From assembly GCA_944320285.1 (NCBI GenBank), contig CALUGX010000004.1, positions 1-50,747 on the forward strand: 50,747 nt of DNA. The letters are read 5' to 3'. Below are positions 1 to 50,747 of this stretch, piece by piece. Source of the DNA: an uncultured Prevotella sp. (GTDB taxonomy: Bacteria; Bacteroidota; Bacteroidia; Bacteroidales; Bacteroidaceae). How positions within the stretch are numbered: position 1 is the stretch's first letter; each line of letters opens with the position of its first letter. Below the pieces are notes generated by a model. It was not told where the DNA came from and searched no databases. It saw only the letters and a list, made by a program, of their open reading frames with translations. The position numbers were made by a program, and so were the translations under genes.

Positions 1-221
1 CCATAAAACTCTATTATATCACCGTCAACAGCCTTATCCAAGGCTTCGGTGAAGGCTTCCAATGTGGCAGAGCGCACTGTGTACGTCGTAGCTGTTGCAT
101 TCCCGTCTGCGTAACTTGTCCTCGCCTGTTGGCGCGGGACGCCTTGCACGCTTAATTGCTGGGCAAACGATGCTACGCTGACTATCAGCGAAAGCATCAG
201 AAAATAAATTTTCCTTTTCAT
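1..221 (-). CDS. Secreted protein, N-terminal part only
   Basis: The start codon (ATG at 221) opens a reading frame that runs off the left edge, so only about 73 residues are visible. It begins with a clear signal peptide (MKRKIYFLMLSLIVSVASFA, then QQ), so the product is exported. The rest of the visible part ends in a stretch (LEAFTEALDKAVDGDIIEF) that resembles the 'DGDTI' entry of right-handed beta-helix proteins, but this is too short to assign a family. It starts 40 nt downstream of the preceding lipoprotein gene on the same strand and is probably the next gene of the B12 operon. Function unknown. Confidence 0.6.
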   Translation of the reverse strand, partial: MKRKIYFLMLSLIVSVASFAQQLSVQGVPRQQARTSYADGNATATTYTVRSATLEAFTEALDKAVDGDIIEFY

Positions 222-261
222 AAACTTTACTTTTTGTTAAACATAAGGTTATCTAAAAACA

Positions 262-1602
262 TTATTCTCCTTTCCTTGCAGATGCCGACAGGCTTGCCGC
301 AGCGGCCTGTTCCACGTCTACGTGCAGGTCTTGCGCACGCGCAATCTCGGTGGAAGTCTCGCCAAGCCAGCCGCAATACTGGTTCACGCCGGTGTAGACG
401 CGGATGAAGTCAACGCCCGGCAGGCTGACGGGATTACCATTGCGGTCTACCGCCCAGTCGATGTCGAAACTGTTGAGGGCAATGGAGTCGTTAGGATGAT
501 TGTCGGCGTAGCCCCACGGATACGAATAAAGCACGTAGTAACTGCCGAAGCCGCTCTCGTCGACGCCGTTCTGCGGGAGCAGCGTTCCCGTGAACGAAAG
601 CTCATCGTCGCTTAGCCATTCGGGGTAGTAGCTCTGCGTGTGATACATGTTTTGGTATATGTGTCCGCTGTTTCCGCGGCTGTCGGTCCACGGTATGTAG
701 AGCGTGTCGGTAAGAACGCCGGTCTGGTCGGCTACGGGCGTGTGGTCATCGGGCCGGCTGTATGTGATTGAATAGTCCTTCAGCGTGGCGTCCTTGTAGT
801 ACTCGCTGCCGGCCAGCTCGTACCACTCGTCATCATCGGGCACGCCGTTCATGTTGCGGTCGAAGGCTACCATCACTATGCCCGGCTCACTGCTTCCGCC
901 GCGCCGCTCGGCGTAGGCCGGTATGTCGGAATAGAACGAGTTGCCCTTCAGGTAGAAGTCGTACTCACCGGGCACGTTCACTACGGTATGGTCGAAGGCG
1001 AACGTAACGTAACCCCCGTATGCGCCGAGGGTTATCATGACGTCGTTCACGAGGTCGTCCTCAGCCTTCTGTCGCATCGTTTCCTCGTTGTCGCCTTCCT
1101 CGTAGTAGGGCATCGTGTTGACAAACTGCCCCGGAGCGGGGCGGTATTCGTACACGCTGGCGGTGTAAGGGCTGTACTCCACGCCCTCGTGCACCACCAT
1201 GACGGGGAACGACTGGGTGTAGCCGCGCCCGCCGTCGTCGAGCGTAAAGGTAAGCTCGTATGTCCCCTCGTCGCGCGCGAGGAAGATGTACTCACGCTCG
1301 GTTGACACGAGCGAGTCTCTGCCCGAGGCCGTCTTCATCGTCCATCGGTAGCCCGTGCCCGTGTAGGCCGGTGACAGGCGCAGCTTCTTCATGCGCTCGA
1401 TGTAGTAATAATCGTCAAGGCCGGAGCTTACGTTCTCGGTGTCGCGCGTGCACGACGGCAGCGACACGAGCACGAACAAGACTACGACGGCCATACCCAC
1501 GGCGCGCGGCAACGTCCTCAACGCCATATTCCTGCGGCATGAAAGGCGTGTCGCACGGCGACCTGATGTCGCCATTTTCGAGATATAATCAGTTATTTTC
1601 AT
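262..1602 (-). CDS. Surface lipoprotein of the B12 uptake locus (PKD-like cell-surface protein)
   Basis: This encodes about 446 residues with a lipoprotein signal peptide whose hydrophobic core (GMAVVVLFVLVSLPSC) ends at the lipobox cysteine. The mature protein is rich in Tyr, Asp and Gly. It has an early Ig/PKD-like beta region (about residues 90-150) and a later region with a calcium-loop-like DRNMNGVPDDDEWYE stretch and many aromatic residues. Proteins of this type are often annotated 'cell surface protein' beside btuG in Bacteroidetes. It could be a B12-binding accessory such as BtuH, but I cannot prove that. The frame extends upstream to a TTG at 1608; ATG 1602 is used here, while ATG 1527 would leave an ideal 26-residue signal peptide and may be the true start. 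A 22-bp repeat array separates it from btuG. Confidence 0.7.
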   Translation of the reverse strand: MKITDYISKMATSGRRATRLSCRRNMALRTLPRAVGMAVVVLFVLVSLPSCTRDTENVSSGLDDYYYIERMKKLRLSPAYTGTGYRWTMKTASGRDSLVSTEREYIFLARDEGTYELTFTLDDGGRGYTQSFPVMVVHEGVEYSPYTASVYEYRPAPGQFVNTMPYYEEGDNEETMRQKAEDDLVNDVMITLGAYGGYVTFAFDHTVVNVPGEYDFYLKGNSFYSDIPAYAERRGGSSEPGIVMVAFDRNMNGVPDDDEWYELAGSEYYKDATLKDYSITYSRPDDHTPVADQTGVLTDTLYIPWTDSRGNSGHIYQNMYHTQSYYPEWLSDDELSFTGTLLPQNGVDESGFGSYYVLYSYPWGYADNHPNDSIALNSFDIDWAVDRNGNPVSLPGVDFIRVYTGVNQYCGWLGETSTEIARAQDLHVDVEQAAAASLSASARKGE

Positions 1603-1714
1603 TGCCAAAATATTTGCTATTAACGTTCGTCGGCAGGCCGTCCGTTACCACTTCCAGCCCTCTTTTCATTGTTATCGGTAAGCACTTGATATTCAACCCA
1701 TTACCACCAGCCTT

Positions 1715-1802
1715 GCAAAAGGCCGTCTTTCGCAGTGTAAAAGATGCCATATTGCGAGGTAAAAGGTATCCTTTCGCAACGCAATATGTGGCATTTTGCA
1801 TC
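1715..1802. repeat. 22-bp dyad array, copy A (4 units)
   Basis: Four consecutive 22-bp units start at 1715, 1737, 1759 and 1781. Each is an imperfect dyad related to GCAAAAGG-nnn-CCTTTTGC followed by a 3-bp spacer; the fourth unit has the GCAATATG variant. The array sits in the 267-bp gap between btuG and the next lipoprotein gene. Nothing else was recognised in that gap. The period is not a multiple of three, so the array is not coding. Confidence 0.8.
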
Positions 1803-1875
1803 GCACCTTGCCAAATTCCATTCATCATTTACAGTCTAAGCACATCTACTTATTATTTTGCTCCTCCCCTACTTA

Positions 1876-3168
1876 CTACTTCCTGATAAAACACATATGC
1901 GCCGGAATGTCGCCCGTGCGCACGCTCCACTTCTTGAAGCCGTCCTTGGAGTAACAGTGAAGCACGCCGCTCGACACGTAGTTTTTTGCGTCGGTGACGA
2001 ATATGTCGCCCGTTTCGGGATGTATGGCTATGCCGTAAGGAATGGTGATGTCGGCCTCGGTGCCGTCTTGTATGAACGAGTCGCTCACCTTCTGTTTCGT
2101 CACCGTGTTGACTATTCCGTAGGTTATGGTGTTGCTCTGGGTGTAGTTGTTCCACTCGGTGCTGTAGTAATAGAGCGAGTCTCCGCTGATGCAGAAGTTC
2201 GAACAGGGTATGTCGAGCGTGTCGGTCACTTCCATCTCATTCCTGCCCTGCTTCTTTTCAAGCACGTAGAGGTTAGAGTGTATGCCGTTATAGTCGCCGC
2301 GCGACGTCACCCACAGCTTGCCCTCGTTGTCCGCCTTGATGCGGTGCAGGTTGATGCCTACGGGGATTTTCTCCACTTGGCGGAAGCCCTCAAGCTCTAT
2401 TACGGACACGGTGTAGTCATAGTTGGGCGCCATGTATCCGCCGGAGTTGGCCACATAGAGGTATTGCCCCAGCACTTCAAGCTCGTCGGGCTGGTAACCC
2501 ACGGTACACTTGTCCACTGTCTGCAATGTAAGCGTGTCCACCTTGTACACCGCCCCCTGCACGGCGTCGGGGTTGTTGAGCTGCACCGGGCCTACGTATG
2601 ACGTAACGTAGGCGTGCCCACGGTAAAAGCGCACGTAGCGGCAGTTGGGTATGTCAACCTGCCCAAGACGTATGCCGGTGCGCGCATCGAGCACTTCCAC
2701 CTTGTTTGAGCAGTTCACCACGACATACAGTTTTGACCCGTACACCTGTATGTCGTTGCCTACATCGCCCAGTTCCTTCACCACGTGCGGGTTACGCTCG
2801 GCGTAGAGGTTGCGCACGTAGTAGCCCTGCACATAGTCGAGGTAGTCAAGCGTGCACTTGTTGCTGCCCATATTGCCCTCGTTAAGCAGGTACATCCCTA
2901 CGACGCCCGTGCCGCCGGACAGCTCCACGGGCAGTATGTCATACTCCGTAGGTACAACGACCTCGTCCTCACGGCATGAACATACGAGGATTAAAGGTAA
3001 AAAAGTAAAAAGGTAAAAGGGTAAAACGCGCACAAGGCAAGGAACAAACCGCCTGATGCCCACGCCTTTCCTTGACGCAGGATTGACACTACCGGCAAGG
3101 CTATTGTCTTTAACTCCTTTAACTTCCTTAACTCCTTTAACTTCCACAAAAGCACCTGTTTTCATCAT
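1876..3168 (-). CDS. btuG: BtuG-like cobalamin-binding beta-propeller lipoprotein
   Basis: The 430-residue product has a lipoprotein signal ending LILVCSC, then a YncE/DUF5074-type seven-bladed propeller. Repeated blade motifs are visible, for example VYGSKLYVVVNCSNKVEVLD, GQYLYVANSGGY and HPETGDIFVTDAKNYV. In Bacteroides BtuG is a surface lipoprotein that captures vitamin B12 with very high affinity and hands it to the TonB-dependent transporter BtuB. Its placement directly after btuB, with an ATGA stop/start overlap and behind a cobalamin riboswitch, supports the same role here. Oddity: the first about 50 codons are built from two simple repeat tracts. A GTG in the VGIRRF region would give a more ordinary signal peptide, so the exact start is uncertain. 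Confidence 0.82.
   Translation of the reverse strand: MMKTGAFVEVKGVKEVKGVKDNSLAGSVNPASRKGVGIRRFVPCLVRVLPFYLFTFLPLILVCSCREDEVVVPTEYDILPVELSGGTGVVGMYLLNEGNMGSNKCTLDYLDYVQGYYVRNLYAERNPHVVKELGDVGNDIQVYGSKLYVVVNCSNKVEVLDARTGIRLGQVDIPNCRYVRFYRGHAYVTSYVGPVQLNNPDAVQGAVYKVDTLTLQTVDKCTVGYQPDELEVLGQYLYVANSGGYMAPNYDYTVSVIELEGFRQVEKIPVGINLHRIKADNEGKLWVTSRGDYNGIHSNLYVLEKKQGRNEMEVTDTLDIPCSNFCISGDSLYYYSTEWNNYTQSNTITYGIVNTVTKQKVSDSFIQDGTEADITIPYGIAIHPETGDIFVTDAKNYVSSGVLHCYSKDGFKKWSVRTGDIPAHMCFIRK
2991..3145 (-). repeat. Simple-repeat tracts inside the btuG 5' coding region
   Basis: Two tracts are visible. At 3108-3145 an 18-bp unit (TTAACTCCTTTAACTTCC on the plus strand) occurs twice in tandem and encodes EVKGVK twice. 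At 2991-3027 a series of GGTAAAA/AGTAAAA units encodes the hydrophobic core FYLFTFLPL of the lipoprotein signal. Similar tracts occur between genes elsewhere in this window (7905-7940, 14525-14600, 33085-33110). Confidence 0.7.
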
Positions 3169-5168
3169 ATTTCAAACGTTAAGGTTACACGGTAGTTACG
3201 TTTCGGCATGGGATAGTTGAGGATTACGTCGTAATCCTGGCTGAAGAGGTTGTTCACTTCGAGCTGAACGCGCGCGGTGTAGCGGCTCCAGCTGAATTCC
3301 TTTGACAGCGAGAGGTCGCTTGTGTACCACGGTTGCGTGTGGTTGTAGACGATGTTTTCCTGCTGGTTATACCGCTCGCCGGTATAGATGAAGCTGTAGT
3401 TCAGGTTCCATGAGCGCCACGTTGCCTGCACCGCAGCCGACCCGCTGTGCCACGGTATGTAAGGTATCTGGTCGCGGTAGTACGTGTCCGCAGGGTTGGT
3501 TACGTCGATGGCTTCCTGGTATGTGTACTGAAGGCGCGTGGTGATAAACAGTTCGCGCACGGGGTTTACGGTCAACGAGGCCGTGGCGTCGATGCCCGTT
3601 ATGTGCACGCGGCCAAGGTTAAGCATAGTCCAACGGAACTGCGCGCCCTTGGGATAGGCTACGATTTTGTCGTGAACGGTGTTGTAATAGCCGTCCACCT
3701 GCACCGCCCATTCCGTCAGGAAGCCGCGGCGCGCGCGGCTCTTGTAGGCCAGTCCTACGTCATATTGGTTGGTATATTCGGGCCGCAGCTGCGAGTTGCC
3801 CATCTCGGCGTAGTACAAATCGTTGAACGTTGGCATACGGAAGCTGCGCTTTACGAAACCGCGGACGGAGAAACCGGCGTCGCGGAAGGGAGCGTAAGAC
3901 ACGAAGAAGGCCGGTGTCCACACAGTCTTGTCACCTGGGGAGGCGGCTAAGCGCACGCGGTCACGCACGTAGTTGAACACCACGCTGCCCTGCATCTTCA
4001 GCCGTCCAAGGCGCAACGCCGTGGCCACGGAAGCAAAGTGGTGCCAGCGCATGGGGTAAACGAAACCGTACATATCGGCATCCATCTTGTTCCACTGCAC
4101 GTCATAGGCCGCCGACACGTCCCAGAATGACGTTATATTATATAGGTGTGACGTGGAGAGATAGAACTCCTGCTGGCGGTAAACGTTGTCAATGGCCATC
4201 ACGGTGGTGTCGCGGTTGACGTATTTGGTGAGGTAATAGGCGTACTTGGCGGCCAGGCGGGCGTGATACTTGCCACCGAACGACCTTTCGACAGTGCCCT
4301 GCACGAACGAGTTATTATCCCAAATACGTTCGCCGCGTCGCCACACGTTGTTCACTATGGCACCGGGCACGCCACGCTCCGACGTGTAGTTATAGGCCTT
4401 GAGCATCCACTTGCCGCCCGTTATGTCGCCGAAGAGGGCTGCCTCCATGCGCGTTGCACGTATGTCTCCGTTCTGTCGGGTGGCCGTTGTGTCGTACATT
4501 ATCTCGTCAGTCATTACCGCCTTGCGCCTGTAACGAAACTTATACTTACCACTGCTGCTGACCCATTCGCCGCTGAACGACGCCTTAACCTTGTCGGAAA
4601 ACTTAAGTTCGATGAGCAAGGCAGGGTTCACCAAGTCGAACGAACCGGCCTTGAGCGTAGCCTTTACGTGGAAAGTCTCGCCCGGGGCGAACTCCGGACG
4701 GCGCGTCCACATATAGATAGAGCCGGCCGAATTGAAGTCCTTGGCCGACTGGAATATCTGGCTTTTCTGCCCATTGTAGAGCGATATGGCCTGCATGTTG
4801 TCAAGAGAGAACATACCGAGGTCAACCTGTCCGTTCTGCGCATTTGACAGCTGGATGCCGTCATAGAACACTCCTACGTGGTTGGTGCCCATGCTTCGGA
4901 TGTTGACGGTCTTTATTCCGCCCACTCCGCCGTAGTCTTTCAACTGCACGCCGGCGAAAAACCTCAGCGCGTCGGCCACGCTAAGGCTGTTGAGACGGCG
5001 CAACTCGTCGCCCTGAAGCCGCTGCGACGGGATGACACTCTGGCGGCTGTCAGATACGACAACCACCTCTTGCAGACGCTGCACGCTGTCGAGTGGCGCC
5101 ACGCCAGTCTGGGCATGAGCCGACAAGACAGCAACGCACAGCGGTGCGATGACTGCTTTCTTAATCAT
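3165..5168 (-). CDS. btuB: TonB-dependent vitamin B12 outer-membrane transporter BtuB
   Basis: The 667-residue product has a signal peptide (MIKKAVIAPLCVAVLSAHAQ), a TonB-box-like region around LQEVVVVSD, a plug domain (about residues 45-160, with the typical SVADALRFFAGVQLKDYGG and NIRSMG motifs) and a 22-strand-type barrel ending in an aromatic-rich outer-membrane signature (RVTLTFEI). It lacks the N-terminal carboxypeptidase-like domain of SusC proteins, as expected for BtuB/siderophore-type receptors. The cobalamin riboswitch directly upstream identifies the substrate. The gene overlaps btuG by 4 nt, so the two are probably translationally coupled. The protein imports cobalamin across the outer membrane using TonB-ExbB-ExbD energy; the inner-membrane BtuCDF genes are not in this window. 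Confidence 0.92.
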   Translation of the reverse strand: MIKKAVIAPLCVAVLSAHAQTGVAPLDSVQRLQEVVVVSDSRQSVIPSQRLQGDELRRLNSLSVADALRFFAGVQLKDYGGVGGIKTVNIRSMGTNHVGVFYDGIQLSNAQNGQVDLGMFSLDNMQAISLYNGQKSQIFQSAKDFNSAGSIYMWTRRPEFAPGETFHVKATLKAGSFDLVNPALLIELKFSDKVKASFSGEWVSSSGKYKFRYRRKAVMTDEIMYDTTATRQNGDIRATRMEAALFGDITGGKWMLKAYNYTSERGVPGAIVNNVWRRGERIWDNNSFVQGTVERSFGGKYHARLAAKYAYYLTKYVNRDTTVMAIDNVYRQQEFYLSTSHLYNITSFWDVSAAYDVQWNKMDADMYGFVYPMRWHHFASVATALRLGRLKMQGSVVFNYVRDRVRLAASPGDKTVWTPAFFVSYAPFRDAGFSVRGFVKRSFRMPTFNDLYYAEMGNSQLRPEYTNQYDVGLAYKSRARRGFLTEWAVQVDGYYNTVHDKIVAYPKGAQFRWTMLNLGRVHITGIDATASLTVNPVRELFITTRLQYTYQEAIDVTNPADTYYRDQIPYIPWHSGSAAVQATWRSWNLNYSFIYTGERYNQQENIVYNHTQPWYTSDLSLSKEFSWSRYTARVQLEVNNLFSQDYDVILNYPMPKRNYRVTLTFEI

Positions 5169-5230
5169 AAGTGAAAATGTTTAAATGTCTCAAATGCCCA
5201 ATCCCACGGGAACATAAGAGATAACGCCAC

Positions 5231-5388
5231 AAGGCAGGTCTTCTGACTTACCGCCCGGACGCAAACGCCTTCCCGAAAAAATGTCAGTGGCTTAATGTTT
5301 GCTCCATATAAGGGCGGCTCACAGCAGCGGGACTGTCCGGGACTTACACCCGGTTCCCTTTTAATCACCTGACGGTGAACCGTTGCGT
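5231..5388 (-). promoter_or_regulatory. Cobalamin (B12) riboswitch
   Basis: On the minus strand this leader contains the conserved cobalamin-riboswitch blocks in order: a GGTTCACCGTCAGGTGATTAA region at the 5' side, GGTGTAAGTCCCGGACAGTC followed by CCGCTGCTGTGA (the B12-box core), and the closing AGTCAGAAGACCTGCC block at 5232-5247. It lies between the -7 box at 5392-5399 and the btuB start at 5168. Binding of adenosylcobalamin or a related form is expected to shut off the btuB-btuG operon. Confidence 0.95.
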
Positions 5389-5391
5389 GGG

Positions 5392-5399
5392 CAAAGGTA
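5392..5399 (-). promoter_or_regulatory. -7 box of the btuB operon promoter
   Basis: TACCTTTG on the minus strand matches the Bacteroidetes -7 consensus TAnnTTTG and lies only a few bases before the riboswitch, so the riboswitch would begin almost at the transcript start. No well-spaced -33 TTTG was found. Confidence 0.6.
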
Positions 5400-5518
5400 A
5401 TGCTTTTTGCCAAAAACAAGGCATATAATTGCAAAAAATAATAAAAAACATATAAAGTTGCGCCTAATGCACGCTTCGCCGCACGCCAACGACGAAGGCA
5501 TCAGAGGCCAACGGCTTT

Positions 5519-5596
5519 GCAAGAGGTGGCGTTTTGCAGGACGAAAGGGCACCTTTTACAGTCCAATACACCACCTTTTGCAACGCAATATGCCAT
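5519..5596. repeat. 22-bp dyad array, copy B (3.5 units)
   Basis: Units start at 5519, 5541, 5563 and 5585 (the last is partial). They match the consensus dyad GCAAAAGG-nnn-CCTTTTGC with the same 22-bp spacing as the other arrays. The array lies in the 623-bp divergent gap between btuB and the M3 peptidase gene. Apart from the riboswitch, this array and the two promoters, I see nothing in that gap. Confidence 0.75.
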
Positions 5597-5756
5597 GAAC
5601 GGCAAACTGACTGACTGTCAGCAAGATGCAGACTTGTGCCGGGAAGACGCCTAAACCGTGGTTTGTACATTGTAAAGCAACGCCTTTCGCGCCTTTCGGG
5701 CAGGTAAATAATAGTTAAAAATATACGCCCATACGGCACACAACGAATAAAATTGT

Positions 5757-5764
5757 TACCTTTG
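5757..5764 (+). promoter_or_regulatory. -7 box upstream of the M3 peptidase gene
   Basis: TACCTTTG matches TAnnTTTG and lies 27 nt before the start codon at 5792. A -33 box is not evident. Confidence 0.5.
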
Positions 5765-5791
5765 TAATCAAAAATAGAGAAAGACGTCAGT

Positions 5792-7873
5792 ATGAATGAA
5801 AAGACTACAAAAGGACAACGGATAAATCCTTTTTTTGAACCTTACAACACTCCGCACGACACCGTACCCTTCGACAAAATCAAGCTGGAAAACTTCGAGG
5901 AAGCCTTCATGGAGGGCATACGCCGTGACGACGAGCAAATAGAGAAGACCGTCAACAATCCCGACAAACCGACGTTTGACAACACGATAATCAACGCCGA
6001 GGAGGACAAAGACGGGTATTATGACTTGCTGTCACGTGTGTCAACAGTGTTTTCCAACCTGCTAAGCGCCGAAACCAACGACAAACTCGACGCGCTGGCG
6101 CAAAAAATGCAACCGATACTGACGAAACACGCCAACGACGTAAGGCTTAACAAGCGGCTGTTCGAGCGCATAAAAGCCGTACACCGCCACCACCGCAAAC
6201 TGACACAGGAGGAGAAACGGCTGCTCGACAACTGTTATGACGGCTTTGTGCGCAGCGGCGCGCTGCTCGACGACGAGGGAAAGGAACGCCTGCGCAAACT
6301 GACTGAAGAAGCGGGAATGCTGTCGTTGCAATTCTCACAGAACCTCTTAAAAGAAAATAAGGCTTACAAGCTGCACATCACCGACGAGGCACAACTTGAC
6401 GGACTGCCCGACACGGCACGCGAGGCCGCCGCGGCAACGGCCAAGGAGCAAGGCGTGGAAGGATGGGTGTTCACACTTGACTATCCAAGTTACAGCCCTT
6501 TCATGACATACTCCACCAACCGCGAACTACGCCGGCAGATGTATATGGCGCGTAACACTGTATGCACGCACGACAACGCGGAAAACAACATCGAGATATG
6601 CAAGCGTCTCGTCAACCTGCGGCGTGAGATAGCGCAGCTCCTTGGATATAAGACTTACGCTGACTACGTGCTGACACACCGCATGGCGGGCAACGCACGC
6701 AACGTCTATAAGTTGCTCAACGACCTGATTGACGCATACAAGCCTACGGCTGAAAAGGAGGTTGAGGCGATAACCAAGATTGCCCAAAAGACAGAAGGCA
6801 AGGACTTCAAAGTGGAGCCGTGGGACTTCAGCTTCTACTCTCACAAGCTGCAACTTAAGAAATTCAACTTAGACTCGGAAATGCTGCGCCCGTATTTCGA
6901 GTTATCAAACGTGATAAAAGGTGTGTTCGGCCTTGCCAACCGCCTATACGGAATTACGTTCAAGGAGAATAAAGACATCCCCGTGTACCATCAGGACGTC
7001 AAGGCTTATGAGGTGTTCGATAAGGATGGCTCGTATCTTGCCGTGTTCTATGCCGACTTCTTTCCCCGTAAAGGCAAGCAAGGCGGGGCATGGATGACGG
7101 AGTTCCAAGGCCAATGGATCGACCGAAAAGGTGAAAACGTGAGGCCGCACGTCAGCGTGGTGATGAACTTCACCAAACCTACCGACGAAAAACCGGCACT
7201 GCTGACACTCGGCGAAGTGGAAACTTTCCTCCACGAGTTTGGCCATTCACTTCACGGAATGTTCGCCAACACGCGGTTTGAAAGTCTTTCAGGCACAAAC
7301 GTATGGTGGGACTTCGTTGAACTTCCGTCACAATTCATGGAAAACTTTGCCATCGAAAAAGACTTCCTGCGCACGTTCGCCTTCCATTATAAGACCGGCG
7401 AGCCGCTGCCTGACGAACTCATCAGCCGCATAGTGAAAAGCCGTAACTTCATGGCGGCATACTCCTGTCTGCGTCAAGTCAGCTTCGGATTGCTTGACAT
7501 GGCTTATTACACCAAGAAACAACCGTTCAGCGACGAGATAATTCCGTTTGAAAAGAAAGCATGGGCCAAGGCTATGGTAACGGAGCAGTTACCCGACACG
7601 TGCATGACGGTGCAGTTCAGCCACATCATGTCTGGAGGCTATGCCGCCGGGTATTACAGCTATAAATGGGCGGAAGTGCTTGACGCCGATGCATTCAGTG
7701 TGTTCAAGAAGCACGGAATATTCGACCGAAAAACGGCGCAAAGTTTCCGTGACAACATCTTGTCAAAAGGCGGCACGGAACATCCGATGACGCTCTACAA
7801 GCGTTTCAGAGGCGGTGAACCAACGATTGACGCCCTGCTGAAAAGGAACGGGATAAAAAAGACGAAAAAGTAA
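5792..7873 (+). CDS. dcp: M3-family zinc metallopeptidase (peptidyl-dipeptidase Dcp type)
   Basis: The 693-residue cytoplasmic protein has the thimet-oligopeptidase zinc motif HEFGH at residues 481-485, embedded in FLHEFGHSLHGMFA, with the downstream glutamate region SGTNVWWDFVELPSQFMENF that completes the zinc site. The size and the sequence near the C-terminus (HIMSGGYAAGYYSYKWAEVLDADAF is split here: GGYAAGYYSYKW) fit Dcp/oligopeptidase A, which cleave short peptides and release dipeptides in peptide recycling. No signal peptide is present. It has its own promoter and is followed by a repeat-containing gap, so it is probably monocistronic. Confidence 0.92.
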   Translation: MNEKTTKGQRINPFFEPYNTPHDTVPFDKIKLENFEEAFMEGIRRDDEQIEKTVNNPDKPTFDNTIINAEEDKDGYYDLLSRVSTVFSNLLSAETNDKLDALAQKMQPILTKHANDVRLNKRLFERIKAVHRHHRKLTQEEKRLLDNCYDGFVRSGALLDDEGKERLRKLTEEAGMLSLQFSQNLLKENKAYKLHITDEAQLDGLPDTAREAAAATAKEQGVEGWVFTLDYPSYSPFMTYSTNRELRRQMYMARNTVCTHDNAENNIEICKRLVNLRREIAQLLGYKTYADYVLTHRMAGNARNVYKLLNDLIDAYKPTAEKEVEAITKIAQKTEGKDFKVEPWDFSFYSHKLQLKKFNLDSEMLRPYFELSNVIKGVFGLANRLYGITFKENKDIPVYHQDVKAYEVFDKDGSYLAVFYADFFPRKGKQGGAWMTEFQGQWIDRKGENVRPHVSVVMNFTKPTDEKPALLTLGEVETFLHEFGHSLHGMFANTRFESLSGTNVWWDFVELPSQFMENFAIEKDFLRTFAFHYKTGEPLPDELISRIVKSRNFMAAYSCLRQVSFGLLDMAYYTKKQPFSDEIIPFEKKAWAKAMVTEQLPDTCMTVQFSHIMSGGYAAGYYSYKWAEVLDADAFSVFKKHGIFDRKTAQSFRDNILSKGGTEHPMTLYKRFRGGEPTIDALLKRNGIKKTKK

Positions 7874-7940
7874 GAAAGTTGAAACAAGAGAACTAAGACA
7901 AAATATTTGTCTTCAAATTCCTTAAATTCTCTAACTTCCT
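7866..7940. repeat. Intergenic inverted repeat with AAGACAAA core
   Basis: Downstream of the peptidase stop there is an imperfect inverted repeat. An 8-bp perfect hairpin AAGACAAA-ATA-TTTGTCTT (7895-7913) is flanked by outer AAGTT/AACTT and AGAGAA/TTCTCT arms. The right arm is a TTCCTTAAATTCTCTAACTTCC tract of the same flavour as the tract in the btuG start. It may act as a terminator. Confidence 0.5.
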
Positions 7941-7953
7941 TAACGAAAGATGT

Positions 7954-8400
7954 ATGACCGAAAAAGATGATAAACAACTGCTGTTAGACCTCCGCTACCT
8001 GCGTATGGCACGCATCTGGGCAGAGAACAGTTACTGCGAACGCCGCAAGGTCGGCGCACTCGTAGTAAAAGACAAGATGATAATAAGCGACGGATATAAC
8101 GGTACGCCGAGCGGATTTGAGAATGTGTGTGAAGACGAAAATAACATAACCAAGCCATATGTACTACACGCCGAGGCCAACGCCATAACTAAATTGGCGC
8201 GAAGCTCGAACAACAGTGACGGCTCTACGCTCTACGTAACGGCCGCACCGTGCATCGAGTGCTCAAAGCTCATCATTCAGTCAGGCATAAAGCGCGTTGT
8301 CTACGGAGAGAAATACCGTCTTGAGGACGGCATACAGCTCCTAAGGAAAGCTAACATAGAAGTTGTTTACTTAAACTCAGACGAATATGAGACCAAATAA
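7954..8400 (+). CDS. dCMP deaminase family protein (zinc-dependent)
   Basis: The 148-residue protein carries the cytidine/deoxycytidylate deaminase zinc site: HAEANAI with H72 and catalytic E74, and PCIECSK with C100 and C103. A YNGTPSG element after the first strand and the RVVYGEKY region are typical of dCMP deaminases, which make dUMP for thymidylate synthesis. It overlaps the following S41 protease gene by 14 nt, so the two are cotranscribed; this looks like economy of packing rather than shared function. dCMP deaminase is more likely than cytidine or tRNA deaminase from the length and motif spacing. Confidence 0.88.
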   Translation: MTEKDDKQLLLDLRYLRMARIWAENSYCERRKVGALVVKDKMIISDGYNGTPSGFENVCEDENNITKPYVLHAEANAITKLARSSNNSDGSTLYVTAAPCIECSKLIIQSGIKRVVYGEKYRLEDGIQLLRKANIEVVYLNSDEYETK

Positions 8401-10012
8401 GTCAAACCGCCTGATGCCCCTGCTCATGGCTCTGTGTGTAGTCATAGGCATTGTGATCGGTACGTTCTACGCCAACCATTTCTCCGGCAACAGGCTCAAC
8501 ATCATCAATTCTGGCAGTAACAGGATTAACAACCTGCTCCACTTAATCGACGACCAATACGTTGACAAGGTTAACATCGACTCCCTCGTGGATGTCGCCA
8601 TACCGCAAATCCTCGCCGACCTCGATCCACACTCTGTTTATATCAGCGCAAAGGATGTGCAGCAGGTGGCCGACGACCTCAAAGGCTCATTCTCAGGCGT
8701 AGGCATCGAGTTTGTCATACGCAACGACACTATCCACGTGCAGGGCGTAATAAAGAATGGCCCGGCCGACCAAGTTGGCGTGCGTGCCGGCGACAAAATC
8801 GTCAGCGTTGACGGCAAACCGTTTGTCGGAAAGGAGGTTACCAATACCGAAGCCATGCGCCGACTAAAAGGGCCGAAGGACACGAAGGTGAAAATCGGCG
8901 TGATACGCTACGGAGAAAAGAAGGTGAGACAGTTCACCATCACGCGTGGCGACATTCCCCAAAGGAGTATCAGTGCGGCATACATGATAGACAAAAACAC
9001 AGGCTATATCAAGATAAAGAACTTCGGTGAAAACACTTACGCCGAGATGCTGATAGCCTTGGCCAAACTGTCGCAGGAAGGTTTCAGTAACCTTATTGTT
9101 GACCTACGCGACAACACGGGCGGCTACTTGAAGTCAGCCGTGCAGATAGCCAACGAGTTTCTGCCCAAGAACCGCCTCATTGTCTACACCGAAGGGCGCA
9201 AGTCGCCACGCCAGGACTACAAGAGCGACGGCCGCGGCAGCTACCAACATATACCGCTCGTAGTGCTAATCAACGAAGGCTCAGCCTCGGCGTCAGAGAT
9301 ATTAGCCGGAGCGATGCAAGACAACGACCGCGCAACTATCATAGGCCGCCGCTCGTTCGGAAAAGGACTTGTGCAACAACAGCTTGAATTTCCCGACGGT
9401 TCAATGATACGCCTCACCGTGGCGCGCTATTACACACCGTCAGGCCGCTGCATACAGAAGCCTTATGTTGCCGGCGACAACCAAGACTACGAGGAAGACT
9501 TGCTGTCACGCTATCAGCACGGAGAATTTTTCTCACAAGACAGCATCAAGCACACCGGTCCGGCTTACCACACCAGCATAGGACGCACAGTCTATGGCGG
9601 CGGTGGAATAACGCCTGACATATTCGTGCCAGAAGACACTCTCGGCATGACGTCTTACTTCAAGGAAGCCTCGATGAGCGGCCTAATCATACAGTTCGCG
9701 TTCAACTACACCGACAACAACCGCCCCAAGCTGAGCAGCTTTGAGACTATGCCGGAGTTATCTGAATACTTGGAAAAGCAGAACACTGTGGACAAGTTCG
9801 CCACTTATGCAGACAAAAACGGACTGAAACGACGCAACCTCTTGATAAAGAAGTCGTACAACCTCCTGAAACTGTTTATCAACAGCCGCATAATATACAA
9901 CATTATGGACGAGGAGGACTGGATTGAATACCTCAACCTCGACGACGACGTTATCAAGACTTCCCTTGACGTTTTCAAACGCGGCGAGGCATTCCCGAAG
10001 AAAACCCATTAA
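8387..10012 (+). CDS. S41-family C-terminal processing peptidase with PDZ domain
   Basis: The 541-residue protein has an N-terminal membrane anchor or signal segment (MPLLMALCVVIGIVIGTFYA), a PDZ domain (about residues 90-180, containing GVGIEFVIRNDTIHVQGV and VGVRAGDKIVSVDG) and the S41 protease core with a Ser/Lys dyad. The serine lies in the SASAS motif at residues 299-303, and K326 lies in FGKGLVQ. Members process or degrade periplasmic proteins from their C-termini. The start overlaps the dCMP deaminase gene (ATG at 8387). A perfect 30-bp inverted repeat directly follows the stop codon. Confidence 0.92.
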   Translation: MRPNKSNRLMPLLMALCVVIGIVIGTFYANHFSGNRLNIINSGSNRINNLLHLIDDQYVDKVNIDSLVDVAIPQILADLDPHSVYISAKDVQQVADDLKGSFSGVGIEFVIRNDTIHVQGVIKNGPADQVGVRAGDKIVSVDGKPFVGKEVTNTEAMRRLKGPKDTKVKIGVIRYGEKKVRQFTITRGDIPQRSISAAYMIDKNTGYIKIKNFGENTYAEMLIALAKLSQEGFSNLIVDLRDNTGGYLKSAVQIANEFLPKNRLIVYTEGRKSPRQDYKSDGRGSYQHIPLVVLINEGSASASEILAGAMQDNDRATIIGRRSFGKGLVQQQLEFPDGSMIRLTVARYYTPSGRCIQKPYVAGDNQDYEEDLLSRYQHGEFFSQDSIKHTGPAYHTSIGRTVYGGGGITPDIFVPEDTLGMTSYFKEASMSGLIIQFAFNYTDNNRPKLSSFETMPELSEYLEKQNTVDKFATYADKNGLKRRNLLIKKSYNLLKLFINSRIIYNIMDEEDWIEYLNLDDDVIKTSLDVFKRGEAFPKKTH

Positions 10013-10013
10013 A

Positions 10014-10089
10014 AAAAATTAAGAGTTAAGAACTAAGAAAATATGCGCTGCCTATGAAGTATTTTCTTAGTTCTTAACTCTTAATTTTT
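10014..10089. repeat. Long heptad-type inverted repeat (30-bp perfect arms)
   Basis: Arms 10014-10043 and 10060-10089 are perfect reverse complements around a 16-nt loop. The arms are made of TTAAGAG/TTAAGAA-like heptads and end in AAGAAAATA. The left arm starts with an A-run and the right arm ends in a T-run, so the element could end transcription from either side. Confidence 0.85.
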
Positions 10090-10117
10090 AATTTAGCACA
10101 TTCCTAATCACACCGTT

Positions 10118-10651
10118 ATGATTGACAAGCGTTCACTGCGAAAACAGATAAGAGAGCTGAAGCAGCAATTCACCGGAGCCCAACTCATTGAAAAGTCACG
10201 CCCCATAATGTCACGGCTACTTGCCCACCCAGCCGTCGCCAAGGCAGAGACGATACTAATGTATTACTCTCTGCCAGACGAGGTATGCACCCATGAGGCA
10301 GTCTGCCGGCTCTGCGAAAGCGGCAAAACAGTGTTGTTGCCGCGTGTAATAGACGGCGAGAACATGGAAATCCGCATTTACAGCAAGCCCGCAGACCTCG
10401 CACCCGGCCATTATGACATTATGGAACCTACAGGCACACTGTTCACTGACTACGCCGCCATCGACGTCGCCGTCATTCCAGGTATGGCTTTCGACACCGA
10501 AGGCCACCGTCTCGGCCGCGGCAAAGGTTATTATGACCGCTTCCTGCCGAAAGCAACACACGCCTACAAAATCGGAGTATGCTTCGATTTCCAAAAACAA
10601 GACTCCATACCAACCGACACATACGACATCACGATGGACTGTGTGATTTAA
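10118..10651 (+). CDS. 5-formyltetrahydrofolate cyclo-ligase
   Basis: The 177-residue protein matches the MTHFS/YgfA family: an N-terminal basic helix (KRSLRKQIRELKQQF), the middle YYSLPDEVCTHEAV substrate region, and the nucleotide-binding GRGKGYYDRFL motif at about residues 133-143. It converts 5-formyl-THF to 5,10-methenyl-THF with ATP hydrolysis, recovering folate for one-carbon metabolism. It is flanked by an inverted repeat upstream and a gene-poor gap downstream. Confidence 0.92.
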   Translation: MIDKRSLRKQIRELKQQFTGAQLIEKSRPIMSRLLAHPAVAKAETILMYYSLPDEVCTHEAVCRLCESGKTVLLPRVIDGENMEIRIYSKPADLAPGHYDIMEPTGTLFTDYAAIDVAVIPGMAFDTEGHRLGRGKGYYDRFLPKATHAYKIGVCFDFQKQDSIPTDTYDITMDCVI

Positions 10652-10919
10652 CTACCAAACAACCCGGTACCACACCCTCTGCACACTTCCACATACCACA
10701 CAACCTTAACTTCAAGCAGCCCAAGCCACCATCCTCAACAGCTGCTCGCGCCTTCAAAACGCCCAAGGATCTGCAACAACCTGTCAAGCATCTGTAAGAC
10801 TCTGACTTCCAACGACATACATTCGCAATAAGAGTTACAGACAGAGCAGAATGTGGCAAAACCGGATATTTGTAACACAAATGAAACATCTGTTTAAAAA
10901 GTCTGTAATATATGTTTTC
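10652..10919. other. Intergenic region with no gene recognised
   Basis: The 313-bp gap between the cyclo-ligase and phosphate-transporter genes has no convincing ORF or RNA. It is C/A-rich on the left and AT-rich on the right. Three TGTAAC/TGTTTA/TGTAAT words at 10871, 10891 and 10904 precede the promoter, but their spacing is irregular. Confidence 0.5.
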
Positions 10920-10927
10920 TACCTTTG
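10920..10927 (+). promoter_or_regulatory. -7 box upstream of the phosphate transporter
   Basis: TACCTTTG matches TAnnTTTG and lies 37 nt before the start codon at 10965. No clearly spaced -33 box was found. Confidence 0.5.
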
Positions 10928-10964
10928 CGGCAAAATTCAAAACTTATAAAACAACAGTCTTTTT

Positions 10965-13217
10965 ATGACAGAGATTTATTTTTTGATAGTCGCATTCCTG
11001 CTGGTCTTGGCGGTGTTCGACTTATTCGTGGGTGTCAGCAACGACGCCGTAAACTTCTTGAATTCGGCCATCGGAGCCAAGGTTGCCAAATTCCGCACGG
11101 TGCTGTTCGTGGCATCCATCGGCATCTTGATAGGAGCCGTGATGAGCGCCGGCATGATGGACGTGGCGCGCCACGGCATCATGAGGCCTGAGAACTACTC
11201 GTTCTCCGAGGTCATGACCATTTTCCTCGCCGTGATGGTGACGGACGTGGTAATCCTCGACGTCTTCAACACGCTCGGCCTGCCAACCTCAACCACAGTG
11301 TCGCTCGTATTCGAGCTGCTCGGCGGTACGTTCGTGCTGGCCATGCTGAAAATGGCCGCCGACCCATCGCTCACCATCTACGACCTGCTCAACAGCGATA
11401 AGGCACTGAGCGTGATTATAGCCATATTCGTGTCAGTAGCCATAGCGTTTTTCTTCGGAGTATTCGTGCAATGGATTTCACGCCTTATCTTCACGTTCAA
11501 TTATAAAAAACACCTGCGCTACACCATCGCCATATTCGGCGGCATAGCGTTCACCTCGCTGGCTTACTTCATTTTTATCGCCGGCTTAGGCTCATCCCCA
11601 TACATCAGCGAGGCCACACGCGGCTGGATTGAGACCAACACCACAATGCTCATGGCCGTGACGTTCGTCGCCTCCACCGTACTCATGGAGGTGCTCCATC
11701 TGCTGCGTGTCAACATTTTCAAAATCATAGTGCTGCTCGGCACGTTCGCCTTGGCAATGGCCTTCGCCGGCAACGACCTCGTGAACTTCATCGGCGTGCC
11801 CCTCGCCGGTCTCGACTCTATGCAGGACTTCCTTGCCAACGGCAACGGCAACTTCGACACCTTCATGATGACTTCACTCATGTCGTCGGCCAAGAGTCCC
11901 CTGCTCTATCTCGTGCTGGCCGGCATAATAATGATTGTAGCGATGACAACGTCGAAGAAGGCGCAAAACGTCGTAAAAACAAGTGTGGACCTCAGCCGCC
12001 AGGATGAGGGCGACGAGATGTTCGGCTCGTCACGCGCAGCCCGCAGCATCGTGCGCTTCACCCAGGACATGAGCGAGGCCGTGGCGAAGGTGATGCCGCA
12101 GGGCGCACGCAACTGGATTGACAAACGCTTCAACAAAGAGGAGGCCATACTGGCCGACGGAGCCGCCTTCGACGAGGTGCGCGCAGCCGTCAACCTTGTA
12201 CTTGCGGCCATGCTCATCATCATCGGCACAAATTACAAACTGCCGCTCTCTACCACTTACGTCACGTTCATGGTGGCAATGGGTAGCTCTTTGGCCGACC
12301 GCGCCTGGAGCCGCGAGAGTGCCGTGTTCCGTGTCACCGGCGTAATCTCTGTCATCGGCGGCTGGTTCATCACTGCCGGCGTGGCCTTCGCAACGTGCGC
12401 CATTGTATGTGCAATGATGCACTTCGGCGGAATTGTAGTAATGGTGGCGTTCATGCTGCTCGACATTTATCTTCTCTGGCGCAGCAACCGCCAGTTTGCA
12501 AAAAAGCAACGCGAGGAGAAGAAAGACGACGTGTTCCAGCTGATGATGCGCACACGCGACAAGGAGATAGTCTGGGATTTGCTCTCTAAGCACGTAGCAC
12601 GCACACAGAGCTTCGTCACACGCTTCGCCCTTGAGCAATTCAACCGCATAATCGACGGCATCAGCAACGAGAAACGCAAGGAACTGCGGCACTGCGGCAG
12701 CGCCATAAAGGATGAGCAAGGCAAGCTGAAAAAATTCCGCCGCAAGGAGCTGCTGGCCATGCGCCGCATACCGGTACAGATTGCAATGGAGCGCAACACG
12801 TGGTTCCACCTCGGCGCAAACTGTAACCAGCAGTTCATGTACTGCCTTAAGCGTATGCTCGAACCGGTGAAGGAACACATTGACAACAACTTCAACCCCC
12901 TGCCGCAGGAGTATATCGACAATTTTGAAGGAACACGCCGCAAAATCAACGAGCTGATGAGCCACACGGAGCAGATGATTTCAACCAACAAATACGATAT
13001 GTATGACGAGACACTCCGCATCGCCGACGAGTGCAAGGACGAGCTTTCGGCCATGCGAAAGGTTGTAATCGACAGGATATACCGCGACAATGACAACTCT
13101 AACCTGAAAGTGTCGCTGCTCTACCTGAACATCCTGCAAGAGAGCCAAGAGTTCCTCAGCATCATGCGCCATCAGCTGCGCGCCGCCAACAAGTTCCTCG
13201 GCGACAACAGAAGATAA
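10965..13217 (+). CDS. PiT-family inorganic phosphate transporter with PhoU-like C-terminal domain
   Basis: The 750-residue membrane protein has the duplicated PiT signature: GVSNDAVNFLNSAIG near residues 23-37 and GLPTSTTVSLVFE near 105, mirrored by LPLSTTYVTFMVAMG near 426. About ten to twelve hydrophobic segments are visible up to residue about 510. The last about 230 residues are hydrophilic, helical and rich in Lys/Arg/Glu, like the PhoU/DUF47 domain that in many bacteria is a separate protein beside pit. The product should import phosphate with a cation gradient, the cytoplasmic tail perhaps gating it. A strong terminator follows. Confidence 0.9.
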   Translation: MTEIYFLIVAFLLVLAVFDLFVGVSNDAVNFLNSAIGAKVAKFRTVLFVASIGILIGAVMSAGMMDVARHGIMRPENYSFSEVMTIFLAVMVTDVVILDVFNTLGLPTSTTVSLVFELLGGTFVLAMLKMAADPSLTIYDLLNSDKALSVIIAIFVSVAIAFFFGVFVQWISRLIFTFNYKKHLRYTIAIFGGIAFTSLAYFIFIAGLGSSPYISEATRGWIETNTTMLMAVTFVASTVLMEVLHLLRVNIFKIIVLLGTFALAMAFAGNDLVNFIGVPLAGLDSMQDFLANGNGNFDTFMMTSLMSSAKSPLLYLVLAGIIMIVAMTTSKKAQNVVKTSVDLSRQDEGDEMFGSSRAARSIVRFTQDMSEAVAKVMPQGARNWIDKRFNKEEAILADGAAFDEVRAAVNLVLAAMLIIIGTNYKLPLSTTYVTFMVAMGSSLADRAWSRESAVFRVTGVISVIGGWFITAGVAFATCAIVCAMMHFGGIVVMVAFMLLDIYLLWRSNRQFAKKQREEKKDDVFQLMMRTRDKEIVWDLLSKHVARTQSFVTRFALEQFNRIIDGISNEKRKELRHCGSAIKDEQGKLKKFRRKELLAMRRIPVQIAMERNTWFHLGANCNQQFMYCLKRMLEPVKEHIDNNFNPLPQEYIDNFEGTRRKINELMSHTEQMISTNKYDMYDETLRIADECKDELSAMRKVVIDRIYRDNDNSNLKVSLLYLNILQESQEFLSIMRHQLRAANKFLGDNRR

Positions 13218-13271
13218 TGCTAAAGACGGAATTGCGAGTGGCAATCTGACAAGCTCGCTGTGACAAGTTTA

Positions 13272-13325
13272 CAGGCGGCAAGCAGCCAAGGCATCTGGGC
13301 CAAGCTGCTTGCCGCCTGACATTTT
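13272..13325 (+). terminator. Intrinsic terminator after the phosphate transporter
   Basis: A perfect 15-bp stem (CAGGCGGCAAGCAGC at 13272-13286 with its complement at 13304-13318) closes a 17-nt loop and is followed by ACATTTTTAT. It lies 54 nt after the stop codon. Confidence 0.85.
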
Positions 13326-13408
13326 TATCTAAAAAAAAGGCTACAAGATGCAACATTCCAACACGTTTTTACGTCTTATCAATAGGAACCGTTAATTTTT
13401 GAAAAAAC

Positions 13409-14104
13409 ATGAACATTAAAACAACCTCAATCATCATCGCGGCGGCATTCGCCGCAGCTGCCTGTACCAACGGGAAGCAGAGCGGCATGGCAGGCAATAC
13501 GGCTCAAACCACTGCGGCGACACCTGACGACGCGGCAGCAAAGGGCTTCACAGAAATTGTGTCAAAAGGCAGTTTCGACCTCTATTACACACAAGGCGAC
13601 AACACTACCATACAGTTACGGGGCGACGACAAGGCCGTAAGCCACACTGTGATAAAATCTGACGGGCACACGCTGACAATATCGGGCAAAAACAACGGCC
13701 CCTTCAACAGTGGCGGCACGGGCGATGTTGACGTCTACATCACGTCACCTAAACTTAACGGGGTAAGCATCAACGGAGCCGGCGACTTCAAATCGGAGAG
13801 CAATCTCACCGCCGATAAAATGAGCATAAGCATCGCCGGGAGCGGCGACGTGGAGCTGCGCTCGCTCGACTGCGGAGAATGCACGCTGACCATTGAAGGC
13901 AGCGGCGACATCGGCGTAGACCGAATCAAGGCCGGGAAACTGACTGCTGCCATTGCGGGGATTGGTGACATCGACCTGTCGAACGCCGACATCAAGAACG
14001 CCGAGTGCTCCATAGCGGGAAGCGGCGACATCGACATAGACGGGCGCGTAGGCTCATGCGAGAAGCGCATAGCCGGTTCGGGCACGATAGACATCCATCC
14101 CTAA
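13409..14104 (+). CDS. GIN-domain (DUF2807) lipoprotein
   Basis: The 231-residue protein has a lipoprotein signal ending AAAACTNG. It then has a head-GIN/DUF2807 domain, a small right-handed beta-solenoid whose turns are visible as repeating GSGDI/GAGD/GIGDI motifs (for example IAGSGDVELR, IEGSGDIGVD and IAGIGDIDLS). Such proteins are common in Bacteroidetes envelopes and are annotated as putative auto-transporter adhesins, but their function is unknown. The gene stands alone between a terminator and a 585-bp gap. Confidence 0.88.
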   Translation: MNIKTTSIIIAAAFAAAACTNGKQSGMAGNTAQTTAATPDDAAAKGFTEIVSKGSFDLYYTQGDNTTIQLRGDDKAVSHTVIKSDGHTLTISGKNNGPFNSGGTGDVDVYITSPKLNGVSINGAGDFKSESNLTADKMSISIAGSGDVELRSLDCGECTLTIEGSGDIGVDRIKAGKLTAAIAGIGDIDLSNADIKNAECSIAGSGDIDIDGRVGSCEKRIAGSGTIDIHP

Positions 14105-14168
14105 CGCCCCGACAACATCTGTACAAATAGCGTATCATAACGTATAACACGCTGACACCCAGTACGTT

Positions 14169-14256
14169 ACAAAAGGGCATCTTTTGCGTTGCAAAAGGTG
14201 CCCTTTTACATTGCAATATGTGCCCTTTCGCATCGCAATAGATGGCATATTACAAT
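14169..14256. repeat. 22-bp dyad array, copy C (4 units)
   Basis: Units start at 14169, 14191, 14213 and 14235. The second unit is nearly the perfect consensus (GCAAAAGG-TGC-CCTTTTAC). The array lies in the 585-bp gap between the GIN gene and the first duplicated lipoprotein gene. The gap also holds a promoter and a small hairpin; the stretch 14257-14439 shows nothing I recognise. Confidence 0.85.
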
Positions 14257-14439
14257 TTGTCCGAAGTTCATTTGGATACCTGACAACATAGTTTGTGGAA
14301 ATATCCTGCCACACCCCATACAGTAAACAGCGGCAAAACAAAACATAAAGTAACGACTTCAGAACGGCGAAAAGGCAGACAAGTGTAAACCTTTTGTTTA
14401 CAAACAACGAATTTTTATATACAAAACCATTCATTGTGC

Positions 14440-14469
14440 TTGTAATTTGGAATAATATTAATACATTTG
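14440..14469 (+). promoter_or_regulatory. Promoter of the tandem lipoprotein genes
   Basis: TTG at 14440-14442 and TACATTTG at 14462-14469 are separated by 19 bp, matching the Bacteroidetes -33/-7 consensus. The start codon is at 14690, so the leader would be about 215 nt and include the hairpin at 14495-14521. Confidence 0.6.
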
Positions 14470-14494
14470 CAACGCTACAACCTATAAAAAATTA

Positions 14495-14521
14495 ATGACT
14501 GTCCGCAAAGCTACCAGTCAT
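14495..14521 (+). other. Small conserved hairpin with GCAAAGC loop, copy 1
   Basis: ATGACTG and CAGTCAT (7-bp stem) enclose TCCGCAAAGCTAC, in which GC-AAA-GC can form an inner stem. A second copy at 32148-32174 has the same loop, and its stem changes in both arms together (ATGAATGG/CCATTCAT). Here the ATG also opens a 16-codon frame, MTVRKATSHQQLKELK, ending at TAG. A role as leader-RNA element or leader peptide is possible but unproven. Confidence 0.45.
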
Positions 14522-14689
14522 CAGCAGTTAAAGGAATTAAAGTAGTTTTTCGCCTTGCTCAAGGAAACTTCGCTCCCTGCGGTCGCCAAGGAGTTAAAGA
14601 CAAATGCTTTGTTGGAAAAGTCCAATAAAAAGCGGATAGGCTGATTGCGGTATTCATAAAAAATTAACAACAAATAAAAACTGAAAGAC

Positions 14690-15868
14690 ATGAAAATCAC
14701 CAAATTCTTGGCCATGATGCTTATGGCGTTCACTGTCGGCGCGTTATGCTCCTGTGGAAGTGACGATGACGACGACGGCACCGGAGGAGGCGGCAGCGGC
14801 AGCGGCAAAGCACCCACAAGCATACGCGGACATAAGTTCAACTTCTTCTATGAATACGGCGGCGAACTTTACCGCTCGGTGTCGTTCTTCCAAAACGAGG
14901 ACGGAACGTTCGGTTTCTTAAGCTATTCGGCCGTAGACTCGTATGGGGCTAAATTAGAGGAGTGCACCAAGACATCGGCCAACACGATGCACATAGAGAT
15001 TTTATCGACACACCTCAACGGAGACATAGGCGACTACTGGGACGACTCCTACTACCAGGACTTCGACCATTCCTACACGTTCGACCTAACGTTCACTGAC
15101 GACGACCAAGGAATTGCCTACGTCACGGAAACAAAATACGCCCTTGACGCATGGGGAAAGTGGGGCAAACAGACAACGGAAGCCACGTGGTACTTCCGCA
15201 TGGACTCCGACGTCAAGCCCTCTTCGCCGCTGATTGACGCCGCAATCAGCGGCGAAGAGGGCGGAGACGAGCCGTGGGAAGACAATGACGAAGATGGCAA
15301 CGATAGCGAAACCGTGCAGCCCAATGATGACGGCCTTAACTTTAAAATATCCTCAGTGGGTAAAACATACCTCAATTACAGAACAGAATCGGGTGTAAGC
15401 GGCATTTGCTGCGGCACGTCACCACGCCCGACAATCTACGACATAACAGGAAGGGCCAACCCGTCAACTTCCACATATATAAACCTTGAAGGCCTGTCGC
15501 AAAACACAAAATATTACATACGTACTTTCAAAGAAGAAAATGGGAAAATCACATACGGTAATAAAGTGACATCCATAACAACGGTAGGCAGCACCCCGAA
15601 CAGTGAAATCATGCTCAACCTTGAATGGGTAAGCGGAGGACTACAGGCTGAATATGCCATAAACAGCACAAAGACCTTCCTGACATATTTCGGTACTTCA
15701 TACAGCGAAAACGCCGGCCACGACTTTGGATATGAAACACAAGGCGGTTCCGGGGAATATTTTTTAAAGTTTGACGGTCCGTGGAGCGGGTCGTTAATGT
15801 TCTATCTCGCGGCAATGGATATTGAAACAGATATCATTTATGAAGAGAGAGTTACAAACAAAAAGTAA
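14690..15868 (+). CDS. Surface lipoprotein with Fn3-like C-terminal domain (tandem copy 1)
   Basis: The 392-residue product has a lipoprotein signal (MKITKFLAMMLMAFTVGALC-SC) followed by GSDDDDD, which matches the acidic surface-export signal described for Bacteroides and related genera, and then a Gly/Ser linker. Residues about 42-190 form a conserved N-terminal domain shared with the next gene (GHKFNFFYEYGGELYRSVSFF). Residues about 215-300 resemble an Fn3-like fold (GLSQNTKYYIRTFKEENGKI). No enzyme motif is seen. It lies 52 nt before its paralogue and probably forms an operon with it. Function unknown; adhesion or glycan binding would be guesses. Confidence 0.75.
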   Translation: MKITKFLAMMLMAFTVGALCSCGSDDDDDGTGGGGSGSGKAPTSIRGHKFNFFYEYGGELYRSVSFFQNEDGTFGFLSYSAVDSYGAKLEECTKTSANTMHIEILSTHLNGDIGDYWDDSYYQDFDHSYTFDLTFTDDDQGIAYVTETKYALDAWGKWGKQTTEATWYFRMDSDVKPSSPLIDAAISGEEGGDEPWEDNDEDGNDSETVQPNDDGLNFKISSVGKTYLNYRTESGVSGICCGTSPRPTIYDITGRANPSTSTYINLEGLSQNTKYYIRTFKEENGKITYGNKVTSITTVGSTPNSEIMLNLEWVSGGLQAEYAINSTKTFLTYFGTSYSENAGHDFGYETQGGSGEYFLKFDGPWSGSLMFYLAAMDIETDIIYEERVTNKK

Positions 15869-15920
15869 TGGACCCATTTACAAAAAATAAAGTCATTAGC
15901 AACAAATAAAACTGAAAGAC

Positions 15921-17177
15921 ATGAAAGTAACTAAATTTTTGGCTATGATGCTTATGGCGTTCACGGTCGGTGCGTTGTTCTCATGCAGCAGCGACGATGA
16001 CGACGACGGCCCAGGAGGAGGCGGCAGCGGTAGCGGCAAAGCGCCATCGAGCATACGCGGACACGAGTTCAACTTCTTCTACGAGTACGGCGGCGAACTT
16101 TACCGTTCGGTGTCGTTCTTCCAGAGCGATAACGGAACGTTCGGTTTCCTTAGCTATTCAACCACAGATATGTTGGGGGCGAGATTGGACGAATGCACAA
16201 AAACGTCAGCCAACTCACTGCACTTGGAAATCCTATCCACACATATCGAAGCCGGCGGCACAGGCGGCTATTGGGATGGCGCACAATACCAGGACGCCGA
16301 CCACCGTTATACTTTCGACCTGTTTTTTGTCACCGACGACCAAGGCATTGCTTACGTCACGGAAACGAAAGGTGGCCTTGACGCTTGGGGACATTGGGGA
16401 ATACAGACCACGGAAGCCACGTGGTACTTCCGCATGGACTCCGACGTCAAACCTGACAAAGCCATGATTGACGCCGTAATCAGCGGCGAAGAGGGCGGAG
16501 ATGAACCGTGGGAAGACGACGAGGAAGACCAAGGAGGCAGCGGTGACATCGGACATGGAGACAGTGACGGAACATCTGTGAACGACCTGCTGGTTGACAT
16601 CAGCGCAGTTTATCCTACTTACCTTTATTATCATGTTGAATACGCCAATCCCGGCAACTACACCAACCCTGACGACTATCTCACGGCAGGAGTATGCTAT
16701 GGGACATCGCCTAACCCTACCGTGTTTGACGAAACCACAACTTTAGAAACTGTCCGCCCCAACAGCGACTCTTACGCCGTGATGGACGGACTGAAACCTA
16801 ACACAACTTATTATATGCGACCGTTCAGGGAAGTAGGCGGCTCGATAAAATATTACCGTGAGACGTCTGTCAAGACACCTGGCACAGGTGAGGACAGCGA
16901 CGTGATGCTGAAACTGACTTACCTGTATGACAACACAATAAAGATGGAATACAGCATCAACACTGAAGGGACGTTTAAACTGGAACTTTGGACATGGGAC
17001 ATAAGCGGCACCTTCAGCCCTTACGACTTAGGCTATAAGACTAAGGGAGACAAAGGTGTCGAAACCTACAGATGGCCAATAAACTGGGACAAGAGACGTT
17101 ATTTCCACCTCTTAGCCACAAACGTTGAAACCGGTGTGTCATACAGGTCAAACATTTTATATAAAGGTACCGATTAA
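15921..17177 (+). CDS. Surface lipoprotein with Fn3-like C-terminal domain (tandem copy 2)
   Basis: The 418-residue paralogue of the preceding gene shares the signal peptide, SSDDDDD surface-export signal, Gly/Ser linker and N-terminal domain almost residue for residue up to the SGEEGGDEPWED linker at about residue 195. After the linker the two diverge strongly; only the Fn3-like pattern (CYGTSPNPTVFD, GLKPNTTYYMRPF) remains. DNA identity is high in the shared part, including a 41-bp identical block (15176-15216 against 16410-16450), and the ribosome-binding leader was copied too. A terminator follows. Function unknown. Confidence 0.75.
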   Translation: MKVTKFLAMMLMAFTVGALFSCSSDDDDDGPGGGGSGSGKAPSSIRGHEFNFFYEYGGELYRSVSFFQSDNGTFGFLSYSTTDMLGARLDECTKTSANSLHLEILSTHIEAGGTGGYWDGAQYQDADHRYTFDLFFVTDDQGIAYVTETKGGLDAWGHWGIQTTEATWYFRMDSDVKPDKAMIDAVISGEEGGDEPWEDDEEDQGGSGDIGHGDSDGTSVNDLLVDISAVYPTYLYYHVEYANPGNYTNPDDYLTAGVCYGTSPNPTVFDETTTLETVRPNSDSYAVMDGLKPNTTYYMRPFREVGGSIKYYRETSVKTPGTGEDSDVMLKLTYLYDNTIKMEYSINTEGTFKLELWTWDISGTFSPYDLGYKTKGDKGVETYRWPINWDKRRYFHLLATNVETGVSYRSNILYKGTD

Positions 17178-17246
17178 CGGCAAGCTGCATTTCAAAACAT
17201 AGCGGTAAGTAAACAGAATATCCGTCTTCAGCTCCCTTAACAAGCA

Positions 17247-17283
17247 ACAGCGCGTGATTAATGCCGTCACGCGCTGTTTTCCA
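17247..17283 (+). terminator. Intrinsic terminator after the tandem lipoproteins
   Basis: An 11-bp perfect stem (ACAGCGCGTGA at 17247-17257 with TCACGCGCTGT at 17267-17277) with a 9-nt loop is followed by TTTTCC. Confidence 0.75.
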
Positions 17284-17372
17284 TTTTCCGCACACAATGT
17301 CTCATATTTCTTTAAACAAACAGTAAAAACTAAAAATAGCATAAAAAGTTTTCTTTTATCGACGATAATGCC

Positions 17373-17380
17373 TAATTTTG
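17373..17380 (+). promoter_or_regulatory. -7 box of the nucleotidyltransferase operon
   Basis: TAATTTTG matches TAnnTTTG, 27 nt before the start codon at 17407. The -33 region is T-rich (TTCTTTTATC) but has no exact TTTG. Confidence 0.5.
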
Positions 17381-17406
17381 CCGATTGTAAACAAGGCTTG
17401 ACGCAA

Positions 17407-18135
17407 ATGAAATACGCAATAATAGCAGGCGGCGAGGGCTCGCGCTTGGCGCAAGAAGGCATCAAGGCGGCTAAACCGCTGGTGGAAGTCAACGGCGAAA
17501 TGCTGGTTGACAGGCTCGTCCGCGTATTCGCCGACAACGGTGCCGAGTCTGTCACCATTGTCTACCGCGACAGTATGGCAGACGTTGCCGCGCACTTGAA
17601 GACGTTGCAAAACTACGGTATCAATGGACGACATACTCCTATTACGGCCGTCGAAGGCCATACGCCCAGCTCTATGCACAGCCTATTCGCAATAAGCGAA
17701 CACCTGGAAGACGCCCCATTCTGCCTCACAACGGTGGATACTGTATTCAGCGAAGATACTTTCAAAAGCTATATTGACAGTTTCACGACGGCAATAAGCA
17801 ATGGAACGGCAGACGGCGTGATGGCTGTAACCGAGTATATTGACGACGAACGGCCGCTGTATGTAGCTGTTGACGGCGAAATGAACATCACCGGTTTCCT
17901 TGACGAAAAATCCGGGTGCAATTTTGTTTCGGCCGGCATTTACGGACTGAAAGCGGAAGCAATCGATGTGCTACGAGGGTGTATAACCAAAGGCGAGAGC
18001 CGTATGCGCAACTTCCAGCGGGCTTTGCTAAACCACGGTTTCCGCCTGAAAGCCTTTAACATAGGCAAAGCCTTCGACATAGACCATGCCACAGACATTG
18101 CAAAGGCGGAGCAATTCTTACATTCTGCAATATGA
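17407..18135 (+). CDS. Sugar/alcohol-phosphate nucleotidyltransferase
   Basis: The protein has 242 residues from ATG 17407; the frame is open 51 codons further upstream, but that part runs through the terminator and promoter. It starts directly with the nucleotidyltransferase fold MKYAIIAGGEGSRL, with KPLVEVNG supplying the lysine that contacts the nucleotide. TTVDTVF (about residues 113-119) is a likely metal-binding strand, and AFDIDHATDIAKAE near the C-terminus is a second metal-site pattern. The family makes NDP- or CDP-activated sugars or alcohols from the phosphate. The next genes (ATP-grasp, CDP-alcohol phosphotransferase) suggest a CDP-activated headgroup as product. The stop overlaps the next start (ATGA). 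Confidence 0.85.
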   Translation: MKYAIIAGGEGSRLAQEGIKAAKPLVEVNGEMLVDRLVRVFADNGAESVTIVYRDSMADVAAHLKTLQNYGINGRHTPITAVEGHTPSSMHSLFAISEHLEDAPFCLTTVDTVFSEDTFKSYIDSFTTAISNGTADGVMAVTEYIDDERPLYVAVDGEMNITGFLDEKSGCNFVSAGIYGLKAEAIDVLRGCITKGESRMRNFQRALLNHGFRLKAFNIGKAFDIDHATDIAKAEQFLHSAI

Positions 18136-18950
18136 CACGCATACTGAAAGTGTATCGCGCCGAGCGCTTCTCGCCTAACTCCGTAGAGCGAGATTGTGCC
18201 ATAATTGACGCCGTAGGCAACGTTCTAACAAGCCACGGACACGAAGTTAGTGGAATTAATGAAGACGAACTGACGGAAAGCATTGACACTGAAGTCGTTA
18301 TATCGATGGCGCGCACCCGGCAAGCGTTGACAATATTAAAAGCAAAAGAACGCGAAGGGCATATTGTTATCAATTCCCCTACCGGCGTAGAGCAGTGCAA
18401 AAGGAGTACAATCGACAGCCTGATGAGGAGTAACAACATCCCTGCCGCACCACTTGAAGACATTTACGGATACTGGATAAAGCGCGGCGACGAGGCTGCA
18501 CAATGCAAAGATGACGTAGTATTCGCAGCCGACAAAGACGAGAAACTCCACATATTGTCGCATTTCAGGCAAAGAGGCATCACCGATGTCGTGGTTACAG
18601 CTAATGTAGTTGGTGACCTTGTAAAGTTCTACGGAGTGGCAGGAACAGGCTTCTTCCGTTCTTTCCACCATGCAGAAGGAGGTTATTCAAAATTCGGCGA
18701 CGAGGCTGTCAACGGACAACCGAACGGATACAGTTTCGCTAAAAACGACTTACAGGCCGACGCCGAACGCTTGGCCGCGCTTACAGGTATTGACATTTAT
18801 GGCGGCGACTGCATAGTGCGTAACGACGGCACGTATGCAATCATTGACTTCAACGATTGGCCGAGTTTCGCCGTATGCCGTGACGAAGCCTCAGAAGCGA
18901 TAGCCGCTGCCGTGGTGTCAAGAATTAACGACAAACAAAGAAAAAGGTAA
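18132..18950 (+). CDS. ATP-grasp ligase-like protein
   Basis: The 272-residue cytoplasmic protein resembles RimK/carboxylate-amine ligase ATP-grasp enzymes. An N-terminal Rossmann-like part (residues 1-90) is followed by INSPTGVEQCKRSTIDSLM, the VVVTANVVGDLVKFYGVAG beta-strand region and a C-terminal metal-binding pattern GGDCIVRNDGTYAIIDFND, with an Asp/Glu/Asn set suited to Mg-ATP. Such enzymes join a carboxylate to an amine or thiol through an acyl phosphate. The substrate is unknown. It overlaps the nucleotidyltransferase by 4 nt and is followed after 25 nt by the CDP-alcohol phosphotransferase, so it is probably part of the same pathway. Confidence 0.75.
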   Translation: MTRILKVYRAERFSPNSVERDCAIIDAVGNVLTSHGHEVSGINEDELTESIDTEVVISMARTRQALTILKAKEREGHIVINSPTGVEQCKRSTIDSLMRSNNIPAAPLEDIYGYWIKRGDEAAQCKDDVVFAADKDEKLHILSHFRQRGITDVVVTANVVGDLVKFYGVAGTGFFRSFHHAEGGYSKFGDEAVNGQPNGYSFAKNDLQADAERLAALTGIDIYGGDCIVRNDGTYAIIDFNDWPSFAVCRDEASEAIAAAVVSRINDKQRKR

Positions 18951-18975
18951 AAAGCAAGTAGCAAGACAGCAAAAA

Positions 18976-19911
18976 ATGGGTAAATTCAAAGAAGCACTTA
19001 ACGCATCGATAAAATCTGAAGACACTGAAGAATGGCTTGATATGCATTTCAACCGCCCTGTCGGGTTGGTGATGGCACTGGCAGGCAAGCGTCTCGGTAT
19101 ACATCCTACGGCAATAACCGCAGTGTCAATTGTACTGGGAGTGGCGGCTGCGTGGATGTTCTCATACACGGACATACGCCATAACGCGCTCGGCGTGGTG
19201 TTGCTGATGCTCGCAAACTTCTGCGACTCTGCCGACGGACAGCTTGCACGGCTGGCAAATAAAAAAACACTCGTTGGCCGCGTGCTTGACGGATTTGCCG
19301 GGGATATATGGTTTTTCTGCATTTACGCCGCACTGTGTGTCAGGATGACTTGGCAGGAAATGCCCGGCACAGACACCGTGTGGGGGCTATGGATATGGGT
19401 ACTGGCCTTCATTGCCGGCGTGCTCTGCCATTCGCCACAAAGCTCGTTAGCCGATTATTACAGGCAGATACACCTGCTATTCCTTAAAGGAAAAGCAGGA
19501 AGCGAACTTGACACTTACGCCGCACAAAGGGCGATTTACGACAACCTGCCCAAAGGTAGTCCGCTGATAGAGAAGATGTTTTACTTCAACTACGCCAACT
19601 ATTGCAAGAGCCAGGAGCGGCGCTCGCCGGAGTTCCAAAGATTAACAGCCGTCATCAAGAAGAAATACGGCGACGTATCACACATACCGGAAGAACTGCG
19701 CAACGAGTTTCTCGAAGGCAGCCGACCGCTGATGAAATACACAAACATCCTGACGTTCAACGTCCGCGCCATCTGCATTTACGCCACTTGCCTTGCCGGT
19801 TGTCCGTGGCTCTATATGCTGTTTGAAATATCCGTCCTCACCATATTATATATCAATATGCACAAAAGGCACGAAAGCCTATGCAAGGAGATAAGGAGAA
19901 AAATGGCATGA
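18976..19911 (+). CDS. CDP-alcohol phosphatidyltransferase-family membrane enzyme
   Basis: The 311-residue integral membrane protein has the CDP-alcohol phosphotransferase motif starting at D84: D84-x2-D87-G88-x2-A91-R92-x8-G101-x3-D105. The last acidic residue follows as D110, one position later than the canonical D-x3-D. Hydrophobic segments flank the motif, and a long hydrophilic insert (about residues 165-245) precedes the last two helices. The family moves a phospho-alcohol from a CDP-activated donor to an acceptor alcohol, making phospholipids or related polar lipids. With a nucleotidyltransferase in the same operon, the donor may be a CDP-headgroup rather than CDP-diacylglycerol. It overlaps the HAD gene by 4 nt. 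Confidence 0.85.
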   Translation: MGKFKEALNASIKSEDTEEWLDMHFNRPVGLVMALAGKRLGIHPTAITAVSIVLGVAAAWMFSYTDIRHNALGVVLLMLANFCDSADGQLARLANKKTLVGRVLDGFAGDIWFFCIYAALCVRMTWQEMPGTDTVWGLWIWVLAFIAGVLCHSPQSSLADYYRQIHLLFLKGKAGSELDTYAAQRAIYDNLPKGSPLIEKMFYFNYANYCKSQERRSPEFQRLTAVIKKKYGDVSHIPEELRNEFLEGSRPLMKYTNILTFNVRAICIYATCLAGCPWLYMLFEISVLTILYINMHKRHESLCKEIRRKMA

Positions 19912-20624
19912 CGAAAGGCTACATCTTTGATTACGGCGGCACGCTCGACACCGGAGGCCGTCACTGGGGCAAAGTGTTATGGCGGGTTTACATCCGCCAC
20001 GGCATCACTGTGAGCGAAGAACTGTTCCGCGAGGCTTACGTCTTCGGCGAACGCACTTTGGGTTCACAACCTATCGTAACGCCTGATTTCACCTTCAGAC
20101 AGACACTCAACGCTAAGTTGCACCTTGAATTGGAGCATCTCGCTTCCATCGGAGCCATCGATTACAACAAAACGAAACTCGCAAAAATGCGGCAAGGGAT
20201 GCTCGATGACATTTACGAAGGTGTGAAACGCGAAACATCCAAGAGCCGCAAAGTGATTGAAGCCATTGCTGCGGAGCGGCCGTTAGTGCTCGTAAGCAAC
20301 TTTTATGGCAACATCGGCACGGTGTTAAAAGAGTTCGGCCTTGACGGATTGTTCAAAAACGTGATAGAATCAGCCGTAGTAGGCATACGGAAACCCGACC
20401 CGCGGATATTCATACTCGGGGTAGAGGCGTTAGGATTAAGGCCGGAAGAGACAACGGTCGTGGGCGACAGTATGGCCAAAGACATAATTCCGGCGAAGCT
20501 GGCAGGCTGCCGTGCCGTATGGCTGAAAGGCGAAGGATGGGACGACACGCCGCAAGACGAAACACTGCCTGACGCCGTTATCACGGAACTTAGCCAACTG
20601 TTAGACAAAGAAAGGAACGCTTAA
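19908..20624 (+). CDS. HAD-superfamily hydrolase
   Basis: This is a 238-residue cytoplasmic protein. Start ATG 19908 is chosen because it forms an ATGA overlap with the previous stop and follows a GGAGATAAGGAG purine-rich site; ATG 19881 would add nine residues. Motif I is FDYGGTLD (nucleophile Asp, with Gly in place of the usual second Asp). Motif II is VLVSNFYGN, the lysine is in RKPDPRIF, and motif IV is VVGDSMAKDI. These identify a HAD phosphatase or related phosphotransferase. In this operon it may remove the phosphate left by the CDP-alcohol phosphotransferase or make an alcohol precursor, but this is inference. Confidence 0.82.
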   Translation: MTKGYIFDYGGTLDTGGRHWGKVLWRVYIRHGITVSEELFREAYVFGERTLGSQPIVTPDFTFRQTLNAKLHLELEHLASIGAIDYNKTKLAKMRQGMLDDIYEGVKRETSKSRKVIEAIAAERPLVLVSNFYGNIGTVLKEFGLDGLFKNVIESAVVGIRKPDPRIFILGVEALGLRPEETTVVGDSMAKDIIPAKLAGCRAVWLKGEGWDDTPQDETLPDAVITELSQLLDKERNA

Positions 20625-20627
20625 GGA

Positions 20628-23189
20628 ATGATGAGAAAACTTATCATATTGTTACTACTTGTCGCCGTGCAGACTGTTTGCGCACAGTCAATCAGCGGCA
20701 TTGTGGTAGACGAGGATACCGGAGACACCATCCCCCACCCTTCTGTACAATACAAGGGTGACAAAAAGGCCGTTTCCGGCGATGCATCAGGACGTTTCAC
20801 AATACAACGAAGAAACGATAAATACCTGACATTCAGTGCCGTGGGATACAAGGATTTGCGGATACTCATTGGACAGAACACGCCCGGTGAAATGCGCATA
20901 ACGATGAAATCGGACACCAAAAGACTGAAAGGCATTACCGTAAGTGCAAAGCGCGGCAAGTACAGCCGTAAGAACAACCCCGCCGTAGAACTGATGAAGA
21001 GAGTGATTGCGGCGAAGAAACGCTCTGACCTGTCAAACCATGACTACTACCAATACGACAAATACCAGAAGCTGACGCTGGCCGTAAACAACATAAGCCC
21101 GGAAGAATTAGAGCACGAAAAGATGAAAAAGCGGCAATGGCTGCTCAACCAAATAGAACTGTGCCCGTACAACAACAAGCTGATTTTGCCGCTTTCAATC
21201 GACGAAACGGTGACTAAAAACATCTACCGGAAAGAGCCGAAAAGCGAGAAGACCATCATCATGGGGCAAAACAAATCCGGCGTGAACGACCTTATCCAGA
21301 CGGGAGAGATACTCAACACGATGCTGAAAGACATCTTCACAGACGTGGATTTGTACGACGACCAGATACGCCTGTTACAATATCCGTTCACCAGTCCGAT
21401 AGGAAAAGACGCCGTGGCGTTTTACAGGTTTTACATAGTTGACACGGTGATGGTGGACCGCGATGAGTGCTACCATCTTGAATTTACCCCGAACAACCCG
21501 CAAGACTTCGGCTTCAGGGGCGACATATGGATACTGACAGACTCTACGTTGCACGTAAAAAAATGCCAGTTGGCATTACCGAAAAAGAGCGACGTGAACT
21601 TCACCGACAACCTGAGCATACTGCAAGAGTACACCAAGCTGCCCAACGGAGAATGGGTGTTGACAACCGACGATATGCTCGTAGAGATGTCGGTTGTGGA
21701 CTTTCTGACAAAAGCAGTGGTCATACGAACCACCCGCCTGACCGACTACTCGTTTGAAGAGATACCAGACAAGATGTTCAAAGGCCGTGCGAAAGTGAAA
21801 TACGACCCTCGCTCGAAGATGCGCGACGAGGCTTTCTGGAACGAAAACCGCACCGTAGAGCTGACAAAAAGCGAAAGTTCGATGGGGTCGTTCGTAGACA
21901 ACCTGTCAAGCACAAAAGGTTTTAAGTATATACTGTTCGGACTTAAAATCCTGATAGAGAACTATGTTGAGACCGGCGGCAAGGAGCATCCGAGCAAGGT
22001 GGACATAGGCCCTATAAACACGATGATAAGCTCAAACTTCATCGACGGCACGCGAACGAGAGTAAGCGCGCAGACCACGGCCAACCTGTGCCCGCACCTG
22101 TTTCTGTCAGGCTATTATGCGCGCGGCTGGGACAGCAAGAAGAATTACTACAAAGGACAGATAGTTTACTCGCTAAACAAGAAAGAATATATGCCGTGGG
22201 AGTTTCCGAAACGCACGCTGACCCTTACCTCGACGTATGACGTATGCGCTCCGTCGGACAAGTTCATGCCCACCGACAAGGACAACGTGTTCACGTCGCT
22301 GAAGTGGACGGACGTGGACAAGATGATGTTCTATAACCGCCAGGAACTGGCCTTCGAGTATGAACAGGACTGGGGCTTCAAGACCACTGTCAAGCTGAAG
22401 GCCGAAGAAAACGAGGCGTGCGGCAAGCTATACTTCACGCCCATGTCGCTCTACGACGCCGACAACCCGCCCGCCGCGCCGGGCAAGATACGCACGACAG
22501 AGGCGTCGATAGAACTGCGCTACGCGCCGGGCGAGACCTTTGTGAACACCAAGCAACGCCGTGTGAAAATCAACTACGACCCGCCCGTGTTCACGCTCAG
22601 CCACACCATTGGCGTGAAAGGCGTCCTCGGCGGCGACTACAACTACAACTTCACCGAAGCATCAATCTACAAACGCTTCTGGCTGAACAGCTGGGGCAAG
22701 TTAGACATCACGCTCAGAGGCGGCATACAGTGGAACAAGGTGCCCTTCCCGCTGCTGATAATGCCGGCCGCGAATATGTCATACATCGTAGAGGAGGGCA
22801 CGTTCAACCTCATCAACAATATGGAGTTCCTCAACGACCGCTACGCCTCGCTCGACATAGCCTGGGACTTGAACGGAAAGATATTCAACCGCATCCCCCT
22901 GCTGAAGCATCTGAAATGGCGCGAGTGGCTCGGAGTGAAATGTCTCTGGGGCACACTCACGGACAAGAACAATCCCACTCTGCCCGGCAACGCAAAAGAT
23001 TCGCTGCTGATGAAGTTCCCCGAAGGCTCTTACGTAATGGACCCACACCGCCCGTACATCGAGCTTATCGCCGGGATACACAACATTTTCAAGGTGATAC
23101 ACGTGGAATACGTGCACCGCCTGAACTACAACGGGCTGCCCACTGCGACGAAGAACGGCGTGAGGGTGATGCTTGACTTTTCATTCTAA
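20628..23189 (+). CDS. DUF5686 outer-membrane protein with carboxypeptidase-like regulatory domain
   Basis: The 853-residue protein has a signal peptide (LIILLLLVAVQTVCAQ) and a beta-sandwich carboxypeptidase-regulatory-like domain (residues about 20-100: SISGIVVDEDTGDTIP through LKGITVSAKRGKYSRKNNPA). The DUF5686 region follows, ending in alternating beta-strands and a C-terminal aromatic (VRVMLDFSF) that fits an outer-membrane barrel. There is no plug or TonB box, so it is not a typical TonB-dependent receptor. It starts 4 nt after the HAD stop, so it belongs to the same operon and could place or transport the operon's product at the outer membrane. The function of DUF5686 proteins is not established. 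Confidence 0.85.
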   Translation: MMRKLIILLLLVAVQTVCAQSISGIVVDEDTGDTIPHPSVQYKGDKKAVSGDASGRFTIQRRNDKYLTFSAVGYKDLRILIGQNTPGEMRITMKSDTKRLKGITVSAKRGKYSRKNNPAVELMKRVIAAKKRSDLSNHDYYQYDKYQKLTLAVNNISPEELEHEKMKKRQWLLNQIELCPYNNKLILPLSIDETVTKNIYRKEPKSEKTIIMGQNKSGVNDLIQTGEILNTMLKDIFTDVDLYDDQIRLLQYPFTSPIGKDAVAFYRFYIVDTVMVDRDECYHLEFTPNNPQDFGFRGDIWILTDSTLHVKKCQLALPKKSDVNFTDNLSILQEYTKLPNGEWVLTTDDMLVEMSVVDFLTKAVVIRTTRLTDYSFEEIPDKMFKGRAKVKYDPRSKMRDEAFWNENRTVELTKSESSMGSFVDNLSSTKGFKYILFGLKILIENYVETGGKEHPSKVDIGPINTMISSNFIDGTRTRVSAQTTANLCPHLFLSGYYARGWDSKKNYYKGQIVYSLNKKEYMPWEFPKRTLTLTSTYDVCAPSDKFMPTDKDNVFTSLKWTDVDKMMFYNRQELAFEYEQDWGFKTTVKLKAEENEACGKLYFTPMSLYDADNPPAAPGKIRTTEASIELRYAPGETFVNTKQRRVKINYDPPVFTLSHTIGVKGVLGGDYNYNFTEASIYKRFWLNSWGKLDITLRGGIQWNKVPFPLLIMPAANMSYIVEEGTFNLINNMEFLNDRYASLDIAWDLNGKIFNRIPLLKHLKWREWLGVKCLWGTLTDKNNPTLPGNAKDSLLMKFPEGSYVMDPHRPYIELIAGIHNIFKVIHVEYVHRLNYNGLPTATKNGVRVMLDFSF

Positions 23190-23275
23190 TATAAACGGAC
23201 GCAGCAACACACCATGCCGACCGGCAATAAGGACTGGGCGGCAACAGGTGTGGCGTCATGCAAAAACAATAAGCC

Positions 23276-23761
23276 ATGAGAAAAATAAAGAACCCCTTTT
23301 CACACCGCAAAGGCTACGACTGCTTCGGTTGCAGCCCCGCCAACCCCATCGGGATACACATGGAGTTTTACGAAGACGGCGACGAAGTGGTAAGTTTCTG
23401 GAACCCCAAGCCACACTACCAGGGGTGGTTTGACACCATGCACGGAGGCATCCTTGCCACAATCGCCGACGAGACGGCTGCCTGGGTGGTGTTCCGCAAA
23501 CTGCAAACCACAGGTATGACGACAAAGCTCGAAATTAAATATAAAAAGCCCGTGATGACCACCGAGGGACAGATAACCGTGCGCGGCCGCATAGCCGAAC
23601 AGCGGCGCAACCTCGTGACACTCGATGTCTGGATTGAAAACTCCAACGGCGAAACGTGCGTTGAGGCCCGCGCCACATACTTCGCTTTCGACAAGAAAAA
23701 AGCACTGGAGATGGGCTTCACGTCATGCGAGCTTGAAGACGACGGAGCATCGCAAGCATAA
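23276..23761 (+). CDS. PaaI-type hotdog thioesterase
   Basis: The 161-residue protein has the single hotdog fold of PaaI-like acyl-CoA thioesterases. The signature HGGILATIADETAAW (about residues 62-76) contains the Gly-Gly pair and acidic residue, and TTKLEIKYKKPV follows. The N-terminal CFGCSPANPIGIHMEF motif is the usual entry of this subfamily. It probably hydrolyses an acyl-CoA, but the substrate cannot be read from sequence. It lies 86 nt after the DUF5686 gene and could be the last gene of that operon; a 22-bp array follows it. Confidence 0.85.
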   Translation: MRKIKNPFSHRKGYDCFGCSPANPIGIHMEFYEDGDEVVSFWNPKPHYQGWFDTMHGGILATIADETAAWVVFRKLQTTGMTTKLEIKYKKPVMTTEGQITVRGRIAEQRRNLVTLDVWIENSNGETCVEARATYFAFDKKKALEMGFTSCELEDDGASQA

Positions 23762-23822
23762 CCCGCGACTGACAGGCTGGCAGTCACGGCAAGCCGCGGG
23801 ACTCGCTGATTTACAACGCTTT

Positions 23823-23888
23823 ATGAAAGGGCGTCTTTCACGCAATGAAAGACGCCCTTTTACGTTGCAAAAGGCCGCCTCTTGCAAG
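23823..23888. repeat. 22-bp dyad array, copy D (3 units)
   Basis: Units start at 23823, 23845 and 23867, and a decayed fourth at 23889. Units 1 and 2 carry the ATGAAAG variant and form a near-perfect inverted pair with each other. The array sits in the 300-bp gap between the thioesterase and the LacI-family gene, which otherwise holds only the promoter/operator. Confidence 0.75.
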
Positions 23889-23993
23889 CCAGGCGACGGC
23901 CTTTAAGCACGCCTTCCACAAGACATGACAACATGACAGACCGACGAGGACAACCAATTTTACTGTTTTTCATGTACCCAAGGCAAAAAAGGA

Positions 23994-24009
23994 ACGCAAA
24001 CGTTTGCGT
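23994..24009. promoter_or_regulatory. LacI-family operator, 16-bp perfect palindrome
   Basis: ACGCAAACGTTTGCGT is a perfect palindrome with the central CG typical of LacI/GalR operators and matches the known PurR-type box. It lies 53 nt before the LacI-family gene and covers its -33 element, so autorepression is expected. Confidence 0.85.
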
Positions 24010-24033
24010 GTTCGGCTACTTTTAGTAATTTTG
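24003..24033 (+). promoter_or_regulatory. Promoter of the LacI-family gene
   Basis: TTTG at 24003-24006 and TAATTTTG at 24026-24033 are separated by 19 bp, an ideal Bacteroidetes promoter. The TTTG is part of the operator palindrome. Confidence 0.8.
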
Positions 24034-24061
24034 CACACAGTATCTTTAGTATCAATGTAAA

Positions 24062-25084
24062 ATGGGACAACGCAGGACATCTTTAAAAGAAATGGCCGGG
24101 CAGTTGGGCGTAAGCATTGCGACCGTATCCCGCGCACTCAGGGACAGCCACGAAGTGGGAGAAGAACTGAGGCGCAAAGTGCAAGACCTTGCAAAGAAAC
24201 TCAATTACCGCCCAAACCAGTTCGCCCAAAGCCTACGGCAACAAAAGTCGAAAGTGATAGGCGTCGTGGTGCCCAATCTCGTAACACACTACTATGCCGC
24301 CGTACTCGACGGCATAGAGGACTACGCTTCGAAAGCGGGATATGCTGTTATCGCTGCAAACAGCCACGAAGACCACCTGCGCGAGGAGAAAGCCATCGAC
24401 AACTTTGTTGGGATGTATGTAGAGGGCATCATAGCCTGCTTAGCGCAAGACACTACCGACTATTCACACTTTGTGGAAATCAACAATATGGGCATCCCGC
24501 TCGTGTTCTTCGCTCGGACGTGCCTGCCTGAAATGTTCTCCTCCGTAACATCCAACGGCGACGAGGCCGCAAAAGAGGCAACGCTGCACCTGATAGACAC
24601 GGGCAGCCGCCGCATAGCTTTTATCGGAGGACCGCAACACTTAGACATGATGAAGCGGCGCAAGCACGGATACCTTGAAGCCCTGCGCGAACGCAACATC
24701 GAAATAGACCGCTCGATTATCATCAACGGCAACATCGACTTCAACTACGCACGTGAGGCTACGATGCAGATGCTCATGCGCGACGACCGCCCCGACGCCA
24801 TCCTCGCCTTCAACGACATCATAACCTACGCCGCTTTCGACGCCATAAAATCACTCGACTTACACATACCTGAGGACGTGGCGATAATAGGGTTCACCGA
24901 GACAGACACTTCATTCTTCGTGACACCGAAACTCTCGGCCATAATGGATCAGGCCCACCTGACGGGTGAACGGGTGTGCGAACTGCTGTTGAGGAACATC
25001 TCCGGGGACAAGAAGATATACAAAGAGGTGGTGCCGATGACGCTTAAAATAAGAGAAAGCTCGGACAAAAAGACAAACAGATAA
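24062..25084 (+). CDS. LacI/GalR-family transcriptional regulator
   Basis: The 340-residue protein has an N-terminal LacI helix-turn-helix (SLKEMAGQLGVSIATVSRAL, residues about 5-24) with the hinge helix NQFAQSLRQQ, and a periplasmic-binding-protein-like sensor domain (IGVVVPNLVTHYYAAVLDGI onward). The ligand is unknown, but the family usually senses sugars or nucleobases. The palindromic operator over its own promoter points to autoregulation. Neighbouring genes give no clear metabolic target; downstream genes are convergent on the other strand, so it regulates itself and genes elsewhere. Confidence 0.92.
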   Translation: MGQRRTSLKEMAGQLGVSIATVSRALRDSHEVGEELRRKVQDLAKKLNYRPNQFAQSLRQQKSKVIGVVVPNLVTHYYAAVLDGIEDYASKAGYAVIAANSHEDHLREEKAIDNFVGMYVEGIIACLAQDTTDYSHFVEINNMGIPLVFFARTCLPEMFSSVTSNGDEAAKEATLHLIDTGSRRIAFIGGPQHLDMMKRRKHGYLEALRERNIEIDRSIIINGNIDFNYAREATMQMLMRDDRPDAILAFNDIITYAAFDAIKSLDLHIPEDVAIIGFTETDTSFFVTPKLSAIMDQAHLTGERVCELLLRNISGDKKIYKEVVPMTLKIRESSDKKTNR

Positions 25085-25087
25085 AAG

Positions 25088-25378
25088 TTAAAAGAACTTT
25101 ATATCCGTAATAATCCTTGCGCCTACCTCAACGTTCAGATTGTTGACAAGTCGCTCGCGCATCATAGATAGATCAGCCCGCAATGCGGGGTTTAGGATCT
25201 TCACAAACAGCGTCTGGTTACGGATAAACTTCTCACCTGTGTATTTCACGATGCCGCGCCCCGCAACCTTGTCCCACGCCTCAACTAAGCGGCGCTCCTG
25301 CAAGGGCGTTTCCAATCCGTCATGCCTCAGGCATTGGGCTATAATGTCGGCCAAAGATTTCACCTCACGCTTAAACAT
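25088..25378 (-). CDS. DUF721 family protein (DciA-like)
   Basis: The 96-residue basic protein matches the DUF721/DciA-type fold (LADIIAQCLRHDGLETPLQE, VEAWDKVAGRGIVKYT, VKILNPALRADLSMMR). In several bacteria DciA loads the replicative helicase; in Bacteroidetes the short DUF721 protein next to recF is conserved but less studied. ATG 25378 is used rather than the GTG one codon upstream. The start overlaps the recF stop by 8 nt, so the two are cotranslated. Confidence 0.82.
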   Translation of the reverse strand: MFKREVKSLADIIAQCLRHDGLETPLQERRLVEAWDKVAGRGIVKYTGEKFIRNQTLFVKILNPALRADLSMMRERLVNNLNVEVGARIITDIKFF

Positions 25379-26486
25379 CACTCCCCTCCCACTGTTTTAT
25401 TTCGCCCTTTTCAACCAAAAAGAGCTTATAGTCAAGCGTGCTCCCGCGCAGAATCTGGTCAAGATGCTCACGGTTCGTGTCGGTCATGAATATCTGACCG
25501 AACCCCTCACCGCCTACTATGCGGACAATTTGCTCCACGCGCCCGGCATCCAATTTATCGAAAATGTCATCCAAGAGCAGTATCGGGCGCACATTGCTGC
25601 GAATGCGTTTCAGGAACTCGAACTGAGCAAGTTTCAACGAAATAACAAACGTCTTATTCTGCCCCTGGCTGCCCTCACGCCGTATCGGATAGCCGCCGAT
25701 AAGCATTTCGAGGTCGTCGCGGTGTATCCCGTGCAACGAATAGCCCACGGCGCGGTCCTTAAAGCGGTCGCGCCGTATCACGTCGAGCAGCGGCCCGCGC
25801 TGGCAGTGAGACTGATAAGCAAGGGAAACACTCTCCTTTTCTTGCGATATACTGCCGTAAAAACTCTGAAACAGCGGCACGAGCTCATCAACGAAAGCCT
25901 TACGCTTACCCGCCACAATCTCCCCCTGCACGGCCATCTGCTCCTCCAAAAGCCCCATCAGGTCGGCGTCAGGCTCGGCTTCGGCGCGCAGCAGCGAGTT
26001 GCGTTGCTGCAATGCCTTGTTGTAACGGCTAAGAGCTTCGATGTATGTGACATCAAACTGCGAGATCACCACGTCCATCAAGCGCCGGCGTTCCTCGCTC
26101 CCGCCGTCTATCAACACCGTGTCAGCCGGCGAGACAAGTATCAGCGGGATAAGCCCTATGTGCGCCGACAGCCGCTTATATTCCTTCTTGTTCCGCTTGA
26201 AATGTTTTTTCAAGCCACGCTTCATACCGCAGGTTATATCCTCGTCGCCACCCTCGTCGTTGACGTAACGCCCGTCAAGCATGAAAAAGTCTGTGCCGTG
26301 GCGCATCACGTTGGAGTCGGTAACAGAGCATGAACTGCGGCAAAACGACAAGTAATACACAGCGTCGAGCAAGTTAGTCTTACCCTCGCCGTTATGTCCG
26401 ATGAAACAATTAAGTTTGGGAGAGAAGACAAGGCCCGCCTCGCAGATATTCTTATAATTTACGATTGACAATTTATTGAGAAACAT
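25371..26486 (-). CDS. recF: DNA replication and repair protein RecF
   Basis: The protein has 371 residues from ATG 26486, the normal MFLNKLSIVNYKN start; the frame extends to a TTG at 26501, which is less likely. Walker A is GHNGEGKTN (about residues 30-38), the ABC signature lies in REGSQGQNKTF and Walker B is PILLLDDIFDKLD. RecF binds ssDNA-dsDNA junctions and, with RecO and RecR, loads RecA at gaps. The promoter lies in the short gap shared with the divergent TPR gene. Confidence 0.95.
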   Translation of the reverse strand: MFLNKLSIVNYKNICEAGLVFSPKLNCFIGHNGEGKTNLLDAVYYLSFCRSSCSVTDSNVMRHGTDFFMLDGRYVNDEGGDEDITCGMKRGLKKHFKRNKKEYKRLSAHIGLIPLILVSPADTVLIDGGSEERRRLMDVVISQFDVTYIEALSRYNKALQQRNSLLRAEAEPDADLMGLLEEQMAVQGEIVAGKRKAFVDELVPLFQSFYGSISQEKESVSLAYQSHCQRGPLLDVIRRDRFKDRAVGYSLHGIHRDDLEMLIGGYPIRREGSQGQNKTFVISLKLAQFEFLKRIRSNVRPILLLDDIFDKLDAGRVEQIVRIVGGEGFGQIFMTDTNREHLDQILRGSTLDYKLFLVEKGEIKQWEGSDV

Positions 26487-26510
26487 GAGCTTGCCGTTCA
26501 AGTTTTAGTG

Positions 26511-26542
26511 CAAAGTTACTCGATTTGCCATTGAAAAACAAA
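26511..26542 (-). promoter_or_regulatory. recF promoter
   Basis: On the minus strand TTTG (complement of 26539-26542) and TAACTTTG (complement of 26511-26518) are 20 bp apart, and the start codon follows 24 nt later. Confidence 0.7.
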
Positions 26543-26582
26543 AAAAGTTGACGATAAATTTCAATATTCAGGATAAAATCCG

Positions 26583-26590
26583 TAATTTTG
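26583..26590 (+). promoter_or_regulatory. -7 box of the TPR-ribH operon
   Basis: TAATTTTG matches TAnnTTTG. A TTTC at 26559-26562 stands 20 bp upstream in the -33 position. The start codon is at 26631. Confidence 0.55.
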
Positions 26591-26630
26591 CCACGCTTTA
26601 TAAATAAGTAAATTAAAAATCAAAACATAA

Positions 26631-27326
26631 ATGGCAAATCTTAATGAAAACAAGGGCACAATGGACAATGCCCTCAACCAGAAAGAGGCCGTCTTCATGA
26701 AGCACAAGAAGGCAATCTCTATCGCTATTGTCGCAGTCATCCTCGTTATCGCGGGTGTGCTTTGCTACAACACTTATGTGTCAGGCCCGCGTGAGCAAGA
26801 GGCCAGCACCGAACTGGCTAAAGGCCAAAACTATTTCATGAACCAACAATTTGAAGTAGCCCTCAAAGGCGACAGCACAGGATACAGGGGCTTCATTAAC
26901 ATAGCTTCTGATTACAGCAGCACCGACGCAGGCAACCTTGCCAACCTCTACGCAGGCCTCTGCTATGCAAATCTCGACAAATGGAAAGAAGCCGTGACAT
27001 ACCTTGAGAAGTATTCTCCTGCCGACGACCAAATGGTAAGCCCGGCTGCGATGGCTGCCTTGGGCAATGCTTATGCACATTTGGAGCAATGGGACAAGGC
27101 CGTTGAATACCTAAAGAAGGCCGCAAGCATGGCCGACAGCGAGGCTGCCGACAATACGAACAACAGTCTCTCGCCGTCATTCCTTATCCAAGCTGGTGAG
27201 ATTCTCGAAAACAACAAGAAAAAAGACGAAGCCCTGAAGATTTATCAGGACATCAAGAAGAAATATGTCAACTCTCCTGTTTACGGCGAAATTGACAAAT
27301 ATATCGAACGAGTTTCAGTAAAATAA
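26631..27326 (+). CDS. Membrane-anchored tetratricopeptide-repeat protein
   Basis: The 231-residue protein has a short cytoplasmic N-terminus, one transmembrane helix ([19 protein letters not shown], about residues 29-47) and then TPR-like helical pairs ([57 protein letters not shown]). The layout resembles YfgM/Bacteroidetes TPR anchors with a periplasmic scaffold. The exact partner is unknown. Its stop codon overlaps the ribH start by one base, so the two are cotranscribed. Confidence 0.85.
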
Positions 27327-27802
27327 TGGCCACAGCACTGCACAACTTGTCTGATTACGACCCGGCAAACGTACCCGACGCAAGCAATATGTGTTTCGGC
27401 ATCGTGGTTGCCGAGTGGAATCCTGAAATCACAGGTGCGTTGCTTGACGGAGCAGTTAAGACGCTCGAAAAGCACGGCGCACTGCCTGAAAACATCCATA
27501 TAAAGACTGTTCCCGGCAGCTTCGAGCTGATTTACGGTGCCCACCAGATGACGCTCAACGGCGGATATGATGCCATCATCATACTCGGCAGCGTAATCCG
27601 TGGCGAAACCCCACACTTCGACTACATCTGTCAGGGCGTCACTTACGGCATTGCCAAGCTCAACGCCAAGAGCGAAATACCCGTAATCTACGGTCTGCTC
27701 ACCACGAACGACCTGCAACAGGCCAAAGACCGTAGCGGCGGCCGCCTCGGTAATAAGGGTGACGAATGTGCCATAGACGCCATAAAGATGGCGAAATTCT
27801 AA
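27326..27802 (+). CDS. ribH: 6,7-dimethyl-8-ribityllumazine synthase
   Basis: The 158-residue protein has the lumazine synthase motifs [34 protein letters not shown] and [15 protein letters not shown], and the C-terminal [13 protein letters not shown] tail of the assembled capsid form. It condenses 5-amino-6-ribitylamino-uracil with 3,4-dihydroxy-2-butanone-4-phosphate, the next-to-last step of riboflavin synthesis. The other rib genes are not in this window. Confidence 0.95.
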
Positions 27803-27812
27803 CGTTTAAAAC

Positions 27813-27916
27813 ACCTACCCCAACCCTCCCGAAGGGAGGGAGCTTAATTACCTGCCGTGGTTTGTATTACATCAAGGCATTCCAAACTCCCTCCCTTCGG
27901 GAGGGTTGGGGTAGGT
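27813..27916. repeat. G/C-rich long inverted repeat (30-bp perfect arms)
   Basis: Arms 27813-27842 and 27887-27916 are perfect reverse complements around a 44-nt loop. They begin ACCTACCCCAACCCTCCCG, and each arm can also fold alone (CCCTCCC-GAA-GGGAGGG). It fills the gap between ribH and xth. A shorter relative is present at 33126-33157. Confidence 0.85.
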
Positions 27917-27929
27917 ACTAAAAATCATC

Positions 27930-28679
27930 ATGAAGCTAATCTCATGGAATGTCAACGGCCTACGCGCCTGTGAGGGCAAAGGTTTCAGCGATGCTTTCAG
28001 AATGCTTGACGCCGACTTCTTCTGCCTTCAGGAAACCAAGATGCAGGAAGGACAACTCGACTTGACGTTCGACGGATACAAATCATATTGGAACTACGCC
28101 GAAAAGAAAGGCTATTCGGGCACGGCCATATTCACCAAACATGAACCTCTGGGCGTAACTTACGGTCTCGGTATAGACGAACACGACCACGAAGGGCGAG
28201 TAATAACCATAGAAATGCCTGACTTCTATTTAGTTACGGTGTACACTCCGAACTCGCAAGACGGACTGAAAAGGCTCGACTACCGCATGAAGTGGGAAGA
28301 CGACTTCAGAGAATATCTGTTGAAACTCGACGCCGTGAAGCCTGTTATCGCCTGTGGCGACATGAATGTGGCACACAAGGAAATAGACCTTAAGAACCCG
28401 AAGACAAACCGCCGCAACGCCGGCTTCACCGACGAGGAGCGCGAAAAGTTCACCGTCCTGCTATCTTCCGGCTTCACTGACACCTTCCGTCACTTCCATC
28501 CCGACCTCGAAGGCGCATATTCGTGGTGGTCGTACCGTTTCCATGCCCGCGAGAAGAATGCCGGCTGGCGCATCGACTACTTCATTGTCTCCAACCGCCT
28601 TGTGCCGCAAATAAAGTCGGCAGCCATACACAACGAGATTTACGGCTCCGACCATTGCCCGGTGGAGTTAGTATTGTAA
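27930..28679 (+). CDS. xth: Exodeoxyribonuclease III
   Basis: The 249-residue protein has all exonuclease III/AP endonuclease motifs: [10 protein letters not shown] at the N-terminus, [10 protein letters not shown] with the metal-binding Glu, the Asp-Asn pair of the active site in [22 protein letters not shown] and the terminal GSDHCPVEL with the catalytic Asp/His. It acts in base-excision repair, cutting at abasic sites and removing 3' blocks. It starts 13 nt after the G/C-rich inverted repeat and ends at a terminator. Confidence 0.95.
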
Positions 28680-28709
28680 TACAGTAGAATATTCTTGAGA
28701 CCAAACGAT

Positions 28710-28748
28710 AACCGTGTTCTCGCTATTCGAGAACGCGGTTTTGTTTTA
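28710..28748 (+). terminator. Intrinsic terminator after xth
   Basis: A 13-bp stem with one G-T type mismatch (AACCGTGTTCTCG at 28710-28722 with CGAGAACGCGGTT at 28728-28740) and a 5-nt loop is followed by TTGTTTTATC. Confidence 0.8.
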
Positions 28749-28850
28749 TCAAAAACAGGTCATTAAAACGTATATGACTGAATATTACCGTATTTCACAT
28801 AATCAAACCGTAGTTTAACGACCTATTGGAACTTAAATAAACGTCCGAAT

Positions 28851-29972
28851 TTAATTTGCCATAGTTTTCTTGTAACTCAATATCGCGCCGCCCCATGATA
28901 CAGTGGCGTAGGCAGCCATAGCGAGGAACTGCGGCTGTAGGTCGGCCAAGGTACTGCCTTTCAGGTAGAGGGCACGGAGCGTTTCGATGTAGTAACGCAA
29001 TGGATTAAGATAGGTTAAAGCCTGTGCCCAGTGCGGCATACTGGCAACCGGAGTGAGCAGACCGCTCATAAGTACGAATATTATGAGGAAGAAGAACATC
29101 AAGAGGGCGGCTTGCTGCATGGTGGAAGAATAGTTGGAGACTATCAGGCCGAGACTCGACGCTATGAGGAAGAACAGCAGAGAAGAGAGCACAACCGGCC
29201 AGACGCCGCCCTTGGGAGCCATGCCGTAGAATACGTAAGCCCAGAACATCGACCAAAGAAGCATGAAAAGGCCAATGGCCCAATAAGGCACGAGCTTTGA
29301 GAGGATGAAATCGCGGCGTCTTACCGGCGTGACGTTGATTTGCTCGATAGTGCCACGCTCCTTCTCGCCGACGATGTTCAACGCGGGCAGATAGGCTATG
29401 AGCAGCGTCAGGAGCATGGCGATGATGCCGGGCACCATGTAGACTTTATAGTCGAGCGAAGGATTGAAAAGGAAACGCGGACGGACGTCAACGCCGCCGG
29501 TTGCGGCCGAGCCTACGCCGATGCCGCGGCTGCTGCGCTGCGCCACGGCAAAATCGGATATTATGCCGAGCATATACGCCTGAGCCAAAGCCCCCTTTAC
29601 GCCGTTGACGGCGTTTGCGTGCACATTGACTGACGCTGCCCCTTCGCGCACAATGTCTGCCGAAAAGCCGTGCGGAAGCTCAAGTATAACGTCAGCGCCG
29701 CCACGCTCTACGCACTCAAGCGCATCCTTGTAATCAGGAGATACGGCGGCCAGGGCGAAATAAGCCGAGGCGTCCACCTCGCTGACAAGACGGCGCGAGA
29801 CGGTGCTGCGGTCGTTATCAACAACGCAAAACTTCAAGTCCTTCACCTCCTGGTTGGCCGCGTATGGCACAACGAGGAGCATAATAATCGGCAACACGAC
29901 GAATATCTTTGGCAGAAAAGCGTTGCGCATAATCTGCAAAAACTCTTTTTGGATGAGGAAAGTTATTGTCAT
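28851..29972 (-). CDS. ABC-2 type transporter permease (second of pair)
   Basis: The 373-residue protein has the ABC-2/YhhJ-YbhR layout: one N-terminal transmembrane helix (AFLPKIFVVLPIIMLLVVPYA), a large extracytoplasmic domain (about residues 45-170) and five C-terminal helices including the conserved GEKERGTIEQINVTPVRR cytoplasmic loop. It should pair with the permease encoded upstream to form the channel of an exporter. It is the last gene of the tolC-hlyD-ABC operon, 115 nt after the previous permease, with an inverted repeat in between. Confidence 0.9.
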   Translation of the reverse strand: MTITFLIQKEFLQIMRNAFLPKIFVVLPIIMLLVVPYAANQEVKDLKFCVVDNDRSTVSRRLVSEVDASAYFALAAVSPDYKDALECVERGGADVILELPHGFSADIVREGAASVNVHANAVNGVKGALAQAYMLGIISDFAVAQRSSRGIGVGSAATGGVDVRPRFLFNPSLDYKVYMVPGIIAMLLTLLIAYLPALNIVGEKERGTIEQINVTPVRRRDFILSKLVPYWAIGLFMLLWSMFWAYVFYGMAPKGGVWPVVLSSLLFFLIASSLGLIVSNYSSTMQQAALLMFFFLIIFVLMSGLLTPVASMPHWAQALTYLNPLRYYIETLRALYLKGSTLADLQPQFLAMAAYATVSWGGAILSYKKTMAN

Positions 29973-30004
29973 AGCTCTTTTGTTTTGACGTTAAAGATGT
30001 TATG

Positions 30005-30077
30005 ATAGTTACAGAAGTTCAAGCCAAATGCCATGTTTGTGGCATACTCCGGCAATAGCTTTGACTTCTATAACTAT
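30005..30077. repeat. Nested inverted repeat between the two permease genes
   Basis: Outer arms ATAGTTACAGAAGTTCAAG and CTTTGACTTCTATAACTAT pair with two mismatches. Inside lies a second hairpin, ATGCCA-TGTTTG-TGGCAT (30028-30045). It could weaken expression of the last permease or act as an mRNA-stability element. Confidence 0.55.
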
Positions 30078-30087
30078 TTTCGCTTCT

Positions 30088-31194
30088 CTAAATCCTTATC
30101 TTAAACTTCTTCAGCGACACAGCCAGCAGCACCGCCTCCATGACGAGCAGCGGCCACACATCGGATAATATGTAACGGGCCTCGACGCCCTGAATCATCA
30201 GTCGGCGGGCAGCGTCAATATACCAGCGGGCGGGGACTATGGCCGAAAGGTACTGCAACACTTCTGGCATACTCTCCAACGGGAAGGCGAGACCTGACAG
30301 ATAGACCGTCGGGATGATGAACAACATCGAGACAACCATCGCCGCCACCTGCGTACGGACGAGGCACGAGACAAGCAGACCGAGCGTAAGGGCTGTGAGT
30401 ATATACAGCAACGTGATGCCGAGAAACGCCCACAGGCTGCCGGCCACAGGCACGTCGAGGACGCAACGGGATAGCACAAGCACCGTGGCGACGTTGAATG
30501 CCGAGATGACGAAGTAAGGCACGAGCTTTGAAAGGATGATGACTGCGGGCGAGAGCGGCGACGCCAGCAACACTTCCATCGTGCCGGTCTCCTTCTCGCG
30601 CACTATCGAGATACTGCTCATCATCACGCACACGAGCATCAAAATCATGCCGATGACACCGGGAACGAAGTTGTATTCACTCTTTTGCTGCGGGTTATAG
30701 AGTATCCGCGTGACAGGAGTCACTCCGCTGACCGACGCCTCCGTCATGCCCCGCCCTGCGTCTTGCAACGCCGCAGCAACAACCCGGCTGACGTATTGCT
30801 GCCGCATCGTGGCCTGGTTGGGTTCGGTAGCGTCGACAAGCACCTGCACGGCAGCCCCGCCACCGTGGAGGAGGTCGGCAGCAAAACCGTGGCCGAATAC
30901 CACCGCAACGTCTGCCCCGCCCCTGCGGAACAGTTCGTCAACTCCGCCTATGCCGGCCGGCGCGCTCACCAAAGATATGTAGTCGTTAGCCGAAAGGCGG
31001 TCGCAAATCCTCATTGTCACCACGTCATGCGAATAGTCGAGCACGGCCACGCGCACGTTCTTCACCTCAGTTGAAACGGCATAGCCGAACAGGAGCAGCA
31101 GCACCACCGGCACACCGAGAAGTATGAGAACGCTGCGCCAGTCGCGGACAATATGCAGAATTTCTTTTTTAATAAAAGACAGGTGCTGTTTCAT
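30088..31194 (-). CDS. ABC-2 type transporter permease (first of pair)
   Basis: The 368-residue protein is paralogous to the neighbouring permease: an N-terminal helix (SVLILLGVPVVLLLLFGYAV), an extracytoplasmic domain, then helices after NFVPGVIGMILMLVCVMMSS and the REKETGTMEVLLASPLSP loop. Similar permease pairs (YbhS/YbhR) export drugs or envelope molecules. The start is 3 nt after the upstream ABC ATPase stop. Confidence 0.9.
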   Translation of the reverse strand: MKQHLSFIKKEILHIVRDWRSVLILLGVPVVLLLLFGYAVSTEVKNVRVAVLDYSHDVVTMRICDRLSANDYISLVSAPAGIGGVDELFRRGGADVAVVFGHGFAADLLHGGGAAVQVLVDATEPNQATMRQQYVSRVVAAALQDAGRGMTEASVSGVTPVTRILYNPQQKSEYNFVPGVIGMILMLVCVMMSSISIVREKETGTMEVLLASPLSPAVIILSKLVPYFVISAFNVATVLVLSRCVLDVPVAGSLWAFLGITLLYILTALTLGLLVSCLVRTQVAAMVVSMLFIIPTVYLSGLAFPLESMPEVLQYLSAIVPARWYIDAARRLMIQGVEARYILSDVWPLLVMEAVLLAVSLKKFKIRI

Positions 31195-31197
31195 ACA

Positions 31198-31938
31198 TCA
31201 ATTTCTTTTTGCACTACGCGCAAGACTGAAAAACACATCATACAAACTTTCCGTGCCGTAACTACGTTTCAGGGTCGCCGGCGTGTCAAGGGCCTTAATC
31301 TCACCGTCCACCATGATAGACACCCGGTCGCAATACTCCGCCTCGTCCATATAGTGAGTAGTCACGAAAACCGTCGTGCCACGGTCAGCGGCGCGGTAGA
31401 TTTGCTCCCAGAACTTGCGGCGCGTTACCGGGTCTACGCCTCCGGTAGGCTCATCGAGGAACACTATTTCAGGCTCATGGAACGTGGCCACGGTAAAGGC
31501 CAGCTTCTGTTTCCATCCCAGGGGAAGCGCGCCTACGAGCGCATCACGTTCGCCTTCGAGCGCAAGCTCACCCAGGCATTCGTCGGTTTTGCGCCTTATC
31601 GTGCGGCGGTCCATGCCGTAAACACCTCCGAAGAGGCGCAGGTTCTCGGCCACGGTAAGGTCGTCGTAAAGCGAAAACTTCTGGCTCATGTATCCTATAT
31701 GGCGCTTCACCTGCTCCGGCTGCCGGCCGACATCGCAGCCAGCAACCTCGGCACGCCCGCCCGACGGGCGGCTGAGGCCTGTGAGCATACGCATGGCCGT
31801 AGTCTTGCCGGCGCCGTTGGCACCGAGAAAACCGAATATCTCGCCACGTCGGACGCTGAACGTTATATGGTCTACGGCGACGAACCGGCCGAACACTTTT
31901 GTCAGGCCGTCTGTTGTTATTACGTATTTATCATCCAT
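31198..31938 (-). CDS. ABC transporter ATPase (second, with degenerate signature)
   Basis: The 246-residue nucleotide-binding subunit has Walker A GANGAGKTT, Q-loop region YMSQKFSLYDDLTV and Walker B IVFLDEPTGGVD, with the H-loop in VFVTTHYMDEAEYCD. The signature motif is altered: LPLGWKQKLAF stands where LSGGMKQ is expected. It is one of two ATPases in this operon (fused in E. coli YbhF). A 232-bp gap with a 22-bp array separates it from the first ATPase gene. Confidence 0.9.
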   Translation of the reverse strand: MDDKYVITTDGLTKVFGRFVAVDHITFSVRRGEIFGFLGANGAGKTTAMRMLTGLSRPSGGRAEVAGCDVGRQPEQVKRHIGYMSQKFSLYDDLTVAENLRLFGGVYGMDRRTIRRKTDECLGELALEGERDALVGALPLGWKQKLAFTVATFHEPEIVFLDEPTGGVDPVTRRKFWEQIYRAADRGTTVFVTTHYMDEAEYCDRVSIMVDGEIKALDTPATLKRSYGTESLYDVFFSLARSAKRN

Positions 31939-32002
31939 AAATTTTACGACTCATTTATCAATAGACATCAATACAAAAAACAATGTCAAAAATCCAAGTT
32001 CG

Positions 32003-32090
32003 CCAAAAGCCATCTTTTAGGCCGCCATTAACGCCCTTTCAGGCCGTCAAAAGGCACCGTTTAGGCCGTCGAAAGCCACCGTTTGCACGG
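32003..32090. repeat. 22-bp dyad array, copy F (4 units, AGGCCG variant)
   Basis: Units start at 32003, 32025, 32047 and 32069. They keep the A-run/T-run dyad (CCAAAAGCCATCTTTTAGG) but the usual GCA spacer is replaced by AGGCCG. The array lies between two ATPase genes of one operon, so it is transcribed if the operon is. Confidence 0.7.
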
Positions 32091-32120
32091 CTGTTCGCAA
32101 GACACTGAATATCAGCACAT

Positions 32121-32174
32121 TACGTTTGTATCAAAATTTAAAGTTTTATGAATGGCAGCAAAGCTACCATTCAT
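32121..32174 (+). other. -7-like box and GCAAAGC hairpin, copy 2
   Basis: TACGTTTG (32121-32128) fits TAnnTTTG on the plus strand, and a hairpin follows at 32148-32174 (ATGAATGG/CCATTCAT with AGC-AAA-GCT inside). It overlaps the last codons of the first ATPase gene. The same loop is found at 14495-14521. If transcribed on the plus strand it would be antisense to the ATPase gene; on the minus strand it could be a weak terminator. Confidence 0.35.
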
Positions 32175-33079
32175 CTTAAACTCTTCATCAGCGACATGAA
32201 GCAATCTTCCACCGACGGCTCTATCTTCTCGGCCACTACGCGGACGTGGCCGAGCTGTTCAAGGTGTTCACACAGCCTGCTGACAGTCACGTCCGCCTGC
32301 AACGTGACATGGAAACTGTCGCCAAAGGCGTATGTCGACGCCACGCCGGGGCACGTCTTCAAGTCGGTCATCAGGCGGTGCATATCATCGCTGCGCACGG
32401 CGTAAAGGCTCTTGGCGTAACGCTTGCGTATGCCATCGGGCGTGTCTGTCTGCAACAGCCGGCCGTTTTGTATCAGCGAAATGCGGTCGCACCAAGAGGC
32501 CTCGTCCATATACGGCGTTGACACGAGTATGGTTATGCCATAGTCCCTGCGCAGCGTCATGAGCATTTGCCAGAACTCCTTGCGCGACACCGGGTCTACG
32601 CCCGTAGTAGGCTCGTCGAGCAATAGCACGCGCGGGGCGTGTATCAGCGCGCAGCAGAGAGCCAGCTTCTGCTTCATTCCGCCTGACAACTTGCCGGCAC
32701 GGCGCGCCTTGAAGGGCTCTATCCGACTGTAAACACCGCTTATCAGACCGTAATTCCGCTCAACGGTAGTGCCAAACACCGAAGCGAAAAATCGCAAATT
32801 CTCCTCTACCGTGAGGTCCTGGTAAAGTGAAAAACGCCCCGGCATATAGCCTATGCGCCGCCGCAGGACGCGGTAATCCTTTTCCACGTCGAGACCGTCC
32901 ACCTCGGCCCGCCCGCCGTCGGGCAGCAGCAGCGTGGCCAGTATGCGGAAAAGCGATGTCTTGCCCGCACCGTCGGGACCTATCAGTCCGTATATTTCGC
33001 CCTCGGCAACGTCAAGCTGCAAGCCGTCGAGGGCCGTAACCTTGCCGTACTTCTTATGTAAATCGAAAACTGAAACCAT
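32171..33079 (-). CDS. ABC transporter ATPase (first)
   Basis: The ATPase has 302 residues from ATG 33079 (MVSVFDLHKKYGKV); the frame is open 17 codons upstream but that part runs over a GGTAAAA simple repeat. Walker A is GPDGAGKTS, the signature LSGGMKQKL and Walker B RVLLLDEPTTGVD, all intact. The C-terminal about 70 residues are the DUF4162-like tail common in ATPases of multidrug and polysaccharide exporters. Together with the second ATPase and two permeases it should power the exporter fed by HlyD and TolC proteins. Confidence 0.92.
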   Translation of the reverse strand: MVSVFDLHKKYGKVTALDGLQLDVAEGEIYGLIGPDGAGKTSLFRILATLLLPDGGRAEVDGLDVEKDYRVLRRRIGYMPGRFSLYQDLTVEENLRFFASVFGTTVERNYGLISGVYSRIEPFKARRAGKLSGGMKQKLALCCALIHAPRVLLLDEPTTGVDPVSRKEFWQMLMTLRRDYGITILVSTPYMDEASWCDRISLIQNGRLLQTDTPDGIRKRYAKSLYAVRSDDMHRLMTDLKTCPGVASTYAFGDSFHVTLQADVTVSRLCEHLEQLGHVRVVAEKIEPSVEDCFMSLMKSLR

Positions 33080-33125
33080 AATTTTAAAGGTAAAACGGTA
33101 AAAACAATAAAAGCATTTATCCTTT

Positions 33126-33157
33126 CCCATCCCCCCTTGGAGAGGTTGGGAGGGGCT
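33126..33157. repeat. Half copy of the G/C-rich repeat
   Basis: On the minus strand CCCCTCCCAACCTCTCCAAG followed by GGGGGGATGGG resembles one arm of the inverted repeat at 27813-27916. It lies in the gap between hlyD and the first ATPase gene. Confidence 0.5.
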
Positions 33158-33162
33158 TTCAC

Positions 33163-34068
33163 TTAAAAGTCCACCTCACCGTACATTCCTATTTTAACCA
33201 GTCCGTCGGCGTTCACAACCTTCACCTTCACTGCGTAGACGAGATTGGCGCGTTCATCGCGCGTTTGTATCGTCTTGGGTGTAAACTCTGCCTTGTCCGC
33301 AATCCACGTCACCACGCCCCGGTACTCACGGCTGCCGTCCTCGCCGATGTCTGCGTACACCTTTACCTTCTGCCCGATTTTAATGGAAGTGAGCTGCGGC
33401 GCTGTGACGTATGCGCGCAGCATCATGTCGCTTACGTCCGCCACCTTGAACAACGGCTTGCCAGGCGTGGCGTATTCGCCCGCTTCGGCATATTTGTCGA
33501 GCACCGTTCCGCCGATTGGTGACGTTATGTGGCACTTGCGCAACTGGTCCACCACCTGCCAACGTTCTATCTCAGCCGCGTCCATCTGTCGGTTCAGACT
33601 CCCCGTGGTGTTGTTCAGCTGCGACGTCTGGGCGGCTAATTGCCGGCGCAACACACGCACGTTGTTCTCCGCATCATCAAGTTGCTTGCGGTTGGCGGCG
33701 TTGTCACTCACGAGTGCGGCGTACCGTTCCACCTCAAGCTCTGCCTTCGCCAGCTGCTGACGTGTCACCGCGATCTGCGCCTCAACGTCCGGCCGCCGGC
33801 TTGCATAAGCCTCTTTCGTGGCCCCAAGCTGCATAGCCCGCAAATGCAACTGCACGGTGTCGATAAGCCCGACCTGCTGCCCCTTGGCGAGCTTGTCGCC
33901 CTCTTCCACGTCGAAATACATCAGGCGTCCCGTCTGTTCAGCCGACACTATCACTTCTGTCGCCTCAAACACACCCGTGGCGTCATGCTCTGCGTCGCCG
34001 CCCGAACAGGCGGAAAACATGACAACGGCCGACGCAAACAGTGAAATAACAATATTCTTATTTTCCAT
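33163..34068 (-). CDS. HlyD-family periplasmic adaptor lipoprotein
   Basis: The 301-residue protein has a lipoprotein signal (ISLFASAVVMFSAC-SG). A biotinyl-lipoyl-like half (VEEGDKLAKGQQVGLIDT) is followed by a coiled-coil hairpin (about residues 80-165, rich in Ala, Glu, Gln and Arg), the second lipoyl half (TSPIGGTVLDKYAEAGEYATPGKP is split: SPIGGTVLDKY) and a beta-barrel domain. It bridges the inner-membrane ABC transporter and the TolC-type channel. Gene order tolC-hlyD-ATPase-ATPase-permease-permease matches YbhGFSR-type exporters. Confidence 0.92.
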   Translation of the reverse strand: MENKNIVISLFASAVVMFSACSGGDAEHDATGVFEATEVIVSAEQTGRLMYFDVEEGDKLAKGQQVGLIDTVQLHLRAMQLGATKEAYASRRPDVEAQIAVTRQQLAKAELEVERYAALVSDNAANRKQLDDAENNVRVLRRQLAAQTSQLNNTTGSLNRQMDAAEIERWQVVDQLRKCHITSPIGGTVLDKYAEAGEYATPGKPLFKVADVSDMMLRAYVTAPQLTSIKIGQKVKVYADIGEDGSREYRGVVTWIADKAEFTPKTIQTRDERANLVYAVKVKVVNADGLVKIGMYGEVDF

Positions 34069-34159
34069 ATCACTATATTTTTAATCTTCAAAAACAAATA
34101 ATTACAGGCTTTTTTATTCCTTTCATGGACTTATTCAGAGAAATGTTTTCATGTATGCC

Positions 34160-34212
34160 GTCCGGGTTTAATGAGGATTATAGCCGGCTATTTGGCGAAT
34201 TAAATCCGGGAC
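34160..34212. repeat. Nested inverted repeat upstream of hlyD
   Basis: Outer imperfect arms (GTCCGGGTTTAAT and ATTAAATCCGGGAC) surround a perfect 12-bp palindrome ATAGCCGGCTAT (34180-34191). The 252-bp gap between tolC and hlyD shows nothing else recognisable. It may bind a regulator or shape the mRNA. Confidence 0.4.
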
Positions 34213-34320
34213 GCAGACCTGAAACTGTCTGAAAAAAGCCTGAGAAAATCACTTTATGACAAATTTTGAACAGGCTCTTAAACTTACCGTAAAACGGTAT
34301 GACCGCAATACCGCACGACC

Positions 34321-35574
34321 TTAAATATTATTCAGATACTTGATTTTGTAAATCTCCTGCAACAGTTGCACCTCGTGCAGCCGCTTGCAGAGCTGAGCCT
34401 CGCTCACGGCGTTGATGTCCCTGAGCATCTCATTCACGGTCTCCGTGCCGTTGGCCACTCTTACTTCAGCCTTGTTGCGTATGCGGCGGCGCAGCGTTAT
34501 TATCTCGTCGTCTTGCCTTATCTGCTCTTTCAGATTGTCGATGACTCCGCCTTGTAGTTCGATTTGCAGCCTTGTATTGAACAGGAAGGCATCGCGCTCA
34601 GACTGCACGGTGCGCCGCTCCACATCTAATTTGCGGCGGTCGCCGGACCGTGTGTAGAGCGAACCGAAGTTCCACGTCAACGTAAGGCCTACTTTATAAT
34701 AGGCATCGAAGCCATCGTTGAACATATCAAGGCCGGGATTGCCATAGCCTCCACGGGCGAACACTCCTACACGCGGACGCAACCCTGTGTCGAGAGCGTC
34801 CCGCCGGACGTCTAAAAGGCGGTCTTGCGCAGCGTAGAGGGCCAGCTCCGGACGGCGGTTTGCGGCCGTTACGTCATAATCCGGCGACGGCCTGACAAAC
34901 GTAACGCTGTCGCCGAAGTCAACACCGGCAAACGTTTCAAGCATACACAGGTATGTCTTGCGTTGCGTCAGCAGGCTCGTTTCCTTCTGGCACGCCTTCA
35001 CCTGCTCCACCTTTACGGCGTCAATGTCGGTCTGATTGGCCACTCCGCCCCTAACCATAGCCTCGACCGAGGCCAACGACAAAGCCAAATCATCCTTCAG
35101 CACACGCACTTGCGCTATCTGTTCGTCAAGCACGAGTATGCCGAAAAACAACTCGTCTACACGCCGGTTGACGTCATACATCGCCACACTTACCTTCTCA
35201 CGACTTACGTCGCCTTGCGCCTCGGCCATGCGTTTGGCCGAAGATACGGCGCCTCCGTCGTAAAGTTGCTGGCTTATAGTTACGTTCACGTCATACTGGT
35301 CTTTACCTATCGCCGGGATGTCGATGTCAGGCAAGTTGACGGGTATGGCCGTCACGTCGCTCTGGTAGGTTGCCGTGCCGTTGACGCCAACCTGCGGCAA
35401 CCAGGCTTTTGCCGCGTTCGTCACGGTCAGACGGCGGCTCTGCTCCACCAAATCGTACTGCCGTATTACGGGATAGTTGTCACGCGCCAAAGCCTTACAC
35501 TGCTCCAAAGTCACCTGGGCGGTGCATACGCCGTGGCACAAGGCGGCAAAAAAGCATATAAACAGATGTTTCAT
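34321..35574 (-). CDS. TolC-family outer-membrane efflux protein
   Basis: The 417-residue protein has a signal peptide (LFICFFAALCHGVCTAQ) and the duplicated outer-membrane-efflux-protein repeats (about residues 20-200 and 225-410), with long amphipathic helices and the PQVGVNGTATYQSD and RVGVFARGGYGNPGLDMF strand regions. It should form the trimeric channel for the HlyD/ABC exporter encoded downstream. It is the first gene of the operon, divergent from the AraC-family regulator. Confidence 0.92.
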   Translation of the reverse strand: MKHLFICFFAALCHGVCTAQVTLEQCKALARDNYPVIRQYDLVEQSRRLTVTNAAKAWLPQVGVNGTATYQSDVTAIPVNLPDIDIPAIGKDQYDVNVTISQQLYDGGAVSSAKRMAEAQGDVSREKVSVAMYDVNRRVDELFFGILVLDEQIAQVRVLKDDLALSLASVEAMVRGGVANQTDIDAVKVEQVKACQKETSLLTQRKTYLCMLETFAGVDFGDSVTFVRPSPDYDVTAANRRPELALYAAQDRLLDVRRDALDTGLRPRVGVFARGGYGNPGLDMFNDGFDAYYKVGLTLTWNFGSLYTRSGDRRKLDVERRTVQSERDAFLFNTRLQIELQGGVIDNLKEQIRQDDEIITLRRRIRNKAEVRVANGTETVNEMLRDINAVSEAQLCKRLHEVQLLQEIYKIKYLNNI

Positions 35575-35603
35575 ATCATTAAGTTGAATATTGTTTTCGG
35601 GTG

Positions 35604-35611
35604 CAAAGATA
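35604..35611 (-). promoter_or_regulatory. -7 box of the efflux operon
   Basis: TATCTTTG on the minus strand (complement of 35604-35611) matches TAnnTTTG, 29 nt before the tolC start. No -33 TTTG is seen, which suits an activator-dependent promoter. Confidence 0.5.
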
Positions 35612-35706
35612 GCAGGCTTTGCCGCTTGAGCGTTTCCTTATACGTCAATATAATGTCCCTTTTGTATTATCATATCGACTTATAGCACATTTTAGACCAT
35701 AATATA

Positions 35707-35737
35707 TTGGCAAAACAAACTTTTTGGGGTAATTTTG
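35707..35737 (+). promoter_or_regulatory. Promoter of the AraC-family gene
   Basis: TTG at 35707-35709 and TAATTTTG at 35730-35737 are 20 bp apart; the start codon is at 35748, only 10 nt after the -7 box. Confidence 0.6.
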
Positions 35738-35747
35738 CAAAACAACA

Positions 35748-36665
35748 ATGAAACAAAAAAGGATGAAAAACAAATCGCCCGAAAGGTTCTCATTCCACGA
35801 ATTAAGCATACTGCTGGGCTGCGCCAACAACGCCGACGCACCTGAAATATTCATTGGCAAGGGCCTGGCAATGCTCTATAACGGGCACAGGGAACTTCAG
35901 AAGATTTTACAGACAGACACTCCTTACCTTATGGAAGATTTAAGGATGGGCTACGTAAGGAAAGGTAAAATAAGGCTTACGGTAAACCTTATTGAACGCG
36001 AATACGGCGCGGGGACGTTCGCATACATATCCGCCGGCAGCATAATGCAAATCAACGAGATGTCGGATGACTTTGACCTGTGCGGCATTATGATTGGCGA
36101 CGAGCGTCTGCGGGCCGCACTCGGCCAAGCCACGCCGACACTGTGTAACGGCGACACGCCGTTTTTCACGATACGCCCGACAGCCGAAGACGCCGCCACG
36201 ATAAGCGGGATGATCAGCATCATATGGGAGTTGATTAACAAAAAGAACGTCCCCGACGAGACGCTTAACAGCATGATTTCGGCCTTAATACATTATTACA
36301 ATTATCTGAAACGGCTCGAAAGCGACACCGTGGAAGATTGGACACCGCGCGGCAAGCAGTTGTTCAACACATTTATCAACCTTGTGAACACTTATGCAAA
36401 GAGTGAACGAAAACTGCAATTCTACGCCGACAAGATGTGTGTGACGGCCCGTTACCTTAGCACTGTTGTCAAACAAACAACCGGAATAACGGCAAAGGAG
36501 TGGATTGACCGTGCCGTAGTCACCAATGCCAAGGTGATGCTGAAATACAGCGACAAACAAGTGGCCGAAGTTGCTTACGCCCTTGATTTCCCAAACGTAA
36601 GTTTCTTTTGCAAGTACTTCAAGCACGCAACAGGCCAGACTCCACAAGAATACAGAAACAAATAA
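35748..36665 (+). CDS. AraC-family transcriptional regulator
   Basis: The 305-residue protein has a cupin-like N-terminal sensor region (about residues 20-175) and a C-terminal AraC double helix-turn-helix (FYADKMCVTARYLSTVVKQTTG and VAEVAYALDFPNVSFFCKYF, ending KHATGQTPQEYRN). The divergent position next to tolC makes it the likely regulator of the efflux operon. The inducer is unknown. Its leader would be very short or absent given the promoter position. Confidence 0.9.
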   Translation: MKQKRMKNKSPERFSFHELSILLGCANNADAPEIFIGKGLAMLYNGHRELQKILQTDTPYLMEDLRMGYVRKGKIRLTVNLIEREYGAGTFAYISAGSIMQINEMSDDFDLCGIMIGDERLRAALGQATPTLCNGDTPFFTIRPTAEDAATISGMISIIWELINKKNVPDETLNSMISALIHYYNYLKRLESDTVEDWTPRGKQLFNTFINLVNTYAKSERKLQFYADKMCVTARYLSTVVKQTTGITAKEWIDRAVVTNAKVMLKYSDKQVAEVAYALDFPNVSFFCKYFKHATGQTPQEYRNK

Positions 36666-36675
36666 GAAGTTTTAC

Positions 36676-36750
36676 CAATTAAGAATTAAGAAAAACACCT
36701 TTTGTAATCAAAACGACAAAGGATATTTTCTTAATTCTTAACTCTTCACT
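36676..36750. repeat. Heptad-type inverted repeat
   Basis: AAGAATTAAGAAAA (36681-36694) and TTTTCTTAATTCTT (36726-36739) are perfect complements, extended imperfectly by more heptads. It lies between convergent genes, where a two-way terminator would be useful. Confidence 0.75.
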
Positions 36751-36754
36751 TAAA

Positions 36755-37300
36755 TCATCCCTGCACGGCTGAGTCGAACCTTGTGTCTTTACTCAGGCTC
36801 ATTTGTCCTGACTGAGAAACTGTTATAAGCATCGGCACTTGGTCGTCGCTAAGCACGTCAGGATGGCCTACGCTGGCCGCAAAAACGATATGGTTTCCCT
36901 CAATATGGTCGAAAACGATACCCAACAGCGCACTTCTCTCAAGGTATTTCTCTGTTACCTGTGACGCAAAATCCTGTTTGTTGAACGTCTTTTTAAATAT
37001 CGGCTGTCCGCCGCCGGTGATTATGGCAACATCTATCACGTTGTCGTAATACTTCGCTCCGGTATCGTCCGTGATAACCGGCAGCGACGTATCGGCATGA
37101 CGCATGATGCTCACGCTACAGTCTTTTCCGTCCCATTTCACGTTTTCCATATATTTTGAGTCCTGCATCTTTACAGGTCCCGACGGGGCTTTGGGCACAG
37201 GCTTCTTTGCAATTATGTCGTTTGTGGATTTCTTCTCGCCGCAAGCTGAGAATGCGAACGCCGCCACGACGGCGATGAGCAACAGTTGTAATGCTTTCAT
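36755..37300 (-). CDS. Small lipoprotein (possibly DUF4738)
   Basis: The 181-residue protein has a lipoprotein signal (LLLIAVVAAFAFSAC-GEKK), a Lys/Pro-rich linker and a compact domain of about 130 residues (WDGKDCSVSIMRHADTSLPV through LITVSQSGQMSLSKDT). The pattern recalls DUF4738 proteins of Prevotella, but I hold this with low confidence. No catalytic motif is visible. It has its own well-formed promoter and stands alone between two inverted or divergent contexts. Confidence 0.75.
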   Translation of the reverse strand: MKALQLLLIAVVAAFAFSACGEKKSTNDIIAKKPVPKAPSGPVKMQDSKYMENVKWDGKDCSVSIMRHADTSLPVITDDTGAKYYDNVIDVAIITGGGQPIFKKTFNKQDFASQVTEKYLERSALLGIVFDHIEGNHIVFAASVGHPDVLSDDQVPMLITVSQSGQMSLSKDTRFDSAVQG

Positions 37301-37324
37301 TTACGTATTATTGGTTTAATGGCG

Positions 37325-37355
37325 CAAAAGTAGTATAAAATGATTAAAATGCAAA
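37325..37355 (-). promoter_or_regulatory. Promoter of the small lipoprotein gene
   Basis: On the minus strand TTTG (complement of 37352-37355) and TACTTTTG (complement of 37325-37332) are 19 bp apart, 24 nt before the start codon. Confidence 0.75.
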
Positions 37356-37383
37356 ACAAAATGCCGTTTCACATCTCTTTTAT

Positions 37384-37414
37384 TTTGAAATTCAAACCTT
37401 TTACGCTATTTTTG
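37384..37414 (+). promoter_or_regulatory. Promoter of the DUF4230 gene pair
   Basis: TTTG at 37384-37387 and TATTTTTG at 37407-37414 are 19 bp apart. The leader to the start at 37488 contains a 7-bp hairpin, CGGTTGC (37433-37439) with GCAACCG (37457-37463). Confidence 0.7.
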
Positions 37415-37487
37415 CCACAAACAGGCGCGCAGCGGTTGCCAAAATAACTGCATTAAGCAACCGACCGCACGGCAGAAAAATACTGAT

Positions 37488-38168
37488 ATGGGAAAAACAA
37501 CATTACTAACCATCATCCTGGGCTTGGCTTTGGCGGCGTGCACCGGTGGCAAAACGCCTCCTAAAAAGACTGAAACCGTTGACACTGTACCCGTCATGGT
37601 GATGCAGATACGCAAATGCTCAAAGCTCTACACCGCCGAATACAAGGTACACAAAATAGTGACGCACGACGACAAAGTGGAACTTAAAGGGGCTTTGTTT
37701 AACCAGAAATTCAATATCGCGGTGCCGATGTCGCAGCGCAAAATAGCCATTCCCATAGAAGCAAAGCTGAAAGCGTACATCGACTTCGGCGTGTTCAGCG
37801 AGAAAAACGTGTCCGTCAACGGCGACAAGGTTGAGATAATACTTCCCGACCCTAAAGTGGAACTGACATCAAGCCGCATCAACCACAGCGAGATAAAGAA
37901 ACACGTGTCGCTCGTGCGCTCCAATTTCACCGACACGGAAATGGCCGGCTACGAACAACAAGGGCGCGAAGCGATAATCAAGAGCATACCCAAGCTCGGC
38001 ATAATAGAAATGGCCAGAGAGAGCGCGGCGCACGCCTTGATTCCCATGCTGACACGCCTCGGATACAAGGAAGAGAACATCACGATTACATTCCGCAAGG
38101 ATTTCACCTACGAGGACTTACCACTGCTCCTCAATAATAAAACCATAGAAAATGGGAAACGACAATAA
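37488..38168 (+). CDS. DUF4230 lipoprotein
   Basis: The 226-residue protein has a lipoprotein signal (LLTIILGLALAAC-TGG) followed by a DUF4230 domain (VMVMQIRKCSKLYTAEYKVHKI, IPIEAKLKAYIDFGVFSEKN, VEIILPDPKVELTSSRINH). DUF4230 proteins are envelope proteins of unknown function. The next gene is a paralogue and overlaps it by 17 nt, which implies that the two products are made together. Confidence 0.85.
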   Translation: MGKTTLLTIILGLALAACTGGKTPPKKTETVDTVPVMVMQIRKCSKLYTAEYKVHKIVTHDDKVELKGALFNQKFNIAVPMSQRKIAIPIEAKLKAYIDFGVFSEKNVSVNGDKVEIILPDPKVELTSSRINHSEIKKHVSLVRSNFTDTEMAGYEQQGREAIIKSIPKLGIIEMARESAAHALIPMLTRLGYKEENITITFRKDFTYEDLPLLLNNKTIENGKRQ

Positions 38169-38805
38169 CGGCAAAGCAAGAAAGGGCAGTATGGCGGCAG
38201 GAGTGTTGAAGAACTTAGGCCGGCTGAAGTTTGCCGTCATAGCGGCAATAGTGCTCCTGGCCGTAATCTCGGCTGCTTACTTAGTGAGGTCGTGCCGCAA
38301 CAACAGCATGACAACCGTTGTAAACGACAAGATAAACATAACGCCCACGCAAGTAAGAGCTATGAAGGAAATCGGCGAATGGGAGTTTCTGTCGATAGAA
38401 GACGAGGAGATGATCGACACCACAAGGCGAAAACTCTTCGGTACGGACGAGCTGATACGCATCTACTCTGGCACGTTGCGCCTCGGCATCGACCTTGCCG
38501 AGGCCAAGGACGACTGGCTGACGGTGACCGGCGACACGCTCACGGTGACGTTGCCGAGAGTGAAACTCTTAGACGAGGACTTCATCGACGAAGCAAAAAC
38601 ACAATCGTTCTTCGAGACCGGCACGTGGAACGATGCAGCACGCGAGGCCATGTACCAGCGTGCAAAAGAAAAAATGAAACGCCGATGCCTGACGAAAGAA
38701 AACATAACAAGCGCGAAGAATAACGCCGAGAAGCAATTTTTCCAGATGTTCAAGGCTATGGGCTTCAAGTTCGTAGTGGTAAGATTTGAGAAGCAAAGCA
38801 ATTAA
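38152..38805 (+). CDS. DUF4230 membrane protein
   Basis: The 217-residue protein has a basic N-terminus, one transmembrane helix (LKFAVIAAIVLLAVISAAYLV, about residues 25-45 in two pieces) and a DUF4230 domain (VRAMKEIGEWEFLSIEDEEM, YSGTLRLGIDLAEA, VTLPRVKLLDEDFIDE). It differs from the upstream paralogue in being anchored by a helix, not a lipid. The pair may form a complex across the periplasm; this is inference from co-translation only. Confidence 0.85.
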   Translation: MGNDNNGKARKGSMAAGVLKNLGRLKFAVIAAIVLLAVISAAYLVRSCRNNSMTTVVNDKINITPTQVRAMKEIGEWEFLSIEDEEMIDTTRRKLFGTDELIRIYSGTLRLGIDLAEAKDDWLTVTGDTLTVTLPRVKLLDEDFIDEAKTQSFFETGTWNDAAREAMYQRAKEKMKRRCLTKENITSAKNNAEKQFFQMFKAMGFKFVVVRFEKQSN

Positions 38806-38806
38806 G

Positions 38807-38926
38807 TTAAGAGTTAAGAATTAAGAGTTAAGAAAATATGCCTTGCTATTTGTTTACGAGTACACAAGTTCTTTGCCCTTTAACCAACAAAGCATATTTT
38901 CTTAACTCTTAATTCTTAACTCTTAA
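38807..38926. repeat. Heptad-type long inverted repeat (35-bp perfect arms)
   Basis: Arms 38807-38841 and 38892-38926 are perfect complements built of TTAAGAG/TTAAGAA heptads ending in AAAATATGC, with a 50-nt loop. It fills the gap between two convergent genes and its right arm contains the stop codon of the ArsG-like gene. Confidence 0.9.
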
Positions 38927-39621
38927 TTAAATAAGCAGAACACTCCCGCTCCGATGAAAAGCACCCCCACAACAACGTTAATCCACCGCTGCACGGCGCT
39001 CATACGCGTCCGCATGGCATCCGTGCAGCCAATGCCGTAAGCCACGGCCCACGCCAGAAGCACGGCGGGAACCGACGTAGCCACGGCGAAAACCACGGGC
39101 AGCAGATAGCCGCCGGCCGAGCGGACTGACAGCGGCATGAGCATACCAAAATACACTATCGCGCTCTCCGGGCAGAAAGACAGGGCAAGGAGCACGCCGA
39201 GCACCAGGCTGCCCCACACGCCGCGGAAGCGGTGCCCATGCGACGCCACGTCAGGGCAATGCTCATGTTTGTGGATGAAACGCTCAAGGATGAAATAAAG
39301 GCCTACGACTATCAGCACAGGGGCGAGCACTCTCTCGCCCCACTCGGCAAACCAACGGGCCACGGCCTCGACGCCTCCGCTGCCCCGGAACACAGCTATC
39401 AGGGCTACGCCGAGCAGCGAATAGGCCAATATCCGGCCTGAAATGTAAGCCAGACAGTTAATGAACACACTGCGGCGATGGTGCGCGTCCTTGGCCAGAT
39501 AGCCCATAGCCGCCACGTTGGCGGCAAGCGGACAGGGATGCAATGCAACCATCAGTCCTAGCAGAAAAACCGTAAGCGCGGGAACGCCGCTGTTATCTAT
39601 AACACCTTGAATGAAGTCCAT
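38923..39621 (-). CDS. ArsG/CcdA-like six-helix permease
   Basis: The 232-residue membrane protein has about six helices and two cysteine-proline motifs in paired positions (HPCPLAANVAAMGYL near residue 28 and LSFCPESAIVYFGMLMPL near 145). This is the DsbD/CcdA-like fold and closely resembles proteins annotated as ArsG-family aromatic arsenical permeases or sulfite-exporter-like proteins. The two cysteines fit thiol-electron transfer or thiolated-metalloid transport. A His-rich loop (HKHEHCPDVASHGH) lies between the halves. No ars genes are nearby, so the substrate stays open. Confidence 0.82.
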   Translation of the reverse strand: MDFIQGVIDNSGVPALTVFLLGLMVALHPCPLAANVAAMGYLAKDAHHRRSVFINCLAYISGRILAYSLLGVALIAVFRGSGGVEAVARWFAEWGERVLAPVLIVVGLYFILERFIHKHEHCPDVASHGHRFRGVWGSLVLGVLLALSFCPESAIVYFGMLMPLSVRSAGGYLLPVVFAVATSVPAVLLAWAVAYGIGCTDAMRTRMSAVQRWINVVVGVLFIGAGVFCLFN

Positions 39622-39642
39622 ATTATCCTAAAATGTGTTATG

Positions 39643-39650
39643 CAAAGTTA
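39643..39650 (-). promoter_or_regulatory. -7 box of the ArsG-like gene
   Basis: TAACTTTG on the minus strand (complement of 39643-39650) matches TAnnTTTG, 21 nt before the start codon. Confidence 0.5.
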
Positions 39651-39780
39651 TCAAAAAAAACGTCAAACATACTTCAGACCATTTATTATTTAAGAAAACT
39701 TTACACTTCGCCACAGCGTTCGGCTGCGTATTCACAACGGCGCAGCGCGGCTTTGTAACCGACTGACAATCAGCAACTTT

Positions 39781-39868
39781 GCAATATACCACATTTTACA
39801 TCACAAAAGGGCACGTTTTACGACGCGACACGAGACCTTTTATCTTACAAAAGACCTCTCCCATCGGA
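39781..39868. repeat. 22-bp dyad array, copy E (4 units)
   Basis: Units start at 39781, 39803, 39825 and 39847; the last two are degenerate. The array lies in the 445-bp gap before the restriction-modification island. The rest of that gap, 39869-40029, is AT-rich and shows no gene. Confidence 0.7.
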
Positions 39869-40029
39869 ATTTATCCGTATCCACTCGGCACGCAGCCCAC
39901 TCTCTATTCATTCCAACAAGAAACAAGCAAACAAATAATGATGAAAATAATCAGGCCTGTCACACACTACAAAAGACATTTTATATTAATCTGGCATGGT
40001 GACGGAAATAAAATGTTTTCCTTTTTTTC

Positions 40030-40062
40030 TTTGATGATTTATTAAAATTTTTCGTATGTTTG
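40030..40062 (+). promoter_or_regulatory. Promoter of the restriction-modification operon
   Basis: TTTG at 40030-40033 and TATGTTTG at 40055-40062 are 21 bp apart. The ATG at 40067 is only 4 nt after the -7 box, so the first transcript base would fall at or next to the start codon. Confidence 0.7.
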
Positions 40063-40066
40063 CATT

Positions 40067-41080
40067 ATGCAATGCAACGACAACAGTTCAACTGCCTCAA
40101 ATACGGCAAAACCGTTTTTAAAATGGGTTGGTGGTAAAGGAAAGCTCTTGACCACTATTGATATGTTATTGCCGTCAAAGTTCACAGAGAGTGACGGCAT
40201 TACTTACGTCGAGCCATTCATTGGCGGCGGGTCGGTAATGTTTTTCATGCTGCAAAAGTATGGGAATATTAAGAAAGCTGTAATCAACGACCTCAACGCC
40301 GACTTGATATTGGCATATAAAACAGTAAGGGATATGCCGGAGAAACTTATAAATAGGTTGTCCGAAATACAGAAAGAATACATCGGAATACCCGAAGAAT
40401 GCAAACGGAAAGAATTTTATTTAGCCGTGCGCAAGCGATTTAATTCAAGAGGATTGTCGGATGTTGACAATACTGCATATCTTATTTTCATGAACAAGAC
40501 TTGCTTCAACGGCCTTTACAGGGTTAATTCAAAAGGTGAATTTAACGTCCCCTTCGGGCGGTATGAGAACCCTACAATATGCGATGCGGAAACGATTTAT
40601 GCCGATAGTAAGATTTTACAGAGAGTGGAAATACTGAACTGTGACTTTGAGGAAACCGAAAAATACGCTTCGACGGACACTTTCGTATATATAGATCCAC
40701 CCTACAGACCGCTTGACGCAACATCGAATTTTAATTCTTATACAAAGGAAGCATTTGGAGATAGCGAGCAAATTCGTCTGAAAAAATTTGTAGACCGATT
40801 GTCCAAAAAAGGAAGCATGGTGATGTTAAGCAACTCAGACGGAAGAGGGCGCAACCCACAAGACACTTTTTTCGACGACTTATACGCGGACTATTCCGTG
40901 AAACGTGTATATGCTTCGCGCTCCGTCAATGCAAAAGCCGACAAACGCGGCAAACTGACCGAACTGCTTATCAGGAATTATGAAGACACTGTACAATGTG
41001 TTCAGTTACAACAAGAAAAAACTATTACATATTTGGACATTGATTATCCAGAACGATTATCTTACCAAAAAAGCGTTTAA
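40067..41080 (+). CDS. Adenine-specific DNA methyltransferase, D12 class (Dam/DpnM-like)
   Basis: The 337-residue protein has the alpha-class order of N6-adenine methyltransferase motifs: the SAM-binding FLKWVGGKG at residues 17-25 and the catalytic DPPY at 210-213 within VYIDPPYRPLD. MNKTCFNGLYRVNSKGEFNVPFG (split here: MNKTCFNGLYRVN) is characteristic of Dam/DpnM enzymes that recognise GATC. It probably protects host DNA from the endonuclease encoded next. The gene is visibly richer in A/T codons than its chromosomal neighbours, suggesting transfer. Confidence 0.92.
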   Translation: MQCNDNSSTASNTAKPFLKWVGGKGKLLTTIDMLLPSKFTESDGITYVEPFIGGGSVMFFMLQKYGNIKKAVINDLNADLILAYKTVRDMPEKLINRLSEIQKEYIGIPEECKRKEFYLAVRKRFNSRGLSDVDNTAYLIFMNKTCFNGLYRVNSKGEFNVPFGRYENPTICDAETIYADSKILQRVEILNCDFEETEKYASTDTFVYIDPPYRPLDATSNFNSYTKEAFGDSEQIRLKKFVDRLSKKGSMVMLSNSDGRGRNPQDTFFDDLYADYSVKRVYASRSVNAKADKRGKLTELLIRNYEDTVQCVQLQQEKTITYLDIDYPERLSYQKSV

Positions 41081-41124
41081 GGTATACATACCGCACGATT
41101 TTAAAATTTAAAAACAATCTTATT

Positions 41125-41898
41125 ATGGCGTCAAATAATGCTTGGAATAAAATATTTAATGACTTAAAAATTGGCGAACATGATTTCAGTAAAGCTCCTT
41201 TCGTCCTATCTGCAAAACAAATAAAGGTATCTTGTCAAAATTTTAAAGACACATCTGACAAAGAGCCGCGGATATTATGCAAACAAGACAGCAGGGAGGA
41301 CAGGCCGCAAATATTCAAAGACAACAACTTGTTCATCCTTCCAAAACATAATGGTTCATATTACATAATCCAAGGCGAAGGTTATGTAGATATACCTGAA
41401 ATTACATCTCCCATCATTTCATACAAGAGCAAACTTGATTTTGATTTGAAAAGTTCATGTGCAGGAGATTCTGAAATGCAGCATTTAGATTACGCATTTG
41501 CTAATTCGTTGATAAGAACTTTTATGGGTGATGACTCTTTAGTGCTCACTATCAGGGGACGGAAATATACTCCGAATTTTACTTTCCGCACCAATGGATA
41601 TACCCTGCCAGTGTCAAGCGTTCAAACGGAAGTTGACGCAGGGTATGAAGGACGTCATTCTGTCGTATTAATTGAAGCGAAAAACGCCAACACGAAAAAT
41701 ACAATAATACGGCAATTATATTATCCGTTTAGGCAATGGACGGAGGTGACGAGAAAGACCGTCCATCCTGTATTTTTTGAAAAGCGCAACATAAACAAAG
41801 AGGATGTTTTTTACATTTGGCAATATAAATTCTCAGACCCTAACGATTATGACAGTATTGTTTTGGTAAAATCTAATAGATACCGAATTATAAAATGA
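41125..41898 (+). CDS. Type II restriction endonuclease (PD-(D/E)xK fold)
   Basis: The 257-residue protein lies between two methyltransferase genes. A PD-(D/E)xK-like active site is visible: E169-V170-D171, then E184-A185-K186 in VVLIEAKN. An N-terminal region (PRILCKQDSREDRPQIF, NLFILPKHNGSYYII) probably shapes DNA binding. The assignment rests on this motif and gene context; the target GATC is inferred from the flanking methyltransferases and from GATC scarcity in the window. It overlaps the next start by 4 nt (ATGA). It is strongly AT-rich. Confidence 0.8.
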   Translation: MASNNAWNKIFNDLKIGEHDFSKAPFVLSAKQIKVSCQNFKDTSDKEPRILCKQDSREDRPQIFKDNNLFILPKHNGSYYIIQGEGYVDIPEITSPIISYKSKLDFDLKSSCAGDSEMQHLDYAFANSLIRTFMGDDSLVLTIRGRKYTPNFTFRTNGYTLPVSSVQTEVDAGYEGRHSVVLIEAKNANTKNTIIRQLYYPFRQWTEVTRKTVHPVFFEKRNINKEDVFYIWQYKFSDPNDYDSIVLVKSNRYRIIK

Positions 41899-42773
41899 GC
41901 ATCAAGCCGTTTTTCAAATCATACGACAGAACGTTTACATTGTTGCTGGGCGACAACCTGCAACTACTTAAACAGTTCGACTTCAAGTTTGACATGATTT
42001 TCTCCGACCCGCCTTATTTCCTTTCAAACGGCGGCATAAGCGTGCAAAGCGGCAAAGTTGTATGTGTTGACAAAGGCGAATGGGACAAGTACGGTTCAGC
42101 CGACTATGTTGACAAATTCAACCATGAATGGCTTAGATTATGCAGAGACAAACTGAAAGACAACGGAACTATTTGGATTAGCGGCACTTATCACAACATC
42201 TTCTCCATAGCCCGCCAGCTCACAGAGCTGGGTTATAAAATACTGAACGTCATAACATGGGTCAAGACAAACCCACCACCAAACATATCATGCCGCTATT
42301 TCACATTCTCAACGGAATTCATAATCTGGGCAAGAAAGTCACACCAAAAAGCACACTTCTACAACTACGAGCTTATGAAAAAGCTCAACGGAGGCAAGCA
42401 AATGACCGATGTGTGGCAACTGCCGGCCATAGCACGCTGGGAAAAATCTTGTGGCAAGCATCCTACACAAAAACCTTTGTCGGTGCTTGCGAGGATTATT
42501 CTTGCATCAACAAGCAAAAACGCATGGATTCTCGATCCCTTCACGGGCAGTAGCACAACGGGCATTGCGGCGAATCTGCTTGGCCGCAGGTTTCTCGGAA
42601 TAGACAAAGAAAAAGAATACCTGTCATTGAGTGAAAGCAGGAAGCATGAAATCGAGAATATAAAAAATGCCATAGAATTCAGAAAAAAAATAAAAGACAT
42701 TACCTGTACCGAAGATAACCATACAGAAATTTTAGGTGAAACAGACATTGAAAGTTACGATTTACCATTTTAA
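41895..42773 (+). CDS. DNA methyltransferase, beta class (DpnA-like)
   Basis: The 292-residue protein has the permuted order of beta-class N4/N6 methyltransferases: catalytic DPPY at residues 38-41 (FSDPPYFLSNGGISVQSGK) first, then the target-recognition region, then HPTQKPLSVLARII and the SAM motif DPFTGSSTTG from residue 214. It is close to DpnA of the DpnII system, which also methylates GATC, including in single-stranded DNA. The order methylase-nuclease-methylase is that of MboI. Confidence 0.92.
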   Translation: MSIKPFFKSYDRTFTLLLGDNLQLLKQFDFKFDMIFSDPPYFLSNGGISVQSGKVVCVDKGEWDKYGSADYVDKFNHEWLRLCRDKLKDNGTIWISGTYHNIFSIARQLTELGYKILNVITWVKTNPPPNISCRYFTFSTEFIIWARKSHQKAHFYNYELMKKLNGGKQMTDVWQLPAIARWEKSCGKHPTQKPLSVLARIILASTSKNAWILDPFTGSSTTGIAANLLGRRFLGIDKEKEYLSLSESRKHEIENIKNAIEFRKKIKDITCTEDNHTEILGETDIESYDLPF

Positions 42774-42974
42774 AATTACACACAACAAAACCTTTCAGCA
42801 CATACTCTTAATAAAATTAGGTAATAATAGGCAGACAACCAAACACTTACCCATTATTATATCAATCACCTTGCAAAAAAATCTTTCATGCAGCCACACC
42901 ACAAGACAACCTGCGACATGGGTACTGGTATAGACTGTCACAGCAGCAGAACGAAAGGAATAAAAGCGAAAAAA

Positions 42975-43006
42975 TTTGGCTCGTAACGATAAAACGATTA
43001 ATTTTG
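42975..43006 (+). promoter_or_regulatory. Promoter of the cysE gene
   Basis: TTTG at 42975-42978 and TAATTTTG at 42999-43006 are 20 bp apart; the start codon is at 43031. Confidence 0.75.
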
Positions 43007-43030
43007 CAGACAATATAGATTTAACATTTG

Positions 43031-43933
43031 ATGAGTACCGAACACTTGACGCAAATTCTCGCCGAGACAACTGAAAAGCTGTCACAGCATGAGTCGTTGA
43101 ATGAGCTGCGCCACCAACACCGCGACGGCGACCCCCTGCCTTCGGGAAAGGCACTGAAAGAAATTATCGAGCTGGCACGCTCGGTGCTTTTCCCCGGCTT
43201 CTACGGCAAGTCTACGGTAAACACAACAACCCTGAAATACCACATCGGCGTCAAAATAGAACGTATGCACCACCTGCTCACGGAACAAGTGCTGGCCGGC
43301 CTGTGCTTCATGGACGCCGAGGGCGTGGCCGCAGGCATTCCCCTCTACCGCCGCCCGCAGGCCGAAGAGACGGCAGCCAAGCTGATAGAGAGCCTGCCGG
43401 CGATACGCAGCGTGTTAGCAACAGACGTAGAGGCGGCATACAACGGCGACCCGGCCGCCGAGAGCAAGGGCGAAATTATATCGTGCTACCCCGTCATCAA
43501 GGCTCTCGTGAACTACCGCATAGCCCACGAATTAGTGAAGCTCGGTGTGCCGCTGATACCGCGCATCATCACCGAAATGGCTCACTCCGAGACCGGAATA
43601 GACATTCACCCCGCGGCGGAGATTGGACACCACTTCACCATAGACCACGGCACAGGAGTAGTGATCGGGGCTACGTGCATCATCGGCAACAACGTTAAGC
43701 TGTACCAAGGCGTAACATTGGGAGCCAAGAGTTTCCCGCTCGACGACAACGGTAACCCCATCAAGGGCATACCGCGCCACCCTATACTCGAAGATGACGT
43801 GATTGTCTACTCTAACGCAACCATCCTCGGCCGCATAACAATCGGCAAGGGTTGCATCGTGGGAGCCAATATCTGGGTGACGGAAGATATGGCGCCAATG
43901 TCGAAAAAAGTAAAAAAAGGAGAGAAGGAGTAA
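43031..43933 (+). CDS. cysE: Serine O-acetyltransferase
   Basis: The protein has 300 residues; ATG 43031 is preferred over the TTG one codon before it. The long helical N-terminal half is typical of CysE/EpsC. The C-terminal left-handed beta-helix contains GIDIHPAAEIGHHFTIDHGTG (split: GIDIHPAAEIGHHF), with the active-site His residues, and VVIGATCIIGNNVKLYQGVTLG. It makes O-acetylserine for cysteine synthesis. The gene resumes the chromosomal base composition after the restriction island. Confidence 0.93.
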   Translation: MSTEHLTQILAETTEKLSQHESLNELRHQHRDGDPLPSGKALKEIIELARSVLFPGFYGKSTVNTTTLKYHIGVKIERMHHLLTEQVLAGLCFMDAEGVAAGIPLYRRPQAEETAAKLIESLPAIRSVLATDVEAAYNGDPAAESKGEIISCYPVIKALVNYRIAHELVKLGVPLIPRIITEMAHSETGIDIHPAAEIGHHFTIDHGTGVVIGATCIIGNNVKLYQGVTLGAKSFPLDDNGNPIKGIPRHPILEDDVIVYSNATILGRITIGKGCIVGANIWVTEDMAPMSKKVKKGEKE

Positions 43934-44083
43934 GGGAAATAAAGAATAATGAGAAATGCCACCGGCCGCATGAAAAGCCGTATGGAGTTTCATCACATTC
44001 AAAACAGAATGTCGAAACATATATCCTTACACCTTCCGTCTTACTCCGTCCAACCTGAAAAACGAATAATCACAAACACAATA

Positions 44084-45613
44084 ATGGAACAAGAATTTGA
44101 ACTCATCGCCAAAACATTCATGGGACTTGAGCCCGTCTTGGCAAAAGAGCTTACGCAATTAGGAGCTAACAACGTGCAGATTGGCCGCAGGATGGTGTCG
44201 TTCACGGGCGACAAGGAACTGATGTACCGTGCGAACTTCAGCCTGCATACGGCCATAAGGGTAATAAAACCCATCAAGCACTTCAAGGCACAGTCGGCCG
44301 ACGACGTGTATGAAGAGGTGAAGAAAATCGACTGGAGCCAATACTTGGACCTGAAAAAGAGCTTCGCCGTTGACTCCGTGGTTTTCTCCGACGAGTTCCG
44401 CCACTCTAAGTTCGTGTCATACAAGGTGAAAGACGCCATCGTTGACCAGTTCCGCGAGAAGACCGGCCAGCGCCCCAACATCTCCGTGGCCAACCCTGAT
44501 ATACGCCTGAATATGCACATAGCCGAAGACCGCTGCACGCTCTCTCTTGACTCAAGTGGCGAAAGCCTGCACCGCCGAGGCTACAGACAGGAATCTGTGG
44601 AGGCTCCGCTCAACGAGGTGCTCGCCGCCGGCATGATACTCATGACGGGCTGGCATGGCGAAACTGACTTCATCGACCCCATGTGTGGCTCAGGCACGCT
44701 GCTTATCGAGGCCGCGCTCATAGCCCGCAACATGGCTCCGGGCGTGTTCCGCAAAGAATATGCCTTTGAGAAATGGCCCGACTTCGACGCCGAACTGTTC
44801 GACCGCATATATAACGACGACTCGCAGGAACGCGAGTTCACACACCACATCTACGGCTACGACATCGACCCGAAAGCCGTGCAAAAAGCCAGTCTGAACG
44901 TGCGCGCCGCCGGACTGACGAAGGATGTCAGCGTAGAATTGGCCGACTTCAAGAACTTCAAGCAGCCTGTCGACAAGGCAATTATGGTGACCAACCCGCC
45001 ATACGGCGAACGCATATCCACCCCGGACCTGCTCGGCACTTACCGCATGATCGGCGAAACGCTCAAACACAAGTTCAAGGACAACGACGCCTGGGTGCTG
45101 AGTTACCGCGAAGAATGCTTCGACCAGATAGGCCTGAAACCGTCGATAAAAATACCGCTCTACAACGGTTCGCTTGAATGCGAGTTCCGCAAGTACCAGA
45201 TTTTCGAGGGTAAGTTAAGCGATTTCAGAGGCGCAGGCAACATCCTCAAAACTGAAGAGGAGAAGAAGGTGATGGCCGAGAAGCACCGCTTCAAGGAAAA
45301 CCGCGACTTCAAAAAACGGCTTGCCGAAGCTGAAGACAACGAAGAGGGTGACATCCGCACATTCAAGCTGCATAAATTTGAATTTGACGGACGTGGCTCA
45401 CGCGACCGTGAACGCAGACGCGACGACCGCGACAGACGCGATTACGGACGCGGACGTCGTGACGACCACGACCGTGAAGAGCGCAGCTACAGTCGCGGCC
45501 GACGTGACTTTGACGACCGTGGAGGGAGGAACGACCGCCGTGGAGGACACGACTTCAAGGGTAGCAGGAACAGAAAGGATTACGGCAAGAAAGGCAGAAG
45601 ATATGACGAGTAA
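44084..45613 (+). CDS. THUMP-domain 23S rRNA guanine-N2 methyltransferase with Arg/Asp/Gly tail
   Basis: The protein has 509 residues from ATG 44084 (MEQEFELIAKTFMGLEPVLA, the normal N-terminus); the frame is open 45 codons further up without support. A ferredoxin-like/THUMP region (residues about 1-155) is followed by a Rossmann methyltransferase with SAM motif DPMCGSGTLLIEAA and catalytic NPPY at 304-307. This matches RlmL-type enzymes. The last about 75 residues are a disordered tail of Arg, Asp and Gly repeats (DRERRRDDRDRRDYGRGRRD), likely RNA binding. The stop overlaps the next gene by 11 nt. Confidence 0.9.
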   Translation: MEQEFELIAKTFMGLEPVLAKELTQLGANNVQIGRRMVSFTGDKELMYRANFSLHTAIRVIKPIKHFKAQSADDVYEEVKKIDWSQYLDLKKSFAVDSVVFSDEFRHSKFVSYKVKDAIVDQFREKTGQRPNISVANPDIRLNMHIAEDRCTLSLDSSGESLHRRGYRQESVEAPLNEVLAAGMILMTGWHGETDFIDPMCGSGTLLIEAALIARNMAPGVFRKEYAFEKWPDFDAELFDRIYNDDSQEREFTHHIYGYDIDPKAVQKASLNVRAAGLTKDVSVELADFKNFKQPVDKAIMVTNPPYGERISTPDLLGTYRMIGETLKHKFKDNDAWVLSYREECFDQIGLKPSIKIPLYNGSLECEFRKYQIFEGKLSDFRGAGNILKTEEEKKVMAEKHRFKENRDFKKRLAEAEDNEEGDIRTFKLHKFEFDGRGSRDRERRRDDRDRRDYGRGRRDDHDREERSYSRGRRDFDDRGGRNDRRGGHDFKGSRNRKDYGKKGRRYDE

Positions 45614-47816
45614 AGCAAATAACGGCATATTACAACGCGCCAAGATATGCGTCTTGGTAATGTTGGCAACGTTCACAGGAATGACGGCAAACGCACAGAA
45701 CCGCAAGTTTACGCTCGAAGACCTCAACTTCGGCGGCAATAACTATCACAACATGATACCGGGGAACAGGTATTTGGCGTGGTGGGGCGACCAACTTGTG
45801 CGCCTTGACGTGGAAGAATGTTACACCGTGAACAAGAAAACAGGCGAGGAGAAACTGCTATTCACACTCGACGACGTCAACAAATGGGCCGGGACAAAAG
45901 CTGACAGCGCAAAAATCCACCACCTGTTGTACGCCTCGTTCCCCTACCCCGACAAGCCCATTGTGCTCATCGGACGTAAAAATGAGCGGCTGCTCATCGA
46001 CTTCAAGGCAAAGAAAACAGTCTGGAAACAAAAGGCCGAAGGTGAGACGCACGCCGACTGGAACGCACATTCTCGCGCCGTGGCTTTCGTAAAGAATGAA
46101 AATCTCTATGTAACCGACGCTGAAGGCACCACCCGCAAACTGACGACCGACGGCAGCCACGACATAGTTTACGGGCAAAGCGTCCACCGTGACGAGTTTG
46201 GTATATACAAAGGAACATTCTGGAGCAACAACGGCGAGAAGCTCGCCTTCTACCGTATGGACCAAAGCATGGTGCCCGACTATCCCCTGGTGGACATCGA
46301 CACGCGCATAGCCACACTGCAACCGACGAAATATCCTATGGCGGGAGAGGCCAGCCATAAGGTTACCGTGGGCGTCTACGACCTGACGACAGGCAAGACT
46401 GTCTACCTGAAAGCTGGCGACCCGACCGACCGTTACTTCACAAACATAGCATGGAGCCCCACCGATGAGGCGGTTTACATGATAGAAGTCAACCGCGACC
46501 AGACCGATATGGAGCTGGTGAAATACGACGCAACAACAGGCGAAAAGCTGTCCACTTTATATAAAGAGCACCACGACAAGTACGTGCATCCTGTCACCCC
46601 GATAACCTTCTTACCGTGGGACACCGACAAGTTCATACTGCAAAGCGAGAAAGACGGCTACAACCACCTCTACCTTTTCAACACAAAAGGCGAACAGCTG
46701 AAGCAAATCACAAGCGGCAAATGGGTTGTGCTGGAGCTTGTCGGCTTTAATCCTGAAGCTAAAACAGCGATTATCGTTTCAACGGAATGCAGCCCGATAC
46801 AGAATAACATATATGCCGTTAACATTGAGACAGGCAAGCGGACACTTCTTGACGACGGCCTCGGAATGCACGCGGCAGCGTTCGGCGACGGTCGACACCG
46901 CACAGCAATGCTTTCAGCTTCAGGCAAATACGCCTTTGACAAATACTCAGAGCCGGATGTTCCACGCAACATCGACATCATAAATACGGAAAAGGCGGAG
47001 CGCATAAACTACTTCACCGCCGAAAACCCGTGGGCCGGATACGACGTGCCCGAATATTCATGCGGCACACTGAAGGCTGCTGACGGAGTGACGGACTTGT
47101 ATTACCGCATGGTGAAACCCGTAAATTTCGACCCCAATAAGAAATATCCTACCGTGGTTTACGTGTACGGCGGTCCCGGAATACGCAACGTAGAGGCGAG
47201 CTGGCACTACGCAAGCCGCAGCTGGGAGACTTATATGGCACAAAAAGGATACCTGCTTTTCATCCTCGACAACCGCGGTTCATGCGACCGTGGACGCGAC
47301 TTCGAGCAGGCGACATTCCGTCACCTCGGCATTGAAGAAATGAAAGACCAGATGAAGGGAGTAGAATTCCTGAAATCATTAGCCTACGTTGACACCACGC
47401 GGATGGGCGTGCACGGATGGAGTTTCGGCGGATACATGACGACATCGCTCATGACTACCTATCCCGACGTATTCAAAGTGGGCGTAGCCGGAGGGCCTGT
47501 GATTGACTGGAAGTGGTACGAGGTGATGTACGGAGAGCGTTATATGGACACACCGCAGACAAACCCGGAAGGCTACGCCGAGACAAGCCTCATCAACAAG
47601 GCAAAGAACCTGAAAGGCAAGTTGCAAATAATCATCGGCACGGACGACCCCACCGTTGTGCCGCAACACGCCTTGGCGTTCATCAAGAAATGCAACGAAG
47701 TAGGCACATACCCTGACTTTTACGTATATCCGGGCGAAGGGCACAACATGATGGGGCATTACAGCGTACACCTGCATGAAAGGATTACGCAATATTTTGA
47801 GGAGTTTTTGAAGTAA
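45603..47816 (+). CDS. S9-family dipeptidyl-peptidase IV-like protease
   Basis: The protein has 737 residues from ATG 45603; the frame is open another 94 codons but that part only reads the Arg-rich tail of the previous gene in another frame. A signal peptide (ICVLVMLATFTGMTANAQ) directs it to the periplasm. An eight-bladed DPP-IV propeller (about residues 30-480) is followed by the alpha/beta hydrolase domain with catalytic S607 in GWSFGGYM, Asp in IIGTDDPTV and His in GEGHNMMGH. It cuts Xaa-Pro or related dipeptides from peptide N-termini, supporting peptide feeding. Confidence 0.92.
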   Translation: MTSKANNGILQRAKICVLVMLATFTGMTANAQNRKFTLEDLNFGGNNYHNMIPGNRYLAWWGDQLVRLDVEECYTVNKKTGEEKLLFTLDDVNKWAGTKADSAKIHHLLYASFPYPDKPIVLIGRKNERLLIDFKAKKTVWKQKAEGETHADWNAHSRAVAFVKNENLYVTDAEGTTRKLTTDGSHDIVYGQSVHRDEFGIYKGTFWSNNGEKLAFYRMDQSMVPDYPLVDIDTRIATLQPTKYPMAGEASHKVTVGVYDLTTGKTVYLKAGDPTDRYFTNIAWSPTDEAVYMIEVNRDQTDMELVKYDATTGEKLSTLYKEHHDKYVHPVTPITFLPWDTDKFILQSEKDGYNHLYLFNTKGEQLKQITSGKWVVLELVGFNPEAKTAIIVSTECSPIQNNIYAVNIETGKRTLLDDGLGMHAAAFGDGRHRTAMLSASGKYAFDKYSEPDVPRNIDIINTEKAERINYFTAENPWAGYDVPEYSCGTLKAADGVTDLYYRMVKPVNFDPNKKYPTVVYVYGGPGIRNVEASWHYASRSWETYMAQKGYLLFILDNRGSCDRGRDFEQATFRHLGIEEMKDQMKGVEFLKSLAYVDTTRMGVHGWSFGGYMTTSLMTTYPDVFKVGVAGGPVIDWKWYEVMYGERYMDTPQTNPEGYAETSLINKAKNLKGKLQIIIGTDDPTVVPQHALAFIKKCNEVGTYPDFYVYPGEGHNMMGHYSVHLHERITQYFEEFLK

Positions 47817-47880
47817 AAACAACGCCACAGGCCACATTGAACCGTGGCTGGGGATAATAACTTAAAATACATATTCAAGA

Positions 47881-49149
47881 ATGAAAATATTACTGTTAGG
47901 CAGCGGAGGGCGCGAGCACGCCTTAGCATGGAAGATTGCCCAAAGCCCGAAAGTCAGCAAATTGTACATCGCTCCGGGCAATGCGGGCACGGCAAACGTG
48001 GGCGAAAACGTAGATATCAAGGCCGACGACTTCGACAAGTTGAAAGACTTTGCCGTGGCAAATGGCGTTGACATGGTAGTGGTAGGCCCCGAAGACCCGT
48101 TGGTAAAGGGCATCTACGACGACTTCAAAAGCGACGGGCGCACTAAGGGAATACCTGTAATAGGCCCGTCAAAAGCCGGTGCCCGGCTCGAAGGTTCAAA
48201 GGACTTTGCCAAAGGCTTCATGCAAAGGCACAACATCCCAACGGCCAAATACAAGACATTCAACGGCACTACGCTTGACGAAGGACTGCGTTTCCTCGAA
48301 ACATTGCAGCCTCCCTACGTACTGAAAGCCGACGGTCTGTGTGCCGGCAAAGGTGTGCTGATAGTGCCTACGCTTGACGAAGCAAAGAAAGAACTGCGCG
48401 AGATGCTCGGCGGAATGTTCGGTAATGCGTCGGCAAACGTAGTAATCGAAGAGTTCCTGAGCGGCATAGAATGCTCCGTCTTCGTTCTTACCGACGGCAA
48501 GAACTACAAAATCCTGCCCGAAGCCAAGGACTACAAACGCATTGGCGAAGGCGACACCGGCCTCAACACTGGCGGGATGGGCAGCGTGACTCCCGTTCCG
48601 TTTGCCACAAAGGAATGGATACAGAAGGTGGAAGACCGCATTATCCGCCCCACGGTGGACGGCCTTGCAGAGGAAGGATTGGAATATAAGGGCTTTATAT
48701 TCTTCGGACTTATCAACGTAAACGGCGACCCGATGGTGATAGAATACAACTGTCGCATGGGCGACCCGGAAACAGAGAGCGTGATGCTCCGCCTGAAGAG
48801 CGACATCGTAGACCTGTTCGAGGGCGTGGCCTGTGGCGACCTTGACAAGCGCGCCATAGAGTTCGACCCCCGCGCGGCTGTCTGCGTGATGCTCGTCAGC
48901 GGCGGTTATCCCGAAAAATACGCCAAGGGCTACCCCATCACCGGCATCGACGACGTGGAGGGCAGCATCGTGTTCCACTCCGGCACGGCCCTGAAAGACG
49001 GCCAAGTAGTCACCGCCGGCGGCCGCGTCATCGCCGTAAGTTCATACGGGAAAGACAAAGAGGAGGCTTTGGCCAAGTCGTTCGCTGAAGCGCAAAAGAT
49101 AAATTTCACCGACAAATACTTCCGTAGCGACATAGGGAAAGACCTTTGA
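47881..49149 (+). CDS. purD: Phosphoribosylamine-glycine ligase
   Basis: The 422-residue protein has the GARS layout: N-terminal [18 protein letters not shown], the ATP-grasp region ([33 protein letters not shown]), [15 protein letters not shown] near the metal site and the C-terminal [11 protein letters not shown]. It catalyses the second step of de novo purine synthesis. No other pur genes are in the window. A long inverted repeat follows the stop. Confidence 0.96.
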
Positions 49150-49151
49150 TA

Positions 49152-49240
49152 ATTAAGAATTAAGAGTTAAGAATTAAGAAAATATGTCTCGTTGAACATT
49201 GTAGGCTGATTTTCTTAATTCTTAACTCTTAATTCTTAAT
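49152..49240. repeat. Heptad-type long inverted repeat (32-bp perfect arms)
   Basis: Arms 49152-49183 and 49209-49240 are perfect complements built from TTAAGAA/TTAAGAG heptads with a 25-nt loop. It begins 2 nt after the purD stop codon. Confidence 0.9.
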
Positions 49241-49263
49241 ATCCCCGATTAACATAAAAAGAA

Positions 49264-50223
49264 GTGAAGCGATTACAAAACAGAATAGCCGAAAGCCGCT
49301 TCGCACTGCCCGTCACGTCGGTTTACGCTGTAGCACTATGGCTTGCGATGTGCGCAGCCGGGTTCAGGCATTACGTCGAACTGGCCGTGTTCGCAGTGGC
49401 GGCTTACTTAATGGCGGAACTGAACAACCGCAACGCACTCATCCGCGTGTACAGCCGAATGGTGTCGTGCACGTTCATCGTGCTCGGCACGATGGCCGCC
49501 CCGCTTTTGGGTAGCCTCGACGTGCTCGCCGTACAACTGTGTTTCATCGCCGCCTACCTGCTGCTCTGCGCCGCCTACCAGGACAAGCGAGCGCAGGGCA
49601 AGATGTTTTACGCCTTTGCATTCATCGGCGCGGCGAGTGTAATTCATCCCCAATCACTGTTTTTCTCACTGGTTTTATGGGTGCTCACCGGCACCAACCT
49701 GATGGCCATGAGCTGGCGTAACTTCTGGGCGTCAGTAATCGGACTGACAATGCCTTACTGGTTCGTGGGCGGATATTGCGCCATAACCGGCGACTTTGGG
49801 ATAGCCATACGACTGATGCACGCCGACTTCTGGAACGTCGCACCCTACTCTGCCGGCATAACCGCCGGTACGGCCGTGACATACGGCATCACGCTACTCG
49901 TGGCGGCGATAGGTGCCATACACTTTCTGCGCAACAGCTACAAGGACAAGATCCGCACGCGCATGATCTATGAAATGCTCATCACGCTGACAGTCTTCAC
50001 CGCTGCCTTGGCCGTGCTGCAACCACAAAACGCCGCCATGCTGACGGCCATACTCACCGTGAACGCATCGGTGCTGGCAGGCCACTTCTTCGCCCTTACC
50101 GCAACGCGGGCTACCAACATTGTCTTCATACTGCTCACGATGCTGGCCGTAGCAGCCACGGCGTTCAACATTCTCGGTTATATGCCCCCTGTAAACAATC
50201 TGTCAACATGGAGTCTCTTATAA
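49264..50223 (+). CDS. Multi-spanning membrane protein (DUF6427-like)
   Basis: The 319-residue protein starts at GTG 49264 and has about nine to ten hydrophobic helices. Visible stretches include VYAVALWLAMCAAGF, HYVELAVFAVAAYLMAEL and TNIVFILLTMLAVAATAFNI. It resembles Bacteroidetes integral membrane proteins grouped as DUF6427, with low certainty. No transport or catalytic motif is seen. It overlaps the following DedA-like gene by 16 nt, so the two are cotranscribed. Confidence 0.75.
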   Translation: MKRLQNRIAESRFALPVTSVYAVALWLAMCAAGFRHYVELAVFAVAAYLMAELNNRNALIRVYSRMVSCTFIVLGTMAAPLLGSLDVLAVQLCFIAAYLLLCAAYQDKRAQGKMFYAFAFIGAASVIHPQSLFFSLVLWVLTGTNLMAMSWRNFWASVIGLTMPYWFVGGYCAITGDFGIAIRLMHADFWNVAPYSAGITAGTAVTYGITLLVAAIGAIHFLRNSYKDKIRTRMIYEMLITLTVFTAALAVLQPQNAAMLTAILTVNASVLAGHFFALTATRATNIVFILLTMLAVAATAFNILGYMPPVNNLSTWSLL

Positions 50224-50660
50224 CAATACTCACCGACTACGGCTACATCGGAATGTTCATCTCGGCCTTCCTCGCCGGCAGCATCTTTCCCCTTAGCAGC
50301 GAGGTGGTAATGCTCGCGCTCATGGCGGCGGGGTTGGACCCTTGGGTGCTGGTGGCCTACGGCACAGTGGGCAATACTCTCGGCAGTATGTTCAACTACT
50401 GGATAGGCACCCTCGGCCGCATGGACTGGATAGAGCGTTACCTACACGTAAAGCCCAAAGACCTCGACCGCGCACGCCGCTTCATGGCCGGGCGCGGGGC
50501 GTGGACGGGCTTCTTTGCCTTCCTGCCCGTAATTGGCGAAGGCATTACGATAGTGCTCGGCCTGATGCGCGCCAACCTCACGCTCACCATTGTGAGCGTC
50601 ACGATAGGCAAATTCGCCCGCTATGCCCTGCTCGCTATTGGCGTAGAAATATTCGTCTGA
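50208..50660 (+). CDS. DedA/YqaA-family (VTT domain) membrane protein
   Basis: The 150-residue protein has the short VTT/SNARE-associated fold of YqaA proteins: re-entrant YGYIGMFISAFLAGSIFPLSSE (split: FISAFLAGSIFPLSSE), GTVGNTLGSMFNYWIGTLGR, and AFLPVIGEGITIVLGLMR. DedA relatives flip lipid carriers or phospholipids, but the short YqaA group is not characterised. A terminator follows. Confidence 0.88.
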   Translation: MESLITILTDYGYIGMFISAFLAGSIFPLSSEVVMLALMAAGLDPWVLVAYGTVGNTLGSMFNYWIGTLGRMDWIERYLHVKPKDLDRARRFMAGRGAWTGFFAFLPVIGEGITIVLGLMRANLTLTIVSVTIGKFARYALLAIGVEIFV

Positions 50661-50675
50661 TAATCAATGACTTAC

Positions 50676-50730
50676 AAAAGAGAGTGTATCAAATTGAGAA
50701 ATATTTGATTCACTCTCTTTTTCATTTTGT
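50676..50730 (+). terminator. Intrinsic terminator after the DedA-like gene
   Basis: AAAAGAGAGTG and ATCAAAT pair with ATTTGAT and CACTCTCTTTT across an 8-nt loop, with one mismatch, followed by TTCATTTTG. Confidence 0.8.
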
Positions 50731-50747
50731 CTGGTATAAAAAAATCA

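Follow-up and report, generated by a model that had tools for sequence, protein, structure and literature searches.

Lattice arrays and flanking palindromes in the window

The window, that is the whole 50,747-nt stretch of Prevotella DNA analysed here, contains six arrays of 8-bp half-sites, alternately inverted and placed one every 11 bp. A half-site profile scan identified eight half-sites at 1715..1799 (profile score 81.9) and 14169..14253 (81.1), seven at 5519..5592 and at 39781..39854 (52.7 for the latter), six at 23823..23885 (57.9) and a weaker eight at 32002..32086 (25.2); the five arrays other than 32002 score 52.7 to 81.9, and those at 5519 and 39781 terminate in a half unit. The same scan bore out the preliminary description in that all six lie between genes and keep a 22-bp phase. 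The unit proposed there, a 19-bp dyad plus a 3-bp spacer, stands as to phase but not as dyad plus linker, since the spacer measures 3 bp both within and between units, which makes each array a lattice of half-sites. As had been stated, CRISPR-like spacers are lacking: the arrays have 3-bp spacers only and none that are unique and of repeat-like length. The suggestion that bound proteins would be aligned on one helix face is compatible with independent half-sites.

A covariance model, R1, was built from the five strong window arrays and recovers those five, on both strands, by construction; it misses array 32002 at E-values up to 10. No Rfam match was obtained for the window arrays at the gathering threshold. 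Array 5519..5592 lies 199 bp upstream of a gene at 5792, M3-peptidase-like by reading, and orthologues of this gene have an array with the same profile upstream in 6 of 80 relatives, all six among the first 9 listed; in locus L227 the array is some 110 bp further upstream.

A palindrome overlooked in the preliminary description, close to YTGATNATCAR and hereafter called D, adjoins the arrays and resembles an IHF site. D cores matching 10/11 positions are TTGATATTCAA at 1686..1696 and CTGAATATCAG at 32105..32115, both centred 24 bp off the array edge, and CTGACAATCAG at 39763..39773 (13 bp). D-like cores are CTGACTGTCAG at 5611..5621 (9/11, 24 bp), CTGATTTACAA at 23806..23816 (9/11, 12 bp) and CTGACACCCAG at 14152..14162 (8/11, 12 bp). 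At 8/11 or better, a cut-off fixed after inspecting the six cores, D accompanies 6/6 arrays vs 0.135 per random placement.

Copy number, phasing and spread across genomes

Scanning 376 kb of the home genome (G000) with the trained half-site profile yielded 67 arrays in stretches picked for holding them, vs none in first-order Markov resamplings, the shuffles used throughout, at score >=20 and 0.4 per shuffle at score >=16. Together with the genome-wide scan this agrees with the many copies anticipated. As the stretches of G000 and of a relative, G204, were selected for arrays, densities there are inflated; extrapolation from the window (6 arrays in 50.7 kb) gives about 300 per genome. Eight half-sites is the commonest length in G000 (35/67), and exactly eight occur in 44/66 arrays of G204. 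When 34 eight-half-site arrays were aligned with their flanks no strongly conserved ends emerged except a weak D signal. On one contig of G210 (C3) 46 arrays, identified as R1 matches, are evenly spread (KS p 0.63), their spacings deviating slightly from exponential (p 0.044); G217 has 120 R1 matches.

D cores at 10/11 or better were found on one side of 32/62 G000 and 21/63 G204 arrays, on neither side of 30/62 and 42/63, and on both sides of 0/125; in these two genomes every such D centre lies 12/13, 24 or 35 bp from the array edge. The near-IHF pattern [AT]ATCA[AG]N4TT[AG], expected in 1-2% of cases, occurs in the flanks of 22/52 arrays in G000, 17/54 in G204, 5/16 in G056, 5/14 in G216 and 2/7 in G210, an enrichment in 5/8 genomes of the genus. 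The association was absent in G005 (1/7), G150 (0/5), G203 (0/9), G043 (0/2) and G008 (0/1), as well as in the 8 lattices of an 80-locus survey.

A consensus-free scan detected the lattice in 8/8 genomes of the genus examined, several with other half-sites. From genomes other than G000 and G204, stretches of about 20 to 140 kb per genome were taken at arbitrary positions, with less from short contigs. Over seven genomes there were 52 matches at spacing 11; no other spacing between 8 and 16 gave more than 2 in any one genome, and without inversion the four genomes so scanned gave 1-2 matches each. The lattice is rare in other genera, by two scans of which one ran without shuffled control, and G009 has it in 1/24 intergenic regions. 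The strict phase, intergenic location and presence in related genomes, which the preliminary description had put up for checking, are all supported. The 11-bp geometry is constant between species and the half-site word differs. A single consensus is common to 50/52 G000 arrays; G056 and G203 hold unrelated half-site clusters within one genome (6, 6, 2, 1, 1 and 3, 2, 1, 1, 1, 1 arrays). Viral contigs gave no match to one exact array pattern and plasmids none to one 201-bp array stretch, both narrow searches because half-sites vary.

Arm pairing, conservation and gene context

Over 235 dyads, Watson-Crick pairing between the arms deviated from the independence expectation by no more than 0.06 at any pair, and where it exceeded expectation it did so by 0.02 at most. 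Mutual information was raised at pairs 1/19, 3/17 and 8/12 (z 5.5, 6.0, 3.0), where pairing falls below expectation, the opposite of compensation, and neighbouring arms were no more similar than non-adjacent ones. The earlier impression that paired positions often change together was therefore not upheld, nor were isolated 19-bp dyads; the arms vary independently. In half-sites such as GCGTTTTG an A-run is swapped for a T-run in place. Unit identity within G000 arrays is 0.604, 0.550 and 0.514 at one, two and three units apart, and climbs again at four and five units, where long arrays alone count.

The comparison of G000 with G204 covered 29 orthologous regions; the 47 protein matches that passed a 55% filter there have a median identity of 84%. 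Arrays share the orthologous intergenic region in 7/9 cases with an array in either genome, a small set of comparable cases. Four of 8 orthologous pairs are gap-free and have eight half-sites in each genome; in these four, agreement is 113/128 at half-site positions 4-7, above spacers (41/84) and flanks compared ungapped (89/200). Three of the 8 aligned pairs are weak (scores 67.5, 72 and 85.5), and one weakly aligned pair scores best in the orientation against synteny. Among 29 pta loci listed, an array of the G000 profile lies within 500 bp upstream in G000 only, an incomplete comparison since minus-strand genes were left unturned; G214 does have an array, L051, some 300 bp ahead of a pta copy. 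A different-looking 22-bp repeat of G056 near pta had prompted the consensus-free scan. The end of a large gene adjoining an array, used as query, had matches in only 10/37 genomes.

With genes called by a simple longest-ORF script, arrays occupy 32 tandem, 9 divergent and 9 convergent contexts vs 114, 34 and 28 for all intergenic regions of at least 80 bp, so their context tracks that of such regions. In tandem regions the array lies a median 62 bp past the upstream stop and 176 bp ahead of the next start; in divergent regions arrays are at least 156 bp from naive starts.

The HU/IHF family was present in 13/13 genomes, as was Lrp/AsnC (1-3 Lrp/AsnC copies per genome, G009 included), so neither discriminates array carriers and both were ruled out as markers of arrays. 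Y1 transposases (Y1_Tnp) were found in 5/13 genomes, with none in G056, G203 or array-rich G217 (94% complete). Next to the arrays of species with few R1 matches there was no gene in common; neighbours were, by reading, integrase-like, ATPase-like, KilA-N-like, ribosomal proteins and others.

Interpretation and comparison with known systems

That species have the lattice spacing in common but not the word suggests an element, so far undescribed, that binds protein or organises DNA; literature searches yielded no description of such arrays, in line with the preliminary description, which knew of no such family. We consider the arrays to be candidate cooperative sites for protein on double-stranded DNA, probably architectural, and give this a probability of about 0.5. 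Some eight protomers, paired as four dimers with a 22-bp unit each, would occupy the half-sites. As these alternate in orientation and follow one another at roughly one helical turn, the protomers would lie on one helix face, the protein lattice probably wrapping or stiffening some 85 bp. D, like an IHF/HU bend site and phased at one end, would give the element direction and is perhaps the nucleation point. Inheritance of the elements would be vertical, in intergenic positions distant from start codons; between lineages the word would turn over, presumably along with the binding protein, under kept geometry. Unrelated half-sites within one genome (G056, G203) require several proteins or one tolerant protein. 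We infer selection on the elements, binding and wrapping by a protein, occupation of D by IHF/HU, and an architectural rather than classical regulatory role. In favour of the protein lattice are the array count vs shuffles, the modal eight half-sites, the independently varying arms, the one-sided phased D, the near-IHF pattern in the flanks of five genomes, the shared intergenic place, the better kept half-sites and the preference for inverted half-sites at spacing 11. The half-sites turned from A-run to T-run count against it, being unusual for base-specific reading, as do the genomes without the IHF-like association, the arrays lacking a D core at 10/11, the non-discriminating HU/IHF and Lrp/AsnC families and the three weakly aligned G000-G204 pairs.

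The competing explanations address parts of the same evidence. A BIME/REP- or MITE-like mobile repeat, moved by a transposase in trans and by now mostly fixed, would fit the high copy number, the intergenic location and a mosaic with an IHF-like site, as described for BIME-1 in PMC2817692, and several G056 arrays resemble whole-length copies by eye; it is nonetheless unlikely, as among the G000 array matches listed similarity is confined to array and D (one exception resembles another repeat), the intergenic place is mostly shared with G204 and the arms lack pairing of the REP-hairpin type. Its RAYT/REP form was rejected on the sparse Y1 distribution and because the G000 profile, blind to other half-sites, detected an array at none of the 4 Y1 loci scanned. 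Equally unlikely are multi-site operators of several transcription factors per genome: dyad half-sites, cooperative spacing and the several half-site families of some genomes suit them, but gene context mirrors all intergenic regions, tandem arrays sit nearer the upstream stop than the next start, and one consensus serves nearly all G000 arrays.

Intrinsically curved DNA, with A-tracts at 11 bp and no sequence-specific protein, appears quite improbable. Although 11-bp A+T periodicity exceeds the 95% shuffle level in 47/52 G000, 48/54 G204 and 13/14 G216 arrays, it does so in 1/9 of G203 and in 8/16 of G056 without a shared phase (R 0.21), both of which have the lattice, and half-site inversion is unnecessary for curvature; on these periodicity data curvature alone was rejected. 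RNA or single-strand hairpins acting as terminators, mRNA 3' stabilisers or processing sites have the near-palindromic units and the closeness of tandem-region arrays to 3' ends in their favour, but are very improbable given the arm-pairing statistics, which disfavour them, T-runs facing T-runs in variants and the missing Rfam match at the window arrays. No better are the odds of a neutral minisatellite produced by slippage from a 22-bp seed: local duplication probably occurs, as unit identity drops with distance inside G000 arrays, yet the modal length is eight half-sites, unlinked arrays have a common consensus, half-sites are kept better than spacers, and one geometry has many sequences.

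The cooperative protein lattice may be extended, more tentatively, to a chromatin element. Each genome would then have directional assembly sites in the hundreds, every one made up of a bend site plus an eight-protomer lattice, with geometry and place kept across the genus and beyond; the word would be replaced repeatedly as a DNA-packaging protein co-evolves fast with its sites. If so, evolution would be keeping the geometry, not the sequence, of a genome-wide element in a large group of bacteria from gut and mouth. This would offer a direct handle on chromosome folding in Bacteroidota, a bacterial case of rapid co-evolution between a DNA-binding protein and hundreds of its sites, and an existing substrate, 85 bp with eight half-sites, with which to look for the partner protein.

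Lrp/AsnC-type octamers wrap DNA, and an octamer whose four dimers each take one of four phased dyads would fit eight half-sites; such proteins are present in all 13 genomes, even in G009 with a lattice in 1/24 intergenic regions. Protein p6 has low sequence specificity. In PMC10899789, p6 of phi29 is described as binding one dimer per 24 bp, a monomer per 12 bp, with DNA wrapped round the multimer, and p6 of GA-1 as placing a monomer every 11 bp. The DNA geometry of the arrays fits such monomers every 11-12 bp on one face, but p6 organises phage DNA and the arrays are discrete chromosomal sites. Porphyromonas gingivalis belongs to the same order of bacteria as the present host. Its BrickBuilt minisatellite MITE is, according to PMC4596501, a 23-nt tandem repeat with leader and tail, inverted-repeat ends and 19 copies in one strain. 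So described, it likewise has short tandem units between genes; the arrays differ in their 22-bp inverted lattice, far higher copy number and no conserved ends seen but D. In BIME-1 the inter-REP sequence interacts with IHF, according to PMC2817692, and a title in its reference list places RIBs at the 3' end of transcription units. The arrays resemble these enterobacterial elements in being short, high-copy, intergenic palindromic mosaics with, in some genomes, a candidate IHF-like site, and like REP/BIME they are interspersed. REPs are hairpin palindromes with covarying arms, tied to a Y1 transposase, whereas the arrays have arms without covariation, Y1 is missing in 8/13 genomes, and what distinguishes the commonest array from BIME-1 and RIB is eight half-sites on an 11-bp lattice.

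The arrays and their gene context

The six arrays of the window, beginning at 1715, 5519, 14169, 23823, 32002 and 39781, lie where the preliminary description had placed them and show its 22-bp phase. The scan against shuffled sequence that it had called for gave 67 arrays in home-genome (G000) stretches and none in five Markov shuffles, using a half-site profile trained on this genome and a score of 20 or more; the 375.7 kb scanned comprised the window and 20 stretches picked for containing arrays. A covariance model made from five strong window arrays (R1) had 177 matches in the home genome (2.53 Mb) at an E-value limit of 10; this total includes matches on either strand and comes from scoring 150 of the 1479 candidates. 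Extrapolation from the window density (6 arrays per 50.7 kb) suggests about 300 arrays per genome.

The G000 half-site reads G-Y-R-A-A-A-G-R and, since inner (GG nnn CC) and outer (GC nnn GC) spacers are both 3 bp, its orientation alternates every 11 bp. Modal array length is exactly eight half-sites, both in G000 (35/67) and in G204 of the same genus (44/66). Variants with a T-run in place of the A-run (GCGTTTTG, GCGATTTG, GCCGTTTG, GTGTTTTG), often in the last unit, were seen in arrays of loci L067, L068, L069, L076 and L079 and in many of G204. A related array at locus L053 (G222), from about 1501, overlaps naive ORFs and by eye has a period of about 20-21 rather than 22 bp, possibly a variant geometry.

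The arrays had been described as always intergenic, which holds for the 53 of 65 that lie between naive ORFs, while 12 overlap one. As the naive start is at most 200 bp away in all 12, and 8 of the overlapped ORFs are no longer than 125 aa, these were taken as overcalled starts or spurious ORFs. Neighbouring genes are tandem at 32 arrays, divergent at 9 and convergent at 9 (another 3 lie at an edge), which matches the background of 114 tandem, 34 divergent and 28 convergent among intergenic regions of at least 80 bp; arrays tend to be absent directly 5' of start codons.

The array at 5519 has its intergenic region in common with a cobalamin riboswitch (5216-5400, minus strand; Rfam RF00174, 106 bits) that precedes a gene read as TonB-receptor-like. 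Directly 3' of the array at 39781 is a row (40067-42773) read as a D12-class adenine methyltransferase, a possible restriction enzyme and a second methyltransferase. Two adjacent lipoprotein-like genes (14690-15868 and 15921-17177) have nearly identical N-termini and probably represent a recent tandem duplication. Tandem repeats of 7 bp (14 bp), of the CTTAACT / TTCTTAA type (10065-10091, 38805-38833, 38899-38928, 49151-49180 and 49212-49240), are separate from the arrays; similar runs adjoin an array in L077, elsewhere in the genome.

The flanking palindrome

Arrays are adjoined by a palindrome, D, whose fullest form by eye is TTTTGTAAC-nnn-YTGATNATCAR-nnn-GTTACAAAA. A core matching at 10/11 or better lies no more than 45 bp from 32/62 arrays in G000 and 21/63 in G204, never on both sides; measured from the array edge, all centres fall at 12/13, 24 or 35 bp, hence on the 11-bp lattice. 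For arrays defined without a consensus, and a limit of 60 bp, the numbers are 26/52 and 18/54; two of the 26 offsets do not fall on the lattice. Each of the six arrays of the window has, at one of these offsets, a core matching at 8/11 or better; the rate for random placement is 0.135 per array. The contig end (50657-50747) has an 11/11 core followed by no clear lattice, then an inverted repeat and T-run of terminator-like appearance.

Core and arm are similar to the IHF consensus WATCAANNNNTTR, a string that occurs in published papers. A slightly looser IHF-like pattern, with a chance level of 1-2%, was found beside arrays in G000 (22/52), G204 (17/54), G056 (5/16), G216 (5/14) and G210 (2/7); G005 had 1/7, G150 0/5, G203 0/9 and the lattices of an 80-locus survey 0/8.

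Conservation, spread and half-site diversity

Among 29 comparable orthologous intergenic regions of G000 and G204, seven have an array in both, two in G204 only and 20 in neither; one of the two actually has a G000 array, masked by an overlong ORF, that aligns unconvincingly with its counterpart. In four gap-free orthologous pairs agreement is 194/256 for half-sites (positions 4-7, 113/128), 25/48 for inner and 16/36 for outer spacers and 89/200 for flanks compared without gaps; random pairs of G000 and G204 arrays give 0.65 (0.73), 0.29 and 0.34. In 6 of the 80 named relatives, Marseilla massiliensis An824 included and all within the first nine listed, arrays of the same kind precede the orthologue of the window gene at 5792. 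Lattices scoring above 28 occur there in 9/80 relatives versus 0/79 shuffled sequences, some of the nine with other half-sites. A pta copy in G214 has an array about 300 bp upstream, as has pta in G000.

R1 matched 12 of 38 genomes (G000 counted), all among the 23 of the genus, with many arrays in some species and none in others; stricter filters left 8 of 201, of which six belong to the genus and two to other genera. In each of the eight genus genomes examined, but not in G009, intergenic self-identity has its peak at lag 22, which is also a weak top lag in G043, G174, G008 and, in another family, G224. Multiples of 11 bp also separate recurring palindrome axes, weakly in G005 and G150, and not in G009.

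A consensus-free scan for the geometry of eight half-sites placed 13-42% of intergenic regions of each of the eight genomes, and 1/24 in G009, above the genome's 99% shuffle level. At spacing 11, more than 26 bits was reached in 5/19 window regions, 15/57 in G056, 11/36 in G216, 8/49 in G203, 6/53 in G210, 4/23 in G150 and 3/34 in G005, compared with 0-2 per genome at other spacings, 0-1 in shuffles and 1-2 in non-inverted controls (four genomes). G174, G008 and G009 had one case each; G224 and G230 (other families) had none, nor had G043, though 7/25 of its regions exceed its own 99% level. Among twelve genomes from the family's other genera, 4/109 regions qualified at spacing 11, against one over all other spacings together; the 80-locus survey had 8/85, five of them from the near clade (other spacings, 0-2). 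Half-sites belong nearly to a single family in G000 (50/52), G204 (50/54) and G216 (13/14), while G056 and G203 each have several. Two arrays of G008, from another genus of the family (L188 and L328), have their own common half-site, by eye of CAAACWATA type, which suggests that this genome too has a dispersed array family.

Proposed assembly and nearest described systems

Covariation of the arms, as initially proposed, was not borne out: in 235 G000 dyads pairing is close to that of independent draws, and three position pairs with raised mutual information show lower, not higher, pairing. In the eight genus genomes, complementarity between neighbouring arms does not clearly exceed that between non-neighbouring arms of one array (G000, 0.643 and 0.638 vs 0.627; G204, 0.572 and 0.573 vs 0.555; lowest p of sixteen comparisons 0.037, for one axis in G210). 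Because arms do not pair beyond independence, each half-site seems to be kept individually, as protein-binding sites on double-stranded DNA should be. The arrays would be sites of cooperative nucleoprotein assembly, a reading that fits the independent half-sites, their helical phase, inversion, preferred number of eight and better conservation, and the phased bend-like site at one end.

Lrp/AsnC and HU/IHF cannot be assigned as binder since every genome tested has members of both families, and a Y1 transposase is not needed. Among the HU-family matches listed, 11/13 genomes show a tandem gene pair, the second within an ORF of about 385-470 aa, and G043 has 26 HU-family matches.

The preliminary description knew of no such family; open-access full texts (PMC), a set from which most subscription papers are missing and which so does not prove absence from print, yielded no account of a lattice of this kind in Prevotella. 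Within this literature the nearest elements are BIME-1/RIB and BrickBuilt. The lattice is not classed as REP/BIME because it failed both hairpin and transposase tests, yet it may work like BIME-1/RIB. A physical precedent for the proposed assembly is phage p6, for which PMC10899789 gives one monomer per 12 bp in phi29 and per 11 bp in GA-1.
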